Below, one piece after another: positions 1 through 64,000 of a DNA stretch of 64,000 nucleotides (position 1 is the stretch's first letter; each line of letters begins with the position of its first letter). The stretch lies in the NCBI GenBank assembly GCA_032358255.1, contig JAULBX010008995.1, positions 48,367 to 112,366 on the forward strand, written 5' to 3'. Position numbers and translations under genes: made by a program. Source of the stretch: Heterotrichella gracilis (taxonomy: Eukaryota; Sar; Xanthophyceae; Tribonematales; Xanthonemataceae). The notes under the pieces are model-generated. The model searched no databases. It had not been told where the DNA came from and worked only from the letters and a program-made list of their open reading frames with translations.

Positions 1-1
1 T

Positions 2-1357
2 CAGGGTTCTAGAACAGTAACTAACCTGGAAACACATATCATGGGAGGTGCTGATTTATCAATGACGGCGACTAATGTTGCTGTTGGAGTATATGGAGTT
101 GGATCAACTAGTGTAACCACGCCTGTTAGCATAGATACTACGTCAGGTGGAAATACTTATAAAATTAAAAGATTACCTCAAATAATTTATTTAGGAGAGG
201 GAGGATGTTATTGGCAAGATGGTGGAATTGATCAAGCGCCTAGTGTGTTAAACACATTTTATATTGATGACTTAAATAATACAGCTTCTGGTTGTATTAC
301 AGTGTCGGAACCTAAAACATACACGCAAGGAGGTTCATATTCATTTACTAAAATAATAACGGTTCCATCAGGATATTATTTTAATTCTAATGTAACATCA
401 GGCGCTTTTACATCAACATTACAGGGATACTCAGTAACTAATGTAACAATGGGAGGTGGCACATATCCTTCTACTATTACAATAGAAATTACAGTGGGTT
501 CACAGGCAAATGCAAACACTGATAGATATATTACATGGAATAGTTCTTCGGTTGTTGCAGTTATTCCAGTCGCTCAACATTATTATTTATTAGCGCCTCC
601 TGGAGATTCAGCGATATTAGATGATGGTACTGATGGTACTTTAAATAGTACTAAAACCACAAGTCAATTAATAGGATCGACATATTCGTTCCCTGTCACA
701 ATAACTGCTAACAGTGGTTATTATTTTACACAAAGTGAAGTTAATGGTTTAAGTCTTAATGTAAGTGCGGGAAATACACCTTCTAGAATTCAATTAAGTA
801 ACAAAGTTTTAGTAAATCCTACAACAGTTACTGCAACTATTACAGATACTAGTTTTCCTAGTGGTGGTGGAACAACGACAATATATTGGAACGGTGGTGC
901 CATATTGCAGCCGTTTGTAACGTTTGAATCAAATATATCTGGTAGTAATACTGCTACTCTAACACCAAATACTTCAGGATATAATGGAGCCCCTACATCA
1001 GCATCTAATAATAGTGTTAATATTATTAGAATTAACGGATCTTCTAATCGATATTTGCATCTAAATTTATCAGTTACTGGGCCTACGGGTACTGGAAGTG
1101 GTTCATTATCTATCACTCCTTCGGGAGCTAATCCAGGGTCAATCATAAGTGGAAACATGCTATCTGTAAGTACCCCGACGTATAATACGGTTTCTTCAGG
1201 TGGAAGTTATTATTTGACGCCAGGAACATACCAAATTTCTTTAGGTGCTAGTATTTCTGGAGTTAATAACGGTAATTCGTATACTTTTTCGAGTGCAACT
1301 GTTCGATATTCAACTTCATTAGCAAATAATAATCCATGGGAGCTAGCTTCGTACTAA
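2..1357 (+). CDS. Tail fibre/adhesin-like protein, 5' truncated
   Basis: The reading frame is open to the left edge of the window, so the true start lies outside; the first internal ATG is at 41. The visible part is rich in Gly, Ser, Thr, Asn and Tyr with very few charged residues, typical of extracellular beta-rich phage fibres. Two related modules of about 100 residues are visible, each with a Tyr-Ser-Phe strand followed by a Ser-Gly-Tyr-Tyr-Phe turn (near residues 97-110 and 215-230 counted from the internal ATG). No enzymatic motif is seen. It is followed closely by a membrane-anchored protein and a large virion protein. Function in host adhesion is inferred from composition and position only. 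Confidence 0.5.
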   Translation, partial: QGSRTVTNLETHIMGGADLSMTATNVAVGVYGVGSTSVTTPVSIDTTSGGNTYKIKRLPQIIYLGEGGCYWQDGGIDQAPSVLNTFYIDDLNNTASGCITVSEPKTYTQGGSYSFTKIITVPSGYYFNSNVTSGAFTSTLQGYSVTNVTMGGGTYPSTITIEITVGSQANANTDRYITWNSSSVVAVIPVAQHYYLLAPPGDSAILDDGTDGTLNSTKTTSQLIGSTYSFPVTITANSGYYFTQSEVNGLSLNVSAGNTPSRIQLSNKVLVNPTTVTATITDTSFPSGGGTTTIYWNGGAILQPFVTFESNISGSNTATLTPNTSGYNGAPTSASNNSVNIIRINGSSNRYLHLNLSVTGPTGTGSGSLSITPSGANPGSIISGNMLSVSTPTYNTVSSGGSYYLTPGTYQISLGASISGVNNGNSYTFSSATVRYSTSLANNNPWELASY

Positions 1358-1369
1358 ACTTAATTTAAA

Positions 1370-2200
1370 ATGAATAAATACATAAAATATTATCAGACCC
1401 TAAAGTCTAAAATTTCAAGAACAACCCTAATTTTTATTGGGGTTGTTATTCTTATTTTATTATTATTGCAACAATGTAACTCAAATGCTTCTCTTAAAAG
1501 AGAAATCAAACAGGTTCAAATGGTCGCAGACAGGGAACTTAATAATTACAAAGCAGGTCAAGATACTATTAGAATTGAAAGAAATAAAAATGGAGAACTA
1601 GTTGCACAGAAATTAGCATACGAATTCGATATTAATTCCTTAACTGATTCTAATAAAAAGGCAATTACAGATTATCAAAGAGCACTAAATTTAACGAAAG
1701 ACATTAAGAATATTAATTCACTACTAAGAACTGAGATTAGAGTTAAAGATTCAATCATTAATTCAAAAGGTACTGTAATTACATTAACTGATTCTACATC
1801 AACAATTAAATTCGATGATGTAAAAAATTGGGATAAATATAACTGGAGAAGATTCAATGGAACCCTAGATGTTTTAAGAAACAAGAAAACAAATAGTCTT
1901 TCAGTTACTTCTAGTCGATTCGATTTCGAACAAGGTATCGAATTAAAAGCCGCAATCTTAAATGAAAACGGAGTTAACTCACTAAAGATAACAACACCTT
2001 ACCCTGGAATTGAATTTACAAATATTGAAAATATTAATTTAGTTAACGATAAACTAAATCAAAAAAATGAAAAGAAAGCTGGATTTTCTATTGGAATCGG
2101 CGCTGGATATGGAATTAATTTAACACCAAATAGCGTAATAACAGTAGGACCTCAAATTGGAATTGGATTATATTGGTCCCCAAAATGGCTTAGATTTTAA
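1370..2200 (+). CDS. Membrane-anchored coiled-coil protein, possible spanin-like or DUF6808-like
   Basis: The protein has 276 residues. A basic N-terminus is followed by one hydrophobic segment (about residues 18-35) ending in Gln-Gln-Cys, then a charged helical stretch (about 40-130) and a Gly-rich amphipathic C-terminus ending in aromatic/basic residues. This architecture (one membrane anchor, periplasmic coiled coil, beta-like tail) is common in phages of Bacteroidota and could bridge inner and outer membranes as a spanin, but no spanin signature is diagnostic. The Cys is not in a good lipobox. It lies 12 bp after the fibre gene and 14 bp before the next virion gene. Confidence 0.4.
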   Translation: MNKYIKYYQTLKSKISRTTLIFIGVVILILLLLQQCNSNASLKREIKQVQMVADRELNNYKAGQDTIRIERNKNGELVAQKLAYEFDINSLTDSNKKAITDYQRALNLTKDIKNINSLLRTEIRVKDSIINSKGTVITLTDSTSTIKFDDVKNWDKYNWRRFNGTLDVLRNKKTNSLSVTSSRFDFEQGIELKAAILNENGVNSLKITTPYPGIEFTNIENINLVNDKLNQKNEKKAGFSIGIGAGYGINLTPNSVITVGPQIGIGLYWSPKWLRF

Positions 2201-2214
2201 AAAATTATAAAGAA

Positions 2215-4278
2215 ATGGCAAAATCATCAAGATTCCTAAGAATAGACGATGACGTTCTAATGGAATTCATCTATCACGATCAATCAAATGTAGATTTGGT
2301 AAAGATCGAAAATGATAATAATGGAAGTCAACTTAAGTATTTGAATACTGTTGACGGTGATGATAGTGCTTCTAGATTTTTAATTCACGAACTTGGAGCT
2401 GATGTTGTAGAATTTACAGTGACAACTTCAAATGGATACGTTGTTATAAATAACTTTGCAAGTAGACAATTATTACTAGCAAACGGAAAAACATATAAAT
2501 TCGACTTAACAGATTCTAGTATTAATAATCCTGCTGGATTTAATATTCCAAATGGGAATGGATATTTAGTAGGACAAATTTATATTTATACACCAACTAC
2601 TAACGGTAAATATTCATATGAATATTCAAACCTTACAGGTACTGCATTTATTGGAGGTCAAATTGAAGTTTCAAATAGAGCAAACTCTTTATTTTCTGTT
2701 CCATTAGCTGAAACTGGTAATGACATTAAAACAGGCGCTGGAGAAATTGGAAGATATTATGCAGTTCCTGCTGGTATTGAAGGTACTATGGCCCTTCTTG
2801 CAAATGGTTTAAATTACTTAGATTCTACAGAATGGGAAGGTACAAATACTTCTGGACTTACAGTTGTTTCAACCAATGATGTTCAAGCAGTATGGTATGA
2901 CACTATAAAATTACACTTAAGAACTGGATATTCTTTTAGCGGAAGAGGATATGATGGATTCTTGTTTCAAACTAAAATTAAAAGAAATTCTGGGGTTTAT
3001 AACTATTTTAACTCGACAGTTTACTTAAATAGTTCAAGCTTTGAAATTCAAAATCCAAATCCTTTCATATTAGGAGAAACATCATATTCAAAATATATTG
3101 AAATTAAAGTACCATCGTTAGTTCAAATGTTTTCGACAAATACTAACGAAGAATTTAAAGATACATTCTTTGGAATTCAAGGAACTTCAGATTCGATTTC
3201 TAGTTCAATAAATTATGAATTTGATTTTAAATTAATTAGCAGTGTTTTTACTGATAATGGATACGAATATATTAAATTAGGAGAGGGAAAATCAGTAGTA
3301 CTTCCAAGAGAAGATGAATTCGTCGACCTATCAGTTAATATAGAACATGCAACTGATGGAGATTACTTCAATATCTTTGGAACTAAGGATGGATCAATTG
3401 CTGGATTTGAAAACTATATTAATAGTAGAATGCAAACTTCCGGAGATGATTTAACAGTTTTCTATGAAGTTCAAGTAAGCGAACAGTTGGGTCTTAATTA
3501 TATTAATACTTTTACAAACACGTTTACACAAACTGCTGAATTTGATAAACCAATCGTATTCAGACCCGTGATTATGAACTCTTCGATTTCAAGTAACTTT
3601 TTATTAAGTGTTAATATGAGAGTTTACAATGAAACCGATAATACTCAAATTGTAAAAACAGCATCTTTAATATATGGACAACCAAAAAAATATGGTAAGA
3701 AATTATTAAAGTTAAACTTAAATTCTAATTTCTCACCAACTGTAGTTTATAATACTCTACCGAATACTAGTGTTAATAGAGAACTTAATGCATTTGTTAA
3801 CTCAATTAGGCCGACTGTAGGAGAAACTAAATATGTTCCTGTTGCTCTTGATACTTATGGTATTATGGCTGGAAGTACTGGAGTTACCGTCGATGGAGCA
3901 AATACAAATTCAACTAACGGATTTATTTACGAAAAAGAGGGAATTGGAACTATCAATCTTTCAAAAGTTTCAGATAACTTTGTTAAATTTAAAGTTGTTC
4001 AACCTGACGGAGATACATTAAAGTCGATCAGTTTGGTAAACGCTGAAGATATGGTTCTAATTATTAAAAGTGGGGCTATTGAACAAAGAATCTCACATGA
4101 CCCTGGATTTCCAGGAGTTGATATGGGAGCTGGAGAAGTTTTCTTTAAAATACCAAAAGCAGTTGCAGTTAGATTTGATCAGTCAGATGCTAATCAATAC
4201 GCAGATAAATTTTATATCAATATTAAAAACGGAAGTACAGAATCATTATTGTACTTTGGAAATGTTAACATCATATAA
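2215..4278 (+). CDS. Large virion protein, probably tail or baseplate associated
   Basis: This 687-residue protein is beta-rich with high Asn, Ser, Tyr and Gly content and no signal peptide, membrane segment or enzymatic motif. Length and composition fit a structural protein of the tail tip, fibre or baseplate. It overlaps the start of the next gene (tube-like protein) at ATAATG, indicating translational coupling in a structural operon. I do not recognise a specific T4 homologue, so the assignment rests on context. Confidence 0.4.
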   Translation: MAKSSRFLRIDDDVLMEFIYHDQSNVDLVKIENDNNGSQLKYLNTVDGDDSASRFLIHELGADVVEFTVTTSNGYVVINNFASRQLLLANGKTYKFDLTDSSINNPAGFNIPNGNGYLVGQIYIYTPTTNGKYSYEYSNLTGTAFIGGQIEVSNRANSLFSVPLAETGNDIKTGAGEIGRYYAVPAGIEGTMALLANGLNYLDSTEWEGTNTSGLTVVSTNDVQAVWYDTIKLHLRTGYSFSGRGYDGFLFQTKIKRNSGVYNYFNSTVYLNSSSFEIQNPNPFILGETSYSKYIEIKVPSLVQMFSTNTNEEFKDTFFGIQGTSDSISSSINYEFDFKLISSVFTDNGYEYIKLGEGKSVVLPREDEFVDLSVNIEHATDGDYFNIFGTKDGSIAGFENYINSRMQTSGDDLTVFYEVQVSEQLGLNYINTFTNTFTQTAEFDKPIVFRPVIMNSSISSNFLLSVNMRVYNETDNTQIVKTASLIYGQPKKYGKKLLKLNLNSNFSPTVVYNTLPNTSVNRELNAFVNSIRPTVGETKYVPVALDTYGIMAGSTGVTVDGANTNSTNGFIYEKEGIGTINLSKVSDNFVKFKVVQPDGDTLKSISLVNAEDMVLIIKSGAIEQRISHDPGFPGVDMGAGEVFFKIPKAVAVRFDQSDANQYADKFYINIKNGSTESLLYFGNVNII

Positions 4279-4829
4279 TGATTCTAAATAGTAGAAATAA
4301 TTTATTCAACTTTAAATTCCCAAGGACTTTTATTCCTAAGGAAGTTGCTGACAAGTATCGTAAGTATTTGAATAGAATGCCAGGTAATTTAATTACTGAG
4401 CCAATTGATTTTGTTAACTACTCAATTCAAGGTGTAAATATGCCAGGAGTTTCATTTGATCCGATTCAGGTTTCACCAAATGATGGTACAATAACATATC
4501 ATAGAGGTTCTATTCCAATACAAAATACAATTGATCGTCAGTTTAAAGTTACAATGCAACTTTTAGATGGTTACATTAATTATTGGATCCTACAAGATAC
4601 TCTTTTGTATTATTATTCAAAGGCAGTTAAAGAGCCCTGGATAAACGATATTAAATTGCAAATCATGGATGCTGAAGGAATTCATATCATCAGCGCTGTA
4701 TTTGAAAAACCAATTATGAATTCGATATCAGAACTTGATTTGAATATGAGTTCTAACGTAGCTGAATTTACAACATTTGATGTTAACTTCTATTATAATA
4801 AATTTAATATAGCATTAGAAATAGATTAA
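4278..4829 (+). CDS. Tail-tube-fold protein (gp19/gp54-like)
   Basis: The 183-residue protein follows the pattern of T4 tube-family proteins: an N-terminal Phe-rich strand, a Met-Pro-Gly-Val loop near residue 55, a central strand ending in a Leu-Leu-Asp-Gly-Tyr-X-Asn-Tyr-Trp segment, and a C-terminal Phe-Asp-Val-Asn-Phe-Tyr-Tyr strand like the closing strand of gp19. The gene for the tail sheath lies at the other end of the window, so the main tube protein would be expected there; this copy, beside fibre/baseplate-type genes, could be a baseplate tube initiator of the gp54 type. Family recognition is by pattern only. Confidence 0.45.
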   Translation: MILNSRNNLFNFKFPRTFIPKEVADKYRKYLNRMPGNLITEPIDFVNYSIQGVNMPGVSFDPIQVSPNDGTITYHRGSIPIQNTIDRQFKVTMQLLDGYINYWILQDTLLYYYSKAVKEPWINDIKLQIMDAEGIHIISAVFEKPIMNSISELDLNMSSNVAEFTTFDVNFYYNKFNIALEID

Positions 4830-4838
4830 GATATATAA
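4830..4838 (+). promoter_or_regulatory. GATATATAA late-promoter-like motif
   Basis: One copy of the nine-base motif that precedes most virion genes here. It ends only 4 bases before the ATG at 4843, closer than the usual 18-33 bases, so it may be a chance match or give a leaderless transcript. Confidence 0.3.
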
Positions 4839-4842
4839 GTAT

Positions 4843-5205
4843 ATGAAAACATTTTTAGATTATATGGCTGAAGAGAATATTACTCCAGTCGAATTACAGA
4901 TATTAAATGAGTCTCTTCAAACCGAATGGACTGAAGAACTTGAGGCTAAAGTTGATGCAGCATTAGATGAATTCTCTAAAACCTATAAAAATGAAGATGG
5001 AACTTACAATGTTCAAAGATTCAATGAAGAGATTACTAATGAAGGTATTTTAGGAAGTATCTTTGGTGGACTTGCAGGTTTTGCTCTTGGTAAAACTATC
5101 GGTAAAACTGTTGCAAATATCTTAGGAATCCAAAGTGGCGTAATGTACGACATGTTAACTTCAAGATTAGTTGGTGCCGCTCTTGGTGCTTCTCTTGGTA
5201 AATAA
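4843..5205 (+). CDS. Small head-type protein with capsid-targeting-like N-terminus and glycine-zipper tail
   Basis: The 120-residue protein begins MKTFLDYMAEE, close to the T4 capsid-targeting peptide of internal proteins, and has further candidate gp21-type cleavage sites (small or aliphatic residue, any residue, Glu) at ILNES and EITNEG. The acidic middle is followed from about residue 70 by a hydrophobic Gly-rich segment with repeated GxxxG spacing (GGLAGFALGKTIGKTV). If cleaved at ITNE, a membrane-active peptide of roughly 50 residues would be released. It could be a prohead core protein or an injected peptide. The role is inference; no homologue is recognised. Confidence 0.45.
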   Translation: MKTFLDYMAEENITPVELQILNESLQTEWTEELEAKVDAALDEFSKTYKNEDGTYNVQRFNEEITNEGILGSIFGGLAGFALGKTIGKTVANILGIQSGVMYDMLTSRLVGAALGASLGK

Positions 5206-5212
5206 TTTCTAA

Positions 5213-5869
5213 ATGAATTTCGTAACAATTGACTTTTCTTTAAATTCTCCAGGTATTTGTATCTTTTCAGATAACAAGTACAATTTTATTGGGTATTTAA
5301 AACCAAATTCTGGAACTAAAGCAGAACAAAAGATTCAAGAGGAATTAAATCTACTCGAAGATACACAGATCTCTCATCAACCAGACTGGACTAATAACGA
5401 AGCTTACTCAAAGAGCGAAATGATTAAGATCCAAAGACACACTCAAACCGCAAACGATATCATTAATATGATTATTGAAATTGCAGGCAATGAAACTCCT
5501 TTTGTGATTGCTTTTGAAGGTTCTTCTTATGGTTCTTCTGCTGGAACTAACAATATTATTGACATGGCTGCTGGTGCCGCAATCTTAAAGATGGAAATGA
5601 TGTCGAGGCTTGAAGTCTTAGACATGATGACAATTGCTCCTTCGACAATTAAGAAACATGCTGGAAAAGGTAACATGAAAAAGGACGAGCTGTGGGTTAA
5701 ATTCCTGGAAAATATTCTTAATGATTCTTCGTTGGAAAACTCGTCACTGCTTAGATTCTGTCAAAACGAAATCGGTTCGGTTAAAAAAGTCCCGAAACCT
5801 CTTGATGACTTAGTGGACGCTTACTTTTTAAATCATTTAGCCAGAAGTTTATTTTACCCAGAGGCTTAA
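5213..5869 (+). CDS. RuvC-like Holliday-junction resolvase/nuclease
   Basis: The 218-residue protein has an RNase H-like fold signature as in RuvC: an N-terminal strand with Asp (TIDFSLNSPGI, Asp at residue 7), a second acidic strand (AFEGSSYG, near residue 103), a Lys-rich TIKKHAGKGNMKKDE segment and a C-terminal DDLVDAYFL helix supplying acidic residues. In T4, branched DNA is resolved by gp49 (endonuclease VII); a RuvC-type enzyme would do the same job here before packaging. It lies just upstream of the gp32 promoter region. Assignment is from motif order, not alignment. Confidence 0.65.
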   Translation: MNFVTIDFSLNSPGICIFSDNKYNFIGYLKPNSGTKAEQKIQEELNLLEDTQISHQPDWTNNEAYSKSEMIKIQRHTQTANDIINMIIEIAGNETPFVIAFEGSSYGSSAGTNNIIDMAAGAAILKMEMMSRLEVLDMMTIAPSTIKKHAGKGNMKKDELWVKFLENILNDSSLENSSLLRFCQNEIGSVKKVPKPLDDLVDAYFLNHLARSLFYPEA

Positions 5870-5996
5870 AGACTTTAGTTATATTCACTATGTGAGATTT
5901 TGTTTCAAAAGTACTTAAAAATATTTTATAAACAAAAAAGAGAGTCTTCAGGTGTCACATCTCCCAAATAAAAAAGATATATATTATTATAGAAAG

Positions 5997-6025
5997 TGAA
6001 ACAAAATATTCATTCTCTATATAAC
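5997..6025 (+). promoter_or_regulatory. TGAAAC-N17-TATAAC promoter of gene 32
   Basis: TGAAAC at 5997-6002 and TATAAC at 6020-6025 with exactly 17 bases between, inside the 232-base gap upstream of the ssDNA-binding protein gene. It is one of seven sites with the same spacing in this window, all in front of replication, sigma or metabolism genes. Confidence 0.65.
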
Positions 6026-6101
6026 TATCATAAGTTAATTAAAGGGCCCTTAAAAACTTAGAACAATTAAAGTATTAACAAAAATTAAAGCAATTAAAGA
6101 C

Positions 6102-7037
6102 ATGGCAGAATTTGACATTTTTAATCTAGGAGTTTCCGATGTTGAAACTCACGAAACACAAGCTTCATCTGGAAGCGATCTTTACAAACCTACAGCAGAC
6201 GATGGTAAAGATGGAACATACAAAGCAATGATTCGCTTCGTTCCAAATCCTTCAAACCCAAGAAATTCATTAGTAAAAAAGTACGTACACTGGTTAACAA
6301 ACGCAAGTGGTGACGGTAAAATGGTAGACTCTCCATCGACAGTTGGCGATAAATGCCCTATCGCAGACGTATTCTTTAAATTACGTAAAAGTGATTCAGC
6401 AGTAGACCGTAAAATGAGTGATAAACTTAAAAGACGCGAACAATATTTCGCTCTTGTTAAGATTATTAAAGACCCACAAAACCCAGAATTAGAAGGTCAA
6501 TATAAGATCTTTAAATTCGGTTACAAAATCAAAGAGAAAATTGACGAAGAATTAAAACCAGCATTTGGTGAGCCAACTCAAGTATTTGACTTATTTGCAG
6601 GTAAAAACTTTGAGTTAATTATTACTCGTCAGGGAGATTTTAACAACTACGATAAATCTAAATTCTCTTCTAAAACGAGTCCAATCGATATGAATGGTAC
6701 TCCAGCAGAAAGAAATGCAGAAACAATGGGAACTATTAAAGCTGAATTAGATGCAGCTCCAAGTTTAGAACCATACGAATACAAAGCATGGGATCAAGAA
6801 ACATTAGATTTCGTTAATAGTATCTTAAGAAACTATTTAAACCCAGGAGATTCTTTAGATAGTGTGGTTAATAAACCAGCTGCTAAAAAAGCCCCAGCAA
6901 AAACTGAAAAAGTAGCTGAATCGGCTAATGGATCTTCAGATTTTGAATTTCCTGAATCAATGACATCAAGTCCAGCTTCTACAAATGTAGATTCATCAGA
7001 CGACTTAGATGATTTCTTAAATGATTTAGATATTTAA
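6102..7037 (+). CDS. 32: Single-stranded DNA-binding protein gp32
   Basis: The 311-residue protein has the layout of T4 gp32: an N-terminal cooperativity region, an OB-type core with the RREQYFALVKIIKDPQNPE segment (around residues 110-130), and a Ser/Asp-rich acidic tail ending DDLDDFLNDLDI that in T4 contacts other replication proteins. T4 gp32 binds Zn through one His and three Cys in its core; here only one Cys (DKCPI, near residue 86) is visible, so the zinc site seems to be missing. It coats ssDNA during replication, recombination and repair. It has its own promoter (5997) and a strong terminator (7058). Confidence 0.85.
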   Translation: MAEFDIFNLGVSDVETHETQASSGSDLYKPTADDGKDGTYKAMIRFVPNPSNPRNSLVKKYVHWLTNASGDGKMVDSPSTVGDKCPIADVFFKLRKSDSAVDRKMSDKLKRREQYFALVKIIKDPQNPELEGQYKIFKFGYKIKEKIDEELKPAFGEPTQVFDLFAGKNFELIITRQGDFNNYDKSKFSSKTSPIDMNGTPAERNAETMGTIKAELDAAPSLEPYEYKAWDQETLDFVNSILRNYLNPGDSLDSVVNKPAAKKAPAKTEKVAESANGSSDFEFPESMTSSPASTNVDSSDDLDDFLNDLDI

Positions 7038-7057
7038 TATAATTTAGGTAAGATTAG

Positions 7058-7087
7058 AGGGTCAAGTGTAAACTTGACCCTTTTTTT
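7058..7087 (+). terminator. Rho-independent terminator after gene 32
   Basis: A perfect 9-bp stem AGGGTCAAG/CTTGACCCT with a short loop is followed by a run of seven T. It isolates gene 32 from the primase gene. Confidence 0.85.
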
Positions 7088-7102
7088 CCTATATAATAAG
7101 AT

Positions 7103-8227
7103 ATGCAAAATCAAAAAATAACAGAAGAACTTAAAGCAAAAATCAGGAGCTTAGTAAAACAAGCAATTGTAAAGGCACATCATGAGCCGAGCAAACACAT
7201 GATTAAAGAGATGCCAGGTAGAATTACAATGGCATGCCCTTATTGCGGTGACTCAAGTACCGACCATAAAAAGAAACGTGGTAATTTATATTGGGACACT
7301 TTGCAATACCATTGCTTTAACTGTTCAACTCACTCAAATGCATATCAATTATTAAAAGACCATCACATCAAGTTTCAAAGCACTGATGATTCCATCCAAG
7401 TTATTGATTACATTCAAGAGCATAAAATGGAAACCAATGACATTGAAGTTCTTGAGCATGATGTTTTTAAAATGACTCATGATTTATCTCCAACTCGAGC
7501 TCAAATTAGAGAATGGTTTGGATTTAAAGAAATAGAAGCTGGAGATCCAGCATTCTTTTACCTAAGAAAACGTTTGCTCTCTAATAAATTAGATCGCTTC
7601 ATGTATTCTCCAAAAGATAAAAGAATCGTTGTATTAAATCTAGCACCCCAAGATAAAGTGATCGGGTTTCAAACCAGATCCCTTGAAAAGAAGGCAAATT
7701 CTCGATATTTAACATATGACCTTGAAAAGATATATGAAGAGGCAAAGCTGGAGTTAACTCTAAGTGAAGAAGAATTAGTAAGCGTTAAGAAACTTTCAAC
7801 TCTTTTCGGTGTTATGCTAGTTGATTTCCAGAGAGAAGTTACAATGTTCGAAGGACCTATCGATGCAATGTTTATATCAAATTCAATAGGACTTGCAACT
7901 GCAGGTCGATCAACTACAGAATTTGATGAGATACCGACAATTCGATATATGTTCGATAATGATACTACTGGTAAAAAGAAAATGATGGAGAAACTAAAAC
8001 GAGGCAAGAAGATTTTTACATGGGAAAAGTTCTTTAAAGATACTAAGATTGATTTGGAATGGGATAAATTCCTATCGAAAATGGACAAAAATGAAAGGGA
8101 TAAATATCCTAAACAAATAGGTGATTTAAACGATTTAGTTATTTCGGCATGGATTACAAAGAATTCATGTTTATCTAAAATAAATGATTATTTTTCGGAT
8201 TCAAAACTTGATGCATATCACTTATGA
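7103..8227 (+). CDS. 61: DNA primase gp61
   Basis: The 374-residue protein has a zinc ribbon at the N-terminus (CPYC, Cys45/48, and CFNC, Cys71/74), then a TOPRIM-type catalytic core with FEGPIDAMF (glutamate near residue 251) and MFDNDTTG (acidic pair near residue 280). This is the DnaG/gp61 layout that makes RNA primers on the lagging strand with helicase gp41. Its stop overlaps the start of the next small gene by ATGA. It starts 15 bases after the gene 32 terminator; a TATAAT at 7092 is preceded by a poor -35, so the promoter is uncertain. Confidence 0.85.
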   Translation: MQNQKITEELKAKIRSLVKQAIVKAHHEPSKHMIKEMPGRITMACPYCGDSSTDHKKKRGNLYWDTLQYHCFNCSTHSNAYQLLKDHHIKFQSTDDSIQVIDYIQEHKMETNDIEVLEHDVFKMTHDLSPTRAQIREWFGFKEIEAGDPAFFYLRKRLLSNKLDRFMYSPKDKRIVVLNLAPQDKVIGFQTRSLEKKANSRYLTYDLEKIYEEAKLELTLSEEELVSVKKLSTLFGVMLVDFQREVTMFEGPIDAMFISNSIGLATAGRSTTEFDEIPTIRYMFDNDTTGKKKMMEKLKRGKKIFTWEKFFKDTKIDLEWDKFLSKMDKNERDKYPKQIGDLNDLVISAWITKNSCLSKINDYFSDSKLDAYHL

Positions 8228-8442
8228 TAAAAAAAGATTTTTTACAAATGATCGAAGAGCAATTCGAAGACTTTGAAAACGAAAGAAACAAGAGAAAAAA
8301 CCTAAAGTTGATGATTGATTTCATGTCAACTAATATTTCTCATGAAGGCAAAGAATTTACAATGACAAAACCGAAACTTAAGGCAAAGTTTAAAAGTTCG
8401 GTATACATTAAAGAAACAAACAAGGGAAATTCACTTTTTTAA
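8224..8442 (+). CDS. Small basic protein with clamp-binding-like C-terminus
   Basis: The 72-residue protein is highly charged, mostly Lys and Glu, predicted helical, and ends KGNSLF. The same Leu-Phe ending is found on the DNA polymerase C-terminal piece, RNase H and the gp33-like protein in this window, and resembles sliding-clamp-binding peptides. It overlaps the primase stop by 4 bases and precedes uvsY, so it belongs to a replication operon. No family is recognised. Confidence 0.5.
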   Translation: MIKKDFLQMIEEQFEDFENERNKRKNLKLMIDFMSTNISHEGKEFTMTKPKLKAKFKSSVYIKETNKGNSLF

Positions 8443-8453
8443 AGCAAAATTAT

Positions 8454-8882
8454 ATGACAGAATCCAAAGATAAAATTCAGCAACTTGATCAGTATTTAAT
8501 TAAACAGAGAGAGGATTGGACTTCTAAAATAAAAGGATTAACCGAAGAATTAAAACTAGGTAATAATCTAGAAGGCGTAAGCGCTTACACACTTAGTTAT
8601 CGCCAAATACTGGTTGAACACTTAGCAACCATGGGGAATCGTATCAAATCCCAAAAAGCAACAGTAGACAAGAGATATAAAGATAAATGGGTTGAATACT
8701 ATAGTTATGACTATAAATTAACCGATAAAATGCGAGAAAAGTTTGTTGAAGCAGACATCGCAGATGATACAACTATCCTTGAGTTATTAGTGACTCAAAA
8801 AAGTTTTTTTGAGGGATCAATTAAGACACTTGATAATATGGGCTTTGCAATAAAGAATCGTCTAGATATTTCAAGGTTGTAA
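8454..8882 (+). CDS. uvsY: Recombination mediator UvsY
   Basis: The 142-residue, mostly helical protein matches the size of T4 UvsY (137). The C-terminal segment with FFEGSIKTLDNMGFAIKNR parallels the T4 UvsY C-terminus, which carries a closely related GFAIK motif. UvsY loads UvsX recombinase onto gp32-coated ssDNA. It sits directly upstream of uvsW; T4 also has uvsY and uvsW close together. Recognition is from pattern and context. Confidence 0.7.
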   Translation: MTESKDKIQQLDQYLIKQREDWTSKIKGLTEELKLGNNLEGVSAYTLSYRQILVEHLATMGNRIKSQKATVDKRYKDKWVEYYSYDYKLTDKMREKFVEADIADDTTILELLVTQKSFFEGSIKTLDNMGFAIKNRLDISRL

Positions 8883-8899
8883 AAAAGATCGAATGAAGT

Positions 8900-10408
8900 T
8901 TGATTTTAACATTAACAGAAGACAATCAATATTTAAGAATTGATGAAGCTACTGAAATTGAGTTAGAGCAGATTAGAATCTCTTTAACCAAAAGAATAGA
9001 AAGTTGGAGGTTTCACCCTCTCGTAAAACGCGGAGTTTGGGATGGATACGTATCATACATTAAAGATGATAAATGGATTCCTGCCGGACTTTGGCGTCAT
9101 ATCATGTCAATATGTAAAGAATACAGATTTGAACTTAAAATCGAAGGTATTAAAAGACTTATTGACTCAAATATTAACGCAGAACAATTTGAAGAATGGG
9201 CATTAGACTTCTTTAAAGGTTCGCAGTTCACTCCTCGAGACTATCAAATCGAGACTGCATATAACATTTTAAAATTTAGAAAATGTCTTGCAGAGCTAGC
9301 TACATCTGCTGGTAAGACACTGATTAGCTTTATGACAGTTGCATATATGCTTGAAAAACAGCATGCTACCAGAATACTTTTTATTGTACCAAACGTTTCA
9401 TTAGTAGTACAAGCCCATGAAGATTTTCATGAATATAACTACCGAAACCGAATTGATTTAAGAATCCAACAAATATTTGCAGGACAAGAGGTCAAAAACA
9501 ATAAGAATATAATCATTGGAACATATCAATCCTTAATTAAAAAGGATGCAGCATACTTTGCAGAATTCGACGCAGTTATTGTCGATGAAACACATAAAGC
9601 GAAAGGAGCATCAATCAAAGAAATCCTGAGCAAATGTGTTAATGCAAAATATAGATTTGGACTTTCAGGTACCATACCAAAAGATGGAACTCTAGACAAA
9701 TTAACCCTAATGAGTCAGACCGGACCTGTTATTAGCGAAGTTAAGGCAAGTTTCTTACAAGAACAAGGACATATTGCACAGTGCGTCGTTAAAGTTATTG
9801 AAATGAACTATGCAACTCCAAAACAGAGAACTGCATTTATGGAACTTGCACAGAATAAATATGACAGTAAGGACGTATTTTCATTAGAACAAAACTTCGT
9901 AATCACGAGCGATGCCAGACTTAATTTTATCTCAAACGTAATTTCAAGAATACCAAGAAATTCACTAGTGCTTTTCCATCGTATCGAACACGGTCAAAGA
10001 TTATATGAAAAACTGCGACAAGAAAGTAATAAGCGAGTATTTTATGTTGATGGTGGAACCGCTTCAGATATTAGAGAGGAATATAAAAAGAAGATGGAAG
10101 CTGGAGAGGAAATTGTAATTGTTGCAAGTTTTGGAACATTCTCAACTGGTATCTCGATCAAAAAAATTCACAACATATTTTTCACGGAATCATTTAAGTC
10201 TGAAGTAATTATTAGACAATCAATTGGTCGTGGATTGAGACAACATCACTCAAAAGACAAAGTATTAATTGTCGATTTCGTCGACGATATTAGAACAATA
10301 GAGTGGGATAATTACCTTTATAAACATGGAAAAGTAAGGCAATCTATATACAAACAAGAGAAATTCGAATACACTGTAAAGAAAGTGGATTTTGATGGAG
10401 ATATATAA
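8900..10408 (+). CDS. uvsW: UvsW-type DNA helicase
   Basis: The 502-residue superfamily 2 helicase has an N-terminal DNA-recognition domain (residues 1-95), a Walker A-like TSAGKT near residue 136, a DETH box (VDETHKAKG near residue 228), an SGT motif (FGLSGTIPKDG) and a C-terminal QSIGRGLRQH motif VI. T4 UvsW unwinds branched DNA and R-loops, switching replication to the recombination mode. The only in-frame start that keeps the N-terminal domain is TTG at 8900; the nearby ATG at 8893 is out of frame and stops after 16 codons. The last codons overlap a GATATATAA motif. Confidence 0.85.
   Translation: MILTLTEDNQYLRIDEATEIELEQIRISLTKRIESWRFHPLVKRGVWDGYVSYIKDDKWIPAGLWRHIMSICKEYRFELKIEGIKRLIDSNINAEQFEEWALDFFKGSQFTPRDYQIETAYNILKFRKCLAELATSAGKTLISFMTVAYMLEKQHATRILFIVPNVSLVVQAHEDFHEYNYRNRIDLRIQQIFAGQEVKNNKNIIIGTYQSLIKKDAAYFAEFDAVIVDETHKAKGASIKEILSKCVNAKYRFGLSGTIPKDGTLDKLTLMSQTGPVISEVKASFLQEQGHIAQCVVKVIEMNYATPKQRTAFMELAQNKYDSKDVFSLEQNFVITSDARLNFISNVISRIPRNSLVLFHRIEHGQRLYEKLRQESNKRVFYVDGGTASDIREEYKKKMEAGEEIVIVASFGTFSTGISIKKIHNIFFTESFKSEVIIRQSIGRGLRQHHSKDKVLIVDFVDDIRTIEWDNYLYKHGKVRQSIYKQEKFEYTVKKVDFDGDI
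10400..10408 (+). promoter_or_regulatory. GATATATAA late-promoter-like motif
   Basis: The motif is formed by the last two codons and stop of uvsW and ends 33 bases before the ATG of the internal-head polyprotein at 10441. It probably drives the packaged-protein operon. Confidence 0.55.
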
Positions 10409-10440
10409 ACATAATAACGTAATAAAAAAACATATTAAAA

Positions 10441-12375
10441 ATGGCACAAGTTAACAAAATCTCTTCATTTAAGAGTTTTACTGAGATCAAGAATCAGGAA
10501 ACTACAATGAAACTAAGAGAAGAAAACAATGCAAAAAGACAGGAAACTGTTGGTAAAATTGGAGCAATCCTTGATGAAATGGGTTTAACATCTTTATCTG
10601 AATTAGATGAGGATAAAAAACAAGCCCTAATCAGCAAAATGTTTGGAAACGTTTCAGAAGATGAAGCAGAAGATATCGAAGACGAAATCAATAAATTAGG
10701 AGAACCTAAAAAATTGGAAGATGAAAAATTAGAAGAAGGAAATGCCTTTATTTTTGCAGCATCAAAAGCTAGACAAGAAGGAAAATCTGAATTTGAATTT
10801 AATGGTAAAAAATATAAAGTAACCTTAAAGAAAGATACTGGTCTTAAAGAAGGTAATGCTTTTGGAGATGCTGTTAAAAAAGCAAAAGAAGATGGAGAAA
10901 CAGAATTTGAATTTGATGGTAAAACATACAAAGTTGAAGAATCTTCAGTTAATGAAGGTAAACATGGTATGGCTAAAAAATTACTTAAAGGAATTGTTGA
11001 TGGAAATTCATCAGAGGCTGAAGGTATCAAATTATCAAAAGAATTAGCTGATCATTATTTATATTGGATTAACACATCGCCTTACGGTAAGAAAAACGAA
11101 AACTTACCATTGTACATGTTAATTGACGCAAGTTTTAATTGGGGAATCGAAAGAGGTTTACCTAAAGAATTAAAAGCAGAATTAGATGCTTTAAAAGATT
11201 CAGTAAAAAAAAATGAATCATTTTTAAATGAAGCTCGTTCAATTGCTAAAATTCAAAACGAATGGTCAAAAGTAACTACTGAAATGGCTGATCTTGCTGC
11301 TAAATGGAAAGCTGCTGAAGGAGATGCTAAAGCAGAATTACTTGCTCAAATGAAAGAAAAAACTGCTGTAAAAAAAGGATTAGAATCTGAATTAGATGCT
11401 GCAGTTGCAGGAAAAGATAAAGATCTAGAATTAGTAGTTTCTGAAGCATTCTATAGATTACCTAAAGATGTTATTGGAAATGAATTATATTTAGCATCTA
11501 AAAATTTAACAAACTTATATAATAGTTCAGCTACTGGAAACGATATCGATACTGGTGTTGTTGATTCTATTGTTAAACAATTAAACACTGTTAAAAAATC
11601 TGCTAAGAAATTTAATAGTGCAGAAGAAGTTGCTGGAACTGTATATGAAGGCGCTGTTAAACAATTCGATGCTGATTTTAACGATATGGTTAAAAATATC
11701 AAATCAGGATATGGATGGATTGATCCAGAATATGTAGCAGATACTTGGGAAAATTCAAGTGACTCTATTGATTTTGAATTAGTTAAAGGAGAAATCTACA
11801 AAAGATTAATTGCAGCTAAATTGTTAGCGTATGCTGATGATGAAGATGAAGAATCTGCAGGACAATATATTAAATCATTAAAAGAATTAGGGATTAAAGA
11901 ATCTGTTGAAGTTAATGAAACTGAAGTTAACGAAGCAGAAATTAAATCTGACGATGAATTTAAAGAATATGCAATGTCAGTTTTGAAAAAAGCGTTTGGT
12001 GCTGATTTCGACGAAGCTAAAGGAGAAGAAGTTGCTAATGGAATTCTTAAAAAATGCGATGGAGATTACGGAGCATGTGTTGGAATGTTAACAAGTTCTC
12101 TTGGAGAATCAGTTGTTGTTGAAGGATTTGATGCTAAGTACTGGGAAGACTATCATAATGATGATTCTGGTAAACTAGAAAATCCTAATAACATACAAAT
12201 TCAACAAGAAGTAGAAGCATGCGCTGAAGAGTGGAATGATAATAATGAAAATGGCGAAGAGAACGAAATCAAACCAGCTACTGAAAAGAAAGTAATAAAA
12301 TTGGCAAAAGAATTTGTTAAAGCAAAAGGTTGGATCTCATCTGATGTTATTGAAGCAATGCTTGCTCAAGAATAA
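10441..12375 (+). CDS. Predicted internal-head polyprotein with multiple protease sites
   Basis: The 644-residue protein begins MAQVNKISSFKSFTEIKN, similar to the capsid-targeting peptides of neighbours. It contains many candidate prohead-protease sites of the form aliphatic-X-Glu before a small residue: SSVNEGK, SFLNEAR, LVVSEAF, TEVNEAE and SVVVEGF. Residues 99-127 and 137-165 are two copies of a module (EGNAF...FEFxGKxYKV); similar GKxY modules occur in injected proteins of other phages. The rest is acidic, helical and Ala/Lys-rich. No enzyme domain is recognised. It is probably cut in the prohead and packaged with DNA. It is the first gene after a late-type promoter. Confidence 0.55.
   Translation: MAQVNKISSFKSFTEIKNQETTMKLREENNAKRQETVGKIGAILDEMGLTSLSELDEDKKQALISKMFGNVSEDEAEDIEDEINKLGEPKKLEDEKLEEGNAFIFAASKARQEGKSEFEFNGKKYKVTLKKDTGLKEGNAFGDAVKKAKEDGETEFEFDGKTYKVEESSVNEGKHGMAKKLLKGIVDGNSSEAEGIKLSKELADHYLYWINTSPYGKKNENLPLYMLIDASFNWGIERGLPKELKAELDALKDSVKKNESFLNEARSIAKIQNEWSKVTTEMADLAAKWKAAEGDAKAELLAQMKEKTAVKKGLESELDAAVAGKDKDLELVVSEAFYRLPKDVIGNELYLASKNLTNLYNSSATGNDIDTGVVDSIVKQLNTVKKSAKKFNSAEEVAGTVYEGAVKQFDADFNDMVKNIKSGYGWIDPEYVADTWENSSDSIDFELVKGEIYKRLIAAKLLAYADDEDEESAGQYIKSLKELGIKESVEVNETEVNEAEIKSDDEFKEYAMSVLKKAFGADFDEAKGEEVANGILKKCDGDYGACVGMLTSSLGESVVVEGFDAKYWEDYHNDDSGKLENPNNIQIQQEVEACAEEWNDNNENGEENEIKPATEKKVIKLAKEFVKAKGWISSDVIEAMLAQE
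10735..10935 (+). repeat. Two copies of an 87-bp EGNAF...GKxYKV coding repeat
   Basis: Bases 10735-10821 and 10849-10935 encode two 29-residue modules with matching Glu-Gly-Asn-Ala-Phe starts, a Lys-rich helix and a Phe-Glu-Phe-X-Gly-Lys-X-Tyr-Lys-Val hairpin. DNA identity is partial, so this is an old duplication. Confidence 0.6.
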
Positions 12376-12396
12376 TTAAAATAATTTGAATAAATA

Positions 12397-12430
12397 ATAC
12401 CTGATGTTTTACCATGTCAGGTATTTTTAT
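12397..12430 (+). terminator. Hairpin terminator after polyprotein gene
   Basis: Inverted repeat ATACCTGA/TCAGGTAT with a 12-base loop is followed by TTTTTATT. It lies in the gap between the polyprotein and the ligase-like gene. Confidence 0.65.
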
Positions 12431-12442
12431 TATATTTACACT

Positions 12443-13732
12443 ATGAAAACAAGAATCCTTAATTTTAATCAATTCATAACTGAAAAGTACGAAGTTCAAT
12501 TAAATGAGCAGTTAATATTAGAAGGTGGAGCAGCTGGACATATGTCGCATCCATTCGATAATAATAACTTAACGTTTGCTGACTTTAAGAATATGATTAT
12601 TGGCGGACTTCAAGGAGAATTAAACTTTGAGGAGGAACCTACTGAAAAAACAGATGGTCAAAATGTTTTTGCAACTATTCAAAAGGGTGAAGTTAAATTT
12701 GCCAGAAATAAAACTGAATTGCAAAGCCCAATGAACCTTAAAGATTTTCAGAATAAATTTGAGGGTCATGCTAGTAAATTAGTGCAAGATACTTTCCAAT
12801 TTGCTGCTGCTGATTTAGCTAACTTACTTATAAAGTTACCCGCAAAAACACAAGAGGAAGTGTTCCAGAATGGTCTGAACTTCATGAACATGGAGTTGAT
12901 ATATTCTGCAAATCCTAATGTTATTCACTATGATGTTGATGTAATTCAATTCCATGGTGTTAAAAAGACCGATGGCGCTGGAAATATTATCGGAGACGAT
13001 AATAGTGCGGCTAAAAGTGTTGCAAGTATATTAAAAGACTTAAATGCTCATATCGGAAGTGTATTTACAATTATTCCTCCACAAGTTATTAAATTACAAA
13101 AAGATATAAACTTCGAAGAGAATCAAGCTAAATTTATTGGAAAAATCGAAGCACTTAGAAACAGATATAATCTAACAGATGCTGATTCAGTTGCAAGATA
13201 CCATGAAATGTGGTGGAGAGAGCAAATTGAATCTATTTTTGGTGATTTGCCTCAGAATATTAAAGAAGGTTTATTACTTAGATGGGCTTATGATGATAAG
13301 AAAACATTAAATATGCGTTCATTAGACAAAGAATTGACTAAAGCACAATCAGATGCTATTAAGAAATTCGACAAAGAAGACGCTAAAAAGAAATTTAAAG
13401 AAAACATTAGACCATTTGAAGACCTTTTCTTAGAATTGGGAAGTGTTATCTTAAAGAATGCAAGTAATTTTGTTGCTGCTTCTCCAGACAAAGAAATGCA
13501 AAGATTGCATAATGAAATCAGAACAGAAGCTGACAAAATTAAATTAAACGGAGACCTTACCCAAATAGAGAAAGTTGCAAAAGAACTTGACAGATTAGAA
13601 AGAATTGGAGGAATCCAATCTATTATACCAACTGAGGGTATTGTATTTTCATACAAAGGACACATGTACAAATTAACAGGAACATTTGCTGCGATTAATC
13701 AGCTAATGGGAATTATAAAATACGGAAGATAA
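12443..13732 (+). CDS. Capsid-targeted ligase-like nucleotidyltransferase
   Basis: Start chosen at 12443; an upstream in-frame ATG at 12404 lies in the terminator hairpin. The 429-residue product begins MKTRILNFNQFITEKYEVQLNE, with candidate protease sites after FITE and QLNE. The remainder resembles the covalent nucleotidyltransferase (DNA/RNA ligase) superfamily: a KTDG motif (Lys69) as motif I, a MELIY segment like motif III, and near the C-terminus EGIVF followed by YKLTG, like motifs IV and V. It may seal nucleic acid ends using ATP or GTP after being packaged in the head. The ligase call is by motif order, so the substrate is unknown. It overlaps the next gene by 1 base. Confidence 0.5.
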   Translation: MKTRILNFNQFITEKYEVQLNEQLILEGGAAGHMSHPFDNNNLTFADFKNMIIGGLQGELNFEEEPTEKTDGQNVFATIQKGEVKFARNKTELQSPMNLKDFQNKFEGHASKLVQDTFQFAAADLANLLIKLPAKTQEEVFQNGLNFMNMELIYSANPNVIHYDVDVIQFHGVKKTDGAGNIIGDDNSAAKSVASILKDLNAHIGSVFTIIPPQVIKLQKDINFEENQAKFIGKIEALRNRYNLTDADSVARYHEMWWREQIESIFGDLPQNIKEGLLLRWAYDDKKTLNMRSLDKELTKAQSDAIKKFDKEDAKKKFKENIRPFEDLFLELGSVILKNASNFVAASPDKEMQRLHNEIRTEADKIKLNGDLTQIEKVAKELDRLERIGGIQSIIPTEGIVFSYKGHMYKLTGTFAAINQLMGIIKYGR

Positions 13733-15606
13733 TGGCATTACAAAAATTAAGAGAGCACTTTAACGAAACGAATAGAGAATCTTTTATTGATATGTTAAAG
13801 AATAGGGTGTTAGTAACTGAAAAAGTTGCAGCGCCTACTTTTCTTGTTAGGAGAAAATCAGACGGATTTGAATATTACAAATCTTCTAATTCTGACAAAT
13901 TAAATCTAGTTGACAGAACCGTCATTTCATTATATGAAATTGCTATCAATTACATGCAAAGTTTGCCAAACTCTATTAAAGCTGAAATGCCAGACGATTG
14001 GAGATTTGGATTTGATTATTTACCAGAACTTGGAGCATCTAAAATATCTTACACAAATACACCAACAAATAATTTAATACTTACGCACATCCAACAGATT
14101 GGAGAAAATGGTAAGGTTAAAAAAACAATCAATGATCCTGAAATATTAAAGAAATGGTCGAAAGTATTAAATGTACAAGCACCTAATATAGTATTTGACG
14201 GATATTTATCTCAATTACAAAAAGACGAATTATTAGATTTATTATCAATGAGCGATAGAGAATTTTCTGACTCATTTGATTATTTAATAGAAACTAAAGA
14301 TAAATCTAGCTTCACAAGCAAAATATTTAAACTATTTAATCCAAGTATTAGTTCAACATCCCTAAACCCGGATCTTGAAAGCGAGATCGATGGACTTATT
14401 GTTAATTTTATTGACGGTAAATTTATGAACTCATTCAAGCTTGAAGATTTTAATAGAACAATCCCAGCAGAAGACCAAAGTTCAAGTCACATGTACCAAA
14501 TTGCAGTTACTGACGTTTTAGAATATTTGGCGCAATACAATTTAGACGATATTAAATTAGAAGAGGAAAGTGCAGATTACAGATACCTTGAAACATTATC
14601 AGTTATCTTTAATTCTTATATTGATAAAAACTCTTCAAAATATATTGGTGTTAATTTTGAAAGCGCAGAATTTTCATCTGCTGAATCTTTTAAATTAAAT
14701 ACTAAATACATTAAAAATGAAAAGACATTAAAATTCGTAGCAAACGATGTTTTAGCAGAGCTTTTTAAAATGATTTTAAGTTCTTTCAGAAAGAAAAGAA
14801 CAAAAACAACCGATCTTATTGATGAAGATACTATGAAACGTATGAATGAAATCATCGATAAAATCAGCGAAAAAATATTTGTTGAACATACTGACGAGAA
14901 TTCAATCTATGACTATCAGAACTTTATGTTACACAATAAAATTAAGGCTTCTGTTGATTTAAATGAGGCTCTTAAAGTAAATCACACTGAACAGGGAAAA
15001 CAACCAGTAAATATGTTTGTTGGTAGATTTCAACCATTTACATTAGGGCATGCTAAAGTATTAGAAGCACTTCATAAAGAGAATGGGTTTCCAGTAGTTG
15101 TATTTTTAGTTAAATCAAAAACCAAAAAGAAGGGAGATGAATTTAGCAGACCATACGATGAAAACACTCAAATTGAAATGTTCAATAATGTTAAAAAACA
15201 ATACACATTCTTAAAAGAAATATTTGTTGTTCCAACTGGAGGAATAGATACTATGTTTAACGAAATAAGACCAAAATACGAACCAGTACTTTGGGGAACA
15301 GGAAGCGATAGAATGGCAAGTTATGGCTATCAAGTTAATAATGATTCTTATAGAGATCAATTAAATGTAAGAGCTGATTTTGGACTTTTTGAAATTCCAA
15401 GAACGGATGATGATATTTCGGCTACCGCTGTTAGAAACGCATTATTAGCAAATGATGAAAAACAATTCAATAATTTAACTCCAAAGGCAATTCATGGAAT
15501 GTACGCTGAATTAAAATCTAAAATTGAAGATTCAATGGGAGTTGTTGCTGAAAGTGTTTCGACAGAAATCATGACATTTGAACAGTTTATTAATAAAGAT
15601 ATATAA
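13732..15606 (+). CDS. Bifunctional protein: N-terminal ligase-like region fused to NMN-adenylyltransferase-like domain
   Basis: In this 624-residue protein the C-terminal domain (about residues 425-600) has the class of motifs seen in NadM/NadR adenylyltransferases: FVGRFQPFTLGH (residues 429-440) and DISATAVRNAL near residue 563. It would make NAD from NMN and ATP, or a related nucleotidyl transfer. The first Thr of the usual HxGH is a variant (TLGH). The N-terminal half contains KSDG near residue 42 and EIDGLIV...SFKLED near residue 220, reminiscent of ligase motifs, but less convincing. The protein ends MTFEQFINKDI, a capsid-targeting-like peptide at the C-terminus. It lies in the packaged-protein operon. 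Confidence 0.6.
   Translation: MALQKLREHFNETNRESFIDMLKNRVLVTEKVAAPTFLVRRKSDGFEYYKSSNSDKLNLVDRTVISLYEIAINYMQSLPNSIKAEMPDDWRFGFDYLPELGASKISYTNTPTNNLILTHIQQIGENGKVKKTINDPEILKKWSKVLNVQAPNIVFDGYLSQLQKDELLDLLSMSDREFSDSFDYLIETKDKSSFTSKIFKLFNPSISSTSLNPDLESEIDGLIVNFIDGKFMNSFKLEDFNRTIPAEDQSSSHMYQIAVTDVLEYLAQYNLDDIKLEEESADYRYLETLSVIFNSYIDKNSSKYIGVNFESAEFSSAESFKLNTKYIKNEKTLKFVANDVLAELFKMILSSFRKKRTKTTDLIDEDTMKRMNEIIDKISEKIFVEHTDENSIYDYQNFMLHNKIKASVDLNEALKVNHTEQGKQPVNMFVGRFQPFTLGHAKVLEALHKENGFPVVVFLVKSKTKKKGDEFSRPYDENTQIEMFNNVKKQYTFLKEIFVVPTGGIDTMFNEIRPKYEPVLWGTGSDRMASYGYQVNNDSYRDQLNVRADFGLFEIPRTDDDISATAVRNALLANDEKQFNNLTPKAIHGMYAELKSKIEDSMGVVAESVSTEIMTFEQFINKDI
15598..15606 (+). promoter_or_regulatory. GATATATAA late-promoter-like motif
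   Basis: It coincides with the Asp-Ile-stop of the preceding gene and ends 24 bases before the ATG at 15630. Confidence 0.55.
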
Positions 15607-15629
15607 AACATAAATAAAATAAAGATACT

Positions 15630-17933
15630 ATGAATTTTAATGAATTCTTAAATGAATCTAGCTTAAAACCAATGGGATTAAGTAAAGATGAAACTAAAAA
15701 AGTAGCAGAAACTTATGCTAAAGCCATTTCAAAATTAGATGGCGGAAAATGTACCGTAAATATGAGAACATTAGAAGAAGATTCTTTTGATCTAGATTTT
15801 AATGGTGAAGAATTTGATGGTGGTTCATATTCAATTGATTCTGATGGTAATGTTTATAATAATGCTATGGGAGTTGGTATGAAAACACCACCAATCTACG
15901 GTAAATGGAATGATTCAGTAGATGCTATTATTAAGAACATTAAAAAAATAAGCGAATCAGTAGTTACTGAAGCTGCTAAATTTAAAAACACTGAAAATTT
16001 TGAAGATTTCTTAGAGGAAATTGACGGTATGCCAGAATCAGCAATTAAAAAAATCATGGGTAAAGATTATATCGATACTCCAGGAGGTTATGCTGATGAA
16101 GCAGAAGATTACGATAATGACATTATTGAATATATGATTTCTAATATGGGTCGTAAAGAATTTGAAAAACTACAAGATTGGTGGGAATCAAACGTTGCAG
16201 AATCTGTAGTTACTGAAGCTAAAGCATTACCTTTAGATAAATTAGTAGACATGGTTGGAGATAAACCAACTTGTTATAACTTAGCTGACTTTGTTTATAC
16301 AAACTATGACAAAGTAACTGGTCTTAGAAAATCAATGAGAAATGATGAGATGGATTTTCCTATGGAAATCATCGATCTAGTAGATCACTATGGATTCGAC
16401 ATTGATGATTTTACTGACAAATACGGAATGGCTGCAGAATCAATAGTTACTGAAAGAAACATCACAATCAAAAGACAATATACTGAAAATCATCCAGCTG
16501 TTGTAGTTGGTAAAGCTGCTAAAATTAGAAATAAAGTTTTAGAAGCGATTAAAGATGGCAAGATTTCTCAAGAAGAGTTTGATAACTTGTTAAAAGAAAT
16601 GACAGCAGATTCTAAAAGATGGTTAAGAAGAAATTCTCGTCACTTTAATGTATCTGAAGATGGAATTAGTTTATCTAAGTCTGGAAAATCAATCCTTAAA
16701 AATGTTATGGTTTCTGAAGCTACTGAAAAGGCTCCAAAGATTTGGGTTCCTGGTGGATTTGACAAAGCAATTTCAAAATATCCAAATAATAAAATTACTA
16801 GAAAAATTGTATTAGATGCAGCAGTTAAATGGGAAGTAGATCCAGAGGACGCTATCTCTTATGTTGAATATGGATGGGCTATAGATTTAGATGAAAATAA
16901 AAACACAAAAGATATGAAAACAAAATTTATTTACGAATCTTTCGCTGAATTCGTTGAAAACAAATTAAACGAAGGTACGTTAAACGAGGCTTTTGCATCA
17001 GCAAAACTTGCAAGTTTATTAATGGGTGCGTATGCAATGCCAAAAGATCTTCCACAAGCCTTCTACAATATGTCAAAATTAGCTCTTGATAAAATTCAAG
17101 ATATTGATATTATTGAATTGACTCCAGAACAAGCAAAGAAAGAGAAAAGAGAAAGTGCTGTTTATTTATACTTTACAACTAATGAAAAAGAAAATCCATA
17201 TGCTGGTAAAAATTCATGGAATGCAACTAATGTTCCAGCAAACACATTATTAGCAATTACCGATGGTTCTAATGAATGGATGAATGCTGAATGGAGCAAA
17301 CATAGTAAACAAGCTACCGGTAGAACATTAGTAAAAACTAAAAGAGATGATTCTGCTGGATTAAATAAATCAAGCGCTAGCGATCAATATGGTACTGGTA
17401 TTTCAAGTTTGAAACAAGTAGTTGATTTAGCAGATAGAGCATATTGTTTAGACTTAACGATTCTTAGAGCAAGATATTCTACAACTGCGTTAAAAGCAGA
17501 AAGAGAAGGTGCAAGAAAAGGAGCAACTGCAATCATGGATCCTAGAGCATTTAGAGATGAAAACAAAGCAAGATATAACGCGATCTTAGCACAAAAAGCT
17601 TCTGAATTACCAATGGATAAAATAGTTTTAGATGCTATTGAAGAATTATCAAATCAAATTAAAGACGCCTTAGTTAATGCTGAAAAAGGTAAATACGGAG
17701 AACTTATTATGGGTCTAGATCCTAAAGGACGCGAAGTTAAATTAAGCGACGCTTCGAACTTAATGAGAGGAATCTTAGATGAGTACCAAAGATATGTCGG
17801 AGATGTCGCAGCTTCTGAAAAAGAAGTAGCAGCAGGATATGGAACTTCATATTATGATAGAAGTATTAAAGAACGTTCTAAAAACATTATGGACCGTGTT
17901 AAGAAAATCGAAAACAAAAATTACGCTTGGTAA
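15630..17933 (+). CDS. Predicted internal-head polyprotein with repeated ESVVTE sites
   Basis: The 767-residue protein begins MNFNEFLNESS, a capsid-targeting-like peptide with a cleavage site after FLNE. Three near-identical linkers, SESVVTEAA, AESVVTEAK and AESIVTERN (near residues 110, 192 and 272), separate small acidic domains, followed by MVSEATE and KLNEGTLNEAF. A second targeting-like peptide beginning at Met429 (MKTKFIYESFAEFVENKLNE) lies in mid-protein, as if two packaged proteins had been fused. The C-terminal 300 residues form a larger helical domain without recognised motif. The gene has a late-type promoter 24 bases upstream. Cleavage is inferred, not shown. Confidence 0.55.
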   Translation: MNFNEFLNESSLKPMGLSKDETKKVAETYAKAISKLDGGKCTVNMRTLEEDSFDLDFNGEEFDGGSYSIDSDGNVYNNAMGVGMKTPPIYGKWNDSVDAIIKNIKKISESVVTEAAKFKNTENFEDFLEEIDGMPESAIKKIMGKDYIDTPGGYADEAEDYDNDIIEYMISNMGRKEFEKLQDWWESNVAESVVTEAKALPLDKLVDMVGDKPTCYNLADFVYTNYDKVTGLRKSMRNDEMDFPMEIIDLVDHYGFDIDDFTDKYGMAAESIVTERNITIKRQYTENHPAVVVGKAAKIRNKVLEAIKDGKISQEEFDNLLKEMTADSKRWLRRNSRHFNVSEDGISLSKSGKSILKNVMVSEATEKAPKIWVPGGFDKAISKYPNNKITRKIVLDAAVKWEVDPEDAISYVEYGWAIDLDENKNTKDMKTKFIYESFAEFVENKLNEGTLNEAFASAKLASLLMGAYAMPKDLPQAFYNMSKLALDKIQDIDIIELTPEQAKKEKRESAVYLYFTTNEKENPYAGKNSWNATNVPANTLLAITDGSNEWMNAEWSKHSKQATGRTLVKTKRDDSAGLNKSSASDQYGTGISSLKQVVDLADRAYCLDLTILRARYSTTALKAEREGARKGATAIMDPRAFRDENKARYNAILAQKASELPMDKIVLDAIEELSNQIKDALVNAEKGKYGELIMGLDPKGREVKLSDASNLMRGILDEYQRYVGDVAASEKEVAAGYGTSYYDRSIKERSKNIMDRVKKIENKNYAW

Positions 17934-17950
17934 TTAAAACAATAGAAACT

Positions 17951-18499
17951 ATGAAACATATACAATTATACGAGCAATTCGTAAATGAAAAAGCGTATCA
18001 AATGACCGGAATTTACGGTGCTAAAGGTATTGCAGGAAAAGTATTATTCGCATTCAAAAAAGAAATCGAAAAAATCCAATATAGTGGAGATGCTGAATCA
18101 ACATTAGCAGAACTTAACGATGTTTGGTCAAAATGGGCCGATAAAGAAGGTGCTAAAATTGTTGAAGAACTTGTTTTAAAACAAGTAAAAGACAAAGAAG
18201 CTATTGTTTATGTTCTTGCAACATTAGGAGGATATTTATGGGAAGCTGAAACAGTTAATAGATTAAATTCACCAGGAAACGATGAATTGTTTGTTACTAT
18301 TCAAGGTGATTTTGTAATTAACGTTGGTTTTGCCGATGATGTTGATTCTAATAAATTTGGTAGAAAACTTGATGGTATGCAAAATTCTGCAATCGCAAGC
18401 AGTAGAGAAACTGCAGTTATTGGAGCATACGATGGAGCAGTAGGCGAAAACAATATTGAAATCAGAACAGGTTTCTATTTATCAATAGACGCGAAATAA
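17951..18499 (+). CDS. Small packaged-type protein with capsid-targeting peptide
   Basis: The ATG at 17951 gives MKHIQLYEQFVNEKAYQ, the family consensus; an upstream in-frame ATG at 17927 overlaps the previous gene and is rejected. The 182-residue product after the predicted FVNE cut is a mixed helical/strand domain with Gly-rich loops and no recognised motif. It follows the 15630 polyprotein by 17 bases and precedes the next gene by 1 base, in the internal-protein operon. Confidence 0.5.
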   Translation: MKHIQLYEQFVNEKAYQMTGIYGAKGIAGKVLFAFKKEIEKIQYSGDAESTLAELNDVWSKWADKEGAKIVEELVLKQVKDKEAIVYVLATLGGYLWEAETVNRLNSPGNDELFVTIQGDFVINVGFADDVDSNKFGRKLDGMQNSAIASSRETAVIGAYDGAVGENNIEIRTGFYLSIDAK

Positions 18500-18500
18500 T

Positions 18501-19163
18501 ATGCCAAGTACTAGCAAAGCTCAACAGCGACTAATGGGAATGGCATACTCTCTTAGGAAGGGAGAAATGGACCCTAAAGATGCAAGCCAAGAAGTTAAAG
18601 ATCTAGCAGATTCAATGACACTAAAACAGTTAAAAGACTTTGCAAGTACAAAACATGAAGGACTTCCAGAAGTAGCAGAAGGAGTTGCACCAGCAAACAT
18701 TGGAGGAATGGGAGCAACATTACTTCCAACATCAACACAACCAGGATCTGGTGATATTTTATCAGGAGCTGGAGATGCAGAAGAGGAATACTTAAAAAGA
18801 AAAAAAGAGAGAAAAGATTACTTAGCAAAAATGAAAAAATTTAAAACATTTGAACAATTTCTTAATGAAAGTTCTGGAGACGCAGTAAATACATTTGCAA
18901 ACGATGAGCAACAGGAAGGATATGATGCTAAAGTTTTTTTAGGACATTTTGATGGTAGAAGTTTTAAAGCTCAGGTTTGTACGAAATTATGGCCAGACGG
19001 AGTACCTGTAACTAAACACTTTTCAAAATTCCAAGATGTAAAATTAAAAGGAGAATTTCAATTAGTAGATTCAGATCGTGGATGGTGGTATATACAAGGA
19101 CCGAAAGGAGCTTGGTACGCTGTTAAACACGCGGACTATGGAACACCTCCATTTGAATATTAA
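18501..19163 (+). CDS. DUF3008-like N-terminus fused to a capsid-targeted domain
   Basis: The first 50 residues of this 220-residue protein (MPSTSKAQQRLMGMAYSLRK) match the short DUF3008-type phage protein (SKAQQRxMGMA). A Gly/Ala-rich linker leads to an internal MKKFKTFEQFLNESSGD at residue 111 (ATG at 18831), which looks exactly like the N-terminal targeting peptides of neighbours. Either two packaged proteins have fused, or translation also starts at 18831. The C-terminal 95 residues form a Trp/Tyr-rich beta domain of unknown function. It ends the operon before a terminator at 19215. Confidence 0.55.
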   Translation: MPSTSKAQQRLMGMAYSLRKGEMDPKDASQEVKDLADSMTLKQLKDFASTKHEGLPEVAEGVAPANIGGMGATLLPTSTQPGSGDILSGAGDAEEEYLKRKKERKDYLAKMKKFKTFEQFLNESSGDAVNTFANDEQQEGYDAKVFLGHFDGRSFKAQVCTKLWPDGVPVTKHFSKFQDVKLKGEFQLVDSDRGWWYIQGPKGAWYAVKHADYGTPPFEY

Positions 19164-19214
19164 TAATTTGAGTATCATCGAATTACCACTCTATGGATAG
19201 TCTCCATAGACCAA

Positions 19215-19245
19215 AGACCCTAAGAAATTAGGGTCTTTTCTTTTT
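19215..19245 (+). terminator. Strong terminator ending the packaged-protein operon
   Basis: A 9-bp stem AGACCCTAA/TTAGGGTCT closes a GAAA tetraloop and is followed by T-rich sequence. A smaller CTATGGA/TCCATAG hairpin lies just upstream. Confidence 0.85.
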
Positions 19246-19247
19246 AC

Positions 19248-19276
19248 TGAAACTTTTAAAAGTTATTCAATATAAT
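19248..19276 (+). promoter_or_regulatory. TGAAAC-N17-TATAAT promoter
   Basis: TGAAAC at 19248 and TATAAT at 19271 with 17 bases between, immediately after a terminator and 20 bases before the ATG of the next small gene. It likely also serves the Ro-like gene. Confidence 0.65.
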
Positions 19277-19295
19277 ACCTATCCAAATAATAGAT

Positions 19296-19541
19296 ATGAA
19301 CTACATTTTCAGACCAGAAAATTATAAAGATTGGGCAAAATCTGCTATTCAAAAAATAGGGAAGACACTTGATTCTTGTACAACAATCGAACAAGTAGAT
19401 GTATCTAAAAGAATGATTGATAACTTTGTTATAATAACAGCACTCGAAGAAGATGTTCAAGAGGAGGAGCTAGAATCATTAATGAGGCTATTTTGGCTAA
19501 AAATAGACCTAAAAAAGCAAAGTATTTTTGAAACAAAATAA
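19296..19541 (+). CDS. Small helical hypothetical protein
   Basis: The 81-residue protein contains several amphipathic helices and an acidic EEDVQEEELE stretch. It has no membrane segment or recognised motif. It is the first gene after a TGAAAC-type promoter and precedes the Ro-like protein gene by 39 bases. Its position suggests expression with the replication/metabolism class, but the function is unknown. Confidence 0.45.
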   Translation: MNYIFRPENYKDWAKSAIQKIGKTLDSCTTIEQVDVSKRMIDNFVIITALEEDVQEEELESLMRLFWLKIDLKKQSIFETK

Positions 19542-19580
19542 GAATATCCTGTATAAGTTAAGAACTAAAAAATAATCAAA

Positions 19581-21014
19581 ATGAAATTCGTAGACGCTTT
19601 AAGACAAGAAGACATTGTAACAGAAAATGGAATGGCAACAAATTCAACTTCGTTGAATGCATGCGTTGATCTATTTTTTAATATTGGAGCAATGAGAGGG
19701 CAAGACAAAGAACGTTTAATTCGTACTTTTTCTTTAGCTTTTAATGAAGATCCTAAACGAGCTATGAAACTTTTGTTCTGGGCAAGAGATGTTAGAGGTG
19801 GTGCAGGAGAACGTCAAGTTTTTAAAGACATTTTAGTTTACTTAGCTGAAAATCATGATTTGGCTTTAAAACCAAACTTAGGCTTAATTGCAGAGTATGG
19901 TCGTTTTGATGACTTATTATCTCTTTTTGGAACTTATTTAGAAAATGATGCATTAATTATAATTGAAAATGCTATTAAAGCAGAAAATGGTTTATGCGCA
20001 AAATGGATGCCACGTAAGGGTCAAAATGCTGAAAAGTTACGTAAATTCATGGATTTATCTCCAAAACAATATCGTAAAACTTTAGTTAATTTAACTAATG
20101 TTGTTGAAACTAAAATGTGTGCTAAAGAATGGGATTCTATTGAATTCGGTAAATTACCATCAGTAGCTTCAGCACGATACCAAAAAGCTTTTGGTAAAAA
20201 TGCTTACGAAAGTTATTCAGCGTATATCCAATCTTTAGTGAAAGGTGAAGCTAAAATTAATGCAGGTGCTGTATATCCTTATGACATTGTTAAATCATTA
20301 GGATTCGGAAATTCTACAGTAGCAAACGAGCAATGGAAAGCACTTCCTAATTATTTAGAAGGAGCAAACGATATGATTTTACCAGTAGTGGACGTTTCCG
20401 GTTCTATGGACTGTTCAGCAGGAGGTAGTAAAAATGTAACATGTATGAATGTTGCAATTTCTTTAGGACTTTATATTTCTGAAAGAAATGAAGGTCCTTT
20501 TAAAGATGCTTTTATTACTTTCTCAGATAAACCACAACTACAAGTATTAAGTGGTTCATTGAGCGATCGCTACGCACAGATGGCGACTTCCGATTGGGGA
20601 ATGTCGACAAATCTCGAGGCAACGTTCAAGCTGATCCTAGATCAGGCCACTAAGCATAAACTATCTCAAGATGAGATGCCAAATAAAATCCTAATCCTAT
20701 CAGATATGGAATTTAATCAGGCAACTGGTTCTAGAGGTTGGGGAATTAATAGAACTGAAGCTTGGAATCCAACTGCTCATCAGATGATTGAGAAAATGTA
20801 TGAAGATGCAGGTTACAAAGCACCTCAAATGGTTTATTGGAACATTCAATCCAGAAATGGTGGAGTACCAGTAGCATTTGACAAACAAGGAACTGCATTG
20901 GTTTCTGGATTCTCTCCAGCGATTATGACAAGCTTACTTGGAGGAGATATTGAATCTCCACAACAAATAATGGACAAAACAATCTTGAGCGAGAGATACG
21001 CTCCAATTGTTTAA
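19581..21014 (+). CDS. Ro/TROVE-like vWA protein (DUF2828-type)
   Basis: The 477-residue protein has the two-part layout of Ro60-like RNA-binding proteins: an N-terminal helical repeat (TROVE/DUF2828-type, with FWARDVRGGAGERQ near residue 70 and EYGRFDDLL near residue 110) and a C-terminal von Willebrand A domain with a full MIDAS start, DVSGSMD, near residue 274. Bacterial Ro proteins bind structured noncoding Y RNAs and tether them to RNases for RNA decay. A structured noncoding region lies one gene downstream, at 21368-21742. The N-terminus MKFVDALRQEDIVTENG contains an IVTE site like those of the polyproteins, so packaging is possible. RNA binding is inferred from the family. Confidence 0.7.
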   Translation: MKFVDALRQEDIVTENGMATNSTSLNACVDLFFNIGAMRGQDKERLIRTFSLAFNEDPKRAMKLLFWARDVRGGAGERQVFKDILVYLAENHDLALKPNLGLIAEYGRFDDLLSLFGTYLENDALIIIENAIKAENGLCAKWMPRKGQNAEKLRKFMDLSPKQYRKTLVNLTNVVETKMCAKEWDSIEFGKLPSVASARYQKAFGKNAYESYSAYIQSLVKGEAKINAGAVYPYDIVKSLGFGNSTVANEQWKALPNYLEGANDMILPVVDVSGSMDCSAGGSKNVTCMNVAISLGLYISERNEGPFKDAFITFSDKPQLQVLSGSLSDRYAQMATSDWGMSTNLEATFKLILDQATKHKLSQDEMPNKILILSDMEFNQATGSRGWGINRTEAWNPTAHQMIEKMYEDAGYKAPQMVYWNIQSRNGGVPVAFDKQGTALVSGFSPAIMTSLLGGDIESPQQIMDKTILSERYAPIV

Positions 21015-21023
21015 GATATATAA
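21015..21023 (+). promoter_or_regulatory. GATATATAA late-promoter-like motif
   Basis: It overlaps the region just after the Ro-like gene stop and ends 18 bases before the ATG at 21041, so the small packaged-type gene has its own late-type promoter. Confidence 0.5.
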
Positions 21024-21040
21024 AGAAAAACAAAGTTAAT

Positions 21041-21364
21041 ATGAAGCATATTAAATTGTACGAGGAATTTGTAAATGAAGGTATCGACACAAGAGAAAAT
21101 GTAATTGAATTGTTACAAAAAGAATTAGATTGGAATAAGCCGACATTAACATTAGCAAATGACAAACATGTTAAAATGTATTCAACTTCTAAAAATAAAC
21201 TAACAACATCAAATGGAATAGTTTATTGGGGAATGTCAGGTCAAAGTTTACTCAAAGATATTAAAGAAATTTTAAAGAAAGCTAACATTAATGCTAATGT
21301 TTTTAGAGGATTTCAAACAAGTATGAGAGACGATGAACATGACTATATTATTATTTTAAATTAA
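21041..21364 (+). CDS. Small packaged-type protein with capsid-targeting peptide
   Basis: The 107-residue protein begins MKHIKLYEEFVNEGI, the clearest form of the family peptide. The rest is a small mixed domain with two helices and a Tyr-rich C-terminus and no recognised motif. It lies between the Ro-like protein and the structured noncoding region and could be transcribed together with that region up to the terminator at 21702. Confidence 0.5.
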   Translation: MKHIKLYEEFVNEGIDTRENVIELLQKELDWNKPTLTLANDKHVKMYSTSKNKLTTSNGIVYWGMSGQSLLKDIKEILKKANINANVFRGFQTSMRDDEHDYIIILN

Positions 21365-21367
21365 AGA

Positions 21368-21742
21368 AATTAGGTTCCTTACAGCAAACAATACTCAAGC
21401 AATTATTAACTAGCAACGGAATGGAACCTGGCGGATAGGTACAGCAAAAAGTACACACAGCTATGATAGAGTCTAGATAAAAACGTGGAGTTTTAAAATG
21501 GTTCGCCCTCTAAAACATTGAAGCGCTAGACAAGTGAAGTTTAACACTGAAAAATGGATCACAAGTCATACCACCCCAATAGGTGCAAGTAGGATGTAGT
21601 CGAAGTTTTAGTAGACTCTCGCGAAAGCTAAGCCGAAGACTATAAAGAGGGTTATTCTGCCGAGAAGAAAATTACGAACAACTATCCCGTATTAGATTAG
21701 AATCCTGGTAAAAATTGTTAATAACTTTTTTAACCAGGATTT
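21368..21742 (+). ncRNA. Structured noncoding RNA candidate
   Basis: The longest gap in the window, 21365-21796, has no gene-length reading frame but many local pairings. AGGTTCC (21372) pairs with GGAACCT (21423); GTAC pairs with GTAC (21439/21451); GTCTAG (21471) pairs with CTAGAC (21526); AGTG pairs with CACT (21533/21545); TAGTC (21597) pairs with GACTA (21638), enclosing a GC-GAAA-GC tetraloop hairpin. It ends at a strong terminator. Base composition is less AT-rich than flanking intergenic DNA. It does not show tRNA, tmRNA or RNase P landmarks. Being just downstream of a Ro-like gene, it could be a Y-RNA-like partner, but it is longer than typical Y RNAs. That link is inference. Confidence 0.5.
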
Positions 21743-21748
21743 TTTTAT
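21702..21748 (+). terminator. Terminator of the noncoding RNA
   Basis: ATCCTGGT pairs with ACCAGGAT, extended by A-rich/T-rich inner arms, followed by a run of seven T. Confidence 0.8.
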
Positions 21749-21749
21749 G

Positions 21750-21786
21750 TCAAATGTTTTGATTATATTTACATATCAAATTAAAA
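21750..21786 (+). promoter_or_regulatory. TATATTTAC promoter-like repeat (class B)
   Basis: A 37-base block around TATATTTAC (21764-21772) is nearly identical to the block at 33720. A shorter version is at 54692. It ends 10 bases before the ATG at 21797. TATATTTA resembles the Bacteroidota -7 element TAnnTTTG except for the last base. Confidence 0.5.
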
Positions 21787-21796
21787 CTTATACATT

Positions 21797-22060
21797 ATGA
21801 CAACGATTTCAATTCAAGACCAAGAACGTTACAATCAAATTATGAATACTCAAACATACTTGACTCAAGAAGAGTATGATTTTGTAGTTTCATATGATCC
21901 TGATGTAAAAAACAATTTTATGTATATTGGTAAATGGGATAAATCCTATGATTATTTAAACCTAAACCTATATTCAGAACACGACCATGAAAAACGCCAG
22001 TTTGAAATGGAAACTGGAGTTGTTGGAAGTTATGACGATCCTAATTATTTACGTGCATAA
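21797..22060 (+). CDS. Small acidic hypothetical protein
   Basis: The 87-residue protein is rich in Asp, Glu and Tyr, with no membrane segment or recognised motif. It is preceded by a class B promoter-like repeat and starts a run of genes (22.1-27.4 kb) linked to nucleotide and sugar-phosphate metabolism. Function unknown. Confidence 0.45.
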   Translation: MTTISIQDQERYNQIMNTQTYLTQEEYDFVVSYDPDVKNNFMYIGKWDKSYDYLNLNLYSEHDHEKRQFEMETGVVGSYDDPNYLRA

Positions 22061-22103
22061 AAAACAAAAGCAATATATAACATATAATACTTAAACACAA
22101 ATT

Positions 22104-22379
22104 ATGAATATTTTAGATGAAGCAAGCGGTATTGTAAATAACCGTTCAGAAGAAGCAGATAGACAATATGGACCTTTCTCAGAAGGCATGGATAGAGCTG
22201 CGATGATTTTTACCGGTATGACAGGAATTGAAGTTACCGGAGAACACATGTTTAAGGCATTAGTTGCACTTAAATTCTCAAGAGAATCTTACAACCACAA
22301 GCGTGATAACTTATTAGATGCAGTTGCATACATCCAAGGACTGGATAACTACATCGAAGAAAAACAAAACAATGGTTAA
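22104..22379 (+). CDS. DUF6378-like phage protein
   Basis: The 91-residue protein contains a RQYGPFSEG start, a central helix, LVALKFSRESYNHKRDNLLDAVAYIQGL and an acidic end. The pattern of a Tyr-Gly motif, a Lys-X-X-Arg helix and an Asp-X-X-Asp-Ala-X-X-Tyr helix fits the small phage DUF6378 family often found near nucleotide metabolism genes; its biochemical role is not known to me. Its end overlaps the next gene start by 8 bases. Confidence 0.5.
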   Translation: MNILDEASGIVNNRSEEADRQYGPFSEGMDRAAMIFTGMTGIEVTGEHMFKALVALKFSRESYNHKRDNLLDAVAYIQGLDNYIEEKQNNG

Positions 22380-23421
22380 TATTTACGAAGTTTTAGAATC
22401 TTTAAAGGGCAAGAAGATCGCAATTGATGATGTAGTAACTACGTATAGCTCGAAAAAAGCAAGTCACAAAAGTGCATGGGCTTTTCTACTAGCAAATCAA
22501 TTACGGTCTTTAGGATTGGAGGCAGAAGTACTTACAAAGTCCGAAGATATTCAACAATATGATGTTTGGATGGTTGCCCTTCCGATGGAATTCCAAGGGT
22601 CTTATAATCTATTTGGTGGAGCAACTGATGAACCAGCAGAGAGAATTAAAAGATTCTTAGATTTTAAAGGAGAAATCTATTGTTTAAACCGTGAAATGCC
22701 AGATGTTGGAGCCTTTGCTCAAAGTCGAATGAGAGCGTGTTCAGAATTATGGGCAACTCTTGATGTTGAAGCACTTACAAAAAGAAGTAAAGAAACCAAA
22801 ACAATCGAACTTAAATTAAATTCAGGTACTTTTGTCTTAGGAGATTCTCACTCAGTTTCAGTATATCATCCTGGAGGAAACATTAGCAGAAATGATGGTA
22901 AAACATTATTTGGTGTTATGAAAGAGGGAATGCAAACCTACGTTCCTGAAGGAACCACTCATTTGATAACTTACTTCGGTAATATCGATGTTAGACATCA
23001 CTTATGTCGCCAAGAAAAACCAGTTGATGCAACTAAAAAACTTGTAAAGAATTATTTTGAACACCTAAAATCTCTTAATATTGAAAAGATTTCAGTTGTT
23101 AAATTACTTCCAATTGAGTTTGAAGAACGCAGAATCCCAAAGACTGGATATTATAAAGGAACCCCATTTATTGGTTCTCAGCGTGAAAGAACTCAATTAA
23201 TGCAGATCTTTAACGAAGAGGTTGTAAATCTCTCGGCTATATATAATATGAATGTAATCGAATGGCCAAGTAATTGGTATGAGGAAGATCCAAAGTATTT
23301 TGCTGATACTTATATGGAGAAACCAGGTTCCGTTCACCTATCTAGAGAGTTTTATCAGTTTGATTTCGAGACGTCCGAAAAAAATAAAACATTAAAGAAA
23401 ACTATTAACAGTCTTTTTTGA
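22372..23421 (+). CDS. SGNH/GDSL-hydrolase-like protein with clamp-binding-like C-terminus
   Basis: The start was placed at ATG 22372 rather than 22318, because the upstream part overlaps the previous gene fully. The 349-residue protein has a Rossmann-like N-terminal half (residues 1-140) and a C-terminal half with LGDSHSVS near residue 157 (SGNH block I), FGNIDVRHH (block III-like) and a final SVHLSREF (catalytic His block). It may be an esterase or deacylase. It ends TINSLF, a clamp-binding-like tail. The next promoter (23419) overlaps its stop codon. Substrate unknown. Confidence 0.5.
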   Translation: MVNIYEVLESLKGKKIAIDDVVTTYSSKKASHKSAWAFLLANQLRSLGLEAEVLTKSEDIQQYDVWMVALPMEFQGSYNLFGGATDEPAERIKRFLDFKGEIYCLNREMPDVGAFAQSRMRACSELWATLDVEALTKRSKETKTIELKLNSGTFVLGDSHSVSVYHPGGNISRNDGKTLFGVMKEGMQTYVPEGTTHLITYFGNIDVRHHLCRQEKPVDATKKLVKNYFEHLKSLNIEKISVVKLLPIEFEERRIPKTGYYKGTPFIGSQRERTQLMQIFNEEVVNLSAIYNMNVIEWPSNWYEEDPKYFADTYMEKPGSVHLSREFYQFDFETSEKNKTLKKTINSLF

Positions 23422-23447
23422 AACTTTTTAAATAAAGCAAGTATAAA
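23419..23447 (+). promoter_or_regulatory. TGAAAC-N17-TATAAA promoter
   Basis: TGAAAC begins at the stop codon of the SGNH-like gene (23419); TATAAA lies at 23442 after 17 bases. It precedes the inositol-phosphate synthase ATG by 28 bases. Confidence 0.6.
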
Positions 23448-23474
23448 TTAATATAAAATTAAATTTTTAACAAA

Positions 23475-24668
23475 ATGAAAAAAATTAAAGTTGGAATTAT
23501 TGGCACAGGAAATTGTGCAAAATCATTGGTTGAAGGAGTTCAATTCTATACAGAAAACACGAACAACATTACAGGAATGATGAAATCAGATATTGGAGGT
23601 TACAAAGCCGAAAATATTGAATTTACATGTGCGTTTGAGATTGACGAACGTAAAGTTAATCAAACTCTTGGAGTTGCATTAAAACAAAAACCAAACTGTG
23701 CGTATGACATCGTTGATGTTATTACTTCTACAGCTCCGGTCTATGAAGCACCAGTAATCGATGGTTACGCTGCGTTAATGGATAACTATCCAGAAGCAAA
23801 CAGATTTTTAGTTGATGAGAAATTAAGAAACTCAACTGACAAAAATCGCACAGATTGGACTAGTAGAAAGGCAAGAGAGTGGAAAGATCAAATCATTGCT
23901 AAATTAAAAGAGCATGAAGTAGAAGTATTGGTTAACTATTTACCAGTAGGTTCTCAAAAAACTACAGAATTTTGGGCTGAAATCTGCCTAGAAACTGGAA
24001 TTTCTTTCGTAAACTGTATTCCTGTATTTATTGCATCTGATCCTGCATGGGAGCAAAGATTTATTGATGCTGGAATTCCATTGATCGGAGATGATATGCG
24101 TTCTCAATTTGGAGCGAGTATTTTATCTCAAATGTTACAAGAGCTTGCTTTTGAAAGAGGTCACCATGTAAAAGCGCACATTCAACGTAACGTTGGAGGT
24201 AACACAGATTTCTTAAACATGGAAGATAAATCTCGTTTAGCTTCTAAAAAGATTTCTAAAGAAAACGTTATCCGTGCACAAAATGAAATTAGAGGAATCT
24301 CAACTGAAGATTCATTTTTACATGCAGGTCCTTCTGAGTATATCTCATTCTATGGAGATAACAAAGTTGCTAACTTCCGTTTAGAACTTGAAGGATTTGG
24401 AGGAGCGCCAGTTCTTTTTGATGCTCAATTAAGCGTACAAGATTCACCAAACTCTGCAGGAGTTGTAATCGACGCAATTCGTTACTTAAAAGTAGCGAGA
24501 GAATTAGGAGTTGTAGGAGCATTAAGAGGTCCTTCAGCGTTTACACAAAAAACTCCACCAGATCAGATGATGTTCTCGGATGCTGTTTATGAGTGTACTG
24601 AATTAGCAGCAAGACGCTTAACTAATTCTACAAGAAAGCAATTAGTTGCCAAAACTAACGCTCTTTAA
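23475..24668 (+). CDS. ino1: Myo-inositol-1-phosphate synthase
   Basis: The 397-residue protein starts with a Rossmann nucleotide loop, GIIGTGNCAKSLVEG, and carries the family segments VNYLPVGSQ, IPLIGDDMRSQFGAS and RNVGGNTDFLNM, typical of inositol-3-phosphate synthases, which cyclise glucose-6-phosphate using NAD. Length fits the prokaryotic family. It has its own TGAAAC-type promoter and a strong terminator, so it is a self-contained unit, followed by a HAD phosphatase that could dephosphorylate its product. Some Bacteroidota use inositol for sphingolipid head groups, and bases of phage DNA can be hypermodified; either use is inference. It is a very unusual gene for a phage. Confidence 0.8.
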   Translation: MKKIKVGIIGTGNCAKSLVEGVQFYTENTNNITGMMKSDIGGYKAENIEFTCAFEIDERKVNQTLGVALKQKPNCAYDIVDVITSTAPVYEAPVIDGYAALMDNYPEANRFLVDEKLRNSTDKNRTDWTSRKAREWKDQIIAKLKEHEVEVLVNYLPVGSQKTTEFWAEICLETGISFVNCIPVFIASDPAWEQRFIDAGIPLIGDDMRSQFGASILSQMLQELAFERGHHVKAHIQRNVGGNTDFLNMEDKSRLASKKISKENVIRAQNEIRGISTEDSFLHAGPSEYISFYGDNKVANFRLELEGFGGAPVLFDAQLSVQDSPNSAGVVIDAIRYLKVARELGVVGALRGPSAFTQKTPPDQMMFSDAVYECTELAARRLTNSTRKQLVAKTNAL

Positions 24669-24684
24669 TTAATTAACTTATGAA

Positions 24685-24714
24685 AAAGAGAGCTTACGAG
24701 CTCTCTTTTTTTAT
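24685..24714 (+). terminator. Terminator after inositol-phosphate synthase
   Basis: A perfect 10-bp stem AAAGAGAGCT/AGCTCTCTTT closes a TACG loop and is followed by a T run. Confidence 0.85.
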
Positions 24715-24729
24715 CAAAAAAGACGGCGA

Positions 24730-25131
24730 ATGTTAAATATTTTTAAAAAGAAAAAAACAAACGAGGAAGTTTATGGATATGATTTTGATGGAGTAATTTC
24801 AATAGGAATTACACCAAGATCAGAACATGATGTTATTATAACTGGTAGATGTATCGATGAACAGGAAGAAATTAAAGCGATCTTAAAAGAACGTGGAATT
24901 AAATGCAAAGTTTATTTTAATCCAATGACTCTTGCAGAACGAGGAAATCATACAGTAGAAGCTAGAACATATTCTGGAAATCACAAAGCTTTCACTATTG
25001 AAACTCTTTTAGATAATGGAGTCAACATTACAAGATTTTTTGAAGATGATCCGATTCAATACCAAATTATTCAGGAAAACCTTCCTCAAATTCAATTAGT
25101 AAATGTAGTATCTTCTTTGGTAAAAAAATAA
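24730..25131 (+). CDS. HAD-superfamily phosphatase-like protein
   Basis: The 133-residue protein begins with a Lys-rich helix followed by YGYDFDGVIS (HAD motif I, nucleophile Asp near residue 18), VIITGR (motif II-like Thr) and a C-terminal FFEDDPIQ (motif IV acids). It is short, lacking a cap domain, like small HAD phosphatases of phage nucleotide or polynucleotide end processing. Its place after inositol-phosphate synthase suggests it could release free inositol, but any phosphomonoester is possible. It precedes the FkbM methyltransferase by 2 bases. Confidence 0.6.
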   Translation: MLNIFKKKKTNEEVYGYDFDGVISIGITPRSEHDVIITGRCIDEQEEIKAILKERGIKCKVYFNPMTLAERGNHTVEARTYSGNHKAFTIETLLDNGVNITRFFEDDPIQYQIIQENLPQIQLVNVVSSLVKK

Positions 25132-25133
25132 AT

Positions 25134-25811
25134 ATGTGGACAGTAGAACAAAAACAATTTAATAAATTAAAAAGAGAATACTGCACGTATTTAGGAGCAA
25201 CTGAAAGAATCGATAGAGACATGATTAAAGATTGTCTTCGACATTATATACATGACGATGTTGATTATACTGGTAAAGTATGTTTGGATCTTGGTGGTAA
25301 TGTCGGCGGTTTTACTAAAATTGCAATTGATGGAGGAGCATCCGCTGTTTATACAGTAGAATGCGATACAAGAAATTTTGAAAAGCTTTCAAATAGTTTT
25401 GCAAATGAACCAAAGGCAAATATAATGCATGCTGCTGTTTCTGGATGTGAAGATAAAACTATTAAGATCTATAAAGGAAATTCAGGAGGATCACACTGTT
25501 CAACTTCAATTATCAAAAGAAATTCATTTAATGAATATGACGAAGTTAGAAATATTCACATTAAAGAACTTCTAGAAACCTACAAACCAGATATTATCAA
25601 AGTCGATGTTGAAGGAGCAGAGTATGATATAATTCAAGATATCGCCGCATATTATCCTGATGTTCTATTTATAGAATTACACATGGGTAAAGTAAAACAA
25701 TTTGCACAACCGACAATTGACTTATTAACAGGATTATACCCTAAAAATCAAGTTAATAGTTTCGAAGTTTTCAAACATATCGGAGGATATGATTGTTGGT
25801 TTAAAAAATAA
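25134..25811 (+). CDS. FkbM-family SAM methyltransferase
   Basis: The 225-residue protein has a SAM-binding motif I, CLDLGGNVGGFTKIA (near residue 46), an acidic end of strand 2 (VECDTRNF) and the conserved FkbM segment DIIKVDVEGAEYDII (near residue 156). FkbM enzymes usually O-methylate sugars or polyketides. Coupled to the HAD phosphatase and downstream of inositol-phosphate synthase, it may methylate an inositol- or sugar-containing product. No nucleic-acid-binding domain is seen. Confidence 0.75.
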   Translation: MWTVEQKQFNKLKREYCTYLGATERIDRDMIKDCLRHYIHDDVDYTGKVCLDLGGNVGGFTKIAIDGGASAVYTVECDTRNFEKLSNSFANEPKANIMHAAVSGCEDKTIKIYKGNSGGSHCSTSIIKRNSFNEYDEVRNIHIKELLETYKPDIIKVDVEGAEYDIIQDIAAYYPDVLFIELHMGKVKQFAQPTIDLLTGLYPKNQVNSFEVFKHIGGYDCWFKK

Positions 25812-25819
25812 AAACAAAA

Positions 25820-26869
25820 ATGGAAAACTTAGCAGAAATTGCAAACATGGACATTATTAGAGATGTAGGAAGATTCTTTAATAAAGTTAATGAAAGAGCC
25901 CTTTTCAATATGGGAGTTCTTGATAGTTATGATAGTGGAGGAGACGAAGCACTTGGAGAAACTGTAGAATATTTCCATCCTCAAATTACGTTGGATGATC
26001 GTATGCGATATATCATGGAGAACATTGTAAATGCTCCAATGTCTATGGACAATATTATATGCAATACAATTATTTCCCACTTTTATGGAGCCAGAGGTAT
26101 TCACCAAGTATTAACAAGAGACCCAAATCCAAAAACAGCTCTAGTAGATTTTGAAAGATTATTAGTCGATCGAGATTATGAAGATAAAATCCGTAAGAAT
26201 TTAGAGGATGCTGTTTCTTTAGGTTTACCAATCTATGGATCTACCGAGTTACGTACCAGTCTTTTTGGAGCCGCAAATAATTATGTTGCGGAATTGAGAA
26301 ATCAACCAAGAGATGCTCATAAAGTTAACATTCTCTTATGGGTTGCCTCTTTTATACCTCGAGGAATCACTGGAAGGATGGCCCAGGTTAACTCTTTATC
26401 TGAGATGTTTAATATACTAACAGAAATTGAAGGTGTAGGGTCTTATTACGGATATCACTGTTCAACGTCAAATTCTGTAAATCCAAGAATCAATATAGAC
26501 CACGATGAAAGATATTGTGTTCCAGGTCCTGGCGCTAGATTTACTTTAGATTTAATATTTGGAGCAAATTGTACAGTTCCTCATGGTGATAGAGTTATTT
26601 GGTTCAGAGAAAACTATAAAGAACTTATTGGAGAAATTCCATTACATGAATCTACACACAATATTGTGGTTGATGGAAAAAAGATCTTTAGACACGAACA
26701 AGACGAGCTTAAAACTTATGGATGCGAGGTTGGACTTTGCCAATATGGTGTTTATTACAGACTAAGCAATAATCCACATTTAATTAGCCGAAGAAAAGTA
26801 GCAAGGGTTGATGAAAATCTAATGGAATATTTTTTTAATAATAATTTTGAACAAAACGCTCTTTTTTAA
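25820..26869 (+). CDS. Helix-hairpin-helix protein resembling thymidine-hypermodification enzymes
   Basis: The 349-residue, mainly helical protein has a helix-hairpin-helix-like IEGVGSYYGYH (near residue 210) followed by CVPGPGARFTLDLIFG, the order seen in the HhH-type hmdU-kinase helical/alpha-putrescinyl-thymine pyrophosphorylase families that build hypermodified thymines. It also has many Cys and His in the last third and ends EQNALF, a clamp-binding-like tail. If right, it acts on DNA at the replication fork. The family call is from pattern only and could be wrong. It sits between the FkbM methyltransferase and dUTPase. Confidence 0.45.
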   Translation: MENLAEIANMDIIRDVGRFFNKVNERALFNMGVLDSYDSGGDEALGETVEYFHPQITLDDRMRYIMENIVNAPMSMDNIICNTIISHFYGARGIHQVLTRDPNPKTALVDFERLLVDRDYEDKIRKNLEDAVSLGLPIYGSTELRTSLFGAANNYVAELRNQPRDAHKVNILLWVASFIPRGITGRMAQVNSLSEMFNILTEIEGVGSYYGYHCSTSNSVNPRINIDHDERYCVPGPGARFTLDLIFGANCTVPHGDRVIWFRENYKELIGEIPLHESTHNIVVDGKKIFRHEQDELKTYGCEVGLCQYGVYYRLSNNPHLISRRKVARVDENLMEYFFNNNFEQNALF

Positions 26870-26892
26870 TATAACAACTATAAAAAATAATT

Positions 26893-27360
26893 ATGGCAAA
26901 TATAGACAATGAATGTAAAGATTTAGATGTAAAAAACTTTTACGATGAATCTACAACACACTTAGCCGACATCATGCAAAACCAAAAGAAAATGCAAGAG
27001 CAAACTTATGGTTTTAATTTCGAAGAGATGTCAATTAGAGATATTATGAACTTTTGGCATGTTAATACACATGCTGTTGTTGATGAAATTCACGAAATGA
27101 CAGATGCACTTGGAGGTATTAAAGATGGAAGCGGAAATGCAGTATGGAAATACTGGAAAAAAGACTTTTCAAAGTTTGAAACAATGAAAATTTCTGATCT
27201 TTCAGAAGATGACAAGAAAGAACTTTATATGGAATGGGTAGATATTTTACACTTCTTTATAAACTATGCATCTTCAATCGGATTAGATGCAAAAACAGCA
27301 TACAATTATTACTTTGCGAAAGCAGAAGAAAATGTTAACCGTCAAAAAAGAGGATATTAA
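26893..27360 (+). CDS. Dimeric (all-alpha) dUTPase, MazG superfamily
   Basis: The 155-residue helical protein carries VVDEIHEMTDAL (metal-binding ExxE, near residue 65), WKYWKK, and a second acidic helix EWVDILHFFINYA with ExxD, followed by YYFAKAEENVNRQKRGY, the C-terminal signature of dimeric dUTPases. It would hydrolyse dUTP to dUMP, keeping uracil out of phage DNA and feeding thymidylate synthesis. The stop abuts the ATG of the DNA polymerase N-terminal piece, showing coupling. Confidence 0.75.
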   Translation: MANIDNECKDLDVKNFYDESTTHLADIMQNQKKMQEQTYGFNFEEMSIRDIMNFWHVNTHAVVDEIHEMTDALGGIKDGSGNAVWKYWKKDFSKFETMKISDLSEDDKKELYMEWVDILHFFINYASSIGLDAKTAYNYYFAKAEENVNRQKRGY

Positions 27361-28758
27361 ATGATACTAGACATCGAACAGCGTGAAAAAGATGTAATCA
27401 TTTCATACTATAATGACAAAGGAGAAGTAGCATTCAAACAATATCCAGTGGACAAATTCCAAAACTGGTATGTTTGTGATGATAAAGACAGAGCGGCTAG
27501 CCCAGAATATAAAAACTGGGATGGCCGTTCGGTCAAATTAGGGTATGGAAGACAATTCAATAAGTTTTCCATTCTTTATTTCTTAGATAGCCTTTCTGAG
27601 AAAGATAAAGCTGACTTAACAGCTTACAATATGCCGAAAACCTATTTCGTCGATATTGAAACTGAGATTGTTGATGGATTCCCAAAAGCTGAAGAGGCTA
27701 AAAGTAGAATCCTTTCATTCTCAATTATTACACCAGATCGTAAAGCAATTGTATTGGGTCTTGAAGATATGGAATCTGATAAAATCCAAAAGATTCAAGA
27801 TGATACTAATGAGTATTTTAAAGATTTTGATATGGACTGGGAATTTAAGTACCATAAGTTCAAATCTGAATATGATATGGTGAATACATTCTTAATGAAA
27901 TTCTTACCTAAATTTCCAATGATGACTGGATGGAACTTTATTAACTATGACTGGCAATATATTGTCAATCGTTGCAAAAGACTTCAAATCGATATTAAAG
28001 AAGTTGGAATGACAGGATCTGTAGATAATACTGATGGTCGACCATTACATATTGGAATTCTCGATTATATGCAATTGTACGATAAATACGATCGTTCAGT
28101 TAAGGTAAAAGAATCAAACTCTCTTGATTATGTTTCTAGTCAGGTACTTAATGTTAATAAGATTAAATTTACAGGATCTCTACAAGATTTGTACCGAGAT
28201 AATTTTGTTAAATATATCTACTATAACGTAGTCGATTCAGTACTAGTTTATTATATAGACCAGAAATTAAAATCGATGGAGGTACTTTTAACTCTTGCAA
28301 ACATCACAAACATGCCACTTTATAAGGCAAGTTCTCCAGTGGCAGTTACTGAGGCTATTATGGCCAGAAAACTCGCAGAACAGGGAATGAGAATTGGAAG
28401 TGAAGAAAAAGCAGATGGTCAAAAAGATGGCCAATATGCTGGAGCATTCGTAAAAGAACCAATTCTTGGATTTTATGAAGGAGTAAGTGCATTTGACTTT
28501 GCTTCACTATATCCTTCAATCATGCGTCAATTCAATATTTCACCCGACGCTTATATTGAAAAGATTTATAAAAGTGAAATTGATGAAAGACGAAAAGACA
28601 AGAACGTTATTGTATGTGATAATGGAGTAGTATATAAGACCGAAGATTCGATCCTTAGAAAGATATTAAGCGACTTATATGCTCAACGTAAAGATTATAA
28701 GAAAACTTCTTATGAATATTTTACAAAAGCAGACGAGTTAGCTAAAAGACTTAGATAA
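27361..28758 (+). CDS. 43A: DNA polymerase gp43, N-terminal piece (exonuclease and motif A)
   Basis: The 465-residue protein is the first half of a family B polymerase. It contains exonuclease motif I, YFVDIETE (Asp98/Glu100), a motif II-like NFINYDWQY, a motif III-like YNVVDSV, and polymerase motif A, FDFASLYPSI (Asp379). The frame then stops after a charged helix ending KRLR, before motif B. The rest of the enzyme is encoded at 35579-36775, 6.8 kb away. The two lengths add to 863 residues, against 898 for T4 gp43. No intein sequence is present at the break, so the pieces must assemble non-covalently. Confidence 0.85.
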   Translation: MILDIEQREKDVIISYYNDKGEVAFKQYPVDKFQNWYVCDDKDRAASPEYKNWDGRSVKLGYGRQFNKFSILYFLDSLSEKDKADLTAYNMPKTYFVDIETEIVDGFPKAEEAKSRILSFSIITPDRKAIVLGLEDMESDKIQKIQDDTNEYFKDFDMDWEFKYHKFKSEYDMVNTFLMKFLPKFPMMTGWNFINYDWQYIVNRCKRLQIDIKEVGMTGSVDNTDGRPLHIGILDYMQLYDKYDRSVKVKESNSLDYVSSQVLNVNKIKFTGSLQDLYRDNFVKYIYYNVVDSVLVYYIDQKLKSMEVLLTLANITNMPLYKASSPVAVTEAIMARKLAEQGMRIGSEEKADGQKDGQYAGAFVKEPILGFYEGVSAFDFASLYPSIMRQFNISPDAYIEKIYKSEIDERRKDKNVIVCDNGVVYKTEDSILRKILSDLYAQRKDYKKTSYEYFTKADELAKRLR

Positions 28759-28787
28759 ATAATTAACAAAAAAAGAAATTCCAAATC

Positions 28788-29765
28788 ATGAATAACATTT
28801 TTGAAAAGAGAGTAAACATTTTACCATACGAATACCCTTCATTACTAGCATACAAAGACGCAATCCGACATTCATATTGGATTCACACAGAATTTAACTT
28901 TACGACAGATATTGATGACTTTATGACTAAAGTATCTGATTCTGAGCGTGAAGTAATTAAAAGAGCAATGCTTGCAATTGCTCAAATTGAAGTTAACGTT
29001 AAAACTTTTTGGGCAGATCTTTACAAAAGAATGCCAATCACAGAAATTGGAGATGTCGGTATGACATTTGCAGAATCTGAAGTAAGACACAAAGATGCTT
29101 ACGCACAATTATTAAGAATCTTAGGATTAGAAGATGAATTCCAAAACGTAGTAGAAATTCCAGCAATTAAAGATAGAATTGCATACTTGACAAAGTATTT
29201 GGATGGTACAAGAAGTAAGGACAATAAAATGTATACGAAATCCGTATTATTATTTTCATTGTTTATTGAACACGTTAGTTTATTTAGTCAATTCTTTATT
29301 ATGATGTCCTTCAACAAGGAGAAAAACTTATTTAAAGGTATTTCAAATGTAGTTGAAGCAACTTCAAAAGAAGAGGAAATCCATGGAAACTTTGGATCTG
29401 AATTGATCAACATTATTAAGAGAGAAAATCCAGAATGGTTTGATGAGGAATTTGAACAACTTATAGATTCAGCTTGTAAAAAAGCGTATTTAGCAGAGGT
29501 TAAAATTCTTGATTGGATTTTTGAAAAAGGAGAACTTGATTTCCTATCAAAAGAAACTATCAAACAATTTATTCAAAACCGTTTCAATAATTCACTACAA
29601 AGAATTGGAATGAAACCAGTATTTGAAGTTGATTTTACTGAAGTAGAGAAAAGTTTATGGTTTGACGTTGAAATTCTTTCAACAAAAGAGGGTGATTTCT
29701 TCTATAAAAAATCAATCGACTACAACAAAAAGTCTAAGGCAATTACCGAAGACGATTTATTTTAA
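28788..29765 (+). CDS. nrdB: Ribonucleotide reductase small subunit NrdB
   Basis: The 325-residue, all-helical class I small subunit has di-iron ligands in ESEVRHKDAY (Glu-X-X-His, with the radical Tyr four residues after the His) and EEEIHGNF (Glu-X-X-His) in the second half. It makes the tyrosyl radical used by NrdA. It ends EDDLF; class I small subunits use a hydrophobic C-terminal peptide to dock on NrdA, so this tail need not be clamp-related. It is placed, with nrdA, inside the split polymerase gene interval. Confidence 0.9.
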   Translation: MNNIFEKRVNILPYEYPSLLAYKDAIRHSYWIHTEFNFTTDIDDFMTKVSDSEREVIKRAMLAIAQIEVNVKTFWADLYKRMPITEIGDVGMTFAESEVRHKDAYAQLLRILGLEDEFQNVVEIPAIKDRIAYLTKYLDGTRSKDNKMYTKSVLLFSLFIEHVSLFSQFFIMMSFNKEKNLFKGISNVVEATSKEEEIHGNFGSELINIIKRENPEWFDEEFEQLIDSACKKAYLAEVKILDWIFEKGELDFLSKETIKQFIQNRFNNSLQRIGMKPVFEVDFTEVEKSLWFDVEILSTKEGDFFYKKSIDYNKKSKAITEDDLF

Positions 29766-29787
29766 AATTAAAAACATAAAAAGCTAA

Positions 29788-31413
29788 ATGAGTTACGAGA
29801 AAAATTACTGGCTAAATGAAGACAGTAGAACATTTTTATCTAGAGGTTATATTAAAGAATCACCAGAACAGCGAATTAAAGATGTAGCAAACACTGCAGA
29901 AAAACAATTAAAAATTGAAGGATTTGCAAAGAAGTTTGAGGACTATATGACAAGAGGTTTTTATAGTTTATCTACTCCAGTTTGGATTAACTACGGAAAA
30001 GATAAAGGACTTCCAGTTAGTTGTTACGGATCAAATGTTGACGATACTTTAGATAGTATCTTAAACGGTTCTAGAGAAATTGGAATGATGAGTAAATATG
30101 GAGGAGGTACTTCAGTATTTTTAGGAAACATCAGAGCAAGAGGAACTAAAATCTCGACAGGAGGAACAGCAGACGGACCAGTTCATTATGCAAGAATGTA
30201 CGATACAACAGTTGATGTATGTAAACAATCAGAAGCAAGAAGAGGAGCATGTGCTGCATGGTTACCAATCGAACATAATGATATTTTAGAATTCTTAGAT
30301 ATTGGAACTGATGGTAATCCAATTCAAAACTTACAATATGGAGTTACTGTAACTGATGCTTGGTTAGACGAAATGAAAGCAGGAGATGCTGACAAACGTA
30401 AAATTTGGGCTAAAGTTATTCAAAGACGTAATGAGTTTGGTTTTCCTTACATCATGTTCAAAGACAACTCAAATAACAATTCCCCATATAAAGAATTAGG
30501 ACTTGATATTACAGCAAGTAACTTATGTTCAGAAATTCAGTTACCAACTGATTCATTTAATTCATTTGTTTGTTGTTTAGGTTCTATTAATTTATTACAT
30601 TGGGATGAAATTAAAGAAACTGATGCAATCGAAGTTTATACGATGTTCTTAAATGCAGTTATGGACGAATTTGTATTAAAGTCTTATAATATGCCTGGAA
30701 TGAAAAGAGCATGGAGATTTGCAAACGATCATAGAGCATTAGGACTTGGAGTTTTAGGTTATCACTCACTATTCCAATCTAAATTAATTACAGTTGATTC
30801 TCTTCAAGCAAAACAATTAAATCACGAAATATTTTCAACAATGAAAGAACGTAGTGAAGAGGCTTCGAAATGGTTACATGATGAAAAAGGTTACAGATCT
30901 ATCAGACCAGGATATGCTAACACTACATTAATTGCAATTGCTCCAACAAAAAGTAGTTCATTTATTTTAGGTCAAGTAAGTATGGGAATTGAGCCAATCA
31001 AATCTAATTATTTTATTAAAGATTTGGCAAAGTCAAAAACTATTTATAAGAATCCTTTCTTAATTAAAGAACTAGAAAAATACGGTTTAAATACACAAGA
31101 TGTTTGGGAAGGAATCTTAAAACGTGATGGAAGTGTACAACATTTAGACTTTCCAACAAAAGAAGTTTTTAAATCATTTGTTGAAATCAGTCCAAAGGAA
31201 ATTGTATTACAGGCAGCGCAAAGACAACATTTTATCGATCAATCACAATCGTTAAATTTAATGATTCACCCTTCAGTTTCAGCTAAAGATATTAATACAC
31301 TTTATCTTTATGCTCACGAAGAAGGAATCAAAACGTTATACTATCAATTTAGCCAAAGTTCAGCACAGTCATTTGCAAGAGATATTCTTGAATGTTCAAG
31401 TTGTGAAGGATAA
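29788..31413 (+). CDS. nrdA: Ribonucleotide reductase large subunit NrdA
   Basis: The 541-residue class I catalytic subunit has the pair SCYGS (near residue 77), SNLCSEIQL with the catalytic Asn-X-Cys-X-Glu, CCLGSIN, the radical-path TLYYQFSQSS and the redox pair CSSCEG at the very C-terminus. It reduces ribonucleotides to deoxyribonucleotides with NrdB. At 541 residues it is shorter than cellular NrdA and lacks the N-terminal ATP-cone domain, so it is likely insensitive to dATP inhibition, a known trait of some phage enzymes. A structured 3' region and terminator follow. Confidence 0.9.
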   Translation: MSYEKNYWLNEDSRTFLSRGYIKESPEQRIKDVANTAEKQLKIEGFAKKFEDYMTRGFYSLSTPVWINYGKDKGLPVSCYGSNVDDTLDSILNGSREIGMMSKYGGGTSVFLGNIRARGTKISTGGTADGPVHYARMYDTTVDVCKQSEARRGACAAWLPIEHNDILEFLDIGTDGNPIQNLQYGVTVTDAWLDEMKAGDADKRKIWAKVIQRRNEFGFPYIMFKDNSNNNSPYKELGLDITASNLCSEIQLPTDSFNSFVCCLGSINLLHWDEIKETDAIEVYTMFLNAVMDEFVLKSYNMPGMKRAWRFANDHRALGLGVLGYHSLFQSKLITVDSLQAKQLNHEIFSTMKERSEEASKWLHDEKGYRSIRPGYANTTLIAIAPTKSSSFILGQVSMGIEPIKSNYFIKDLAKSKTIYKNPFLIKELEKYGLNTQDVWEGILKRDGSVQHLDFPTKEVFKSFVEISPKEIVLQAAQRQHFIDQSQSLNLMIHPSVSAKDINTLYLYAHEEGIKTLYYQFSQSSAQSFARDILECSSCEG

Positions 31414-31471
31414 CAATACGGCAATCTGAAACACGATTGCATTTTAGGACCGGGACTAGTTCACGGAAAGT

Positions 31472-31503
31472 AAAGCAGGGAATTCGCTACTCCCTGCTTT
31501 TTA
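31472..31503 (+). terminator. Terminator after nrdA
   Basis: A 10-bp stem AAAGCAGGGA/TCCCTGCTTT with a 9-base loop and T-rich tail. A further small hairpin, GCAATC/GATTGC, lies upstream at about 31421-31440. Confidence 0.85.
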
Positions 31504-31517
31504 TGTTTAAAAAGATG

Positions 31518-31526
31518 GATATATAA
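31518..31526 (+). promoter_or_regulatory. GATATATAA late-promoter-like motif
   Basis: It ends 22 bases before the ATG of the capsid-targeted ATP-grasp enzyme, giving this gene late-type control although its neighbours are replication genes. Confidence 0.6.
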
Positions 31527-31547
31527 TAGAAATATAATACACTACAT

Positions 31548-32642
31548 ATGATTCCAATTAAACTTTTCGAAGAATTCGTATACGAAGAAAACCTTAAAAA
31601 CAAATACGCAAAAAAAGTAGCATGGATTATGATGTCAAATGACATTCATGCAACTTCAGGAGATGTTAATGGTCGCGAAAAGAAATACAATATTGCCGCT
31701 AAAGGTAACTTGTTCTTAAACTATGCAACTAAAGAAGATTTCGAAGATGATAAAGTTATTGTACCTGATAATGTGCCAATACTTTATTATGGAGGGTTTG
31801 GAGGACCAAATCATCCGGAAGCTGTTCAGTTTTTAAAGAATAAAGGAATCAAAAATGACAATCTTTATAATAAGAGAGAATTGCTTCAACTTTCAGGAGA
31901 CAAAGTAAAATTTGCTAAAGCAGCCTCAAAATTTGATTGGCTTCCAAATACCGTATTTACAAAAGAAGAGGCTATTAATGGAGATGTTGGTTTTCCAGTA
32001 ATTGCAAAAATCAAAGACGGACACAGTGGACTTGGAATTCAAAAGTTTGATAGTGCTAAAGAATTAGAAGATAGTAAAGATGAATTTGATTTATTCTGCC
32101 AATTTATAGATTTCGCAAGAGAATACAGAGTAATGTTTTGTAGAGACAAGATTTTTGTTATTAATGAAAGAGTACCAAGAATCGAAGATGATCGTTCAAT
32201 TAAAACAAAAAAGGCTGATGAAAAAATAAGTTTTACTTATGTTTATCAAGACCAAAATAAAGTAGATCCTAAATTTATCGAAAACGTTTTATCAATCTGT
32301 AAAGATGTTAAAACTTTCTTAGACCTAGATTTATGGGCATTAGATATTGTAGTTGACAAAAAAGGAAAAATGTGGATTATGGAAACTTCATCTGCAACCG
32401 GGCTTGGAAGCGTTAAAATGTGCGAGGTTTACAAAGCAATGTACGAAGATTTTTATGGAGAACCATTAGATAACGAATTCTTAGAGGACATTTATCTAAA
32501 ATATGTAGTTCCTGGACATCAGAATTATTACCCAAAATTTAAAAAAGAAATTGAATCTTCTCAATGGGCAATGGACTATACAACATTAATAGATCCAGAC
32601 GCAAAAGACGGATATAAATACTTTTTTAATATAAAGGATTAA
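31548..32642 (+). CDS. Capsid-targeted ATP-grasp ligase
   Basis: The 364-residue protein begins MIPIKLFEEFVYEENL, matching the packaged-protein peptide. The rest is an ATP-grasp domain: FPVIAKIKDGHSGLGIQKF binds ATP (near residue 150), FAREYRVMFCRDKIFVINE forms the central strands, and LWALDIVVDKKGKMWIMETSSATG gives the metal-binding end (near residue 265-290). ATP-grasp enzymes ligate a carboxylate to an amine or thiol. It ends 1 base before the amino-acid dehydrogenase-like gene, suggesting coupled action on an amino acid or peptide. A late-type motif precedes it. Confidence 0.7.
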   Translation: MIPIKLFEEFVYEENLKNKYAKKVAWIMMSNDIHATSGDVNGREKKYNIAAKGNLFLNYATKEDFEDDKVIVPDNVPILYYGGFGGPNHPEAVQFLKNKGIKNDNLYNKRELLQLSGDKVKFAKAASKFDWLPNTVFTKEEAINGDVGFPVIAKIKDGHSGLGIQKFDSAKELEDSKDEFDLFCQFIDFAREYRVMFCRDKIFVINERVPRIEDDRSIKTKKADEKISFTYVYQDQNKVDPKFIENVLSICKDVKTFLDLDLWALDIVVDKKGKMWIMETSSATGLGSVKMCEVYKAMYEDFYGEPLDNEFLEDIYLKYVVPGHQNYYPKFKKEIESSQWAMDYTTLIDPDAKDGYKYFFNIKD

Positions 32643-32643
32643 T

Positions 32644-33693
32644 ATGAAGACAGGAGTATTTAAAACATCGTATAAAGAAAACGAAAAAAGATTACCAATC
32701 TATCCTGATCATATTAAGAATATAGATCCATCCCTATTAAAAGAATTAATTTTTGAACATGGATATGGCGAAGATTATGGATATACTGATGCTGACTTAG
32801 AAAGTTGGGGTTGTACATTAGGGAGTAGAGAATCCCTTTACGATTGCGATATTATCATACTTCCAAAACCAATTGCAACTGATCTTGAAAAAATGAAAAT
32901 CGGCGGAGTATTATGTGGATGGACTCATGCTGTTCAACAACGAGATATTACCGATCTTGCCATTAAGAAAAAACTTACTCTTTTGGCATGGGAAGAGATG
33001 AACATCGAAAATAAACATGGAAAGCTACATATTTTCTATCGCAATAATGAGTTAGCTGGATACGCTGGAGTACTTCACTTTTTAGAATTAAAAGGAATGG
33101 ATGGACATTATGGTCCAAGAAAAAACGTAGTAATCTTAGGATATGGTTCAGTAAGTAGAGGAGCTATTTATGCATTACAAGGTCGAGGATTCAACAATAT
33201 TATAGTGTACACTCAAAGAGAATCTCACTTAGTTGCTGATAAAAATCCAGACGTTTACTATAAATCATTTAAAAATGGTGATCTTAATAAAGATCTAGCT
33301 GAAGCCGACATAATCTTTAACGGTATTCTACAAAATGTAAATGCACCCTTAAATTATATTGAAACACAAGAACAATTAGATTCTTTAAAGAACAATACTG
33401 CAATAATCGATATTAGTTGCGATAGTGGAATGGGATTCTTTTTTGCAGTTCCAACCTCTTTTGAATCTCCAATCATTAAATTAGATAGAGGTATTTCATA
33501 TTATTCTGTAGACCATACTCCAACTTATTTATGGAATGCAGCATCACGAGAAATTTCAAGTGCATTGCTTCCATATTTAGAGACAATAATGAAACCTAAA
33601 AACTGGAAAAGTGATCCCATCATTAATAGATCTATTGACATAGAAAATGGAGAAATTATTAATCAAAATATAAACAAATTTCAAAAAAGATAA
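32644..33693 (+). CDS. N5-(carboxyethyl)ornithine synthase/alanine dehydrogenase-like protein
   Basis: The 349-residue protein starts with SYKENEKRLPIYPDH, has GWTHAVQQRDITDLA near residue 92, LAWEEMN, a Rossmann loop VVILGYGSVSRGA (near residue 162), IIDISCDSG and VDHTPTYLW. This order fits the alanine dehydrogenase/PNT superfamily, closest in my recollection to N5-(carboxyethyl)ornithine synthase, which condenses pyruvate with ornithine using NADPH. Coupled to the ATP-grasp gene, the pair could make and activate an unusual amino acid. No targeting peptide is seen here. Confidence 0.6.
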   Translation: MKTGVFKTSYKENEKRLPIYPDHIKNIDPSLLKELIFEHGYGEDYGYTDADLESWGCTLGSRESLYDCDIIILPKPIATDLEKMKIGGVLCGWTHAVQQRDITDLAIKKKLTLLAWEEMNIENKHGKLHIFYRNNELAGYAGVLHFLELKGMDGHYGPRKNVVILGYGSVSRGAIYALQGRGFNNIIVYTQRESHLVADKNPDVYYKSFKNGDLNKDLAEADIIFNGILQNVNAPLNYIETQEQLDSLKNNTAIIDISCDSGMGFFFAVPTSFESPIIKLDRGISYYSVDHTPTYLWNAASREISSALLPYLETIMKPKNWKSDPIINRSIDIENGEIINQNINKFQKR

Positions 33694-33719
33694 AAATTTA
33701 ATATAAACCGGTTTACCGA

Positions 33720-33756
33720 TTCAAATATTATGTTTATATTTACATATCAAATTAAA
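33720..33756 (+). promoter_or_regulatory. TATATTTAC promoter-like repeat (class B)
   Basis: It is nearly identical over 37 bases to the block at 21750, with TATATTTAC at 33735-33743. It lies just before a GATATATAA motif. Confidence 0.5.
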
Positions 33757-33758
33757 AA

Positions 33759-33767
33759 GATATATAA
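33759..33767 (+). promoter_or_regulatory. GATATATAA late-promoter-like motif
   Basis: It ends 24 bases before the ATG at 33791; together with the adjacent class B block this forms a tandem promoter region. Confidence 0.55.
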
Positions 33768-33790
33768 CTATAATAAAAATAAATAAAATT

Positions 33791-34126
33791 ATGAAATACA
33801 CTCAGTTATTCGAAGAATTTATAAATGAAGCTTCTAGCCCAAAACCAGAAATTTTAGTAAAATTATTCAAAGAATTATCTAAAGCTAAAAACAAAAAATC
33901 AATTTCTTGGGGATTAGACAAAGATGAAGAATATCCACATACTGTTAATTTTGCAAATGGATTAGAATCAGAAGCAGATAGACACGAAGGAGAAATGGAA
34001 GAGTTTACATTCTACTTAAATGATGATGGCGAAACTATCCTTGGAATCTACGATTTAAGTGGATATGATGAGGAATTAGAAACAGTTAAAGACGCTATTT
34101 CATGGTGTAGAGCTAACGAAAAATAA
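33791..34126 (+). CDS. Small packaged-type protein with capsid-targeting peptide
   Basis: The 111-residue protein begins MKYTQLFEEFINEASS, with a predicted cut after FINE. The rest is acidic with a small alpha/beta domain and no recognised motif. It is followed 24 bases later by another member of the same class. Both are inserted between the dehydrogenase-like gene and the sliding clamp. Confidence 0.5.
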   Translation: MKYTQLFEEFINEASSPKPEILVKLFKELSKAKNKKSISWGLDKDEEYPHTVNFANGLESEADRHEGEMEEFTFYLNDDGETILGIYDLSGYDEELETVKDAISWCRANEK

Positions 34127-34149
34127 AATAACCAAAATAAAACTAAATT

Positions 34150-34704
34150 ATGAAACATATTAAATTATTTGAATCTTTTGTACACGAGAAAATGCTAAAA
34201 AAGGATTTAAAAAATTTAGCAGATGAAATAGCAGCACAAATCCCAGAACTTCCTGCCTTTAAAAAATTTAAGAAAGGCAAAAATGATGAAGAATCTATCC
34301 CATGGGTAAACGTAAATCGCCCTCTTCCAGAGGCGGCTAGATTATCTGGTATTGGACATTTTTATGACAATTACATGAGGTTAAATAGAAATCAAGAGTC
34401 TAATATCTCTTTCGTAAATGATCAAAATGTCGAGTTATTTCGTATAGTACATGTTGTTTCTCGTAGTTTTAACAGTATGGATAACAGAAGTAAAACTTCA
34501 ATGGTTTCAGATTTCCAAATTAAAATAGGAGAAAAATCAATTACTAGAGAAATACCGATGATGTTACCTAAATCCGAAACCGGATACGAAGGGACTGGTC
34601 TACTGTTTGTAGAAGAATTAAACACTGCGTTCAATTCACCTGGATTTGCAAAATTAATTAAACAATATGCAGATGCAGTTAACGAGTTTAACAGTCAAGT
34701 ATAA
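34150..34704 (+). CDS. Small packaged-type protein with capsid-targeting peptide
   Basis: The 184-residue protein begins MKHIKLFESFVHEKML, with a predicted cut after FVHE, followed by a basic segment and a mixed domain with a Ser/Arg-rich middle. No family is recognised. It is the last gene before a strong terminator and the clamp promoter. Confidence 0.5.
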   Translation: MKHIKLFESFVHEKMLKKDLKNLADEIAAQIPELPAFKKFKKGKNDEESIPWVNVNRPLPEAARLSGIGHFYDNYMRLNRNQESNISFVNDQNVELFRIVHVVSRSFNSMDNRSKTSMVSDFQIKIGEKSITREIPMMLPKSETGYEGTGLLFVEELNTAFNSPGFAKLIKQYADAVNEFNSQV

Positions 34705-34725
34705 GAATCAATAAATAACTTAACA

Positions 34726-34754
34726 AAAACCTGGATCTTCATCCAGGTTTTTTT
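34726..34754 (+). terminator. Terminator upstream of the clamp gene
   Basis: A 10-bp stem AAACCTGGAT/ATCCAGGTTT with a CTTC loop and a run of T. Confidence 0.85.
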
Positions 34755-34757
34755 ATG

Positions 34758-34786
34758 TGAAACAAAATGCTAATACCCTCTATAAT
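34758..34786 (+). promoter_or_regulatory. TGAAAC-N17-TATAAT promoter of the clamp gene
   Basis: TGAAAC at 34758 and TATAAT at 34781, 17 bases apart, directly after a terminator and about 34 bases before the clamp ATG. Confidence 0.7.
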
Positions 34787-34819
34787 ATCTAAATAAATCA
34801 AATTTATAAATATTAGAAC

Positions 34820-35575
34820 ATGAAAATTAGCATTGACAAAGTAGACCAAAACAACTTCATCGGTTTTGTGAATCGACTTAAAGTAATTGACACATTCATT
34901 TACTTTAAAATCAAGGATGGAGTAATTCAAGCATCTGCATATCTTCCACAAAGAGACGCAGTAAAACATCACAGAGTTCCAGTTGGACAAGTATTCCAAT
35001 TAGAAGAAGGAGCTATTAGTACAACAAAAGAATTAAAGATTGCTTTCTTTGATGCTTCTCGTTTAACTGATGCATTTAAACAGTTTGAATTTGGTAATGT
35101 ACAGGCAGAAATCGAATTCGTAGAAAATGACGAAGATTTCGTAGCAACTGAATTCCGTATTTTTAACAATGAGTTAGAAATTAAATTAGCTTGTTCAGAA
35201 CCATCGTTAGGTTACAAAGATTTGACAGATTCTCAAATCCAAGCTATCTTCAACATTGACGCAGCAAATTATGTATTCGACATGGATTATACTGCAACTT
35301 CTAAAGTTCGTTCCCTATTCGGATTAGACAAAGAAGAAACTTTCACTATCACAACTAACAAAGATGGTGTTCGTATGAAAGGTAAAACTTACAACTACTT
35401 AGTTACCGATGGTTTCGAAGGAGAAAACGGTAAAGATGTTACCTTATTCAAAAAATATTTAGCTCTTTTAGACAAAGAGGATTATTCAGCAAACGTTATG
35501 GATAACCGAGTAGTTTTACGCTCAAAAGATTCAGAAACATTATTAACAATTGCAACTTGCCAAACAGCTGAATAA
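34820..35575 (+). CDS. 45: Sliding clamp gp45
   Basis: The 251-residue, beta-rich acidic protein has two similar halves, each with the strand-helix-strand pattern of clamp domains, and a length near T4 gp45 (228). Its stop is followed within 3 bases by the polymerase C-terminal piece, and it has its own TGAAAC-type promoter. It would encircle DNA, hold the polymerase and activate late promoters through gp33 and gp55. Assignment combines size, composition and context; sequence similarity of gp45 proteins is low. Confidence 0.7.
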   Translation: MKISIDKVDQNNFIGFVNRLKVIDTFIYFKIKDGVIQASAYLPQRDAVKHHRVPVGQVFQLEEGAISTTKELKIAFFDASRLTDAFKQFEFGNVQAEIEFVENDEDFVATEFRIFNNELEIKLACSEPSLGYKDLTDSQIQAIFNIDAANYVFDMDYTATSKVRSLFGLDKEETFTITTNKDGVRMKGKTYNYLVTDGFEGENGKDVTLFKKYLALLDKEDYSANVMDNRVVLRSKDSETLLTIATCQTAE

Positions 35576-35578
35576 ATT

Positions 35579-36775
35579 ATGACAATCGAAGAATTAATAC
35601 TAAAACCAGAAGACGATCTAACAAAAGACGAGATTAAAATCTTGGTTGAGCATTATTCTATGTTGTCAGCCAAATATACCGCATATGAGCAAGCAGTAAA
35701 AGTAATGCTTAACTCGATTTACGGCGCATTTGGTAACAAATGGTTTCACTTTTTTAATATAGATATCGCAGAATCGATTACCTTACAGGGTCAATCTGCG
35801 ATTCTATATTCTGAAAAGATTCTTAACAAATATTTTCAGGAGTTTTGGGTTAAAGACAAAGCAGTTCATGAATATTTCAATATCGAAATTAAAAACAAGC
35901 TGGTAAAACCTTCAGTTATCTATATTGATACCGATTCATGTTACGTTCAGTTTCAAGAAATGTATGAATCTATTGAATGGCTTGGAGAAAAGCTATCAAT
36001 TGACCAATTCATTATGAAGTTGTACAACTTTAGACTTAAAGAATATATCTTTAAGTGTATGGAGAAATATGCTGAAGCGACAAATACCGAAAACTTCCTT
36101 ACGTTTGAATTAGAAACTATTGCATACTCTGGAATTTGGTTAGCCAAGAAAAAGTATCTTCAAAATATTGCATGGGAAGATAAAATTGGAATTGAAGATC
36201 GATATCCTTCACTTAAGAAGGTTAAAACTATCGGGTTTGATACGATTCAAAGTTCAACTCCAGCGCTTGCGAGAAAGCAATTAACCGAGATTCTTAAATT
36301 GATTCTTTCAGAAAAACCTACAGCATCCCTATTAAAGAGATTGGTAGATTATTTGAAACAATGTAAGAAAGAATTTCAATTAGCGAGTATTGATGAAATT
36401 TGTTTTAATAAAAGAACTAACAATATTGAAAAGTATATCGTCGATGATACGATTGAATTCCAGTATGGACTTAAATGTCCACCTAATGTTAAAGCTGCAG
36501 GATTCTATAATTTCTTAATGAATCAGAATCCTAAGTTTAAGAACAAATACAAAATGATTGGTAATGGTGAAAAATTAAAATTGTACCATTGTAAACATGG
36601 AACTTGCGAGATATTTGCGTACCAGCCAGGAGCCCACCCTTATGAAATTGCGCCTCAAGTTGACTATGAAATGCAATTTGAAAAAAGTGTAATTGATCCA
36701 TTGAACAGGGTTCTTACGGCAGTTGGACTACATACATTAAATAGAAACTTAATTTATTCAACATCATTATTTTAA
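35579..36775 (+). CDS. 43B: DNA polymerase gp43, C-terminal piece (motifs B and C)
   Basis: The 398-residue protein holds the rest of the family B polymerase: motif B, KVMLNSIYGAFGNKW (from Lys41), motif C, YIDTDS (Asp117/Asp119) and the thumb, with the TIAYSGIWLAKKKY strand between. It ends YSTSLF, the clamp-binding tail expected of gp43. The first 40 residues add a helical lead-in not needed for catalysis, perhaps for docking onto the N-terminal piece. Being coupled to the clamp gene by 3 bases may ensure equal amounts. Confidence 0.85.
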   Translation: MTIEELILKPEDDLTKDEIKILVEHYSMLSAKYTAYEQAVKVMLNSIYGAFGNKWFHFFNIDIAESITLQGQSAILYSEKILNKYFQEFWVKDKAVHEYFNIEIKNKLVKPSVIYIDTDSCYVQFQEMYESIEWLGEKLSIDQFIMKLYNFRLKEYIFKCMEKYAEATNTENFLTFELETIAYSGIWLAKKKYLQNIAWEDKIGIEDRYPSLKKVKTIGFDTIQSSTPALARKQLTEILKLILSEKPTASLLKRLVDYLKQCKKEFQLASIDEICFNKRTNNIEKYIVDDTIEFQYGLKCPPNVKAAGFYNFLMNQNPKFKNKYKMIGNGEKLKLYHCKHGTCEIFAYQPGAHPYEIAPQVDYEMQFEKSVIDPLNRVLTAVGLHTLNRNLIYSTSLF

Positions 36776-36776
36776 T

Positions 36777-36968
36777 ATGAGTATAGACATCGAAAACATC
36801 AGCGAAGAACAAAACAGGTTCATTCAAAGCTATAAAAGAATCAACGCAAGGCTAGAGACTTTACAAAATCAAATGACATCAATACAATTTGAAACTCAAG
36901 ACCTACTAAAAGAGCTTGAGGATCTTAGACAAATGGAAACAAAAAAATACAAAAATGGCAAAAAATAA
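36777..36968 (+). CDS. Small coiled-coil protein
   Basis: The 63-residue protein is almost entirely a heptad-patterned helix with a basic C-terminus. It starts 1 base after polymerase 43B and its end overlaps the uvsX start by 14 bases, so it is translated as part of the replication/recombination operon. No homologue is recognised. Confidence 0.45.
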   Translation: MSIDIENISEEQNRFIQSYKRINARLETLQNQMTSIQFETQDLLKELEDLRQMETKKYKNGKK

Positions 36969-38064
36969 CTTTACGTTCGACGACTTAAACAAAGAACTTG
37001 CAACCTTAAATCCACTAGGTTCTGTAATGGATCAATCTAATTTTTCAGAAGTTACTGAATGGATTCACACAGGAAATTATCACTTAAATGCATGCGTTAG
37101 TGGTTCACTTTTTAGAGGTTGGCCGAATAACAGATCATGTTCTGTTGCTGGACCGTCAGGAACTGGTAAAACATTCCTTACATTAAACTCTGTAAGAGAG
37201 GCAATTAATATGGGTTACAGTGTAATTTACTATGATTCAGAAGCTGCAGTAGATAAAGATCAGATGACTAAATTCGGTATTGATACTTCTAAAGTAAACT
37301 ACCAACCTGTAAATACAGTTCAGGATTTCAGAACATCAATTACAACAATTACTCAAAAAATGCAAGAGATTAAACGTAAGGGAGGAGAAATTCCAAAACT
37401 TATGATTATCTTGGACAGCGCGGGTAACTTAGCAACCCAAAAAGAAATTGATGATGCTGCGACAGGATCTGATAAAGCAGATATGACGCGTTCTAAAATT
37501 CTTAAGTCAATCTTTAGAATTATTATGACTCCGTTAGCTGACTTAAAGATTCCTTTTATCTTTACAAACCACACATATCAGTCTCAATCATTTATTCCAC
37601 AACAAATTGCAGGTGGAGGAACAGGACCTGAATACGCAGCATCAATAGTGCTTATGTTAAATAAAGCCCAATTAAAAGATGGAGCAGATAAAGTCGGTAT
37701 TATTGTAACAGCAAAACCAAGTAAAAATCGTTTTGCAAAACCAACACCAATTAAATTCCACCTTGATTTTAGTAAAGGTATGAATCCATATGTTGGTCTT
37801 GAACATTATGCAACATGGGATATTTGTGGAATTACAAGAGGATCTATTGAAAAAGGGGTTAAAGTTCCAAAATCAACTGCAAGAGGTTGGATTTGCGAGC
37901 ATCTTGACGAAGTAGTTTCTAATGCTGAATTCTTTACTGACAAAGTATTCACTAAAGAAGTACTTGAAAAAATTGATGCATACATTCACCCTATTTTTAA
38001 TTACAATTCTGATGCAGGTGGATTAGACATCGAAGAAATGTTAGAAAATTCAATGGAGGATTAA
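36955..38064 (+). CDS. uvsX: UvsX recombinase (RecA family)
   Basis: The start is placed at ATG 36955 (MAKNNFTF), because the in-frame upstream ATG at 36916 lies in the preceding gene. The 369-residue protein carries Walker A, AGPSGTGKT (Lys72), a Walker B-like LMIILDSAGNL and the QIAGGGTGPEYAAS segment typical of UvsX. It forms filaments on ssDNA and drives strand exchange for recombination-dependent replication. Length is close to T4 UvsX (391). Confidence 0.9.
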   Translation: MAKNNFTFDDLNKELATLNPLGSVMDQSNFSEVTEWIHTGNYHLNACVSGSLFRGWPNNRSCSVAGPSGTGKTFLTLNSVREAINMGYSVIYYDSEAAVDKDQMTKFGIDTSKVNYQPVNTVQDFRTSITTITQKMQEIKRKGGEIPKLMIILDSAGNLATQKEIDDAATGSDKADMTRSKILKSIFRIIMTPLADLKIPFIFTNHTYQSQSFIPQQIAGGGTGPEYAASIVLMLNKAQLKDGADKVGIIVTAKPSKNRFAKPTPIKFHLDFSKGMNPYVGLEHYATWDICGITRGSIEKGVKVPKSTARGWICEHLDEVVSNAEFFTDKVFTKEVLEKIDAYIHPIFNYNSDAGGLDIEEMLENSMED

Positions 38065-38065
38065 T

Positions 38066-38377
38066 ATGGAAGTAAATCTTACGATATTAAACGAAGATAA
38101 ACTACCGATAAAATATGTTCTAGGGATCCAAGAAGAGTTGGAAAACTTTCCGGATCCCTTTGACATTATCCATATTTACGTAGTTGAAAGTCAAAAAAGA
38201 CCAGATCGTCCAAGAAACAATTTTACAAAACATTCACTATTAAACTATCATTCTTGTGGTAAAATAGAAAATGCAGAAAAGGGACTAGAAAAGGCAATAC
38301 AATTAGGATTATTAGAACAAACAAATTTTGAAGAGGGAAAAGAAGCCTACAAGATACTGATTAATCCATTCCAATAG
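38066..38377 (+). CDS. Small hypothetical protein between uvsX and gene 41
   Basis: The 103-residue protein has a beta-rich N-terminus, a central basic segment (KRPDRPRNNFTKHS) and a C-terminal helix-turn. It overlaps no gene but starts 1 base after uvsX, suggesting coupling. Its stop is at the promoter of gene 41. A role in recombination or helicase loading is possible, but unproven. Confidence 0.45.
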   Translation: MEVNLTILNEDKLPIKYVLGIQEELENFPDPFDIIHIYVVESQKRPDRPRNNFTKHSLLNYHSCGKIENAEKGLEKAIQLGLLEQTNFEEGKEAYKILINPFQ

Positions 38378-38405
38378 GAAACTTTATAGATTTTTTATAT
38401 ATAAT
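38377..38405 (+). promoter_or_regulatory. GGAAAC-N17-TATAAT promoter of gene 41
   Basis: GGAAAC at 38377 (first base differs from the TGAAAC consensus) and TATAAT at 38400, 17 bases apart, 17 bases before the helicase ATG. Confidence 0.6.
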
Positions 38406-38421
38406 TAAAAACAAATAATAC

Positions 38422-39735
38422 ATGAAATTCGGACAAGATTTTGAAAAAATATTCTTTAAATTATCTTTGGCAAAACCAAAATACTTAGAGAAAATACATA
38501 AAGGTTTCTATACTTCAGAGGAAATTGATACAATGCACTTTTTAGCGACTAAGTTCCATGAGAAGTTTCATGAAACTCCAAAGTCGGAACAAATGAAAAT
38601 TCTTGTACAAAGTCCTAAATTTAAAGGTAAGGTAGAAGATTCAATCATAGAGTTGGTTTACAACACTGATCTGACACAATATGACGATGAGTGGTTAATA
38701 TCAACAGCGGAAGCTTGGATTAAATGGCGAACATTTGACAACACCCTGATTGATACGATCGAATACATCAAAACAACTGATGTTAATCCCGATAATGTAG
38801 AGTCAATTATTTCTAAAGTTAAAACTTTAATTAATGATAGAAACTCAATTGTATTTAATTCAGATCTAGGACTTGATTTCTTTAATGCAGAAGATCACTA
38901 TCAAGAAGGAAGGCAAAAAATATCAAGTGGATATTCATTTCTTGACAGATTACTTTCAGGAGGTTATGATAAAGATGGTTCATTAGTAGTTTATGTTGGA
39001 GAGCAGAATATTGGAAAGTCAATTTATTTGGCAAATGATGCTGCAAACTTTGTTAAAATGGGAGTTAATACTGCATTTGTTTCTGCAGAGATGGCAGCTC
39101 ATAAAGTTCTTAAAAGAATTGGAGCAAACCTTTTAACTATCCCAATGAGCGAATATGAAGATAAAGCAAAGAACAAAGATTTAATTAAAAGAAAACTTGA
39201 AAATGTCGGTGATGGATTAACTCCTCCTGGACAATTATTTGTAAAACAATTTCCAACATCACAAGCAACAGTATTAGATATTGAAGCCTATTTAAAACAA
39301 ATCGAAGAGGAAAGAAAAATAAAGCTAGGTTGTATTGTAATTGACTACATAAACATTCTAGCAAACTACAGAAATCCAAACTCTGAAAATATGTACTTAA
39401 AAATCAAGCAAATCGCGGAAGATTTAAGAGCAATGGGAGTTAGAAATGGATGGTTAATTGTTACAGCAACCCAAATTAATCGAAACAATTATAATTCAAG
39501 TGACATCGGAATGGGAGACGTTGCAGAATCTGCAGGACTTTCACATACTGCCGATTTAATGCTTGGAATTATTCAAGATGATTTAATGAGAGCGAGTAGC
39601 GAATACTGGCTTAAAGTACTAAAAATTAGAGATGGAGAAGGTAAAGGAGTTAAATGTCGATTAGATATTAATTATCAATACATGAGACTTACTGAAACCG
39701 ACGATGTTACAAATTCAAATATACACAATTTATAA
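38422..39735 (+). CDS. 41: Replicative DNA helicase gp41
   Basis: The 437-residue DnaB-type hexameric helicase has Walker A, GEQNIGKS (Lys199), a Walker B-like CIVIDYINIL (near residue 310) and ATQINRNNY, the RecA-type H3 region. The helical N-terminal domain (1-150) is as in gp41. It unwinds DNA ahead of the polymerase and activates primase gp61. Its stop overlaps the next start by 1 base. Confidence 0.85.
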   Translation: MKFGQDFEKIFFKLSLAKPKYLEKIHKGFYTSEEIDTMHFLATKFHEKFHETPKSEQMKILVQSPKFKGKVEDSIIELVYNTDLTQYDDEWLISTAEAWIKWRTFDNTLIDTIEYIKTTDVNPDNVESIISKVKTLINDRNSIVFNSDLGLDFFNAEDHYQEGRQKISSGYSFLDRLLSGGYDKDGSLVVYVGEQNIGKSIYLANDAANFVKMGVNTAFVSAEMAAHKVLKRIGANLLTIPMSEYEDKAKNKDLIKRKLENVGDGLTPPGQLFVKQFPTSQATVLDIEAYLKQIEEERKIKLGCIVIDYINILANYRNPNSENMYLKIKQIAEDLRAMGVRNGWLIVTATQINRNNYNSSDIGMGDVAESAGLSHTADLMLGIIQDDLMRASSEYWLKVLKIRDGEGKGVKCRLDINYQYMRLTETDDVTNSNIHNL

Positions 39736-40178
39736 TGAGAACACAAAGAGACAAAATATTCGACAATACATTCGAAGAGAGCGAATTTGAAATGGATCCA
39801 ACATTTTCATTTGAAATTGCTCCAAGTTACACAGATAACCGTGATGAAGAGGACAAAATTGAAAGCAAAATCATTGTTGATAAAATTCATGAACTAATTG
39901 AATCTTCAAGATTCAAACACTTTAACGATATTAGCGAGTTTAACCAAACTACTAAATTAAAAAAGATTGAAATTAACGAAATCTATGAATTTATTTCAGA
40001 TGAGTTAAGACCAAATCATTCAATCATCGAAGTGTTTTCTGAATTATGCGATTATTTTAACATTAATCCAACAAAATTCTATCAATCACTTGGAAATAAG
40101 TTCAAAGAAGAGTTAATTGAGACTCTTGACAGAAAGACAAACGTACTAAAGAAAAAGAATATAAATAGATTATTCTAA
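39735..40178 (+). CDS. 33: gp33-like late transcription coactivator
   Basis: The 147-residue acidic helical protein has a C-terminal half with a helix pattern reminiscent of T4 gp33 (an Ile-Ile-Glu helix, Asn-Pro-Thr-Lys-Phe turn, a Glu-rich helix) and ends NINRLF, parallel to the hydrophobic C-terminal clamp-binding tail of gp33. gp33 links RNA polymerase to the sliding clamp to activate late promoters; gp55 is also present in this window. The call is from pattern and the tail, so moderate. Confidence 0.45.
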   Translation: MRTQRDKIFDNTFEESEFEMDPTFSFEIAPSYTDNRDEEDKIESKIIVDKIHELIESSRFKHFNDISEFNQTTKLKKIEINEIYEFISDELRPNHSIIEVFSELCDYFNINPTKFYQSLGNKFKEELIETLDRKTNVLKKKNINRLF

Positions 40179-40182
40179 CACT

Positions 40183-41295
40183 ATGATCGAACAAGCAATA
40201 TTAGACAAACCAGTTAAAAGAATTTGGATTCTAGGTGATATGCACTTAGGAGTTCGTTCAAGTTCTTTGGAATGGCTAGAAATGCAAAAAGATTTCTACG
40301 ATAATCAATTTATCCCAACCTTATTAGAAAACTACGAAGAAGGAGATATTTTGGTTCAAGTTGGAGATGCCTTCGATAATAGACAAAGTGTTAACATCAA
40401 GGTACTTCATTATTCAATAGATCTTTTTGAAAGATTAGGTAACATTTTACCAACGCACGTTATTTGCGGAAACCACGATATTTGGGCTAAGAAGAGTAAT
40501 GAAGTAAGTTCAATTGATGCTCTTAAATGGATTCCAAATGTTGCAATCTATAAAAATCCACAAGAATTTACTTGGGGAGGCAGAAAAGTTCTTTTGATGC
40601 CATGGAGAAGAGATATGGACCATGAATTAGAGACTCTTGGAGAATATCCAGAATCTAGTATTGTGTTTTGTCACTCTGAAGTTCGTGGAATTAAATTAAA
40701 TAAGAAGGTTGATAATTTTCATGGAGTTGAAGCATCTTCGTATGATAGATTCGATGCAGTATATTCTGGACATATCCATTATCGACAAAGAAGAGGTAAA
40801 CTTAGAATGGTAGGTACTCCATACGAATTGACAAGATCTGATATGGACAATACCAAAGGATTTGACCTGGTTAACTTAGAAGACATGCAGGAAACTTTCT
40901 TTGAAAACACAATATCACCAAAGTTCGTTAAGTTCAACCTAACTCAACTATATAATACACCACTCGGTGAATTCAAAGATGCAATTAGAAATAACTATGT
41001 TGATTTATATGTTCCTTCGAATATCGCAACAACATCCGCACTTTCCAGGCTTATTAATAGGGTACAAAAGATCAGTCGAAAAATCGATCCTAATATCTAT
41101 GAACAAGATACATTTTTAGGAGAGGACGAATATGACATGGATCAAATTGAAGACCTTTACAAAAACTATAACATTCTACATCTTTGTAATGTTTATGTTG
41201 ATAGTTTAATGCATGATGAGAATACTAAAAATCAGATTAAAGACAGATTAAAGAAACTTCATGACTTTCATGCATATAATAACCAAACGGATTAA
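40183..41295 (+). CDS. 47: Recombination nuclease subunit gp47 (SbcD/Mre11-like)
   Basis: The 370-residue protein has calcineurin-like phosphoesterase motifs in order: GDMHLG (residue 18), GDAFDNR (near 62), CGNHDIW (near 97), FCHSE (near 164) and YSGHIHYR (near 197). With gp46 it forms the Mre11/Rad50-type nuclease that resects DNA ends for recombination. Its stop is 3 bases before gene 46. Confidence 0.9.
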   Translation: MIEQAILDKPVKRIWILGDMHLGVRSSSLEWLEMQKDFYDNQFIPTLLENYEEGDILVQVGDAFDNRQSVNIKVLHYSIDLFERLGNILPTHVICGNHDIWAKKSNEVSSIDALKWIPNVAIYKNPQEFTWGGRKVLLMPWRRDMDHELETLGEYPESSIVFCHSEVRGIKLNKKVDNFHGVEASSYDRFDAVYSGHIHYRQRRGKLRMVGTPYELTRSDMDNTKGFDLVNLEDMQETFFENTISPKFVKFNLTQLYNTPLGEFKDAIRNNYVDLYVPSNIATTSALSRLINRVQKISRKIDPNIYEQDTFLGEDEYDMDQIEDLYKNYNILHLCNVYVDSLMHDENTKNQIKDRLKKLHDFHAYNNQTD

Positions 41296-41298
41296 AAT

Positions 41299-42972
41299 AT
41301 GAAAATACAGAGCATAGAATTAAAAAACTTTGCTTCTTATGGTAATAAGATTCAAAAGATAGAATTTGATGAAAATAAATCAGAACTATTTTTAACATTA
41401 GGAAAAAACGGAGAGGGTAAAACAACTATTGCTAACGCGATAGTTTTTGCTCTTTACGGTAAAGTCGAAGGTGTCAAATTAAATGACTTACCAAACAGAA
41501 TCAATAAAGAACTTTGGGTACGTATCAAATTACAATGTAAATCTACACAGGTTATCATTGAACGTGGCCTTGCACCAGGTATTTTTAAAGTATATTTGAA
41601 TGGTATCGAATTTGACAAAGCTGGTAAAAAATCTGTTCAAGATTATTTAGAAGAGGAAATCTTTGGGATCCCATATCATGTATTTAAAAACATCATTATT
41701 CTTTCAGTCAATGACTTTAAGTCCTTTTTGACGATGAGTAATAGTGATAAAAGACAAATCATTGATAAAATGTTTGGATTCTCTATTCTTAATGAAATGC
41801 AAAACGCAATCAAAGAAGAGAGAAGAGTTCTTAAAGGAGACATTGATTCTTTTACCAGAGAATTGTCTCAAATTAATGAGAATATAGCTTCAGTTAAAGA
41901 AAAATTGGAGCAATTAATGGAAGAGAGTCAAGAAAAGGACAAGCAAAAAATACAAGAACTTAAAGATTCTCTAATTAAATATGATGAGAATAAAAAGAAA
42001 CTTGAAGAGGCTCAAGAAAAAATCACAGCAAGTCTGGGAACTTTTACAACTGATTTACAAACAAAACAATCAACTGAATCTGAATTAAAATTTAAGTTGG
42101 CTGAATTAAAAAAGAAATTGGAATTGTATGAAAATAATACATGTCCAACTTGTGAAAGCGAATTAAGTGGAGAATTTCATATTGACAGAAAATGTGAACT
42201 TCAAAAAGAAATCGAATCAATTCCTGAAAGGTTATCAAAGGTAAGTGAAGATGTTAATACAATAAAACAGAGCATAATTGATTTGCGAACAAAAGATAGA
42301 GCAGTTCAAGATAAAGTTTCGTCCTTAAATACAAACATTAGAAATTTAAAAGGTGAATTGATCAAAATCAAGGAGGCAATTAAAGGTACTGCAGATTTTT
42401 CTCATTTAGAACAAATTATCAGTGACTTTGAGAAACAAGAGAATGAGAAAGGAACCCTAAAAGATACTAAAGCAGTTGATCTTGGTTTTCTTGAAATGAT
42501 TGAGGAAGTACTTGGAGAAGATGGTGTTAAGAATTTAGCAATCAAAACTATCTTGCCGGGACTTAATGCGAATATCGCCTTAATGACTCAAACAATGCAC
42601 TTACATTTCCATATCAGATTTGATGAGAAATTCAATTGTATTATTAATCATTTAGGGGAGGAGATTAATCCATTAACTCTTTCAACAGGAGAACGTAAAA
42701 AGGCAGATTTTATTGTTATTATTGCAATTATTAAAATTCTTAAATTAAGATTCCCACAATTAAATCTATTATTTTTAGATGAGTTATTAAGTTCGGTTGA
42801 TGCTGACGGAATCCATAATATTCTTAAGATTTTAAGTCAAGTTATTAAAGAGAGTAAAATAAATTGTTTTATCATTAACCATACTGTATTACCTCACGAA
42901 TTATTCGATAAAAAAGTCCAAATCTACAGAGAGAATGGTTTCTCAAAGTTTGATATTGAATCTATAGAATAA
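41299..42972 (+). CDS. 46: Recombination nuclease subunit gp46 (SbcC/Rad50-like)
   Basis: The 557-residue SMC-type ATPase has Walker A, GKNGEGKT (Lys41), a long coiled coil (about residues 175-380) broken by a zinc-hook CPTC (Cys282/Cys285), an LSTGERKKAD signature and FLDELLSSVD Walker B. It partners gp47. The hook and signature are intact, so it should be functional. Confidence 0.9.
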   Translation: MKIQSIELKNFASYGNKIQKIEFDENKSELFLTLGKNGEGKTTIANAIVFALYGKVEGVKLNDLPNRINKELWVRIKLQCKSTQVIIERGLAPGIFKVYLNGIEFDKAGKKSVQDYLEEEIFGIPYHVFKNIIILSVNDFKSFLTMSNSDKRQIIDKMFGFSILNEMQNAIKEERRVLKGDIDSFTRELSQINENIASVKEKLEQLMEESQEKDKQKIQELKDSLIKYDENKKKLEEAQEKITASLGTFTTDLQTKQSTESELKFKLAELKKKLELYENNTCPTCESELSGEFHIDRKCELQKEIESIPERLSKVSEDVNTIKQSIIDLRTKDRAVQDKVSSLNTNIRNLKGELIKIKEAIKGTADFSHLEQIISDFEKQENEKGTLKDTKAVDLGFLEMIEEVLGEDGVKNLAIKTILPGLNANIALMTQTMHLHFHIRFDEKFNCIINHLGEEINPLTLSTGERKKADFIVIIAIIKILKLRFPQLNLLFLDELLSSVDADGIHNILKILSQVIKESKINCFIINHTVLPHELFDKKVQIYRENGFSKFDIESIE

Positions 42973-42985
42973 TGATATATACTAA

Positions 42986-43801
42986 ATGGCAAGTTACAAT
43001 TTAAAATACAACAGCGACGATAGCGTTATAAGACACCTTATTATAGGTTTCTTAGCCGATCTTAATAATAAGGTTTATTTTCATAGACAAATTTCAAATA
43101 CTGAAAGAGTCAGAGTTGATGTTCCTTTTTATTATTCGATCACTGGAGATGACCAATTTCTACGAGATCAATTCTTATTTTCAACAGCTTCTGGTCCGAA
43201 TTGTACGCCAGACAAGGCTTTTGCTGATGCAAATTACGATGCAATTCCTAGAGGAGTTGCAAATCTTACTTCAGTTAGTATCGATTCATCAAAACTTGTT
43301 AATAAAAGAACAGTTGGTAGTTATACTAAAATGAATTCTGAAGGAGCAATGGAAGGCTACACTGCTGAATTCGATATGATACCAATCACGCTTGAATTCG
43401 ATATTGAAATTCTAGTATCTTCAACACTTGATTCTTTTAAAATAACTGAATCAATTATTAAAAGGCTTTATAAGTCAAATTATTTTAATGTTGAAGTTGG
43501 GCATTTAGACGAAGGAACTTATAGAATTGCATCTTATTATGCATTTCCAGAAGATTACACACAGGAAAGACCATTAGGATTTACATTTGAAGATAAAGAT
43601 CAGTATAAAATAACATTTGCGGTTGAGATTAATTCATTCATTCCGTCATTTAACTGGGGTAATGATGAAAGTTTTGGAACTAATAGAGAAACTACAGAAA
43701 GACATATTGGAAATAGAATGTTTGAAATCAATACAAACATAATTCAAACCAATCAAGAAGACAGTAGAATCATCGATGATACCGATATTGACAATAGATA
43801 A
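42986..43801 (+). CDS. 15: Tail sheath stabiliser gp15-like
   Basis: The 271-residue protein matches the pattern of T4-like gp15: an N-terminal LIIGFLADLNNKVYFHRQ strand-helix, a P-R segment leading to SVSIDSSKLVNKR (near residue 105), and PITLEFDIEILVSSTLDSFKI, then a strand with IASYYAFPEDY. gp15 caps the tail sheath at the head joint. It starts 13 bases after gene 46, with a near-match GATATATAC at 42974. Confidence 0.6.
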   Translation: MASYNLKYNSDDSVIRHLIIGFLADLNNKVYFHRQISNTERVRVDVPFYYSITGDDQFLRDQFLFSTASGPNCTPDKAFADANYDAIPRGVANLTSVSIDSSKLVNKRTVGSYTKMNSEGAMEGYTAEFDMIPITLEFDIEILVSSTLDSFKITESIIKRLYKSNYFNVEVGHLDEGTYRIASYYAFPEDYTQERPLGFTFEDKDQYKITFAVEINSFIPSFNWGNDESFGTNRETTERHIGNRMFEINTNIIQTNQEDSRIIDDTDIDNR

Positions 43802-43812
43802 TAAATTAAACA

Positions 43813-43821
43813 GATATATAA
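43813..43821 (+). promoter_or_regulatory. GATATATAA late-promoter-like motif
   Basis: It ends 23 bases before the ATG of the virion-type gene at 43844. Confidence 0.55.
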
Positions 43822-43843
43822 TAAAAGAAAAAAATTAAATAAT

Positions 43844-44605
43844 ATGACAACTAATATTCTTGCACCATTCGTTAAGTTAGAAGAATCATTCCAGTTTTAT
43901 GTGAACGGGAGAATTTTCGAAATGAATGACACTGAAATTAAAGAAGTTGAAGGGACTAATAACCCAACTTTAATTAATGCAATTAATGCATTTGAATCTT
44001 TTGAATTCTCAAATGATTCTATTAAATGGTTCCACGGACCTAGCAAATTTATCTACAATTTAACTGAAGGTAAATTCCAACACAACACTTCATTAATTGA
44101 AGGAAATACATTTACAACTCACGTTCTTTCTGCAGGTATGGTAAGATATAATGAGAGACCAATTGCTGAATTGTTCGAATCTCTTCCAACATTATTAGCA
44201 AATTACGTAACTCTTGATTTTGCTGCAACATTCGAAGGAAACAACACTATTGTAAATTTATTCAAATTAAACGAAGAAGTTTATGTAGCTCGTTTTAATA
44301 AATCTAATAAAATTGCAAAATTCTTTAAAGCAGCAAACGCAAATGAAGCTTCAGCTTACGTTACTGCTGAAACTGGAGAATCTGCTCTTTCATTCTTAAA
44401 AGAAATGGTAGAAGGAGAATCTGCTGATTTAGCTGTTAAAGAAGAGAAAATTGCAACATATGAATCAATGATCGCTTTCTTAAAAGATCAAAAAGGAGTT
44501 TTATCAGGTGCTGATAGAAATGATGAGGCTATTAAAGAAGCTGAATCTTTAATCAACGGAGAAATCAAATCTTGGGAAGATAAAATTGCTGCATTAAATG
44601 CATAA
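43844..44605 (+). CDS. Hypothetical late protein, probably virion
   Basis: The 253-residue acidic protein has a beta-rich N-terminal two-thirds and a helical Glu/Lys-rich C-terminus (about residues 185-253). No motif is recognised. The late-type promoter upstream, terminator downstream and position between tail and head genes suggest an abundant structural or accessory virion protein. Confidence 0.4.
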   Translation: MTTNILAPFVKLEESFQFYVNGRIFEMNDTEIKEVEGTNNPTLINAINAFESFEFSNDSIKWFHGPSKFIYNLTEGKFQHNTSLIEGNTFTTHVLSAGMVRYNERPIAELFESLPTLLANYVTLDFAATFEGNNTIVNLFKLNEEVYVARFNKSNKIAKFFKAANANEASAYVTAETGESALSFLKEMVEGESADLAVKEEKIATYESMIAFLKDQKGVLSGADRNDEAIKEAESLINGEIKSWEDKIAALNA

Positions 44606-44628
44606 CAATTAATATAAATAATTAAAAT

Positions 44629-44654
44629 AAAAGGGTCGCTATGCGTCCCTTTTG
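44629..44654 (+). terminator. Terminator before the late sigma gene
   Basis: AAAAGGG/CCCTTTT with an inner CGC/GCG pair and a T-rich tail. Confidence 0.75.
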
Positions 44655-44670
44655 TTGTTTATACACCTCG

Positions 44671-44699
44671 TGAAACAAAAAGGTAACGGTCTATATAAT
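44671..44699 (+). promoter_or_regulatory. TGAAAC-N17-TATAAT promoter of the late sigma gene
   Basis: TGAAAC at 44671 and TATAAT at 44694, 17 bases apart, 26 bases before the GTG start of the sigma factor. The late sigma is thus under the same promoter class as replication genes. Confidence 0.7.
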
Positions 44700-44724
44700 T
44701 TAGTATAAATTTAAAGAAAATACA

Positions 44725-45096
44725 GTGGCTAAAACTAAAAACTATTTAAACAATAAAGATCTACATAACGCAATAAGCGAATCTAAGGATCTAGACAAGT
44801 TAACACCAACTGCTGAAAAGATGTTAATCTTATTAGCAGAAAGAGCAATTAATAGAATGTCTTATGTAAATCCAGATGATAGACAAGATTGTCTCCAGTT
44901 TGCATTATTAGACCTATTAAAATATTGGAGAGGATTTAAACCAGAATATCCAAATGCATTTGCATACTTTACAGAAATTGCAAAGCGTGGATACGCAAAA
45001 GGTTGGAATAAAATACACCCACAAAAATACAAAGGTACCATCTCTATGAATAGAGCATCGAGTGAAGATGATAATGGTGGAATCTATTCGATTTAA
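44725..45096 (+). CDS. 55: Late sigma factor gp55-like
   Basis: The 123-residue protein starts with GTG. The segment with SYVNPDDRQDCLQFALLDLLKY and FAYFTEIAKRGYAKG follows the sigma-70 region 2 pattern as kept in T4 gp55 (an acidic helix, then a Phe-Ala-Tyr-Phe-Thr helix). gp55 directs RNA polymerase to late promoters. It is shorter than T4 gp55 (185) and lacks an obvious hydrophobic clamp-binding tail. It overlaps the next gene by 1 base. Confidence 0.7.
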   Translation: MAKTKNYLNNKDLHNAISESKDLDKLTPTAEKMLILLAERAINRMSYVNPDDRQDCLQFALLDLLKYWRGFKPEYPNAFAYFTEIAKRGYAKGWNKIHPQKYKGTISMNRASSEDDNGGIYSI

Positions 45097-45584
45097 TGTC
45101 AATAAAAAATCTCAAACCAACCAAAAATTCAGGATTTAATCAAGGTTATTTTAATCCAAAGAACCCGCAAAAGTATGCTGGACCAACACCTATTATTTAT
45201 AGGAGTTCATGGGAATATAAGTTTATGATTTGGTGTGATATTAATGACAAAGTTTTAGTGTGGTCTAGTGAGCCTGTAGAGATTAAATATTGGTCAAGAC
45301 AGGGTAACAAGCAAAGAACATACAATCCAGATTTTTATTTTAAAATCTTAAAGCAAGATGGTTCAACTGAAGAGTTTTTGGCAGAAATTAAACCAAAGGC
45401 ACAAATTCAAAAACCAACCCCGCCGACTAAAATGTCTAAAAAAGCTTTAGAATCTTATAAGTTTCTTGCCGAGCAATATGTAAAAAACATGGATAAATAT
45501 AATGCTGCCAAAGAATATGCGGCAAGCAGATGTTGGAAATTTATAGTTCTAACAGAAGATACTATTAAAAATGGGTTACGTTAA
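45096..45584 (+). CDS. 4: Head completion protein gp4
   Basis: The 162-residue protein has the gp4/gp50 signature YFNPKNPQKYAGPTPIIYRS, SSWEYKFMIWCD, YNPDFYFK and AEIKPKAQ. The Asp and Glu-X-Lys resemble a PD-(D/E)XK nuclease core. T4 gp4 acts when filled heads are completed and joined to tails. The end overlaps the next gene by 14 bases, as in compact T4 head clusters. Confidence 0.8.
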   Translation: MSIKNLKPTKNSGFNQGYFNPKNPQKYAGPTPIIYRSSWEYKFMIWCDINDKVLVWSSEPVEIKYWSRQGNKQRTYNPDFYFKILKQDGSTEEFLAEIKPKAQIQKPTPPTKMSKKALESYKFLAEQYVKNMDKYNAAKEYAASRCWKFIVLTEDTIKNGLR

Positions 45585-46206
45585 AGAAAGAATAGCTGAA
45601 TTGACTAAGGAATTTGGAGGTAAAGTAAAAGCTTCAAAGGCCTCAATGGATTGGTTTCAAGAAGGAATCAAATCTAAAAAAGTATCTGAAGCTCAAATAA
45701 CCAGAAATAGATTCGAAGCAGGAAAGATATATGTTTTTGAGTATTCTCCAAAATACGCAAAAGAACTTCCATGGTTTGATGAGCATCCTGTCGTTTTGGC
45801 AATTGAACAGGTTGGAGGTAACGATTTTGGAGTTAACTTAAACCTATTACCTGTTAAATTCAAAGAAAAGTTTCTTGATGAATTATATACAAAGATGAAT
45901 ATTAAAATCAAGGAATCAGAACCAGACATTATCTCTGAAATTCTTGGTACTAAAGCACCTAGTGATAATAATGCATTGACCGAAAAACCGCTTAAAATAA
46001 CATATAAAGGTATGAAAAAATACCTTGAAAAATTTGGCTATGATTTTGCGCTAAGACAGTATATACCTTCTAGAAAAAAAGGTCAAGCTGTTGTAAGTTA
46101 TTCAAAATGGCCAGAAATTGCAATTTGTGATTTTATGGAATTTAATGGAACAAATGTAATGAAAATTAGACTTATGTTTAACGACTATTTAAAAAAGAAT
46201 ATATAA
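45571..46206 (+). CDS. gp2-like DNA-end protector or head-neck protein
   Basis: The 211-residue protein contains KIYVFEYSPKYAKELPWFD and FGVNLNLLPVKFKEKFLDEL, a pattern I associate with a T4-like protein sometimes annotated as DNA-end protector gp2. T4 gene 2 is next to gene 4, and the same adjacency holds here, which supports but does not prove the call. The last codons form an AATATATAA late-type motif for the portal gene. Confidence 0.4.
   Translation: MGYVKERIAELTKEFGGKVKASKASMDWFQEGIKSKKVSEAQITRNRFEAGKIYVFEYSPKYAKELPWFDEHPVVLAIEQVGGNDFGVNLNLLPVKFKEKFLDELYTKMNIKIKESEPDIISEILGTKAPSDNNALTEKPLKITYKGMKKYLEKFGYDFALRQYIPSRKKGQAVVSYSKWPEIAICDFMEFNGTNVMKIRLMFNDYLKKNI
46198..46206 (+). promoter_or_regulatory. 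AATATATAA late-promoter-like motif of portal gene
   Basis: One-base variant of GATATATAA formed by the last codons of the preceding gene, ending 23 bases before the portal ATG. Confidence 0.45.
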
Positions 46207-46228
46207 CTAAAATTAATATAATAATATA

Positions 46229-47833
46229 ATGGCAGGATTTGTACAAAGAAATGGTCCATTGAGTACTGGAAAAAGACCTTTTGTCTTAAGTGATACACTA
46301 AAGAAGTTATCTTCTTTTGGTATGTACTATGATGATTTGGTACTTAGACAATCTCAGGCAATTGGTCCAGTAGAAGATGCAATTGGTTACGGCCAAATGA
46401 ATCCATTAGGACTGGATAACGATGATATGTATGGCGCATTTGCAGCTCTTTCAATGGCTGATACTACAATGCGTAAAAATATTCCATTCTTTGACCAAAA
46501 TTATAAAGGTAAAAGAGATGAACTTAGATCGTTTTCACAACATGATGAGATCGAAGACATTTTAGATATTTTATGCGACGAATCAATTGTATTCGATAAT
46601 AAAAATTTTATCGCGAATCCTGAAATCATCGGAATGGAAGTTTCAGATGAGGTTCAAAAATATCTTAATAAAGCATATAGAGATATTTACCAGTATTTTG
46701 GTTTTAACATGGACCAATCAGCATGGTATTTCTTTAGAAAATGGTTAATCGATGGTTACCTTTCATTTGAGATTATTTATAATCCTGAGATGACCGAAGT
46801 TATTGGTTTCAAGGAAGTTGATCCAATCACATTAGTACCAGGATATAACCATGAAGATGGTAAAAAAGTATGGATTCAATTTAAAGATGATCCATTAAAA
46901 GAAAGAAAATTATATGATTCTCAAATCGTATACATTTCATATAGTTCGATTACTACCGCGTCAAGGGTTTCTTACCTTGAAAGATTAATCCGTTCATTTA
47001 ACTTAATGAGAATTATGGAACATACCAGAGTTATTTGGGCTGTTACAAATTCATCTTATAGAATGAAGTTTATTATCCCAGTTGGTGGTAAATCTAAAAC
47101 AAGAGCAAAACAATCACTTTCTCAATTGATGAGTAATTATAAAGAGGTAGTAGATTTTGATTGGGACAGTGCTTCTCTTACAACGAACGGAAAACCAATG
47201 TTACAATTCAACAAAGAATATTGGTTACCTAGTAAGGACGGAGAACAACCAGAGATTGAAACTCTTGGTGGAGATGGTCCTGAATTAAGTGACACAGAAT
47301 CATTAAAATATTTCTCAGATAAACTTAAAGCAGTTTCAAAAATCCCATACTCTAGATTTATGTATGAAGATGGCGGTGGAGATTTTGCAATGGAAGCAGA
47401 TGGAATGATTAGAGACGAAATCAAATTCGCTAAATTCATTAATCGTTTACGTAGTTCATTCCAAGAGATATTGATTAAACCACTGTGGTTACAAATGTGT
47501 CTTAAATTTCCTGAATTTAAAGAAGATGCTGGTTTTAGAACCCAAATCGCATTAAGATTTAATGAAGAAAATATGTTTGCTGAATTAAAGCAAATGGAAA
47601 TCATGAGCAAAAGACTTGATTTTATTGGAACAATGAAAGACTCATTAGTTAAAACAGATCCTTTAACAATGGAAGAATCACCTTACTTTGATATGGAATT
47701 CTTAGTTGATAGATACTTAAAATTATCTCCAGATGATAAAGCAGCAAACGAAGCTTATAAAGCAAGAAATGCGGCTAAAGAAGCTGAAGAACCAGAACCT
47801 GAAGATCCAATGGGAATGATGGGAGGAATGTAA
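46229..47833 (+). CDS. 20: Portal vertex protein gp20
   Basis: The 534-residue protein contains the T4 portal order: an acidic DEIEDILDILCDE helix (near residue 107), VDPITLVPG, LERLIRSFNLMRIMEHTRVIWA and a C-terminal Met-rich tail. Portal proteins form the dodecameric DNA channel. Position just upstream of the core protein and prohead protease is the T4 order 20-67-21-23. A late-type motif lies 23 bases upstream. Confidence 0.85.
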   Translation: MAGFVQRNGPLSTGKRPFVLSDTLKKLSSFGMYYDDLVLRQSQAIGPVEDAIGYGQMNPLGLDNDDMYGAFAALSMADTTMRKNIPFFDQNYKGKRDELRSFSQHDEIEDILDILCDESIVFDNKNFIANPEIIGMEVSDEVQKYLNKAYRDIYQYFGFNMDQSAWYFFRKWLIDGYLSFEIIYNPEMTEVIGFKEVDPITLVPGYNHEDGKKVWIQFKDDPLKERKLYDSQIVYISYSSITTASRVSYLERLIRSFNLMRIMEHTRVIWAVTNSSYRMKFIIPVGGKSKTRAKQSLSQLMSNYKEVVDFDWDSASLTTNGKPMLQFNKEYWLPSKDGEQPEIETLGGDGPELSDTESLKYFSDKLKAVSKIPYSRFMYEDGGGDFAMEADGMIRDEIKFAKFINRLRSSFQEILIKPLWLQMCLKFPEFKEDAGFRTQIALRFNEENMFAELKQMEIMSKRLDFIGTMKDSLVKTDPLTMEESPYFDMEFLVDRYLKLSPDDKAANEAYKARNAAKEAEEPEPEDPMGMMGGM

Positions 47834-47853
47834 TTAAAAATAGATAAAAGAAA

Positions 47854-48195
47854 ATGAAAATAATTAAAACATTTGAACAATTCACAACCTCACTACAAGA
47901 AGGTGCAATTGAGGCTGGTGAAGATTCCAAAGTAATAGTTGATGATGTTACTCTAGATTCAGGAAATGAAATTAAATCAACCGAAATCTTAGGTGCTATC
48001 ATGTCATGTAAAAGTGAAAAAGAATTTAAAGAATATTTCTATAAAGCATATGGAAACACCGCTTTTACTGAAGAGGATATATTTACTCTAGTTAAATTTT
48101 TTAACGATTATAGAGAAGAGAAGGCTGAAAAAGAAAAAGAAGCTGAAAAAGAAGCTGAAGGCGGAGAAGAAGAGGATCCATTAGCTGGCGTATAA
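47854..48195 (+). CDS. Prohead core protein (gp67/68-like) with capsid-targeting peptide
   Basis: The 113-residue protein begins MKIIKTFEQFTTSLQEGA, with a predicted cut after SLQE, and has a Glu/Lys/Ala-rich C-terminus typical of scaffold cores. Its location between portal and prohead protease is exactly that of T4 genes 67/68. This is the best local support that the recurring peptide marks prohead-resident proteins. Confidence 0.6.
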   Translation: MKIIKTFEQFTTSLQEGAIEAGEDSKVIVDDVTLDSGNEIKSTEILGAIMSCKSEKEFKEYFYKAYGNTAFTEEDIFTLVKFFNDYREEKAEKEKEAEKEAEGGEEEDPLAGV

Positions 48196-48231
48196 TCTTT
48201 AAAAATTTTAAAAATCCAATAAAATTAACTG

Positions 48232-48240
48232 GATATATAA
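48232..48240 (+). promoter_or_regulatory. GATATATAA late-promoter-like motif
   Basis: It ends 25 bases before the ATG of the prohead protease gene. Confidence 0.6.
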
Positions 48241-48264
48241 TAGAAATATAATAAAATAATAATT

Positions 48265-50199
48265 ATGACTAAAAACTTACTGATCCTAGAAAGATCATCT
48301 ACTGAGTTAGAGTTTAAACAAGAAGGTGGAACCTATGTTCTAGAAGGTATCTTTGGAGAAATCGATAAGAAAAATCGTAATAACCGAATCTATACTGAAT
48401 CTGAGTATTTACCGCAGATTGAGGCTCTACAGGCTAAGATTAAATCTTCAAAACTTTTAGGTGAATTAGATCACCCTCAGACTTTTGATGTTTCTCTTAA
48501 AAATGTTTCACACATTATTGAAGAGCTTACATACGACACAGCTACAAAACAGGTTAAAGGACGTATCAGACTATTAGATACTGATGCAGGAAGACAGGCA
48601 AAAGCTCTTGTTGATGCTGGAGTTCCTTTACAAATTTCAAGTAGAGCAGCAGGAGCTGTTGAATCTAATGGAACTGTAAAAATCAAACAATTATTTACTT
48701 ATGATTTAGTTGCAGATCCTGGATTTGAGAACGCTGAATTAAAAAGAGTTAATGAATCTTACGGATTTGTTAATGAAGGAAATGACTTATTTATTTACGA
48801 GATAAATAATACAGATGAAAAACAAACAATCGAAAATATAAACGAAACAAAAATGGCAGAGTCTAAATTTATTACGGTTGAGGATTTTAATAAATACTCT
48901 AAATATCTTTCTGAAGAGATCAAATCTATTAAAGAAGGTATGAATTCTTTAACAGAATCAGAGTCAACTAGTTCTCAATTAGAAACATTAAAAGAGTATA
49001 CTGATTATTTAGCTAAGAAATTAGACGAATCAATCAAATATTCAGAGCATATCGCTGAAAAAGCAGACCAAGGTATTTCTTACACAGAAAGTCTTGCAGA
49101 GAAATTGGATCAAGGTATTCAATATTCTGAGCATATCGCAGAAAGCGTTGATGCTATTAAAAACTACACAAACTATTTAGCAGAATCTTATAATGAAGGT
49201 TCAACTTCTTACGAGAACTTAATTAAATATACTGAATATTTAAGAGAGAACTTAGAGAAAGTTACTGAATATGCTGAATATGTTGCAGAAACAGTTAACT
49301 CTAACTTATTATTAGAAGACGAAGCAGGTATTCCAGCTGAAGCAATCAAAGATGAAACTAAAGATGTTTCTCCAGAAGTTGTAGATGCAGATGGTAAAAC
49401 ATACGATGCTGAAGAAGTTGAAAATAAAGAGAAAGAATTAGAACTTGCTGGCGAAGGCGATGCAGCTGGTGAAGAAATCAAAGAAGCAAAAGACGTAACT
49501 GAAGAAGGATTACCAGCTGACGATATTAAAGATGAAACTAAAGACGTTTCTCCTGAAGTAGTTGACGCAGACGGTAAAACTTACGATGCAGAAGAAGTTG
49601 AAAATAAAGAAAAGGATTTAGAATTAGCTGGTTCTGGAGACGCTGCTGGTAAAGATGTTGATGCTATGGAAGCTTACAAAAATTCAATCGCATCTAAATT
49701 AGAAGCTATTGTTGAAAAAGTTAACGCTAAGAAAAACGAAGGACCATCATTCATTAAATTTATCTCTGAAGAGAAAGTAAACGAATTCAATGCTTTAACA
49801 TCTGAAGAAAAATCTAAAGTTATTAATGCAGTTGAAGGAAAAGGTTACTTAACTGAAGGACAAATCTTAGGATTATGGGATAATTCATTAATGGGAGCTG
49901 TTCCTGCAAATGAAACAACTCTTGCAGTTATTTCAATGATGCCAAGCGAATATCACGAAACTTGGACTAAATTGTCTGAATCTAAGAAAAACCAAATCAT
50001 TGCACAATCAAAAATGCACAGATTAGAAACTTCTTACCAAGTTGCAAACTTTTGGCAAACAAGAGACCTTAGAGAAACTGCTCCAGTAATGGAAAAAATC
50101 GCTATGGTAAATGAAGCTGCTACTGTTGAAGAAGTTAAAACTATTGGTTATGATACAACTGATATAGCTGCACAAATCGCTGCTAAATTCAGAAAATAA
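48265..50199 (+). CDS. 21: Prohead protease gp21 fused to scaffold gp22-like domain
   Basis: The 644-residue protein has residues 1-175 as a gp21-type serine protease: GELDHP (His70) and LQISSRAAG (Ser125/126), then LVADPGF. From about residue 197 a long acidic coiled coil follows, with repeats such as YSEHIAEKADQGI and a 60-residue tandem duplication (residues about 360-460), as in scaffold gp22. An in-frame ATG at 48853 (MAESKFIT) with an A-rich leader could give scaffold alone. In T4 21 and 22 are separate genes. Self-processing at NE/AE sites is likely. Protease motifs are seen; the fusion role is inference. Confidence 0.75.
   Translation: MTKNLLILERSSTELEFKQEGGTYVLEGIFGEIDKKNRNNRIYTESEYLPQIEALQAKIKSSKLLGELDHPQTFDVSLKNVSHIIEELTYDTATKQVKGRIRLLDTDAGRQAKALVDAGVPLQISSRAAGAVESNGTVKIKQLFTYDLVADPGFENAELKRVNESYGFVNEGNDLFIYEINNTDEKQTIENINETKMAESKFITVEDFNKYSKYLSEEIKSIKEGMNSLTESESTSSQLETLKEYTDYLAKKLDESIKYSEHIAEKADQGISYTESLAEKLDQGIQYSEHIAESVDAIKNYTNYLAESYNEGSTSYENLIKYTEYLRENLEKVTEYAEYVAETVNSNLLLEDEAGIPAEAIKDETKDVSPEVVDADGKTYDAEEVENKEKELELAGEGDAAGEEIKEAKDVTEEGLPADDIKDETKDVSPEVVDADGKTYDAEEVENKEKDLELAGSGDAAGKDVDAMEAYKNSIASKLEAIVEKVNAKKNEGPSFIKFISEEKVNEFNALTSEEKSKVINAVEGKGYLTEGQILGLWDNSLMGAVPANETTLAVISMMPSEYHETWTKLSESKKNQIIAQSKMHRLETSYQVANFWQTRDLRETAPVMEKIAMVNEAATVEEVKTIGYDTTDIAAQIAAKFRK
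48853..50199 (+). CDS. 22: Possible internal start: scaffold-only product (gp22-like)
   Basis: Met197 of the protease-scaffold gene is preceded by the A-rich leader AACGAAACAAAA, as good as most starts in the window. Translation from here would produce a 448-residue protein lacking the protease, an arrangement like lambda C/Nu3, where scaffold must be more abundant than protease. It remains untested. Confidence 0.35.
   Translation: MAESKFITVEDFNKYSKYLSEEIKSIKEGMNSLTESESTSSQLETLKEYTDYLAKKLDESIKYSEHIAEKADQGISYTESLAEKLDQGIQYSEHIAESVDAIKNYTNYLAESYNEGSTSYENLIKYTEYLRENLEKVTEYAEYVAETVNSNLLLEDEAGIPAEAIKDETKDVSPEVVDADGKTYDAEEVENKEKELELAGEGDAAGEEIKEAKDVTEEGLPADDIKDETKDVSPEVVDADGKTYDAEEVENKEKDLELAGSGDAAGKDVDAMEAYKNSIASKLEAIVEKVNAKKNEGPSFIKFISEEKVNEFNALTSEEKSKVINAVEGKGYLTEGQILGLWDNSLMGAVPANETTLAVISMMPSEYHETWTKLSESKKNQIIAQSKMHRLETSYQVANFWQTRDLRETAPVMEKIAMVNEAATVEEVKTIGYDTTDIAAQIAAKFRK
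49344..49650 (+). repeat. Tandem 180-bp period repeat in scaffold region
   Basis: Bases 49344-49470 and 49524-49650 encode nearly identical stretches containing DVSPEVVDADGKTYDAEEV. The period of 180 bases (60 residues) and codon-level differences point to an in-frame duplication that has started to diverge. Confidence 0.8.
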
Positions 50200-50251
50200 T
50201 CATTATTTTGTGTTTTTTTGAAAAAATCAAAAAAATCAAACAAATAATAAA

Positions 50252-50260
50252 GATATATAA
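50252..50260 (+). promoter_or_regulatory. GATATATAA late-promoter-like motif of capsid gene
   Basis: It lies 110 bases before the major capsid ATG, leaving an A-rich untranslated leader of about 100 bases, longer than for other late genes. The leader might aid strong expression. Confidence 0.55.
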
Positions 50261-50369
50261 TAATATCAAAACATATTCGATGCTCAGTTAAGAAGCAAAA
50301 AACTGAAATTATATCGAAAACTCGTAAAATACGAAACAATAAAACCATTAAAAAAATAAATTAAACAAA

Positions 50370-51829
50370 ATGGCAAATTTAATCAATGAATCAGAAATCA
50401 GAGCAACGTGGTCTCCGATTATCGAATCTGCGACAGGTATCAACGATTCAAGCAAATTAGCTTGGATGTCAGAATACTGTCATAACCACAAATTATACGA
50501 AGATGCATCTCAAATGTCTTTAGGTACTGCTGGAAATATCTTCGGTATGGGTGCTACAGTTTACCAGGTAATATCGGTGCTGGTGGAGTTTCTACTGCAA
50601 ACGGTTCTGGAGATAAAGCTCCTTCATTATTACCATTAGCAATGCAAGTTGCTGCTCAAACTATCGGTTTAGATTTAGTACCTGTAGTTCCTATGGCTGG
50701 TCCAATGGGATTATTATCTTACTTAGACTTCGTTTACGAAGGTGGTAAATTAGCTGGATCTACTGCTCCAACTTACATCAAAACTGACGGTGATAAAGCT
50801 GAAATCGACGGAGAAACTCAAGATAACTACACATTTACATTTGTAGGTACTTCAAGAATCGACGGTTTAGATATTTATAAAGTTACTGAAGTTGGTGCTA
50901 ACGCTGGTTCTGTATCTGCTGCAATCTCAGTATTAGATACTACAGGTGCTGCTCCAAAAGTAGAATTAGTAAAAGCTTTAGAAGATCACGTTAAAGGATT
51001 TGTAGCTGCTGACGAAAATGGTTCTCCATTCTCAAGAGAAGCTGGTGAACAAACTCCAGACAAAATCATGGGATTATCTTTATTCTCTAAATCAGTTTCA
51101 GCTGAAACTTTCCAAGTTGCTGCTGCTGTAACAAGAGAACAAGTTCAAGATTTAAAACAATTCGGAGTTGACGCTGTTGCTCAAGTTGAAGCTGTTTTAA
51201 CTAATGAATTAACTCAAGGTATTAACCAATATATCTTAAAAAGAATCAGAACTTTAGGTGGTGTAAACGTACAAAAAGCTTTTGGTGCTACTACATCATT
51301 TGATTTAGATTTACCTCTTGCTGCATCTTTAGTTGGTGGTGAAACTTTACCTTCTTTACACAGAAGAATCCTTTCTCAAATTTTAGCTGCTGCTAACTTA
51401 ATTGCTAACAGAGGTAGAAGAGGAGCTGGTAATTTCGCAGTATGTGGACCACAAACTGCTACAGTTTTACAATCAATCGCTGGTTTCGTTGCAAACCCAA
51501 TGGCAAACACTTTCGCACAAGCTGCTGGAGCTATCTACCCATTAGGATCTGTAGCTGGAGTTAATGTTTACACTGACCCTACAATGGCTTGGGATGATTA
51601 TTCAATCGCAGTTGGTAGAAAAGGAGACGGAAACGGACCTGGTATCGTATTCATGCCTTACTTAATGGCTGAATCAGTACAAACAATCGCTGAAGGAACT
51701 ATGGCTCCTAAAGTTGCTGTTAAATCTAGATTCGCTTTAGTTGATGCAGGATTCCACCCTGAAACTCAATACGTTAAATTTAACGTAACAGTTGATGGAG
51801 GTTCTGGTAACTTATTAACATTAGCTTAA
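50370..51829 (+). CDS. 23: Major capsid protein gp23, frame broken near 50565
   Basis: The reading frame from ATG 50370 runs to about residue 65 (FGMGATVY) and then diverges, stopping at 50639. The -1 frame continues with capsid-type sequence (PGNIGAGG, GDKAPSLLPLAMQ, TIGLDLVPVVPM) to 51829. Both parts match T4-like capsid proteins, so one base appears missing at TTTACCAGG (50560-50568), where a CCC run is expected. The full protein would be about 486 residues. It is essential, so a sequencing/assembly error is likeliest; programmed -1 slippage is possible, but no classic slippery heptamer is seen. Confidence 0.8.
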
Positions 51830-51862
51830 TATTTAGTTTAGAATTAACATTCTAATTTATAT

Positions 51863-51894
51863 AAAGGGAATCGAGAAATCGGTTCCCTTTTTTT
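51863..51894 (+). terminator. Terminator after capsid gene
   Basis: A stem AAAGGGAA/TTCCCTTT with inner CGA/TCG pairing is followed by a T run; a late motif follows immediately. Confidence 0.85.
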
Positions 51895-51896
51895 GT

Positions 51897-51905
51897 GATA
51901 TATAA
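51897..51905 (+). promoter_or_regulatory. GATATATAA late-promoter-like motif
   Basis: It ends 30 bases before the ATG at 51935, immediately after the capsid terminator. Confidence 0.6.
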
Positions 51906-51934
51906 TCTATTAGTAATAAAAATATATTAAAAAC

Positions 51935-53155
51935 ATGAAAACTAACAAAACATTTGAATCATGGTATACTATGATTATGGAAGGTGAATTAGCAACTGCA
52001 ACATCAACTACTACCGAAACACCAACTATTTCTAATGATGTAGATACTATCATAACTTCTTTAGAAACTCTTGCGAAAGAATTAACTGAAGAATTAGAAG
52101 GAGAAGATTTTACCGAAGTTAACGAAGCAGATGCCGAAGGACCAAGTACCGTTATGCAATGGATTTGGTGGATGCCAAAGGCCAGAAAAGCACAAGCAAA
52201 AGTTAACAAAATTAAGTTAAACATAACTGATATGGAAGCTGCTGCCGCTGATGCGCCAGACGCTCAACAAAAGGCTAAAATTGCAGCAAAAGCAAAACAA
52301 GCAAAAGAACAAGCATCTGAGCTTCAAAAAATGGTTGATGATAAATTCAAATCAAAAGGAGACCTTGTAGGTAGAGCAATTCAAAATGAAAAAATTGCTG
52401 GCCAAATAGCATCAATTAAAAGAGCTTCTGGATTAGAAGATGATCCTGAAAAATTATCTACTTATAAAGAAAAAATGGCTGAACTTCAACAAAAATATAA
52501 AGAGGATCAAGATGCAATTAAAGAACTTGAACCTTCAGATGAAGATAAAAAGGCTGAAAAAGCAAAAAGAGATAAAGAAGAAGCTGAAGCAAAAGCAGCT
52601 CAGGCTAAATTAGATGCCGACGCTCAAGCAGCTAAAGATAAAGAAGCTGGTAAAGATCCAAAGGAACCAAAGGAACCAAAGGAACCAACAGATCCAAAGG
52701 AACCAACAGATCCAAAGGAACCAAAGGAACCAGCAGATCCAAAAGAACCAAAGGAACCAACAGATCCAAAAGAACCAACAGATCCAAAGATAAAAGAATT
52801 ACAAGATGACATCACAGCTAAAGAATCCGAATTAGCCGATGCTGAAAAATCTCCTGATAAAAATAAAGAAGGCATTAACATACTTAAAGGTGCAATTGCT
52901 GGAATGAAGAAAAAATTAGAAGCATTAAAGCAAAAATCAGCTACACAAGAATCTTTAGTTACCAGAGCAAAAGCCGCTGGATTAAATGAATTAGCTACTG
53001 AAATTGAATCTAAATTTGATTGGCAAGTTTCTGAAGGAACTGTGTTACATTCAAAATATAACGAATTGATTAAAAAAGCAGAATATTCAAATACCTTAAA
53101 TGAATCAAAATACGAAAATTTAAGTGTTAAAGAAAGATTCTCTAGATTAATGTAA
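51935..53155 (+). CDS. Packaged-type protein with Pro-Lys-Glu-Pro repeats
   Basis: The 406-residue protein begins MKTNKTFESWYTMIMEGEL, a capsid-targeting-like peptide. A helical Ala/Lys/Glu-rich region (about 60-230) is followed by a repeat of PKEP/TDP units (about 241-286), another coiled coil, and a C-terminal LNESKYENLSVKERFSRLM. Candidate cut sites are FTEVNEA, ATQES and TLNES. It could be a head core or decoration-associated protein next to the capsid gene. No homologue is recognised. Confidence 0.5.
   Translation: MKTNKTFESWYTMIMEGELATATSTTTETPTISNDVDTIITSLETLAKELTEELEGEDFTEVNEADAEGPSTVMQWIWWMPKARKAQAKVNKIKLNITDMEAAAADAPDAQQKAKIAAKAKQAKEQASELQKMVDDKFKSKGDLVGRAIQNEKIAGQIASIKRASGLEDDPEKLSTYKEKMAELQQKYKEDQDAIKELEPSDEDKKAEKAKRDKEEAEAKAAQAKLDADAQAAKDKEAGKDPKEPKEPKEPTDPKEPTDPKEPKEPADPKEPKEPTDPKEPTDPKIKELQDDITAKESELADAEKSPDKNKEGINILKGAIAGMKKKLEALKQKSATQESLVTRAKAAGLNELATEIESKFDWQVSEGTVLHSKYNELIKKAEYSNTLNESKYENLSVKERFSRLM
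52656..52794 (+). repeat. Short tandem coding repeat (PKEP/TDP)
   Basis: A run of 9- and 12-base units built on CCAAAGGAA and CAACAGATC encodes Pro-Lys-Glu-Pro and Thr-Asp-Pro. Near-identity of units suggests recent slippage expansion, so copy number may vary among isolates. Confidence 0.8.
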
Positions 53156-53650
53156 TTTAGAATTCTTTTTGGCAAGTTTTAAGAACTCCTGTTGTTGATT
53201 CAATAGGAGTTTTTTTACGTGTTTTTGGAAGGCAACTGATGATTTAATAATTCTACCATCAACTGATTTCCCACCAAGAGTATCATGATAATCAGGATGT
53301 ACGAAGTTTTGCGCATCAAAGTTATTTATATTAGAACGGATAGGTTCTCCAGATAGAGCGCATGTCCAATCAATGGTATCATAACTCTCTTCAAGCTCTT
53401 CGATCTTCATAAAACATCCAGTCGACCAATCATAATAATATTTGTCTTTATGTGATTGATGTTTAAACTTACAAACCTCAAAAACGATATGTAGAAACTG
53501 ATCATCTTGAGCCCTCTCCTTGATTAGTGGATTTTCCAACAATAATCTACGTTGTTGTCTGGAAAGACCCTCATAACAAACGCCGTATCTATTTCGTGGA
53601 TAGGGTCCACCCGTTCTACGGATTTTAGGATATTTATTATTGTATGCCAT
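53147..53650 (-). CDS. Lone minus-strand hypothetical protein
   Basis: This is the only convincing minus-strand gene. The 167-residue product has a basic Arg/Tyr-rich N-terminus, a Cys/His-rich middle (CKFKHQSHKDKYYYDW, TCALSGEPI, HPDYHD) and a Lys-rich C-terminus. Two Cys-containing knuckles might bind zinc, but no HNH or zinc-finger family is certain. It converges on the gene at 51935, overlapping its last 9 bases, and its 3' coding end contains a plus-strand terminator. It could be a recent insertion (moron-type), though base composition is not obviously different. Confidence 0.55.
   Translation of the reverse strand: MAYNNKYPKIRRTGGPYPRNRYGVCYEGLSRQQRRLLLENPLIKERAQDDQFLHIVFEVCKFKHQSHKDKYYYDWSTGCFMKIEELEESYDTIDWTCALSGEPIRSNINNFDAQNFVHPDYHDTLGGKSVDGRIIKSSVAFQKHVKKLLLNQQQEFLKLAKKNSKLH
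53184..53217 (+). terminator. Terminator for the capsid-side operon, inside the minus-strand gene
   Basis: AACTCCT/AGGAGTT with inner TTG/CAA pairing and a run of seven T on the plus strand. It is coded within the 3' end of the minus-strand gene. Confidence 0.7.
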
Positions 53651-53662
53651 AAGATATTTATC

Positions 53663-53691
53663 TGAAACATATTCAATATTGTTTATATAAT
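53663..53691 (+). promoter_or_regulatory. TGAAAC-N17-TATAAT promoter of gene 44
   Basis: TGAAAC at 53663 and TATAAT at 53686, 17 bases apart, 22 bases before the clamp-loader ATG. Confidence 0.7.
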
Positions 53692-53712
53692 ACCTATAAA
53701 AACAAGCAATAT

Positions 53713-54663
53713 ATGATTCACGCGCTATTTACAGAAAAGTACCGTCCTAAAAATTTAGAAGATTTGATTTTACCAGAGCGAGTAATGTCAAAATTCAAAG
53801 ATGGATTATCACAGAACATGCTACTTGCAGGAAGTCCTGGAACAGGAAAAACTTCAACAGCAAAGGCAATTGTTCAACAGTTTGGTCTTCCATACATTTA
53901 TATTAATGCTTCGACTGACACTTCAGTTGACGTAATTAGAACAAGAATTACAGATTTCTGTTCAACAATGTCAATACTAGATGACCAAGGAAAATTTAAA
54001 GTGGTTATCTTAGATGAGGTTGATGGAGTTTCTGATCAATTCTTTAAAGCACTTCGTGCGACAATGGAACAATTTGCAAGTAACTCTCGTTTTATAGCAA
54101 CTTGTAATTACGTTAATAAAATTCCAGATCCGATTCTTTCAAGATTTGAAGTTATTAATTTTGACTTTGACAAATCAGAAGAAACTGAATTGACTAAGAA
54201 ATACATTAAGCGTGTCTATGAAATATGTGGAAAAGAGGAAATGACAATTGAAAAACCAGCGTTGGTTGAATTTGTTCGTCGTAATTTTCCAGATTTGCGT
54301 AGTACCTTAAATAAATTACAGGGCTACAAAACACAAGGAACAACAAATATTACAGCAGAGGATGTTAAGAAATTTAACTCTGTTTATAAAGACGTTTTTG
54401 ATTTGATTTTTAATGAAATGGATCCAGTCAAAAATTATAAACACATTGTTGGTGAATACGGAAACAGAGTCGATGATGTGCTTCAAACGCTTGGAGAAGA
54501 ATTTATCGAATACATTCAAACAGAGAAGACACAAAGTCTTAGACACATTCCACAAATTGCTATTTGTGTTGCCGAGCACCAAGCTCAAAGAACATTAGTG
54601 ATAGATCCAGTTATTACTCTTCTATCATGCGTTTACAAAATACAAGAAATTGTAAGAAATTAA
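53713..54663 (+). CDS. 44: Clamp loader large subunit gp44
   Basis: The 316-residue AAA+ ATPase begins FTEKYRPKNLEDLI, has Walker A, GSPGTGKT (residues 40-47, Lys46), Walker B, VVILDEVDG, and a sensor/Arg-finger region, DPILSRF. It loads gp45 on primed DNA with gp62. It has its own promoter and precedes rnh, with a small gp62-like gene further downstream. Confidence 0.9.
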   Translation: MIHALFTEKYRPKNLEDLILPERVMSKFKDGLSQNMLLAGSPGTGKTSTAKAIVQQFGLPYIYINASTDTSVDVIRTRITDFCSTMSILDDQGKFKVVILDEVDGVSDQFFKALRATMEQFASNSRFIATCNYVNKIPDPILSRFEVINFDFDKSEETELTKKYIKRVYEICGKEEMTIEKPALVEFVRRNFPDLRSTLNKLQGYKTQGTTNITAEDVKKFNSVYKDVFDLIFNEMDPVKNYKHIVGEYGNRVDDVLQTLGEEFIEYIQTEKTQSLRHIPQIAICVAEHQAQRTLVIDPVITLLSCVYKIQEIVRN

Positions 54664-54676
54664 AAAATAAATTGAT

Positions 54677-54702
54677 AAAAGTTTTACCGCGTCAAAACTT
54701 TT
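54677..54702 (+). terminator. Possible terminator or operator after gene 44
   Basis: Inverted repeat AAAAGTTTT/AAAACTTTT with an 8-base loop, followed by TTGTTTATATTT. It overlaps the class B promoter-like block, so it could equally be an operator. Confidence 0.4.
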
Positions 54703-54723
54703 GTTTATATTTACAAATAAATT
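54691..54723 (+). promoter_or_regulatory. TATATTTAC promoter-like repeat (class B)
   Basis: GTCAAAACTTTTGTTTATA leads into TATATTTAC (54706-54714), sharing most bases with blocks at 21750 and 33720; it ends 8 bases before the RNase H ATG. Confidence 0.5.
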
Positions 54724-54731
54724 AAAGAACT

Positions 54732-55964
54732 ATGAAATTAGGAAAACATACCTTGATTATCGACGGTAACTACTTTGTACACAGTAGATTATTCGTACTT
54801 CCACGTCCTAAAAAAGAACAATTGTTAGGCGATCGTGATGGTCAAGAACAATTCATGCGAAAGTTATGTATTGACTTTGCATCAGAAGTTAGAAAGTTAA
54901 CACCATTTGTTGACCAAATCGTAGTTGCGGTAGATTCAAAATCTTGGCGTAAAGACTTATTCCCTGCTGCCGAATATAAAGGTACTAGAGTATCCGACAA
55001 TTCTGTTAACTGGGAAAACGTATTTAATACTTACACTGAATTTCAAGCTATTCTTGCAAAACGTGGTGTAATTATTCATAAAGTACCAGGCGCAGAAGCT
55101 GACGATATCTTATTTGGATGGTCGACTCAATTAAACAATGAAGGTAAAAATTGTATTGTTTGGACTGGCGACCGAGATTTAATTCAATTAGTTGACTATA
55201 ATAAAGCAACTGATGCATATACACTATGGTACTATAATTCTCAAAGAAAATTATTAGCATTCGAAGGATTCCAAGAATTATTAGAATCTGCAGGTACTTC
55301 AACTATGAGCAATGATGATATGTTATTTAACATGTCTTCTAACGAAGTGATGAACGATAAACTTAAAGAAGATTTACAATCATGGGTTCTTAAGAATGGC
55401 GTTAAAATCGAAGAAATTAATTGTGATGATTTTATCTTCTCTAAAATCCTACAAGGTGACAAGAGCGATAATATCCAATCAGTTGTTACTTGGACTAAAC
55501 GTACAAGTTCTGGTTCTATTAGAAATTACTCAATCACTGAAAAACAGGCTCTTCAAATTCTTGAAAAGTACAGAGAAATCGAAGGTAATTTCCACATTGA
55601 CCATTTCTTTTCATCGGATCAAGTTGACACTATTGTAAGTTTAATCCATGAAGTTGTTGGCAAATCAACACTTGAAGAAATTCGTGTTCGTTTCAATCAG
55701 AACTTAGACTTAATGCTCCTGCACTATAACACAATACCTGAGGGAATCTTAAAAAGTATCTATAATGAAATTGACAAAGACTTTAAAGTTGAGCCGCAGT
55801 TGCCTAGTTTAACTCAGATGGAAAAGATATTAGAAGGAACCGAATGGAGTACTAATAATGTTACAGGAAAAGGTGCTCCTAAGAGTTTTGATCCATTTGC
55901 AACCCTAAAACTAGATGAGGTTAATAAATTACCTGAAACTAAACAATTAAATACATTATTTTAA
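54732..55964 (+). CDS. rnh: RNase H/5'-3' exonuclease (FEN-1 family)
   Basis: The 410-residue protein contains LIIDGNYFVHS (Asp near residue 11), PGAEADDIL (near residue 118), WTGDRDLIQL and KILQGDKSDNI, the acidic clusters of T4 RNase H and FEN nucleases that remove RNA primers. It is about 100 residues longer than T4 RNase H, with an insertion before the GDKSDN motif. It ends QLNTLF, which matches bacterial clamp-binding peptides closely. Confidence 0.85.
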   Translation: MKLGKHTLIIDGNYFVHSRLFVLPRPKKEQLLGDRDGQEQFMRKLCIDFASEVRKLTPFVDQIVVAVDSKSWRKDLFPAAEYKGTRVSDNSVNWENVFNTYTEFQAILAKRGVIIHKVPGAEADDILFGWSTQLNNEGKNCIVWTGDRDLIQLVDYNKATDAYTLWYYNSQRKLLAFEGFQELLESAGTSTMSNDDMLFNMSSNEVMNDKLKEDLQSWVLKNGVKIEEINCDDFIFSKILQGDKSDNIQSVVTWTKRTSSGSIRNYSITEKQALQILEKYREIEGNFHIDHFFSSDQVDTIVSLIHEVVGKSTLEEIRVRFNQNLDLMLLHYNTIPEGILKSIYNEIDKDFKVEPQLPSLTQMEKILEGTEWSTNNVTGKGAPKSFDPFATLKLDEVNKLPETKQLNTLF

Positions 55965-55966
55965 AA

Positions 55967-56140
55967 ATGACAAACGAGGATATTTTAAATGAATTATTAA
56001 TAGAAGCACACGATGAAGGTATATTCGATGAGGTTATTGCCGAAGTAAACAAAACACAAGTAACCCATATAAATAATAACAATAGACTCGAAGTATTCGA
56101 AAAAGCCATAGCAAATGTTAGACGAAACAAAACTGTTTGA
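55967..56140 (+). CDS. Small acidic protein between rnh and gp62-like gene
   Basis: A 57-codon frame starts 2 bases after the rnh stop (MTNEDILNELLIEAHDEG) and overlaps the next gene by 26 bases. It has a helical acidic half and a basic end (VRRNKTV). Position and coupling suggest it is translated, but no family is recognised. Confidence 0.45.
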   Translation: MTNEDILNELLIEAHDEGIFDEVIAEVNKTQVTHINNNNRLEVFEKAIANVRRNKTV

Positions 56141-56543
56141 TTTTATTAAAATAATGTTCACTAAGCCGAACGATTATAAAAAAATCACGAATCATAATAA
56201 GAAGCGACATCATTTCATGATTAATCGCTTCTTTGCGATTCAATATCCTTCAAACGCACAATTTTTTAATAAGAACGGAATCAATCCAATCGCAGTTATT
56301 GATAGTTGGTCGCTTGTTGCCGCAAGATTTAAAAGTGTTACGGGCTGGATCTACACTAAAACTAAAAAGCCCGAAAAAGAAGTAACTTCAAAAAGCAAAT
56401 ATATACCATCAGAAGAAGCCATTTCATTTTTTATGGAAAGGAATGAAATCGGTAAGAGAGAATTTAAAGAACTTGAAAAATTTGCTAAAGAAGATCTATA
56501 TTTAACTCTACAAAGGTTAGAAGATTCTATGCAAGTTTACTAA
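56115..56543 (+). CDS. 62: Clamp loader small subunit gp62-like
   Basis: The 142-residue basic protein contains HHFMINRFFAIQYPSNAQFF, an Asn-Arg-Phe/Tyr-Pro pattern similar to gp62 of T4-like phages (Asn-Arg, His/Tyr, Asn-rich turn), followed by a Trp-Ile-Tyr-Thr-Lys segment. T4 gene 62 lies right after 44; here it is two genes downstream. The call is from pattern and the need for a clamp-loader partner. Confidence 0.45.
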   Translation: MLDETKLFDFIKIMFTKPNDYKKITNHNKKRHHFMINRFFAIQYPSNAQFFNKNGINPIAVIDSWSLVAARFKSVTGWIYTKTKKPEKEVTSKSKYIPSEEAISFFMERNEIGKREFKELEKFAKEDLYLTLQRLEDSMQVY

Positions 56544-56554
56544 TATGTAAATTT

Positions 56555-57199
56555 ATGGAACAATTTGATTTAAGTCTAATGCCAACAGCAGTAGATGTCG
56601 CACTATACAAATATAATTATATCGATAATAAACTATGGACACAAATCCATAATGAAACTCATTTTATCTCGATATCCGATGATTCGATAATGGTTTCTAC
56701 AAGTCAATTAAAATCACTTTTAGAAAGTAATTATCTTTCAACAATTAATATGATTAAAACGGTAGGTTCTGAAGTAGTTCATAAAGAAATTAATTCAGTC
56801 TTCTTTCTTTACCAAATGTGCTTAGAAATGGAAAACCTACAGTACATCAAATTTAATCTATATAAAGATAAAAGTTATAGTAGAATGGTTGAAATTGAAG
56901 GCAAAAAAATGCTTCAATTTAATTTTAAAGTAATCACAGCTACTTTTCGACTTTTTGATTTATATGACGAAGAAGAGTTACCTCATGTTAACAAGATTCT
57001 TGAAGAGATCGGAGTTCTTTACCCAGAAAAACCTTATAATAGAGTTTTTGCAAGCGAACTTTCTGAAAAGATAGATATGTACGTTGAATCTCATGGAGAA
57101 GATGACCATAACGCTGGAATTGTTCTTGATATTCTTGACATATTAGAGCCAAAAATGGAAATTGATAACTCATTAATACTATTAATCACAGACTACTAG
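56555..57199 (+). CDS. Hypothetical protein downstream of the gp62-like gene
   Basis: The 214-residue acidic protein is mostly helical, with a beta-rich part near residues 90-130. No motif or membrane segment is seen. It lies 11 bases after the gp62-like gene and is likely co-transcribed with the replication genes. Unknown function. Confidence 0.4.
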   Translation: MEQFDLSLMPTAVDVALYKYNYIDNKLWTQIHNETHFISISDDSIMVSTSQLKSLLESNYLSTINMIKTVGSEVVHKEINSVFFLYQMCLEMENLQYIKFNLYKDKSYSRMVEIEGKKMLQFNFKVITATFRLFDLYDEEELPHVNKILEEIGVLYPEKPYNRVFASELSEKIDMYVESHGEDDHNAGIVLDILDILEPKMEIDNSLILLITDY

Positions 57200-57238
57200 A
57201 ATTTCAAGAATATATACAGTATAAAAATACTGTTATCA

Positions 57239-57646
57239 ATGAAATTTTTTAGTAACTTTGGAAAGAGAGAAGCTCTTGTCTACCTTATAGTTTCTCTATG
57301 GGTAGTTATGGGACTTCTAGGAGCCTATAAAACTGCTAGTTTTGCAGATCTTGCAATCTATTTTGGATCCTTAACTGCATATGCCGCAACTTATATTTGG
57401 GCTGAAGCAAAAAGACCAAGCACAAAAACAGCAATCTTTAAAAAAGGACCAAACTCGAGAAGAGAGGTTATGATTTATGTTGTTGTCGTTATTTGGGCAG
57501 TTGCTGGTGCTGGTGCAATTTGGTTTAAAGCCAATATTGGAGAACTTGCACTATATTTTGTTTCATTAACAGGATTTGTAGCATCTTGGATTGCTGGTGA
57601 AGTTTATACACCACAAGATAGTGTTAATAAAAAAATTGAAGAATAA
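57239..57646 (+). CDS. Four-helix membrane protein with internal duplication, holin-like
   Basis: The 135-residue protein has about four hydrophobic segments in two repeats: REALVYLIVSLWVVMG...YFGSLTAYAATYIWAEA and REVMIYVVVVIWAVAG...YFVSLTGFVASWIAGE. Each repeat has two segments joined by a short loop, then a basic linker. Size and four-segment topology fit a holin, but no lysis enzyme is seen nearby, so another inner-membrane role is possible. A near-match late motif and a hairpin lie upstream (57205-57235). Its stop overlaps the next ATG. Confidence 0.45.
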   Translation: MKFFSNFGKREALVYLIVSLWVVMGLLGAYKTASFADLAIYFGSLTAYAATYIWAEAKRPSTKTAIFKKGPNSRREVMIYVVVVIWAVAGAGAIWFKANIGELALYFVSLTGFVASWIAGEVYTPQDSVNKKIEE

Positions 57647-59610
57647 TGGTAACAGGATATACTGCTAGTGCATACGGAGATTTTTTCATAGCATCATTAC
57701 AAACACCCTACAAAAATACATTAAAAGTTATTGACTGGGAAATCATAGCTGGACTTAAAACTCCATATATGACCGGTACAATTAATATAGTTGCAGGTGA
57801 AAATGTAGTTATTGGTGTTGGGACTCAATTCACTGTTACATTTGCTATAGGAGATACTATTATTATCGGAAACGTAGAATATACTATTGCGTCTATTGTT
57901 TCACCATTAGAATTAGTAGTTACAGAAACACTAACAGTAACCGGAAATGGTATTCAATATTATAAAGGTATTGATGCTAATAATTTCTTTGAATATGAAT
58001 ATAGATGGTCACAAGATGGTTCTACTTTTTCAGAATTTAACCTTTTAAATAAAGGACAATCTTATGGAGATTTACTAGCTCTTACCTTTGATACAACAAA
58101 ACCAGTATGGATTGATGTGAAAAATGAAGTTGCAGGTCTGGTAACCGGAAACAAAATATCTCTACTTTCAATAACATACACAATCGAAACAGTAGACGGT
58201 ATTATTGAATCGTGCCCTAACTTTTGCGTAGAATGTACAGATCCATTCGCGATGAATGGTTGCGCAAATATTCAAGTATCATGTGGGACTGGAAATCAAT
58301 TTAATCCATACTCATTAACTAAATCAGTTAAAATATACAAGCAATTAACAAATATTGTTAATGGTATATTTGGACATGAGGTTAATTATTTTAAAACTGA
58401 ACCAGACGTTAGAACAAGTGATGTTATTCTTATGGAATATTCATTGCATAATGTTGTTGATAATAAGACAATAAAAATATTGGTTCCTGATAATGAATTT
58501 CCAACCGAAGCAAACACATACGATATATTTGGAATTGAACTTGAAGATTTTGAAGTACATATAACTGCTGAAGAATTCGAAAATCATTTTGGTGCTGGAA
58601 AATATCCAAGAAACAAAGATTATATGTTCATTCCTATTATTAATAGAATGTATGAAATAAGTTCAGTTTCATTAGCAGATGAATTTAATAGATCCCATTC
58701 ATATTGGAGAGTTAAATTAGTTAAATACCAAGATAGAACTGATGTTATCAAAGGTCAATTTGATGCTGCAACTGATGTGTTAGTGACTGGAATCGAAGAA
58801 ATATTTGGAGAAAAGATCCAAGAAGAATATACTAAGAATTTAAAACAAGAACAATTCCAAACGGTTATCACGACATATCGCGATGGTATTAGGGAATTTG
58901 TTAATAGAAAACTTAAAATTAGAGATTACGATCTTAAAAATAAATGGACTGTTGTTAGTAAAAATTATTACGATTTATCTACATTTCCAATAGATGATAG
59001 AGCATTATTTTATGATGTTAAATCTAAAGTTGAGATTGGATCTGACGCTGCATTTACCGGATGGTTTTCGCCTCAATTTAGTAACACTTCAACTCTAGAT
59101 TATTTTCTGTTTGGAGATAATACAGCCTTAACAGGTTTAAAATTAACACTAAGCAATACATCTTTTAAATTTAAAGTTAATGGAGTAACTGAAGAATTTA
59201 CACATGGAATAACTTTCAACCCAAATAAATGGTATGCTTATGTTGTTAATGTAAACAATAAGTTTACACAGCTAGGTGTTTCAATATATAGTCTGGATCC
59301 TAATAGTAACTTAAATGTAAATACACCAGGACAGCTTACAACACCCCAGATGTCTTCTAATAATTTAATTCAAGAATTTGTTGAAAATAGACCAATGACA
59401 ACTCCAATGACATGGAACAATACTTCAAATTATGGATTAAGAGGAAATGAAATGTTTATGACAAACATTAGAGTATTTAATACTCCAATCGAATTTGAAC
59501 AGCATTCAAATGTATTAAATCAGTATGTTGTTAGAGACAACCAATTGGCTCTAGTTATTGATAATGCAATTCCATCACTAGGATTCCAGAAATTTGCCAA
59601 TGCCAGATAA
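57646..59610 (+). CDS. Neck/virion protein (gp14-like) with lectin-like C-terminus
   Basis: The 654-residue protein has a central region with YMFIPIINRMYEISSV...YWRVKLVKYQDR, resembling the pattern in T4-like neck gp14 proteins. The C-terminal 200 residues contain a beta-sandwich pattern (AFTGWFSPQF, NKWYAYVVNVNN) like concanavalin/LamG folds, which would be an unusual addition. Several Cys lie near residues 190-215. It precedes terminase genes; in T4 the neck genes 13-15 also do. Confidence 0.4.
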   Translation: MVTGYTASAYGDFFIASLQTPYKNTLKVIDWEIIAGLKTPYMTGTINIVAGENVVIGVGTQFTVTFAIGDTIIIGNVEYTIASIVSPLELVVTETLTVTGNGIQYYKGIDANNFFEYEYRWSQDGSTFSEFNLLNKGQSYGDLLALTFDTTKPVWIDVKNEVAGLVTGNKISLLSITYTIETVDGIIESCPNFCVECTDPFAMNGCANIQVSCGTGNQFNPYSLTKSVKIYKQLTNIVNGIFGHEVNYFKTEPDVRTSDVILMEYSLHNVVDNKTIKILVPDNEFPTEANTYDIFGIELEDFEVHITAEEFENHFGAGKYPRNKDYMFIPIINRMYEISSVSLADEFNRSHSYWRVKLVKYQDRTDVIKGQFDAATDVLVTGIEEIFGEKIQEEYTKNLKQEQFQTVITTYRDGIREFVNRKLKIRDYDLKNKWTVVSKNYYDLSTFPIDDRALFYDVKSKVEIGSDAAFTGWFSPQFSNTSTLDYFLFGDNTALTGLKLTLSNTSFKFKVNGVTEEFTHGITFNPNKWYAYVVNVNNKFTQLGVSIYSLDPNSNLNVNTPGQLTTPQMSSNNLIQEFVENRPMTTPMTWNNTSNYGLRGNEMFMTNIRVFNTPIEFEQHSNVLNQYVVRDNQLALVIDNAIPSLGFQKFANAR

Positions 59611-59645
59611 TATTGATACATATACTATCTAACAAAACACACATT

Positions 59646-60293
59646 ATGTCAGAAAATAAAAGTATAAAGGACCAGGCTGAAGATATTAGAAGGGATCTTG
59701 ATGAATTAATCGGTAACGATACTTCACGTGAGATTTCAGATGTTATTGAAACAGACCCAAAACTTCCAGCGAAAAGACCAGAAACATATATGTCTTTTAG
59801 TGAACTTAAAGAAAGTTCAACTAGAAAAGCAAAGAAAACAATTTCAGCCTTAATGAAATTTTATCTTGATGCTGACATTATTGAAAAGGACGAATATATC
59901 CAGGCTAAAAAGAAGATGGACGAAATGACAATGAGTTCATTAGTTTATCAATTACAGGCCGGAGAAAGGGCGCTTACAACACTGTTAGAAGCGATTGAAG
60001 ATGGAGACGTTGCACCAAGAATGTTTGAAGTTCTTGCAACTCTACAAAAATCAATGTTAGATATTATTAAATCTCAAACAATGTATCTAATGGCAACTGA
60101 AGAAAGTACTAAAAGAATCGCTAGAGATATTGAAATCTATCGCAAAAAAGACGATATTAGAGAAATCGAATCTTCAGGCGGAGATTCATCTTCCGGAAAC
60201 ATTCAAAGAGGTTCAAAGGACTTGATGAGAATGATTAGAGCCGGCATAGATGATAGTGAAAGCGAAATTGAAGACGCAGAAATAACAGAATAA
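59646..60293 (+). CDS. 16: Terminase small subunit gp16
   Basis: The start is placed at ATG 59646 (MSENKSIK) rather than the in-frame 59613, which sits in a poor context just after the previous gene. The 215-residue helical protein has a central coiled-coil oligomerisation core (about 90-165) and an acidic tail, the layout of gp16. It recognises DNA for packaging and stimulates gp17. It is separated from gp17 by one packaged-type gene. Confidence 0.65.
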   Translation: MSENKSIKDQAEDIRRDLDELIGNDTSREISDVIETDPKLPAKRPETYMSFSELKESSTRKAKKTISALMKFYLDADIIEKDEYIQAKKKMDEMTMSSLVYQLQAGERALTTLLEAIEDGDVAPRMFEVLATLQKSMLDIIKSQTMYLMATEESTKRIARDIEIYRKKDDIREIESSGGDSSSGNIQRGSKDLMRMIRAGIDDSESEIEDAEITE

Positions 60294-60297
60294 TATA

Positions 60298-60762
60298 ATG
60301 AAACACATTAAGTTATATGAAGAATTTATATTTGAAATAGGGGATTCGTCTTCTAAAAAATACAAATATAAAATTAATGGAAAATTAAATGATATGTCTG
60401 AATTCAATAAAAGACTTTATGCTACATTTAAAACCGAATCAAAACTAGAATACACATTAACCGTTATAAATATAAACTCTTTTTTAGATGTTGATTTTAC
60501 AGCAGATGGAGAATACGAGGAAACTAATAAAGGAGAAATGTTTAAAATTATGGCAACAATTGTCGAAGTTGTTGAAAATATTATTATCAACAATAAAGAT
60601 ATTAGAGGAATACGATATGAACCAAAATCAAAAGGTAAAGATTCCGGAGAAAGTAGAGATAGATTATATCGAATTTTCTTAGAAAAATCTATTAAAAGAC
60701 TTGGAAAATCTATTAACTTTATACAACAAGGTGGAACGGTTTTTGGAATAATTACAGAATAA
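60298..60762 (+). CDS. Packaged-type protein inserted between terminase genes
   Basis: The 154-residue protein begins MKHIKLYEEFIFEIGD, the consensus targeting peptide with a predicted cut after FIFE. The body has a beta-rich first half and a basic C-terminal helix region (SRDRLYRIFLEKSIKRLGK). It sits 4 bases after gp16 and 1 base before gp17, interrupting the usual 16-17 pair, consistent with these small genes being inserted cassettes. Confidence 0.5.
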   Translation: MKHIKLYEEFIFEIGDSSSKKYKYKINGKLNDMSEFNKRLYATFKTESKLEYTLTVININSFLDVDFTADGEYEETNKGEMFKIMATIVEVVENIIINNKDIRGIRYEPKSKGKDSGESRDRLYRIFLEKSIKRLGKSINFIQQGGTVFGIITE

Positions 60763-60763
60763 T

Positions 60764-62596
60764 ATGGCAAATGATAATTACGTAGGAGATAATAAATGGA
60801 TCCCAACAGAAGATGCAAATGCAGATTCTCAAAAACTGATCTGGTCGACGAAAATTGTTAATGACTTAGTAGTTGCCCTAGATAAAGGTTATAGACCACA
60901 AGTGAGTCTTCCATTTTATGAAGGTAAGCAATTTTTAAGAAAAGGTAATATTGTATTTGAATATACTGACGCAGAAATCGCAGAATTAGCAAAGTGTGCA
61001 AATGATATTGTATATTTTGCCGAAACATACGCTGTAGTAATGACCGATAACGGTGTTCAAAAGGTAAAACTGAGAGAATATCAAAAGGACTTATTAAGAG
61101 ACTTTCAAAATAATAGATTTAATATTGTATTGGCATCAAGACAGATGGGTAAAACCGTAACCGCCTCAATTTTTAATGCATGGTACCTTACATTTAATTA
61201 CGACAAAACTACACTATTACTTGCAAATAAATCAGAATCTACAAAAGAGATTATTGACAAAGCAAAGGTAGTTATTGAAAACTTACCATTCTTTATGAAA
61301 CCGGGAATTATCAAATATGACGTTATGAACGTTAGATCTGATAATGGTTGTCGTTTGGTTGGACAGTCAACAACTGCAAAATCTGGTATTGGTTTTACGA
61401 TTCATAATTTATACTTAGATGAGTTTGCTCACGTTCACCCAACTATCGTGGATTCATTTTATGAAAACGTTTATCCTACACTTTCTGCATCGAAGATTTC
61501 GAGAATCAATATTACATCTACGCCAAATGGATTTAATAAATTCTATGAAATTTTTGCGGATGCTGAACAAGGAAAAAACGAATATAAAGCAACCCGAATA
61601 GATTGGTGGCAACATCCAGATCGAGATGATGCATGGTACCAAAGAGAACTTGGAAACATAGGATCTGAGGATGCATTTAATAGGCAATATGGAAATGAAT
61701 TTACAAGTTCATCAAGTTTATTGCTGAGTCCAGGTACAATGAAAAGTATTAGAAAAAATGCAAAGAAATTTGTTTGGCATGATCTTGAAGATTTTGAAAA
61801 TATTCATATAGATACTGAAGGATTTTTAGGATTTGATCCAGACTTTGATGTTGAAGCCGCTGCAGAATCCGACAGATATTACTTATTTTCAGTAGATATC
61901 GCCGAAGGAAATGGTGGAGATTACTCAGTGATTAATATATTTGAAGTCGAACCAATGGAAGATAAACATATTGAGAATTATATTACACCAGGTGCAATGT
62001 ACGATTTCTTTATGATTAATCAAGTTGCAGTTTTTAGAAGCAATGAACACCCAATTGAAGATTTTGCAAAAATATTATATACTTTAGCAATTGATGTTTT
62101 TAACTCAGAAAACGTTAAAATGGTTATTGAATTTAATACTTACGGAAGTATTTTGTTACAATATCTTTCAACAGTTTTTCCAGGTAGAAATGATTTTGAG
62201 GACGAAATGGTACTAAGATTTAAACATAGACATGATTCAAAAGTTCCAAAAGCCGGACTTAGATTAAAGTCAGATAATAAGTCAATTTTTTGTCAAAACT
62301 TTAAAAAATTGATCGAAACAAACAGGATTAAAATAAATGATATAACGACAGTTCAAGAAGCCAGTCTTTTTGGTACTGTTAAGAATGGAAGTTACGCAGC
62401 TCAAATGGGAAAAGATGATACTATCATGACTTGCATTACTGCAACTGAATTTTTTGGAACAACAGATTACGCCGATTATGTCGAAGAATTATTGGATGTT
62501 ATTGAACCGGAAAAGCATGATCTTATGGAGAAAATTCTTTATAAAGACAATGATATTCAAGGTGATATGCAATACGATATTTACGATTTATTGTAA
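60764..62596 (+). CDS. 17: Terminase large subunit gp17
   Basis: The 610-residue protein has an ATPase with Walker A, SRQMGKT (residues 125-131), and Walker B, LYLDEFAHV (Asp219/Glu220), then a nuclease domain starting FSVDIAEGNGGDYSV (near residue 376) with a later acidic strand, MVIEFNTYG. This is the T4 gp17 layout, the packaging motor and headful nuclease. Confidence 0.95.
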   Translation: MANDNYVGDNKWIPTEDANADSQKLIWSTKIVNDLVVALDKGYRPQVSLPFYEGKQFLRKGNIVFEYTDAEIAELAKCANDIVYFAETYAVVMTDNGVQKVKLREYQKDLLRDFQNNRFNIVLASRQMGKTVTASIFNAWYLTFNYDKTTLLLANKSESTKEIIDKAKVVIENLPFFMKPGIIKYDVMNVRSDNGCRLVGQSTTAKSGIGFTIHNLYLDEFAHVHPTIVDSFYENVYPTLSASKISRINITSTPNGFNKFYEIFADAEQGKNEYKATRIDWWQHPDRDDAWYQRELGNIGSEDAFNRQYGNEFTSSSSLLLSPGTMKSIRKNAKKFVWHDLEDFENIHIDTEGFLGFDPDFDVEAAAESDRYYLFSVDIAEGNGGDYSVINIFEVEPMEDKHIENYITPGAMYDFFMINQVAVFRSNEHPIEDFAKILYTLAIDVFNSENVKMVIEFNTYGSILLQYLSTVFPGRNDFEDEMVLRFKHRHDSKVPKAGLRLKSDNKSIFCQNFKKLIETNRIKINDITTVQEASLFGTVKNGSYAAQMGKDDTIMTCITATEFFGTTDYADYVEELLDVIEPEKHDLMEKILYKDNDIQGDMQYDIYDLL

Positions 62597-62614
62597 TCTC
62601 CATCTAAAAAAAGG

Positions 62615-62623
62615 ATATATAAT
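62615..62623 (+). promoter_or_regulatory. GATATATAA late-promoter-like motif of tail sheath gene
   Basis: It ends 27 bases before the tail sheath ATG. Confidence 0.6.
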
Positions 62624-62649
62624 AAAAGAAAAAAAATACACTTAAAATT

Positions 62650-64000
62650 ATGGCACTAAGTCCGCAATTATTAAATTTTAAGAGCTCAGGAGTTTATAGA
62701 CTTGAGTTTGACAAATCTCAAACAGCGAACATTAACGTTGAGACTCTTAGATTAGTAGTAGGTCACTCTAGAAAAGGACCTTACAACACTCCAGTTTTAA
62801 TTGATTCACAAGAAACATTCGATAATGTTTTTGGTTCAATTGATAAAGGATTAGAAAAAAAGGGAATGTTTTTCCACAGATCATGTATCGAAGCTCTTTC
62901 AAGAGGTCCGATTTTAGCATTGAACTTAGGTAAATTCGTATCAGAAGATGATTATGCAAATTTCCAAAGTTTATCAACTAACGGATCTTTAGCAGGTAAT
63001 ACGTCAACAAGCGGTTCTGCGGATTACCCAAATTTCTTTGACAATGATAAATTCATGGTTCCTTCTGATACTAACACATTAGATACTATCGGTTTAGACA
63101 ATGATAATATTTTAAATTTTGTAAACATTAAACAAGATTCTATTACAGTTATCGTAAGACAAGCTGCTTCAGTTAAAGAATTTAATTTAACTGCAAGAGA
63201 ATGGTATGGCGTTGGAAATGTTCCAGAATACTTAAATGACTTTGACAAAATGTCAGACTTTATGATTGACGTATTTGTATTCAAAGGAGAATTTGATTCT
63301 GCTTCAATGGTTAATGACCCTATTTATTCAGAGTTCTTTACCGCACAAGGATTAACAAAAACTAAATTAAATGAATTTGCAAACTTAAGACAAGTTAGTT
63401 TAATCGCGCAATATACTGGTTCTATCCTACCAGGATTTAAAGATCTTGAAGGTAGAAACTTATACATTGAATCTATCATTAATACTGAAGCTAGAAGAAC
63501 TGGTTTATTCTGTGCTGTTAATGAAGACGCAGTACTTGATGAAAATGGAACTAAAATTGATTTAGTAGGACATGTTGTAGATGAAACACAAGACTTTGAA
63601 TTGCTATCGCATATCGTAGGTCAAGAGGTTCATGTTCACCACCCAATCCAATTAACTGGAGATGAAACTATTACTGTTACCGGTTCTACATTAGAAATTG
63701 AAGATATTACTTCAGATGAAGCGCTTAAGGCAGTTGAAGGAGAAGATTCTTTATTAGCATCGGTTTCTGGAGAATATACTATCATTACAAACACTGATTG
63801 GATAGAAACTACTCCAGTAGGAGTTGGAGTACCAGTCGCATTAGGTACACTTACAATTGATTGTGATGCAAACATTAATACATCATACTCTTCTCTAACA
63901 GGAACTACAGGAGAATTAGAATTCCTACATGTTTCAAATAGTAGAGTAACACCATACATATTTGGAGATAATTATAATGGAGTAGTAACGCATACTACAG
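62650..64000 (+). CDS. 18: Tail sheath protein gp18, 3' truncated
   Basis: The frame starts at ATG 62650 (MALSPQLLNFKSSGVY) and is open to the window end, giving at least 450 residues. The N-terminal linker strand, VVGHSRKGPYNTPV loop and SRGPILALNLGK segment fit contractile sheath proteins, and it lies downstream of gp17, as gene 18 does in T4. A Thr/Glu-rich insertion (about residues 330-420) is probably a surface-exposed domain. The C-terminal domain lies beyond the window. Confidence 0.85.
   Translation, partial: MALSPQLLNFKSSGVYRLEFDKSQTANINVETLRLVVGHSRKGPYNTPVLIDSQETFDNVFGSIDKGLEKKGMFFHRSCIEALSRGPILALNLGKFVSEDDYANFQSLSTNGSLAGNTSTSGSADYPNFFDNDKFMVPSDTNTLDTIGLDNDNILNFVNIKQDSITVIVRQAASVKEFNLTAREWYGVGNVPEYLNDFDKMSDFMIDVFVFKGEFDSASMVNDPIYSEFFTAQGLTKTKLNEFANLRQVSLIAQYTGSILPGFKDLEGRNLYIESIINTEARRTGLFCAVNEDAVLDENGTKIDLVGHVVDETQDFELLSHIVGQEVHVHHPIQLTGDETITVTGSTLEIEDITSDEALKAVEGEDSLLASVSGEYTIITNTDWIETTPVGVGVPVALGTLTIDCDANINTSYSSLTGTTGELEFLHVSNSRVTPYIFGDNYNGVVTHTT

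Follow-up and report, generated by a model that had tools for sequence, protein, structure and literature searches.

A short N-terminal peptide is shared by many proteins of a T4-like large phage, and with a probability of roughly 0.8 we read it as a T4 internal-protein type of capsid-targeting sequence, which would preload a varied cargo, relatives of counter-defence proteins included. The DNA analysed here (the window) is the final 64 kb of a 112-kb contig; the contig belongs to a T4-like large phage, and its nearest record in the phage collection is LR756500. Isolates matched by tblastn with the capsid and protease ORFs all fall under 60% identity, and the relatives point to a host perhaps among the Bacteroidetes. 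A leader of this kind had been proposed in an earlier note on the same DNA, and what the proposal predicts at the level of sequence was largely found: 133 clusters of tagged bodies, a glutamate at +3, a protease in 11/11 contigs, bodies that occur both with and without the tag, and a leader resembling that of T4. The exceptions are displaced sites in core proteins and homologs without the site. On these grounds we consider that sequence establishes the leader and its modularity, the motif at its end, the protease, and the kinship of two cargo families with known inhibitors, and we infer the further steps, namely docking, packaging, cleavage and injection, as well as a common anti-defence purpose.

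Tagged proteins in the window and on the contig

Twelve proteins had been listed as sharing the leader. All twelve starts are genuine ORFs with the N-termini described, and the claim of a common leader stands for nine of them (4843, 12443, 15630, 17951, 21041, 31548, 33791, 34150 and 60298), which carry the full tag core, [FYLW]xx[FYW][ILVM]xE, i.e. aromatic-x-x-aromatic and then [ILVM]-x-E. Of the remainder, 47854 and 51935 have the prefix with hydrophobic-x-E displaced by three residues, and the match of 10441 is weak. The internal and C-terminal copies, at residue 111 of ORF 18501-19163 and at the C-terminus of ORF 13732-15606, proved genuine as well (Table 1). Two further tagged genes lie on the contig (C92) beyond the window, at positions 12050 and 25415.

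Table 1. Tags, predicted cleavage sites and head genes in the window, with the occurrence of the tag among homologs.
Feature	Position	Strand	Match	Homologs
Tag MKTFLDYMAE of ORF 4843-5205 (120 aa)	4843..4872	+	core match	core tag kept in 2/4 distinct ORFs (fetched IMG/VR loci)
Weak tag-like N-terminus MAQVNKISSFKSFTE of ORF 10441-12375 (644 aa)	10441..10485	+	SSFKSFTE	core tag in 6/17 distinct ORFs (IMG/VR loci)
Tag MKTRILNFNQFITE of ORF 12443-13732 (429 aa)	12443..12484	+	core match	core in 101/120 homologs among the matches listed (of 1130)
C-terminal tag-like tail VSTE-IMTFEQFINKDI of cytidylyltransferase ORF 13732-15606	15556..15603	+		
Tag MNFNEFLNE of ORF 15630-17933 (767 aa), predicted polyprotein	15630..15656	+		
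Internal site 1 of ORF 15630, predicted cut	15954..15971	+	ESVVTE	
Internal site 2 of ORF 15630, predicted cut	16200..16217	+	ESVVTE	
Internal site 3 of ORF 15630, predicted cut	16437..16454	+	ESIVTE	
Tag MKHIQLYEQFVNE of ORF 17951-18499 (182 aa)	17951..17989	+		5/6 distinct ORFs tagged (fetched IMG/VR loci)
Internal tag MKKFKTFEQFLNE in ORF 18501-19163, residue 111	18831..18869	+		
Tag MKHIKLYEEFVNE of ORF 21041-21364 (107 aa)	21041..21079	+		no homolog among fetched IMG/VR loci
Tag MIPIKLFEEFVYE of ATP-grasp-like ORF 31548-32642 (364 aa)	31548..31586	+		core in 47/72; prefix without core in 10 others
Tag MKYTQLFEEFINE of ORF 33791-34126 (111 aa)	33791..33829	+		3/4 distinct ORFs tagged (IMG/VR loci)
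Tag MKHIKLFESFVHE of ORF 34150-34704 (184 aa)	34150..34188	+		2/2 distinct ORFs tagged (IMG/VR loci)
Portal protein	46229..47833	+	PHROG 213, 4.3e-69	
Displaced tag MKIIKTFEQFTTSLQE of gp67-position core gene 47854-48195	47854..47901	+	TFEQFTTSLQE	aromatic prefix in 69/78 homologous ORFs; E spacing variable
Prohead protease (Peptidase_S77), long scaffold-like C-terminal part	48265..50199	+		
Displaced tag MKTNKTFESWYTMIME of scaffold-like ORF 51935-53155	51935..51982	+	TFESWYTMIME	aromatic prefix in 26/26 distinct ORFs, canonical core in 2/26
Tag MKHIKLYEEFIFE of ORF 60298-60762 (154 aa), adjoins large terminase	60298..60336	+		2/3 distinct ORFs tagged (IMG/VR loci)

An unguided EM motif search on the N-termini separated little from shuffles (log-likelihood 223.8 for the real N-termini, 186-214 in six shuffles and 179 for 96 internal stretches). 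Since this search discriminated poorly, a fixed T4-like core was used instead, with shuffles, interior windows and a scrambled codon pattern as its three controls. The core falls within the first 24 residues of 10/117 contig ORFs, against 0.99 expected from interior 24-mers (11/1295) and 0.70 from shuffles. When a start inside the ORF is allowed, 13/117 match against 0.85 expected; two of these look like chance (13081 on the contig, and a match at an internal Met in the capsid ORF, window position 50693), leaving 11 clear tagged ORFs as judged by eye. In LR756500, 28/634 ORFs match against 3.65 expected, 23 of them clear by eye and five chance-like.

The tag is strongly phage-specific. Its 13-codon pattern occurs in at least 120 stretches in IMG/VR and the same codons in scrambled order in none, and a scan of 84,980 species of bacteria and archaea yielded only two matches. 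It is conserved at the peptide level; synonymous codons vary across 81 distinct tags. T4-like phages do not all have so large a tagged set: tags are not in excess in PAU (1 vs 1.25 expected) or Mel-JY01 (1 vs 1.2), and the excess in T4, Syn9, pT24 and KVP40 is small, several matches in T4, MaF61, KVP40 and MA9V-1 looking like chance. A late-promoter motif (TATAAATA-type, within 80 nt) precedes 1/14 tagged and 4/96 other genes.

Putative cleavage motif and protease

Among 276 tags defined by their first residues alone, with 124 selected-for instances taken out, glutamate stands at +3 in 172 (62%) and at no more than 16% at the other seven positions, and I, L, V or M stands at +1 in 70%. Immediately before x-E the usual residue is I, V or L (189/276; S in 19), and there is little conservation after the glutamate. 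The leader thus terminates in a site like the L/I-x-E of T4 gp21, which is reported to cleave after that motif (PMC9026906). The picture differs by protein family: in 79 loci chosen by their protease gene regardless of tags, glutamate is at +3 in 17/118 prefix cases (14%) and at +6 in 36/118 (31%), the latter mostly from two core-protein families. Displacement of the glutamate is the rule in core families and the exception in other tags. The 78 homologous ORFs for the gp67-position gene include four that resemble another protein and five more without the prefix pattern.

The earlier note's placing of a gp21-type protease at 48265 is borne out (Peptidase_S77, 2.2e-11; PHROG head maturation protease, 6.1e-40), and 47854 does occupy the position of a prohead-core gene, between portal and protease. 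Every tagged contig of at least 160 kb (11/11) encodes a gp21-type protease; one of the eleven appears to come from the LR756500 phage itself.

Could the peptide instead dock its proteins to another compartment or complex of the phage (membrane, replication site or tail), the glutamate belonging to an amphipathic helix and not to a cleavage site? Some homologs do retain the prefix without the site: members of a CxxC family (FSANQV) keep the aromatic prefix and have no cleavage site, as do 10/72 ATP-grasp rows, so that cleavage in these is either unpredicted or elsewhere. We nevertheless hold this alternative to be very improbable, given that the glutamate takes P1 in a hydrophobic-x-E motif beyond which conservation is slight, that the spacing between prefix and motif varies, as in T4 IPI (MKTFKEF...TITE), and that the S77 protease co-occurs in all eleven of the long tagged contigs.

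Diversity and modularity of the tagged proteins

The 381 tagged ORFs fall into 133 sequence clusters (BLAST E 1e-4), 85 of which are singletons. Among 121 representatives (alignment A1; 127 candidates less seven chance-like ones, plus one window protein) 29 Pfam families were found in all, and most of the cargo is without known function. The bodies include enzyme-like ones (ATP-grasp, GNAT, 2H phosphoesterase) and represent several unrelated Pfam families. Tagged genes are often neighbors, with 143 adjacent pairs in IMG/VR loci against 75 expected; in LR756500 the six pairs against 1.4 expected lie inside the shuffle maximum of seven. One tagged representative, the SbcD-like L131:3939-4931, was rejected as a false positive, since the SbcD profile match begins at position 59 and the tag-like stretch is therefore internal to the SbcD-like protein.

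These data bear on two alternatives. A common N-terminus and adjacency are what would be expected if the tagged genes were a single paralogous family with diverged bodies, but the number of clusters and singletons, together with the unrelated Pfam families, makes this scarcely credible. Secondly, the tagged proteins might be mainly structural prohead core (scaffold), consumed in maturation and not delivered. The gp67-position protein and the scaffold-like ORF 51935 bear the prefix, their homologs mostly retain it, and gp22, gp67 and gp68 of T4 are reported to be cut to fragments (PMC5694885, PMC9026906), which favors the scaffold explanation. It is hard to square with the 85 singletons, the frequent adjacency of tagged genes, a tagged set that includes ATP-grasp, GNAT, 2H phosphoesterase and Tad3 proteins, and a glutamate displaced mostly in core families and mostly not elsewhere, and we regard it as very unlikely. 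A leader that addresses varied cargo to the head remains our preferred reading.

The leader is separable from the body, in that the same bodies occur tagged and untagged, and in the ATP-grasp and 429-aa families different leader sequences are found on one body. ORF 18501-19163 joins a DUF3008 half to a second half that is found elsewhere as a tagged gene of its own, and its internal tag marks the joint of a fusion. ORF 15630, with its three predicted internal sites, looks like a polyprotein.

In the family of the 429-aa ORF 12443, an alignment of 24 sequences has F11 and E14 of the tag invariant, EKTDG invariant and EG.VF conserved. The sole basis of a ligase-like reading of this ORF is the KxDG and EGxVF-type motifs, which we take to be those of covalent nucleotidyltransferases and ligases. 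For this ORF PHROG gave no match and no PDB sequence scored better than 0.04, and a model built with 24 close homologs was of too low quality to be used (pLDDT 65, nothing in the PDB at E 0.001). Pfam and PHROG scans matched no known inhibitor among the window's tagged proteins. PADLOC gave weak matches throughout on the tagged representatives (best 3.5e-4) and was not used.

Relatives of anti-defence proteins among the cargo

Two of the tagged cargo families are by sequence homologs of known inhibitors: a Tad3 family, related to anti-Thoeris proteins, and a family of Acb1-like 2H phosphoesterases, related to anti-CBASS ones. Neither the likely anti-defence role of some of the cargo nor the polyprotein architecture had figured in the earlier note. 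Tad3 is found over cut-off in 6/49 tagged records, and Acb1 matches in 15/49, 13 of them over cut-off. The tag precedes the known domain in both, and untagged versions exist. A canonical tag starts 6/6 Tad3 ORFs and 14/15 Acb1-like ORFs, the fifteenth having a displaced tag; these counts should be read with caution, since the 49 records were selected by the tag pattern and 12/15 Acb1-like and 3/6 Tad3 leaders match that pattern, so that part of the 20/21 is selection.

The tagged Tad3 scores 75.2 bits against the Pfam family (cut-off 27) and matches PDB 9b7d at E=1.1e-37. In the solved Tad3 chain, residue 6 already falls on profile position 46, which makes the tag region extra. The Tad3 body is untagged in Vibrio phage phi50-12 (one record read).

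For the Acb1-like proteins the Pfam Acb1 scores are 28.6 and 31.8 bits (cut-off 27), and two HxT motifs occur in 12/12 aligned sequences; no PDB sequence match was found at E 0.01. In the model, pLDDT is below 50 at residues 1-6 and 8-18, and the solved Acb1 aligns from residue 20. Foldseek places 7t27 first by E-value (5.4e-6), whereas by VIA Z Usb1, LigT and others equal or exceed it (13.2 vs 11.0). The modeled structure is thus of the 2H fold, equally close to other 2H phosphoesterases, and the Foldseek and VIA-align lists support nothing narrower. Of five other phage records read, LR745206 and LR756502 carry the 2H body with a tag, LR756508 and Molly_5 carry it without one, and LR756504 is ambiguous. 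As the untagged body occurs in two S77-matching phages (LR756508 and, at cut-off, Maribacter phage Molly_5), preloading would be optional.

Discussion

We propose that during prohead assembly the N-terminal leader would dock tagged proteins onto the scaffold core, and that the gp21-type (S77) prohead protease would then cut after the glutamate of [ILVM]-x-E, freeing mature cargo within the head that could later be ejected together with the DNA. Fusion and polyprotein cargo with internal tags or ESVVTE-type sites would be cut inside the head. In the lineage of the contig's phage, this address would be used on a large and varied set of proteins, and the relatives of Tad3-type anti-Thoeris and Acb1-like anti-CBASS proteins might act ahead of all phage gene expression. 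The best reading would accordingly be a much expanded T4 internal-protein system, with putative anti-defence proteins among the preloaded cargo.

A wider hypothesis, to which we would give even odds, is that the tag is the genome-readable address of a preloaded counter-defence arsenal in T4-like large phages: dozens of head-packaged, protease-released proteins, some of them polyproteins, acting at the very start of infection on second-messenger defences (CBASS, Thoeris) and on other systems. Most of the approximately 130 clusters would then be anti-defence or host-takeover proteins not yet described, and their leader would suffice to find them. Our literature search, outside which lay most subscription journals and preprints, found nothing joining anti-CBASS to capsid targeting, nothing on Tad3 with Thoeris in phage, and nothing relevant on a capsid targeting sequence in metagenomes.

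If an N-terminal address does mark the proteins that enter the host along with the DNA, simply scanning for it would yield hundreds of anti-defence or host-takeover candidates, with a clear prediction of which proteins act before phage gene expression. The T4 internal-protein idea would be widened from GmrSD restriction enzymes, as described in PMC12373910, to second-messenger defences. Natural and varied leaders could also be used for loading foreign proteins into phage heads.

Relation to T4 and other phages

The closest likeness is to IPI, IPII and IPIII of T4, which have the same kind of short N-terminal leader (MKTYQEFIAE in IPII and IPIII, MKTFKEF...TITE in IPI) on otherwise non-homologous bodies, the same L/I-x-E end and a gp21-type protease. 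T4 Ip1-3 are reported to be packaged and injected inhibitors of GmrSD enzymes (PMC12373910), whereas the tagged cargo here has anti-Thoeris and anti-CBASS relatives. The scale also differs: T4 has three internal proteins, against 11 clear ones on the partial contig and 23 in LR756500, and at least 10 are reported for related phages (PMC12373910). LR756500 has a leader consensus of its own, MKYI..YEEFL.E as against MKHIKLFEEFVNE. Fusions and a predicted polyprotein with internal sites further set the present proteins apart from the T4 ones.

The Acb1 of T4 (gene 57B) shares two HxT motifs, the Pfam Acb1 family and the 2H fold with the Acb1-like cargo; it adjoins ipI and starts MMEFKDFSTG, without the canonical tag that its relatives here carry. 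Compared with the phi50-12 relative, the Tad3 proteins have about 40 extra N-terminal residues, made up of the tag and a linker ending in a conserved SINE-G.

In phiKZ and SPN3US, too, several head proteins have removable propeptides and proteins are injected with the DNA. However, cleavage is reported at S/A-x-E in phiKZ and at A-x-E in SPN3US, with several propeptides exceeding 100 residues (PMC5694885, PMC9026906), whereas the window's leaders are 9-16 residues long, with [ILVM]-x-E at the end; an S/A-x-E end is not what the 276 tags display. The head-associated anti-restriction proteins DarA and Hdf of phage P1 are alike by description alone (PMC12810830).

Results

The 112,366-bp contig C92, of which the window forms bases 48367-112366 (assembly of 68.5 Mb, 903 contigs), is phage-derived, since it encodes a portal, an S77 prohead protease, a T4-type major capsid protein and a large terminase (see table). 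Judged by eye, the genes surrounding these head genes look like putative replication and tail genes. The closest record in the phage collection was LR756500, a 462-kb uncultured phage (52% identity over the second capsid ORF), and remoter relatives were further uncultured phages of 634-735 kb, Prevotella Lak phages, Sphingomonas phage PAU and Tenacibaculum phages. In this assembly the capsid gene lies in two reading frames; all 62 homologous ORFs found in relatives exceed 440 aa in a single frame. DNA-polymerase-like sequence occupies two separate ORFs, and an untagged member of a large RNA-binding-protein family lies amid the tagged-gene block. The assembly holds additional phage-like contigs: C825, with three consecutive leader-bearing genes, and C669, with another S77 protease.

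Features discussed in the text (window coordinates unless a locus is named)
Feature	Position	Basis
Weakly tagged ORF	10441	
429-aa family	12443	
Cytidylyltransferase	13732-15606	
Predicted polyprotein	15630-17933	
Fusion ORF	18501-19163	
Separate halves of the fusion	605-952 and 10127-10516 of phage locus L098	
RNA-binding-protein family (DUF7788/DUF2828)	19581-21014	PHROG 850
DNA-polymerase-like sequence	27361-28758 and 35579-36775	by eye
ATP-grasp family	31548-32642	
Portal	46229	PHROG 4.3e-69
gp67-position gene	47854	
S77 prohead protease	48265	profile searches
Major capsid protein, T4-type	50370-50639 and 50642-51829	profile searches
Scaffold-like ORF	51935	
Large terminase	60764	profile searches
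CxxC zinc-ribbon-like family	C825 2376-3188; phage loci L024, L032	
T4 Acb1 (57B)	L332 (T4) 9953-10411	

An earlier note had listed twelve proteins starting with variants of one T4-like targeting peptide, and all twelve N-termini were as described. The strict core [FYLW]xx[FYW][ILVM]xE fits nine of them; in the gp67-position gene and the scaffold-like ORF (the two core families) the aromatic prefix is present with hydrophobic-x-E three residues further on, and the tag at 10441 is weak. On C92 the core occurred within the first 24 residues of 10 of 117 ORFs (∼1 expected), or of 13 when internal starts were permitted (0.85 expected), two of these 13 looking like chance. LR756500 carried 28 in 634 ORFs (3.65 expected; ∼23 clear), with a leader consensus that differs from that of C92, e.g. 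MKYILEYEEFLLE. T4 gave 5 of 249 (1.9 expected), including the annotated ipII and ipIII; ipI, whose site is displaced, was not caught by the core pattern. ORFs matching the core numbered 6 in KVP40 (1.5 expected), 3 in Syn9 (0.95), 3 in pT24 (1.7), 3 in the 133 kb searched of MA9V-1 (0.7), 5 in the 160 kb searched of MaF61 (0.5; some rows look like chance), and one each in PAU (1.25) and Mel-JY01 (1.2).

The tag is strongly phage-specific, and it is conserved at the peptide level. A pattern of 13 codons (M-K-x-I-K-x-[FY]-E-E-F-hydrophobic-x-E) matched at least 120 IMG/VR stretches, and the same codons in scrambled order matched none there. Among 84,980 bacterial and archaeal species the pattern matched twice. 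One match opens a 146-aa ORF of a 4.6-kb contig that was assigned to a nanoarchaeal bin; the other begins 12 residues inside an ORF of 53 aa on a Tannerella contig. Across 81 distinct tags, codons varied synonymously at K, I, L, F and E.

The tagged bodies are diverse. With the tag removed, 381 tagged ORFs of 2527 (window, rest of C92, C825, LR756500 and 120 IMG/VR stretches) formed 133 clusters at BLAST E 1e-4, 85 of them singletons, under a relaxed pattern that includes some chance matches and with near-identical contigs present. Adjacent tagged pairs numbered 143 in the IMG/VR stretches, where the within-locus expectation was 75 and the highest count among 1000 shuffles was 92; in LR756500 there were 6 against 1.4, inside the shuffle maximum of 7. 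The core was matched in 101 of the best 120 of 1130 homologues of the 429-aa family, whose leaders there are diverse (MKTRILNFNQFITE, MKIYNTFEQFLTE, MKKLQSYKDFVLE), and in 47 of 72 ATP-grasp homologues, 10 others having the prefix without the site. One ATP-grasp homologue (P0139) bears two tandem N-terminal tags. LR756500 (L012, L015, L018) encodes multiple tagged leucine-rich-repeat-like proteins, one Pfam-confirmed (LRR_14, 8.1e-25) and the others recognized by eye.

The end of the tag resembles the site of T4 gp21, which cleaves after L/I-x-E (PMC9026906). When tags were defined by their first ∼10 residues only and 124 instances selected for glutamate were removed, +3 was E in 172 of the remaining 276 (62%), against at most 16% elsewhere in +1 to +8; 70% had a hydrophobic residue (ILVM) at +1, and S, A and K were commonest at +4. 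In 79 loci picked by protease gene instead, tags were rarer (22 of 792 distinct ORFs; 3.3 shuffled) and E was more frequent at +6 (36 of 118 prefix cases) than at +3 (17 of 118), because these cases are largely the two core families. There the unit is shifted (TFEEFTSSLQE, TFKNYSNLTE, TFEQFVAE; FENWYTSILEE, FESWYTMIME), as in T4 IPI, whose prefix lies well upstream of TITE; such shifting is easier to reconcile with a protease site than with a rigid helix. The zinc-ribbon-like family keeps an LFEEF-type prefix, with SANQV replacing hydrophobic-x-E.

The gp21-type protease proposed in the earlier note proved to be an S77 prohead protease, fused at its C-terminus to a long scaffold-like region in which Y-x-x-Y-[LV]-x-E motifs recur. 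S77 was present in all 11 tagged IMG/VR contigs of at least 160 kb. The whole protease search, which covered 23 records, matched 22 (20 above cut-off) and missed only MaF61.

Internal and C-terminal copies, also claimed previously, were both found. The internal copy marks a fusion joint, since the halves of this ORF are separate on L098, where the second has its own tag (MKRIKLFEQFVNE) at an internal Met start. ORF 15630-17933 contains three ES[VI]VTE sites. Among 120 listed of its 763 homologues, which are not independent of one another, there were 215 such sites (0.5 in shuffles), with at least one in 102 homologues and mostly A, R, G or T following. Of 113 inter-site segments, 78 span 62-104 residues and 29 span 147-160, about twice as long; the homologues therefore seem to differ by entire cassettes. 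We read this ORF as a predicted polyprotein from which the prohead protease would free the cassettes. At its C-terminus the cytidylyltransferase has VSTE followed by a tag-like tail; cleavage at the C-terminus is documented for T4 Alt (PMC9026906).

Discussion

T4 Ip1, Ip2 and Ip3 have only their N-terminal leader in common; after packaging and injection they act as inhibitors of distinct GmrSD enzymes (PMC12373910). Foreign proteins can be packaged by the T4 capsid-targeting sequence (PMC5694885). T4 acb1 (57B) adjoins ipI (see also PMC9117128); its N-terminus (MMEFKDFSTG) resembles the aromatic-x-x-aromatic prefix of IPI (MKTFKEF) and may be the remnant of a leader or a coincidence. According to one review of jumbo phages, Tad1 is injected by phiKZ and is the sole anti-defence protein described in such phages to date (PMC13282480). 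The C92 system probably represents the T4 principle, with packaging, cleavage and injection predicted, in a much expanded form and with different cargo.
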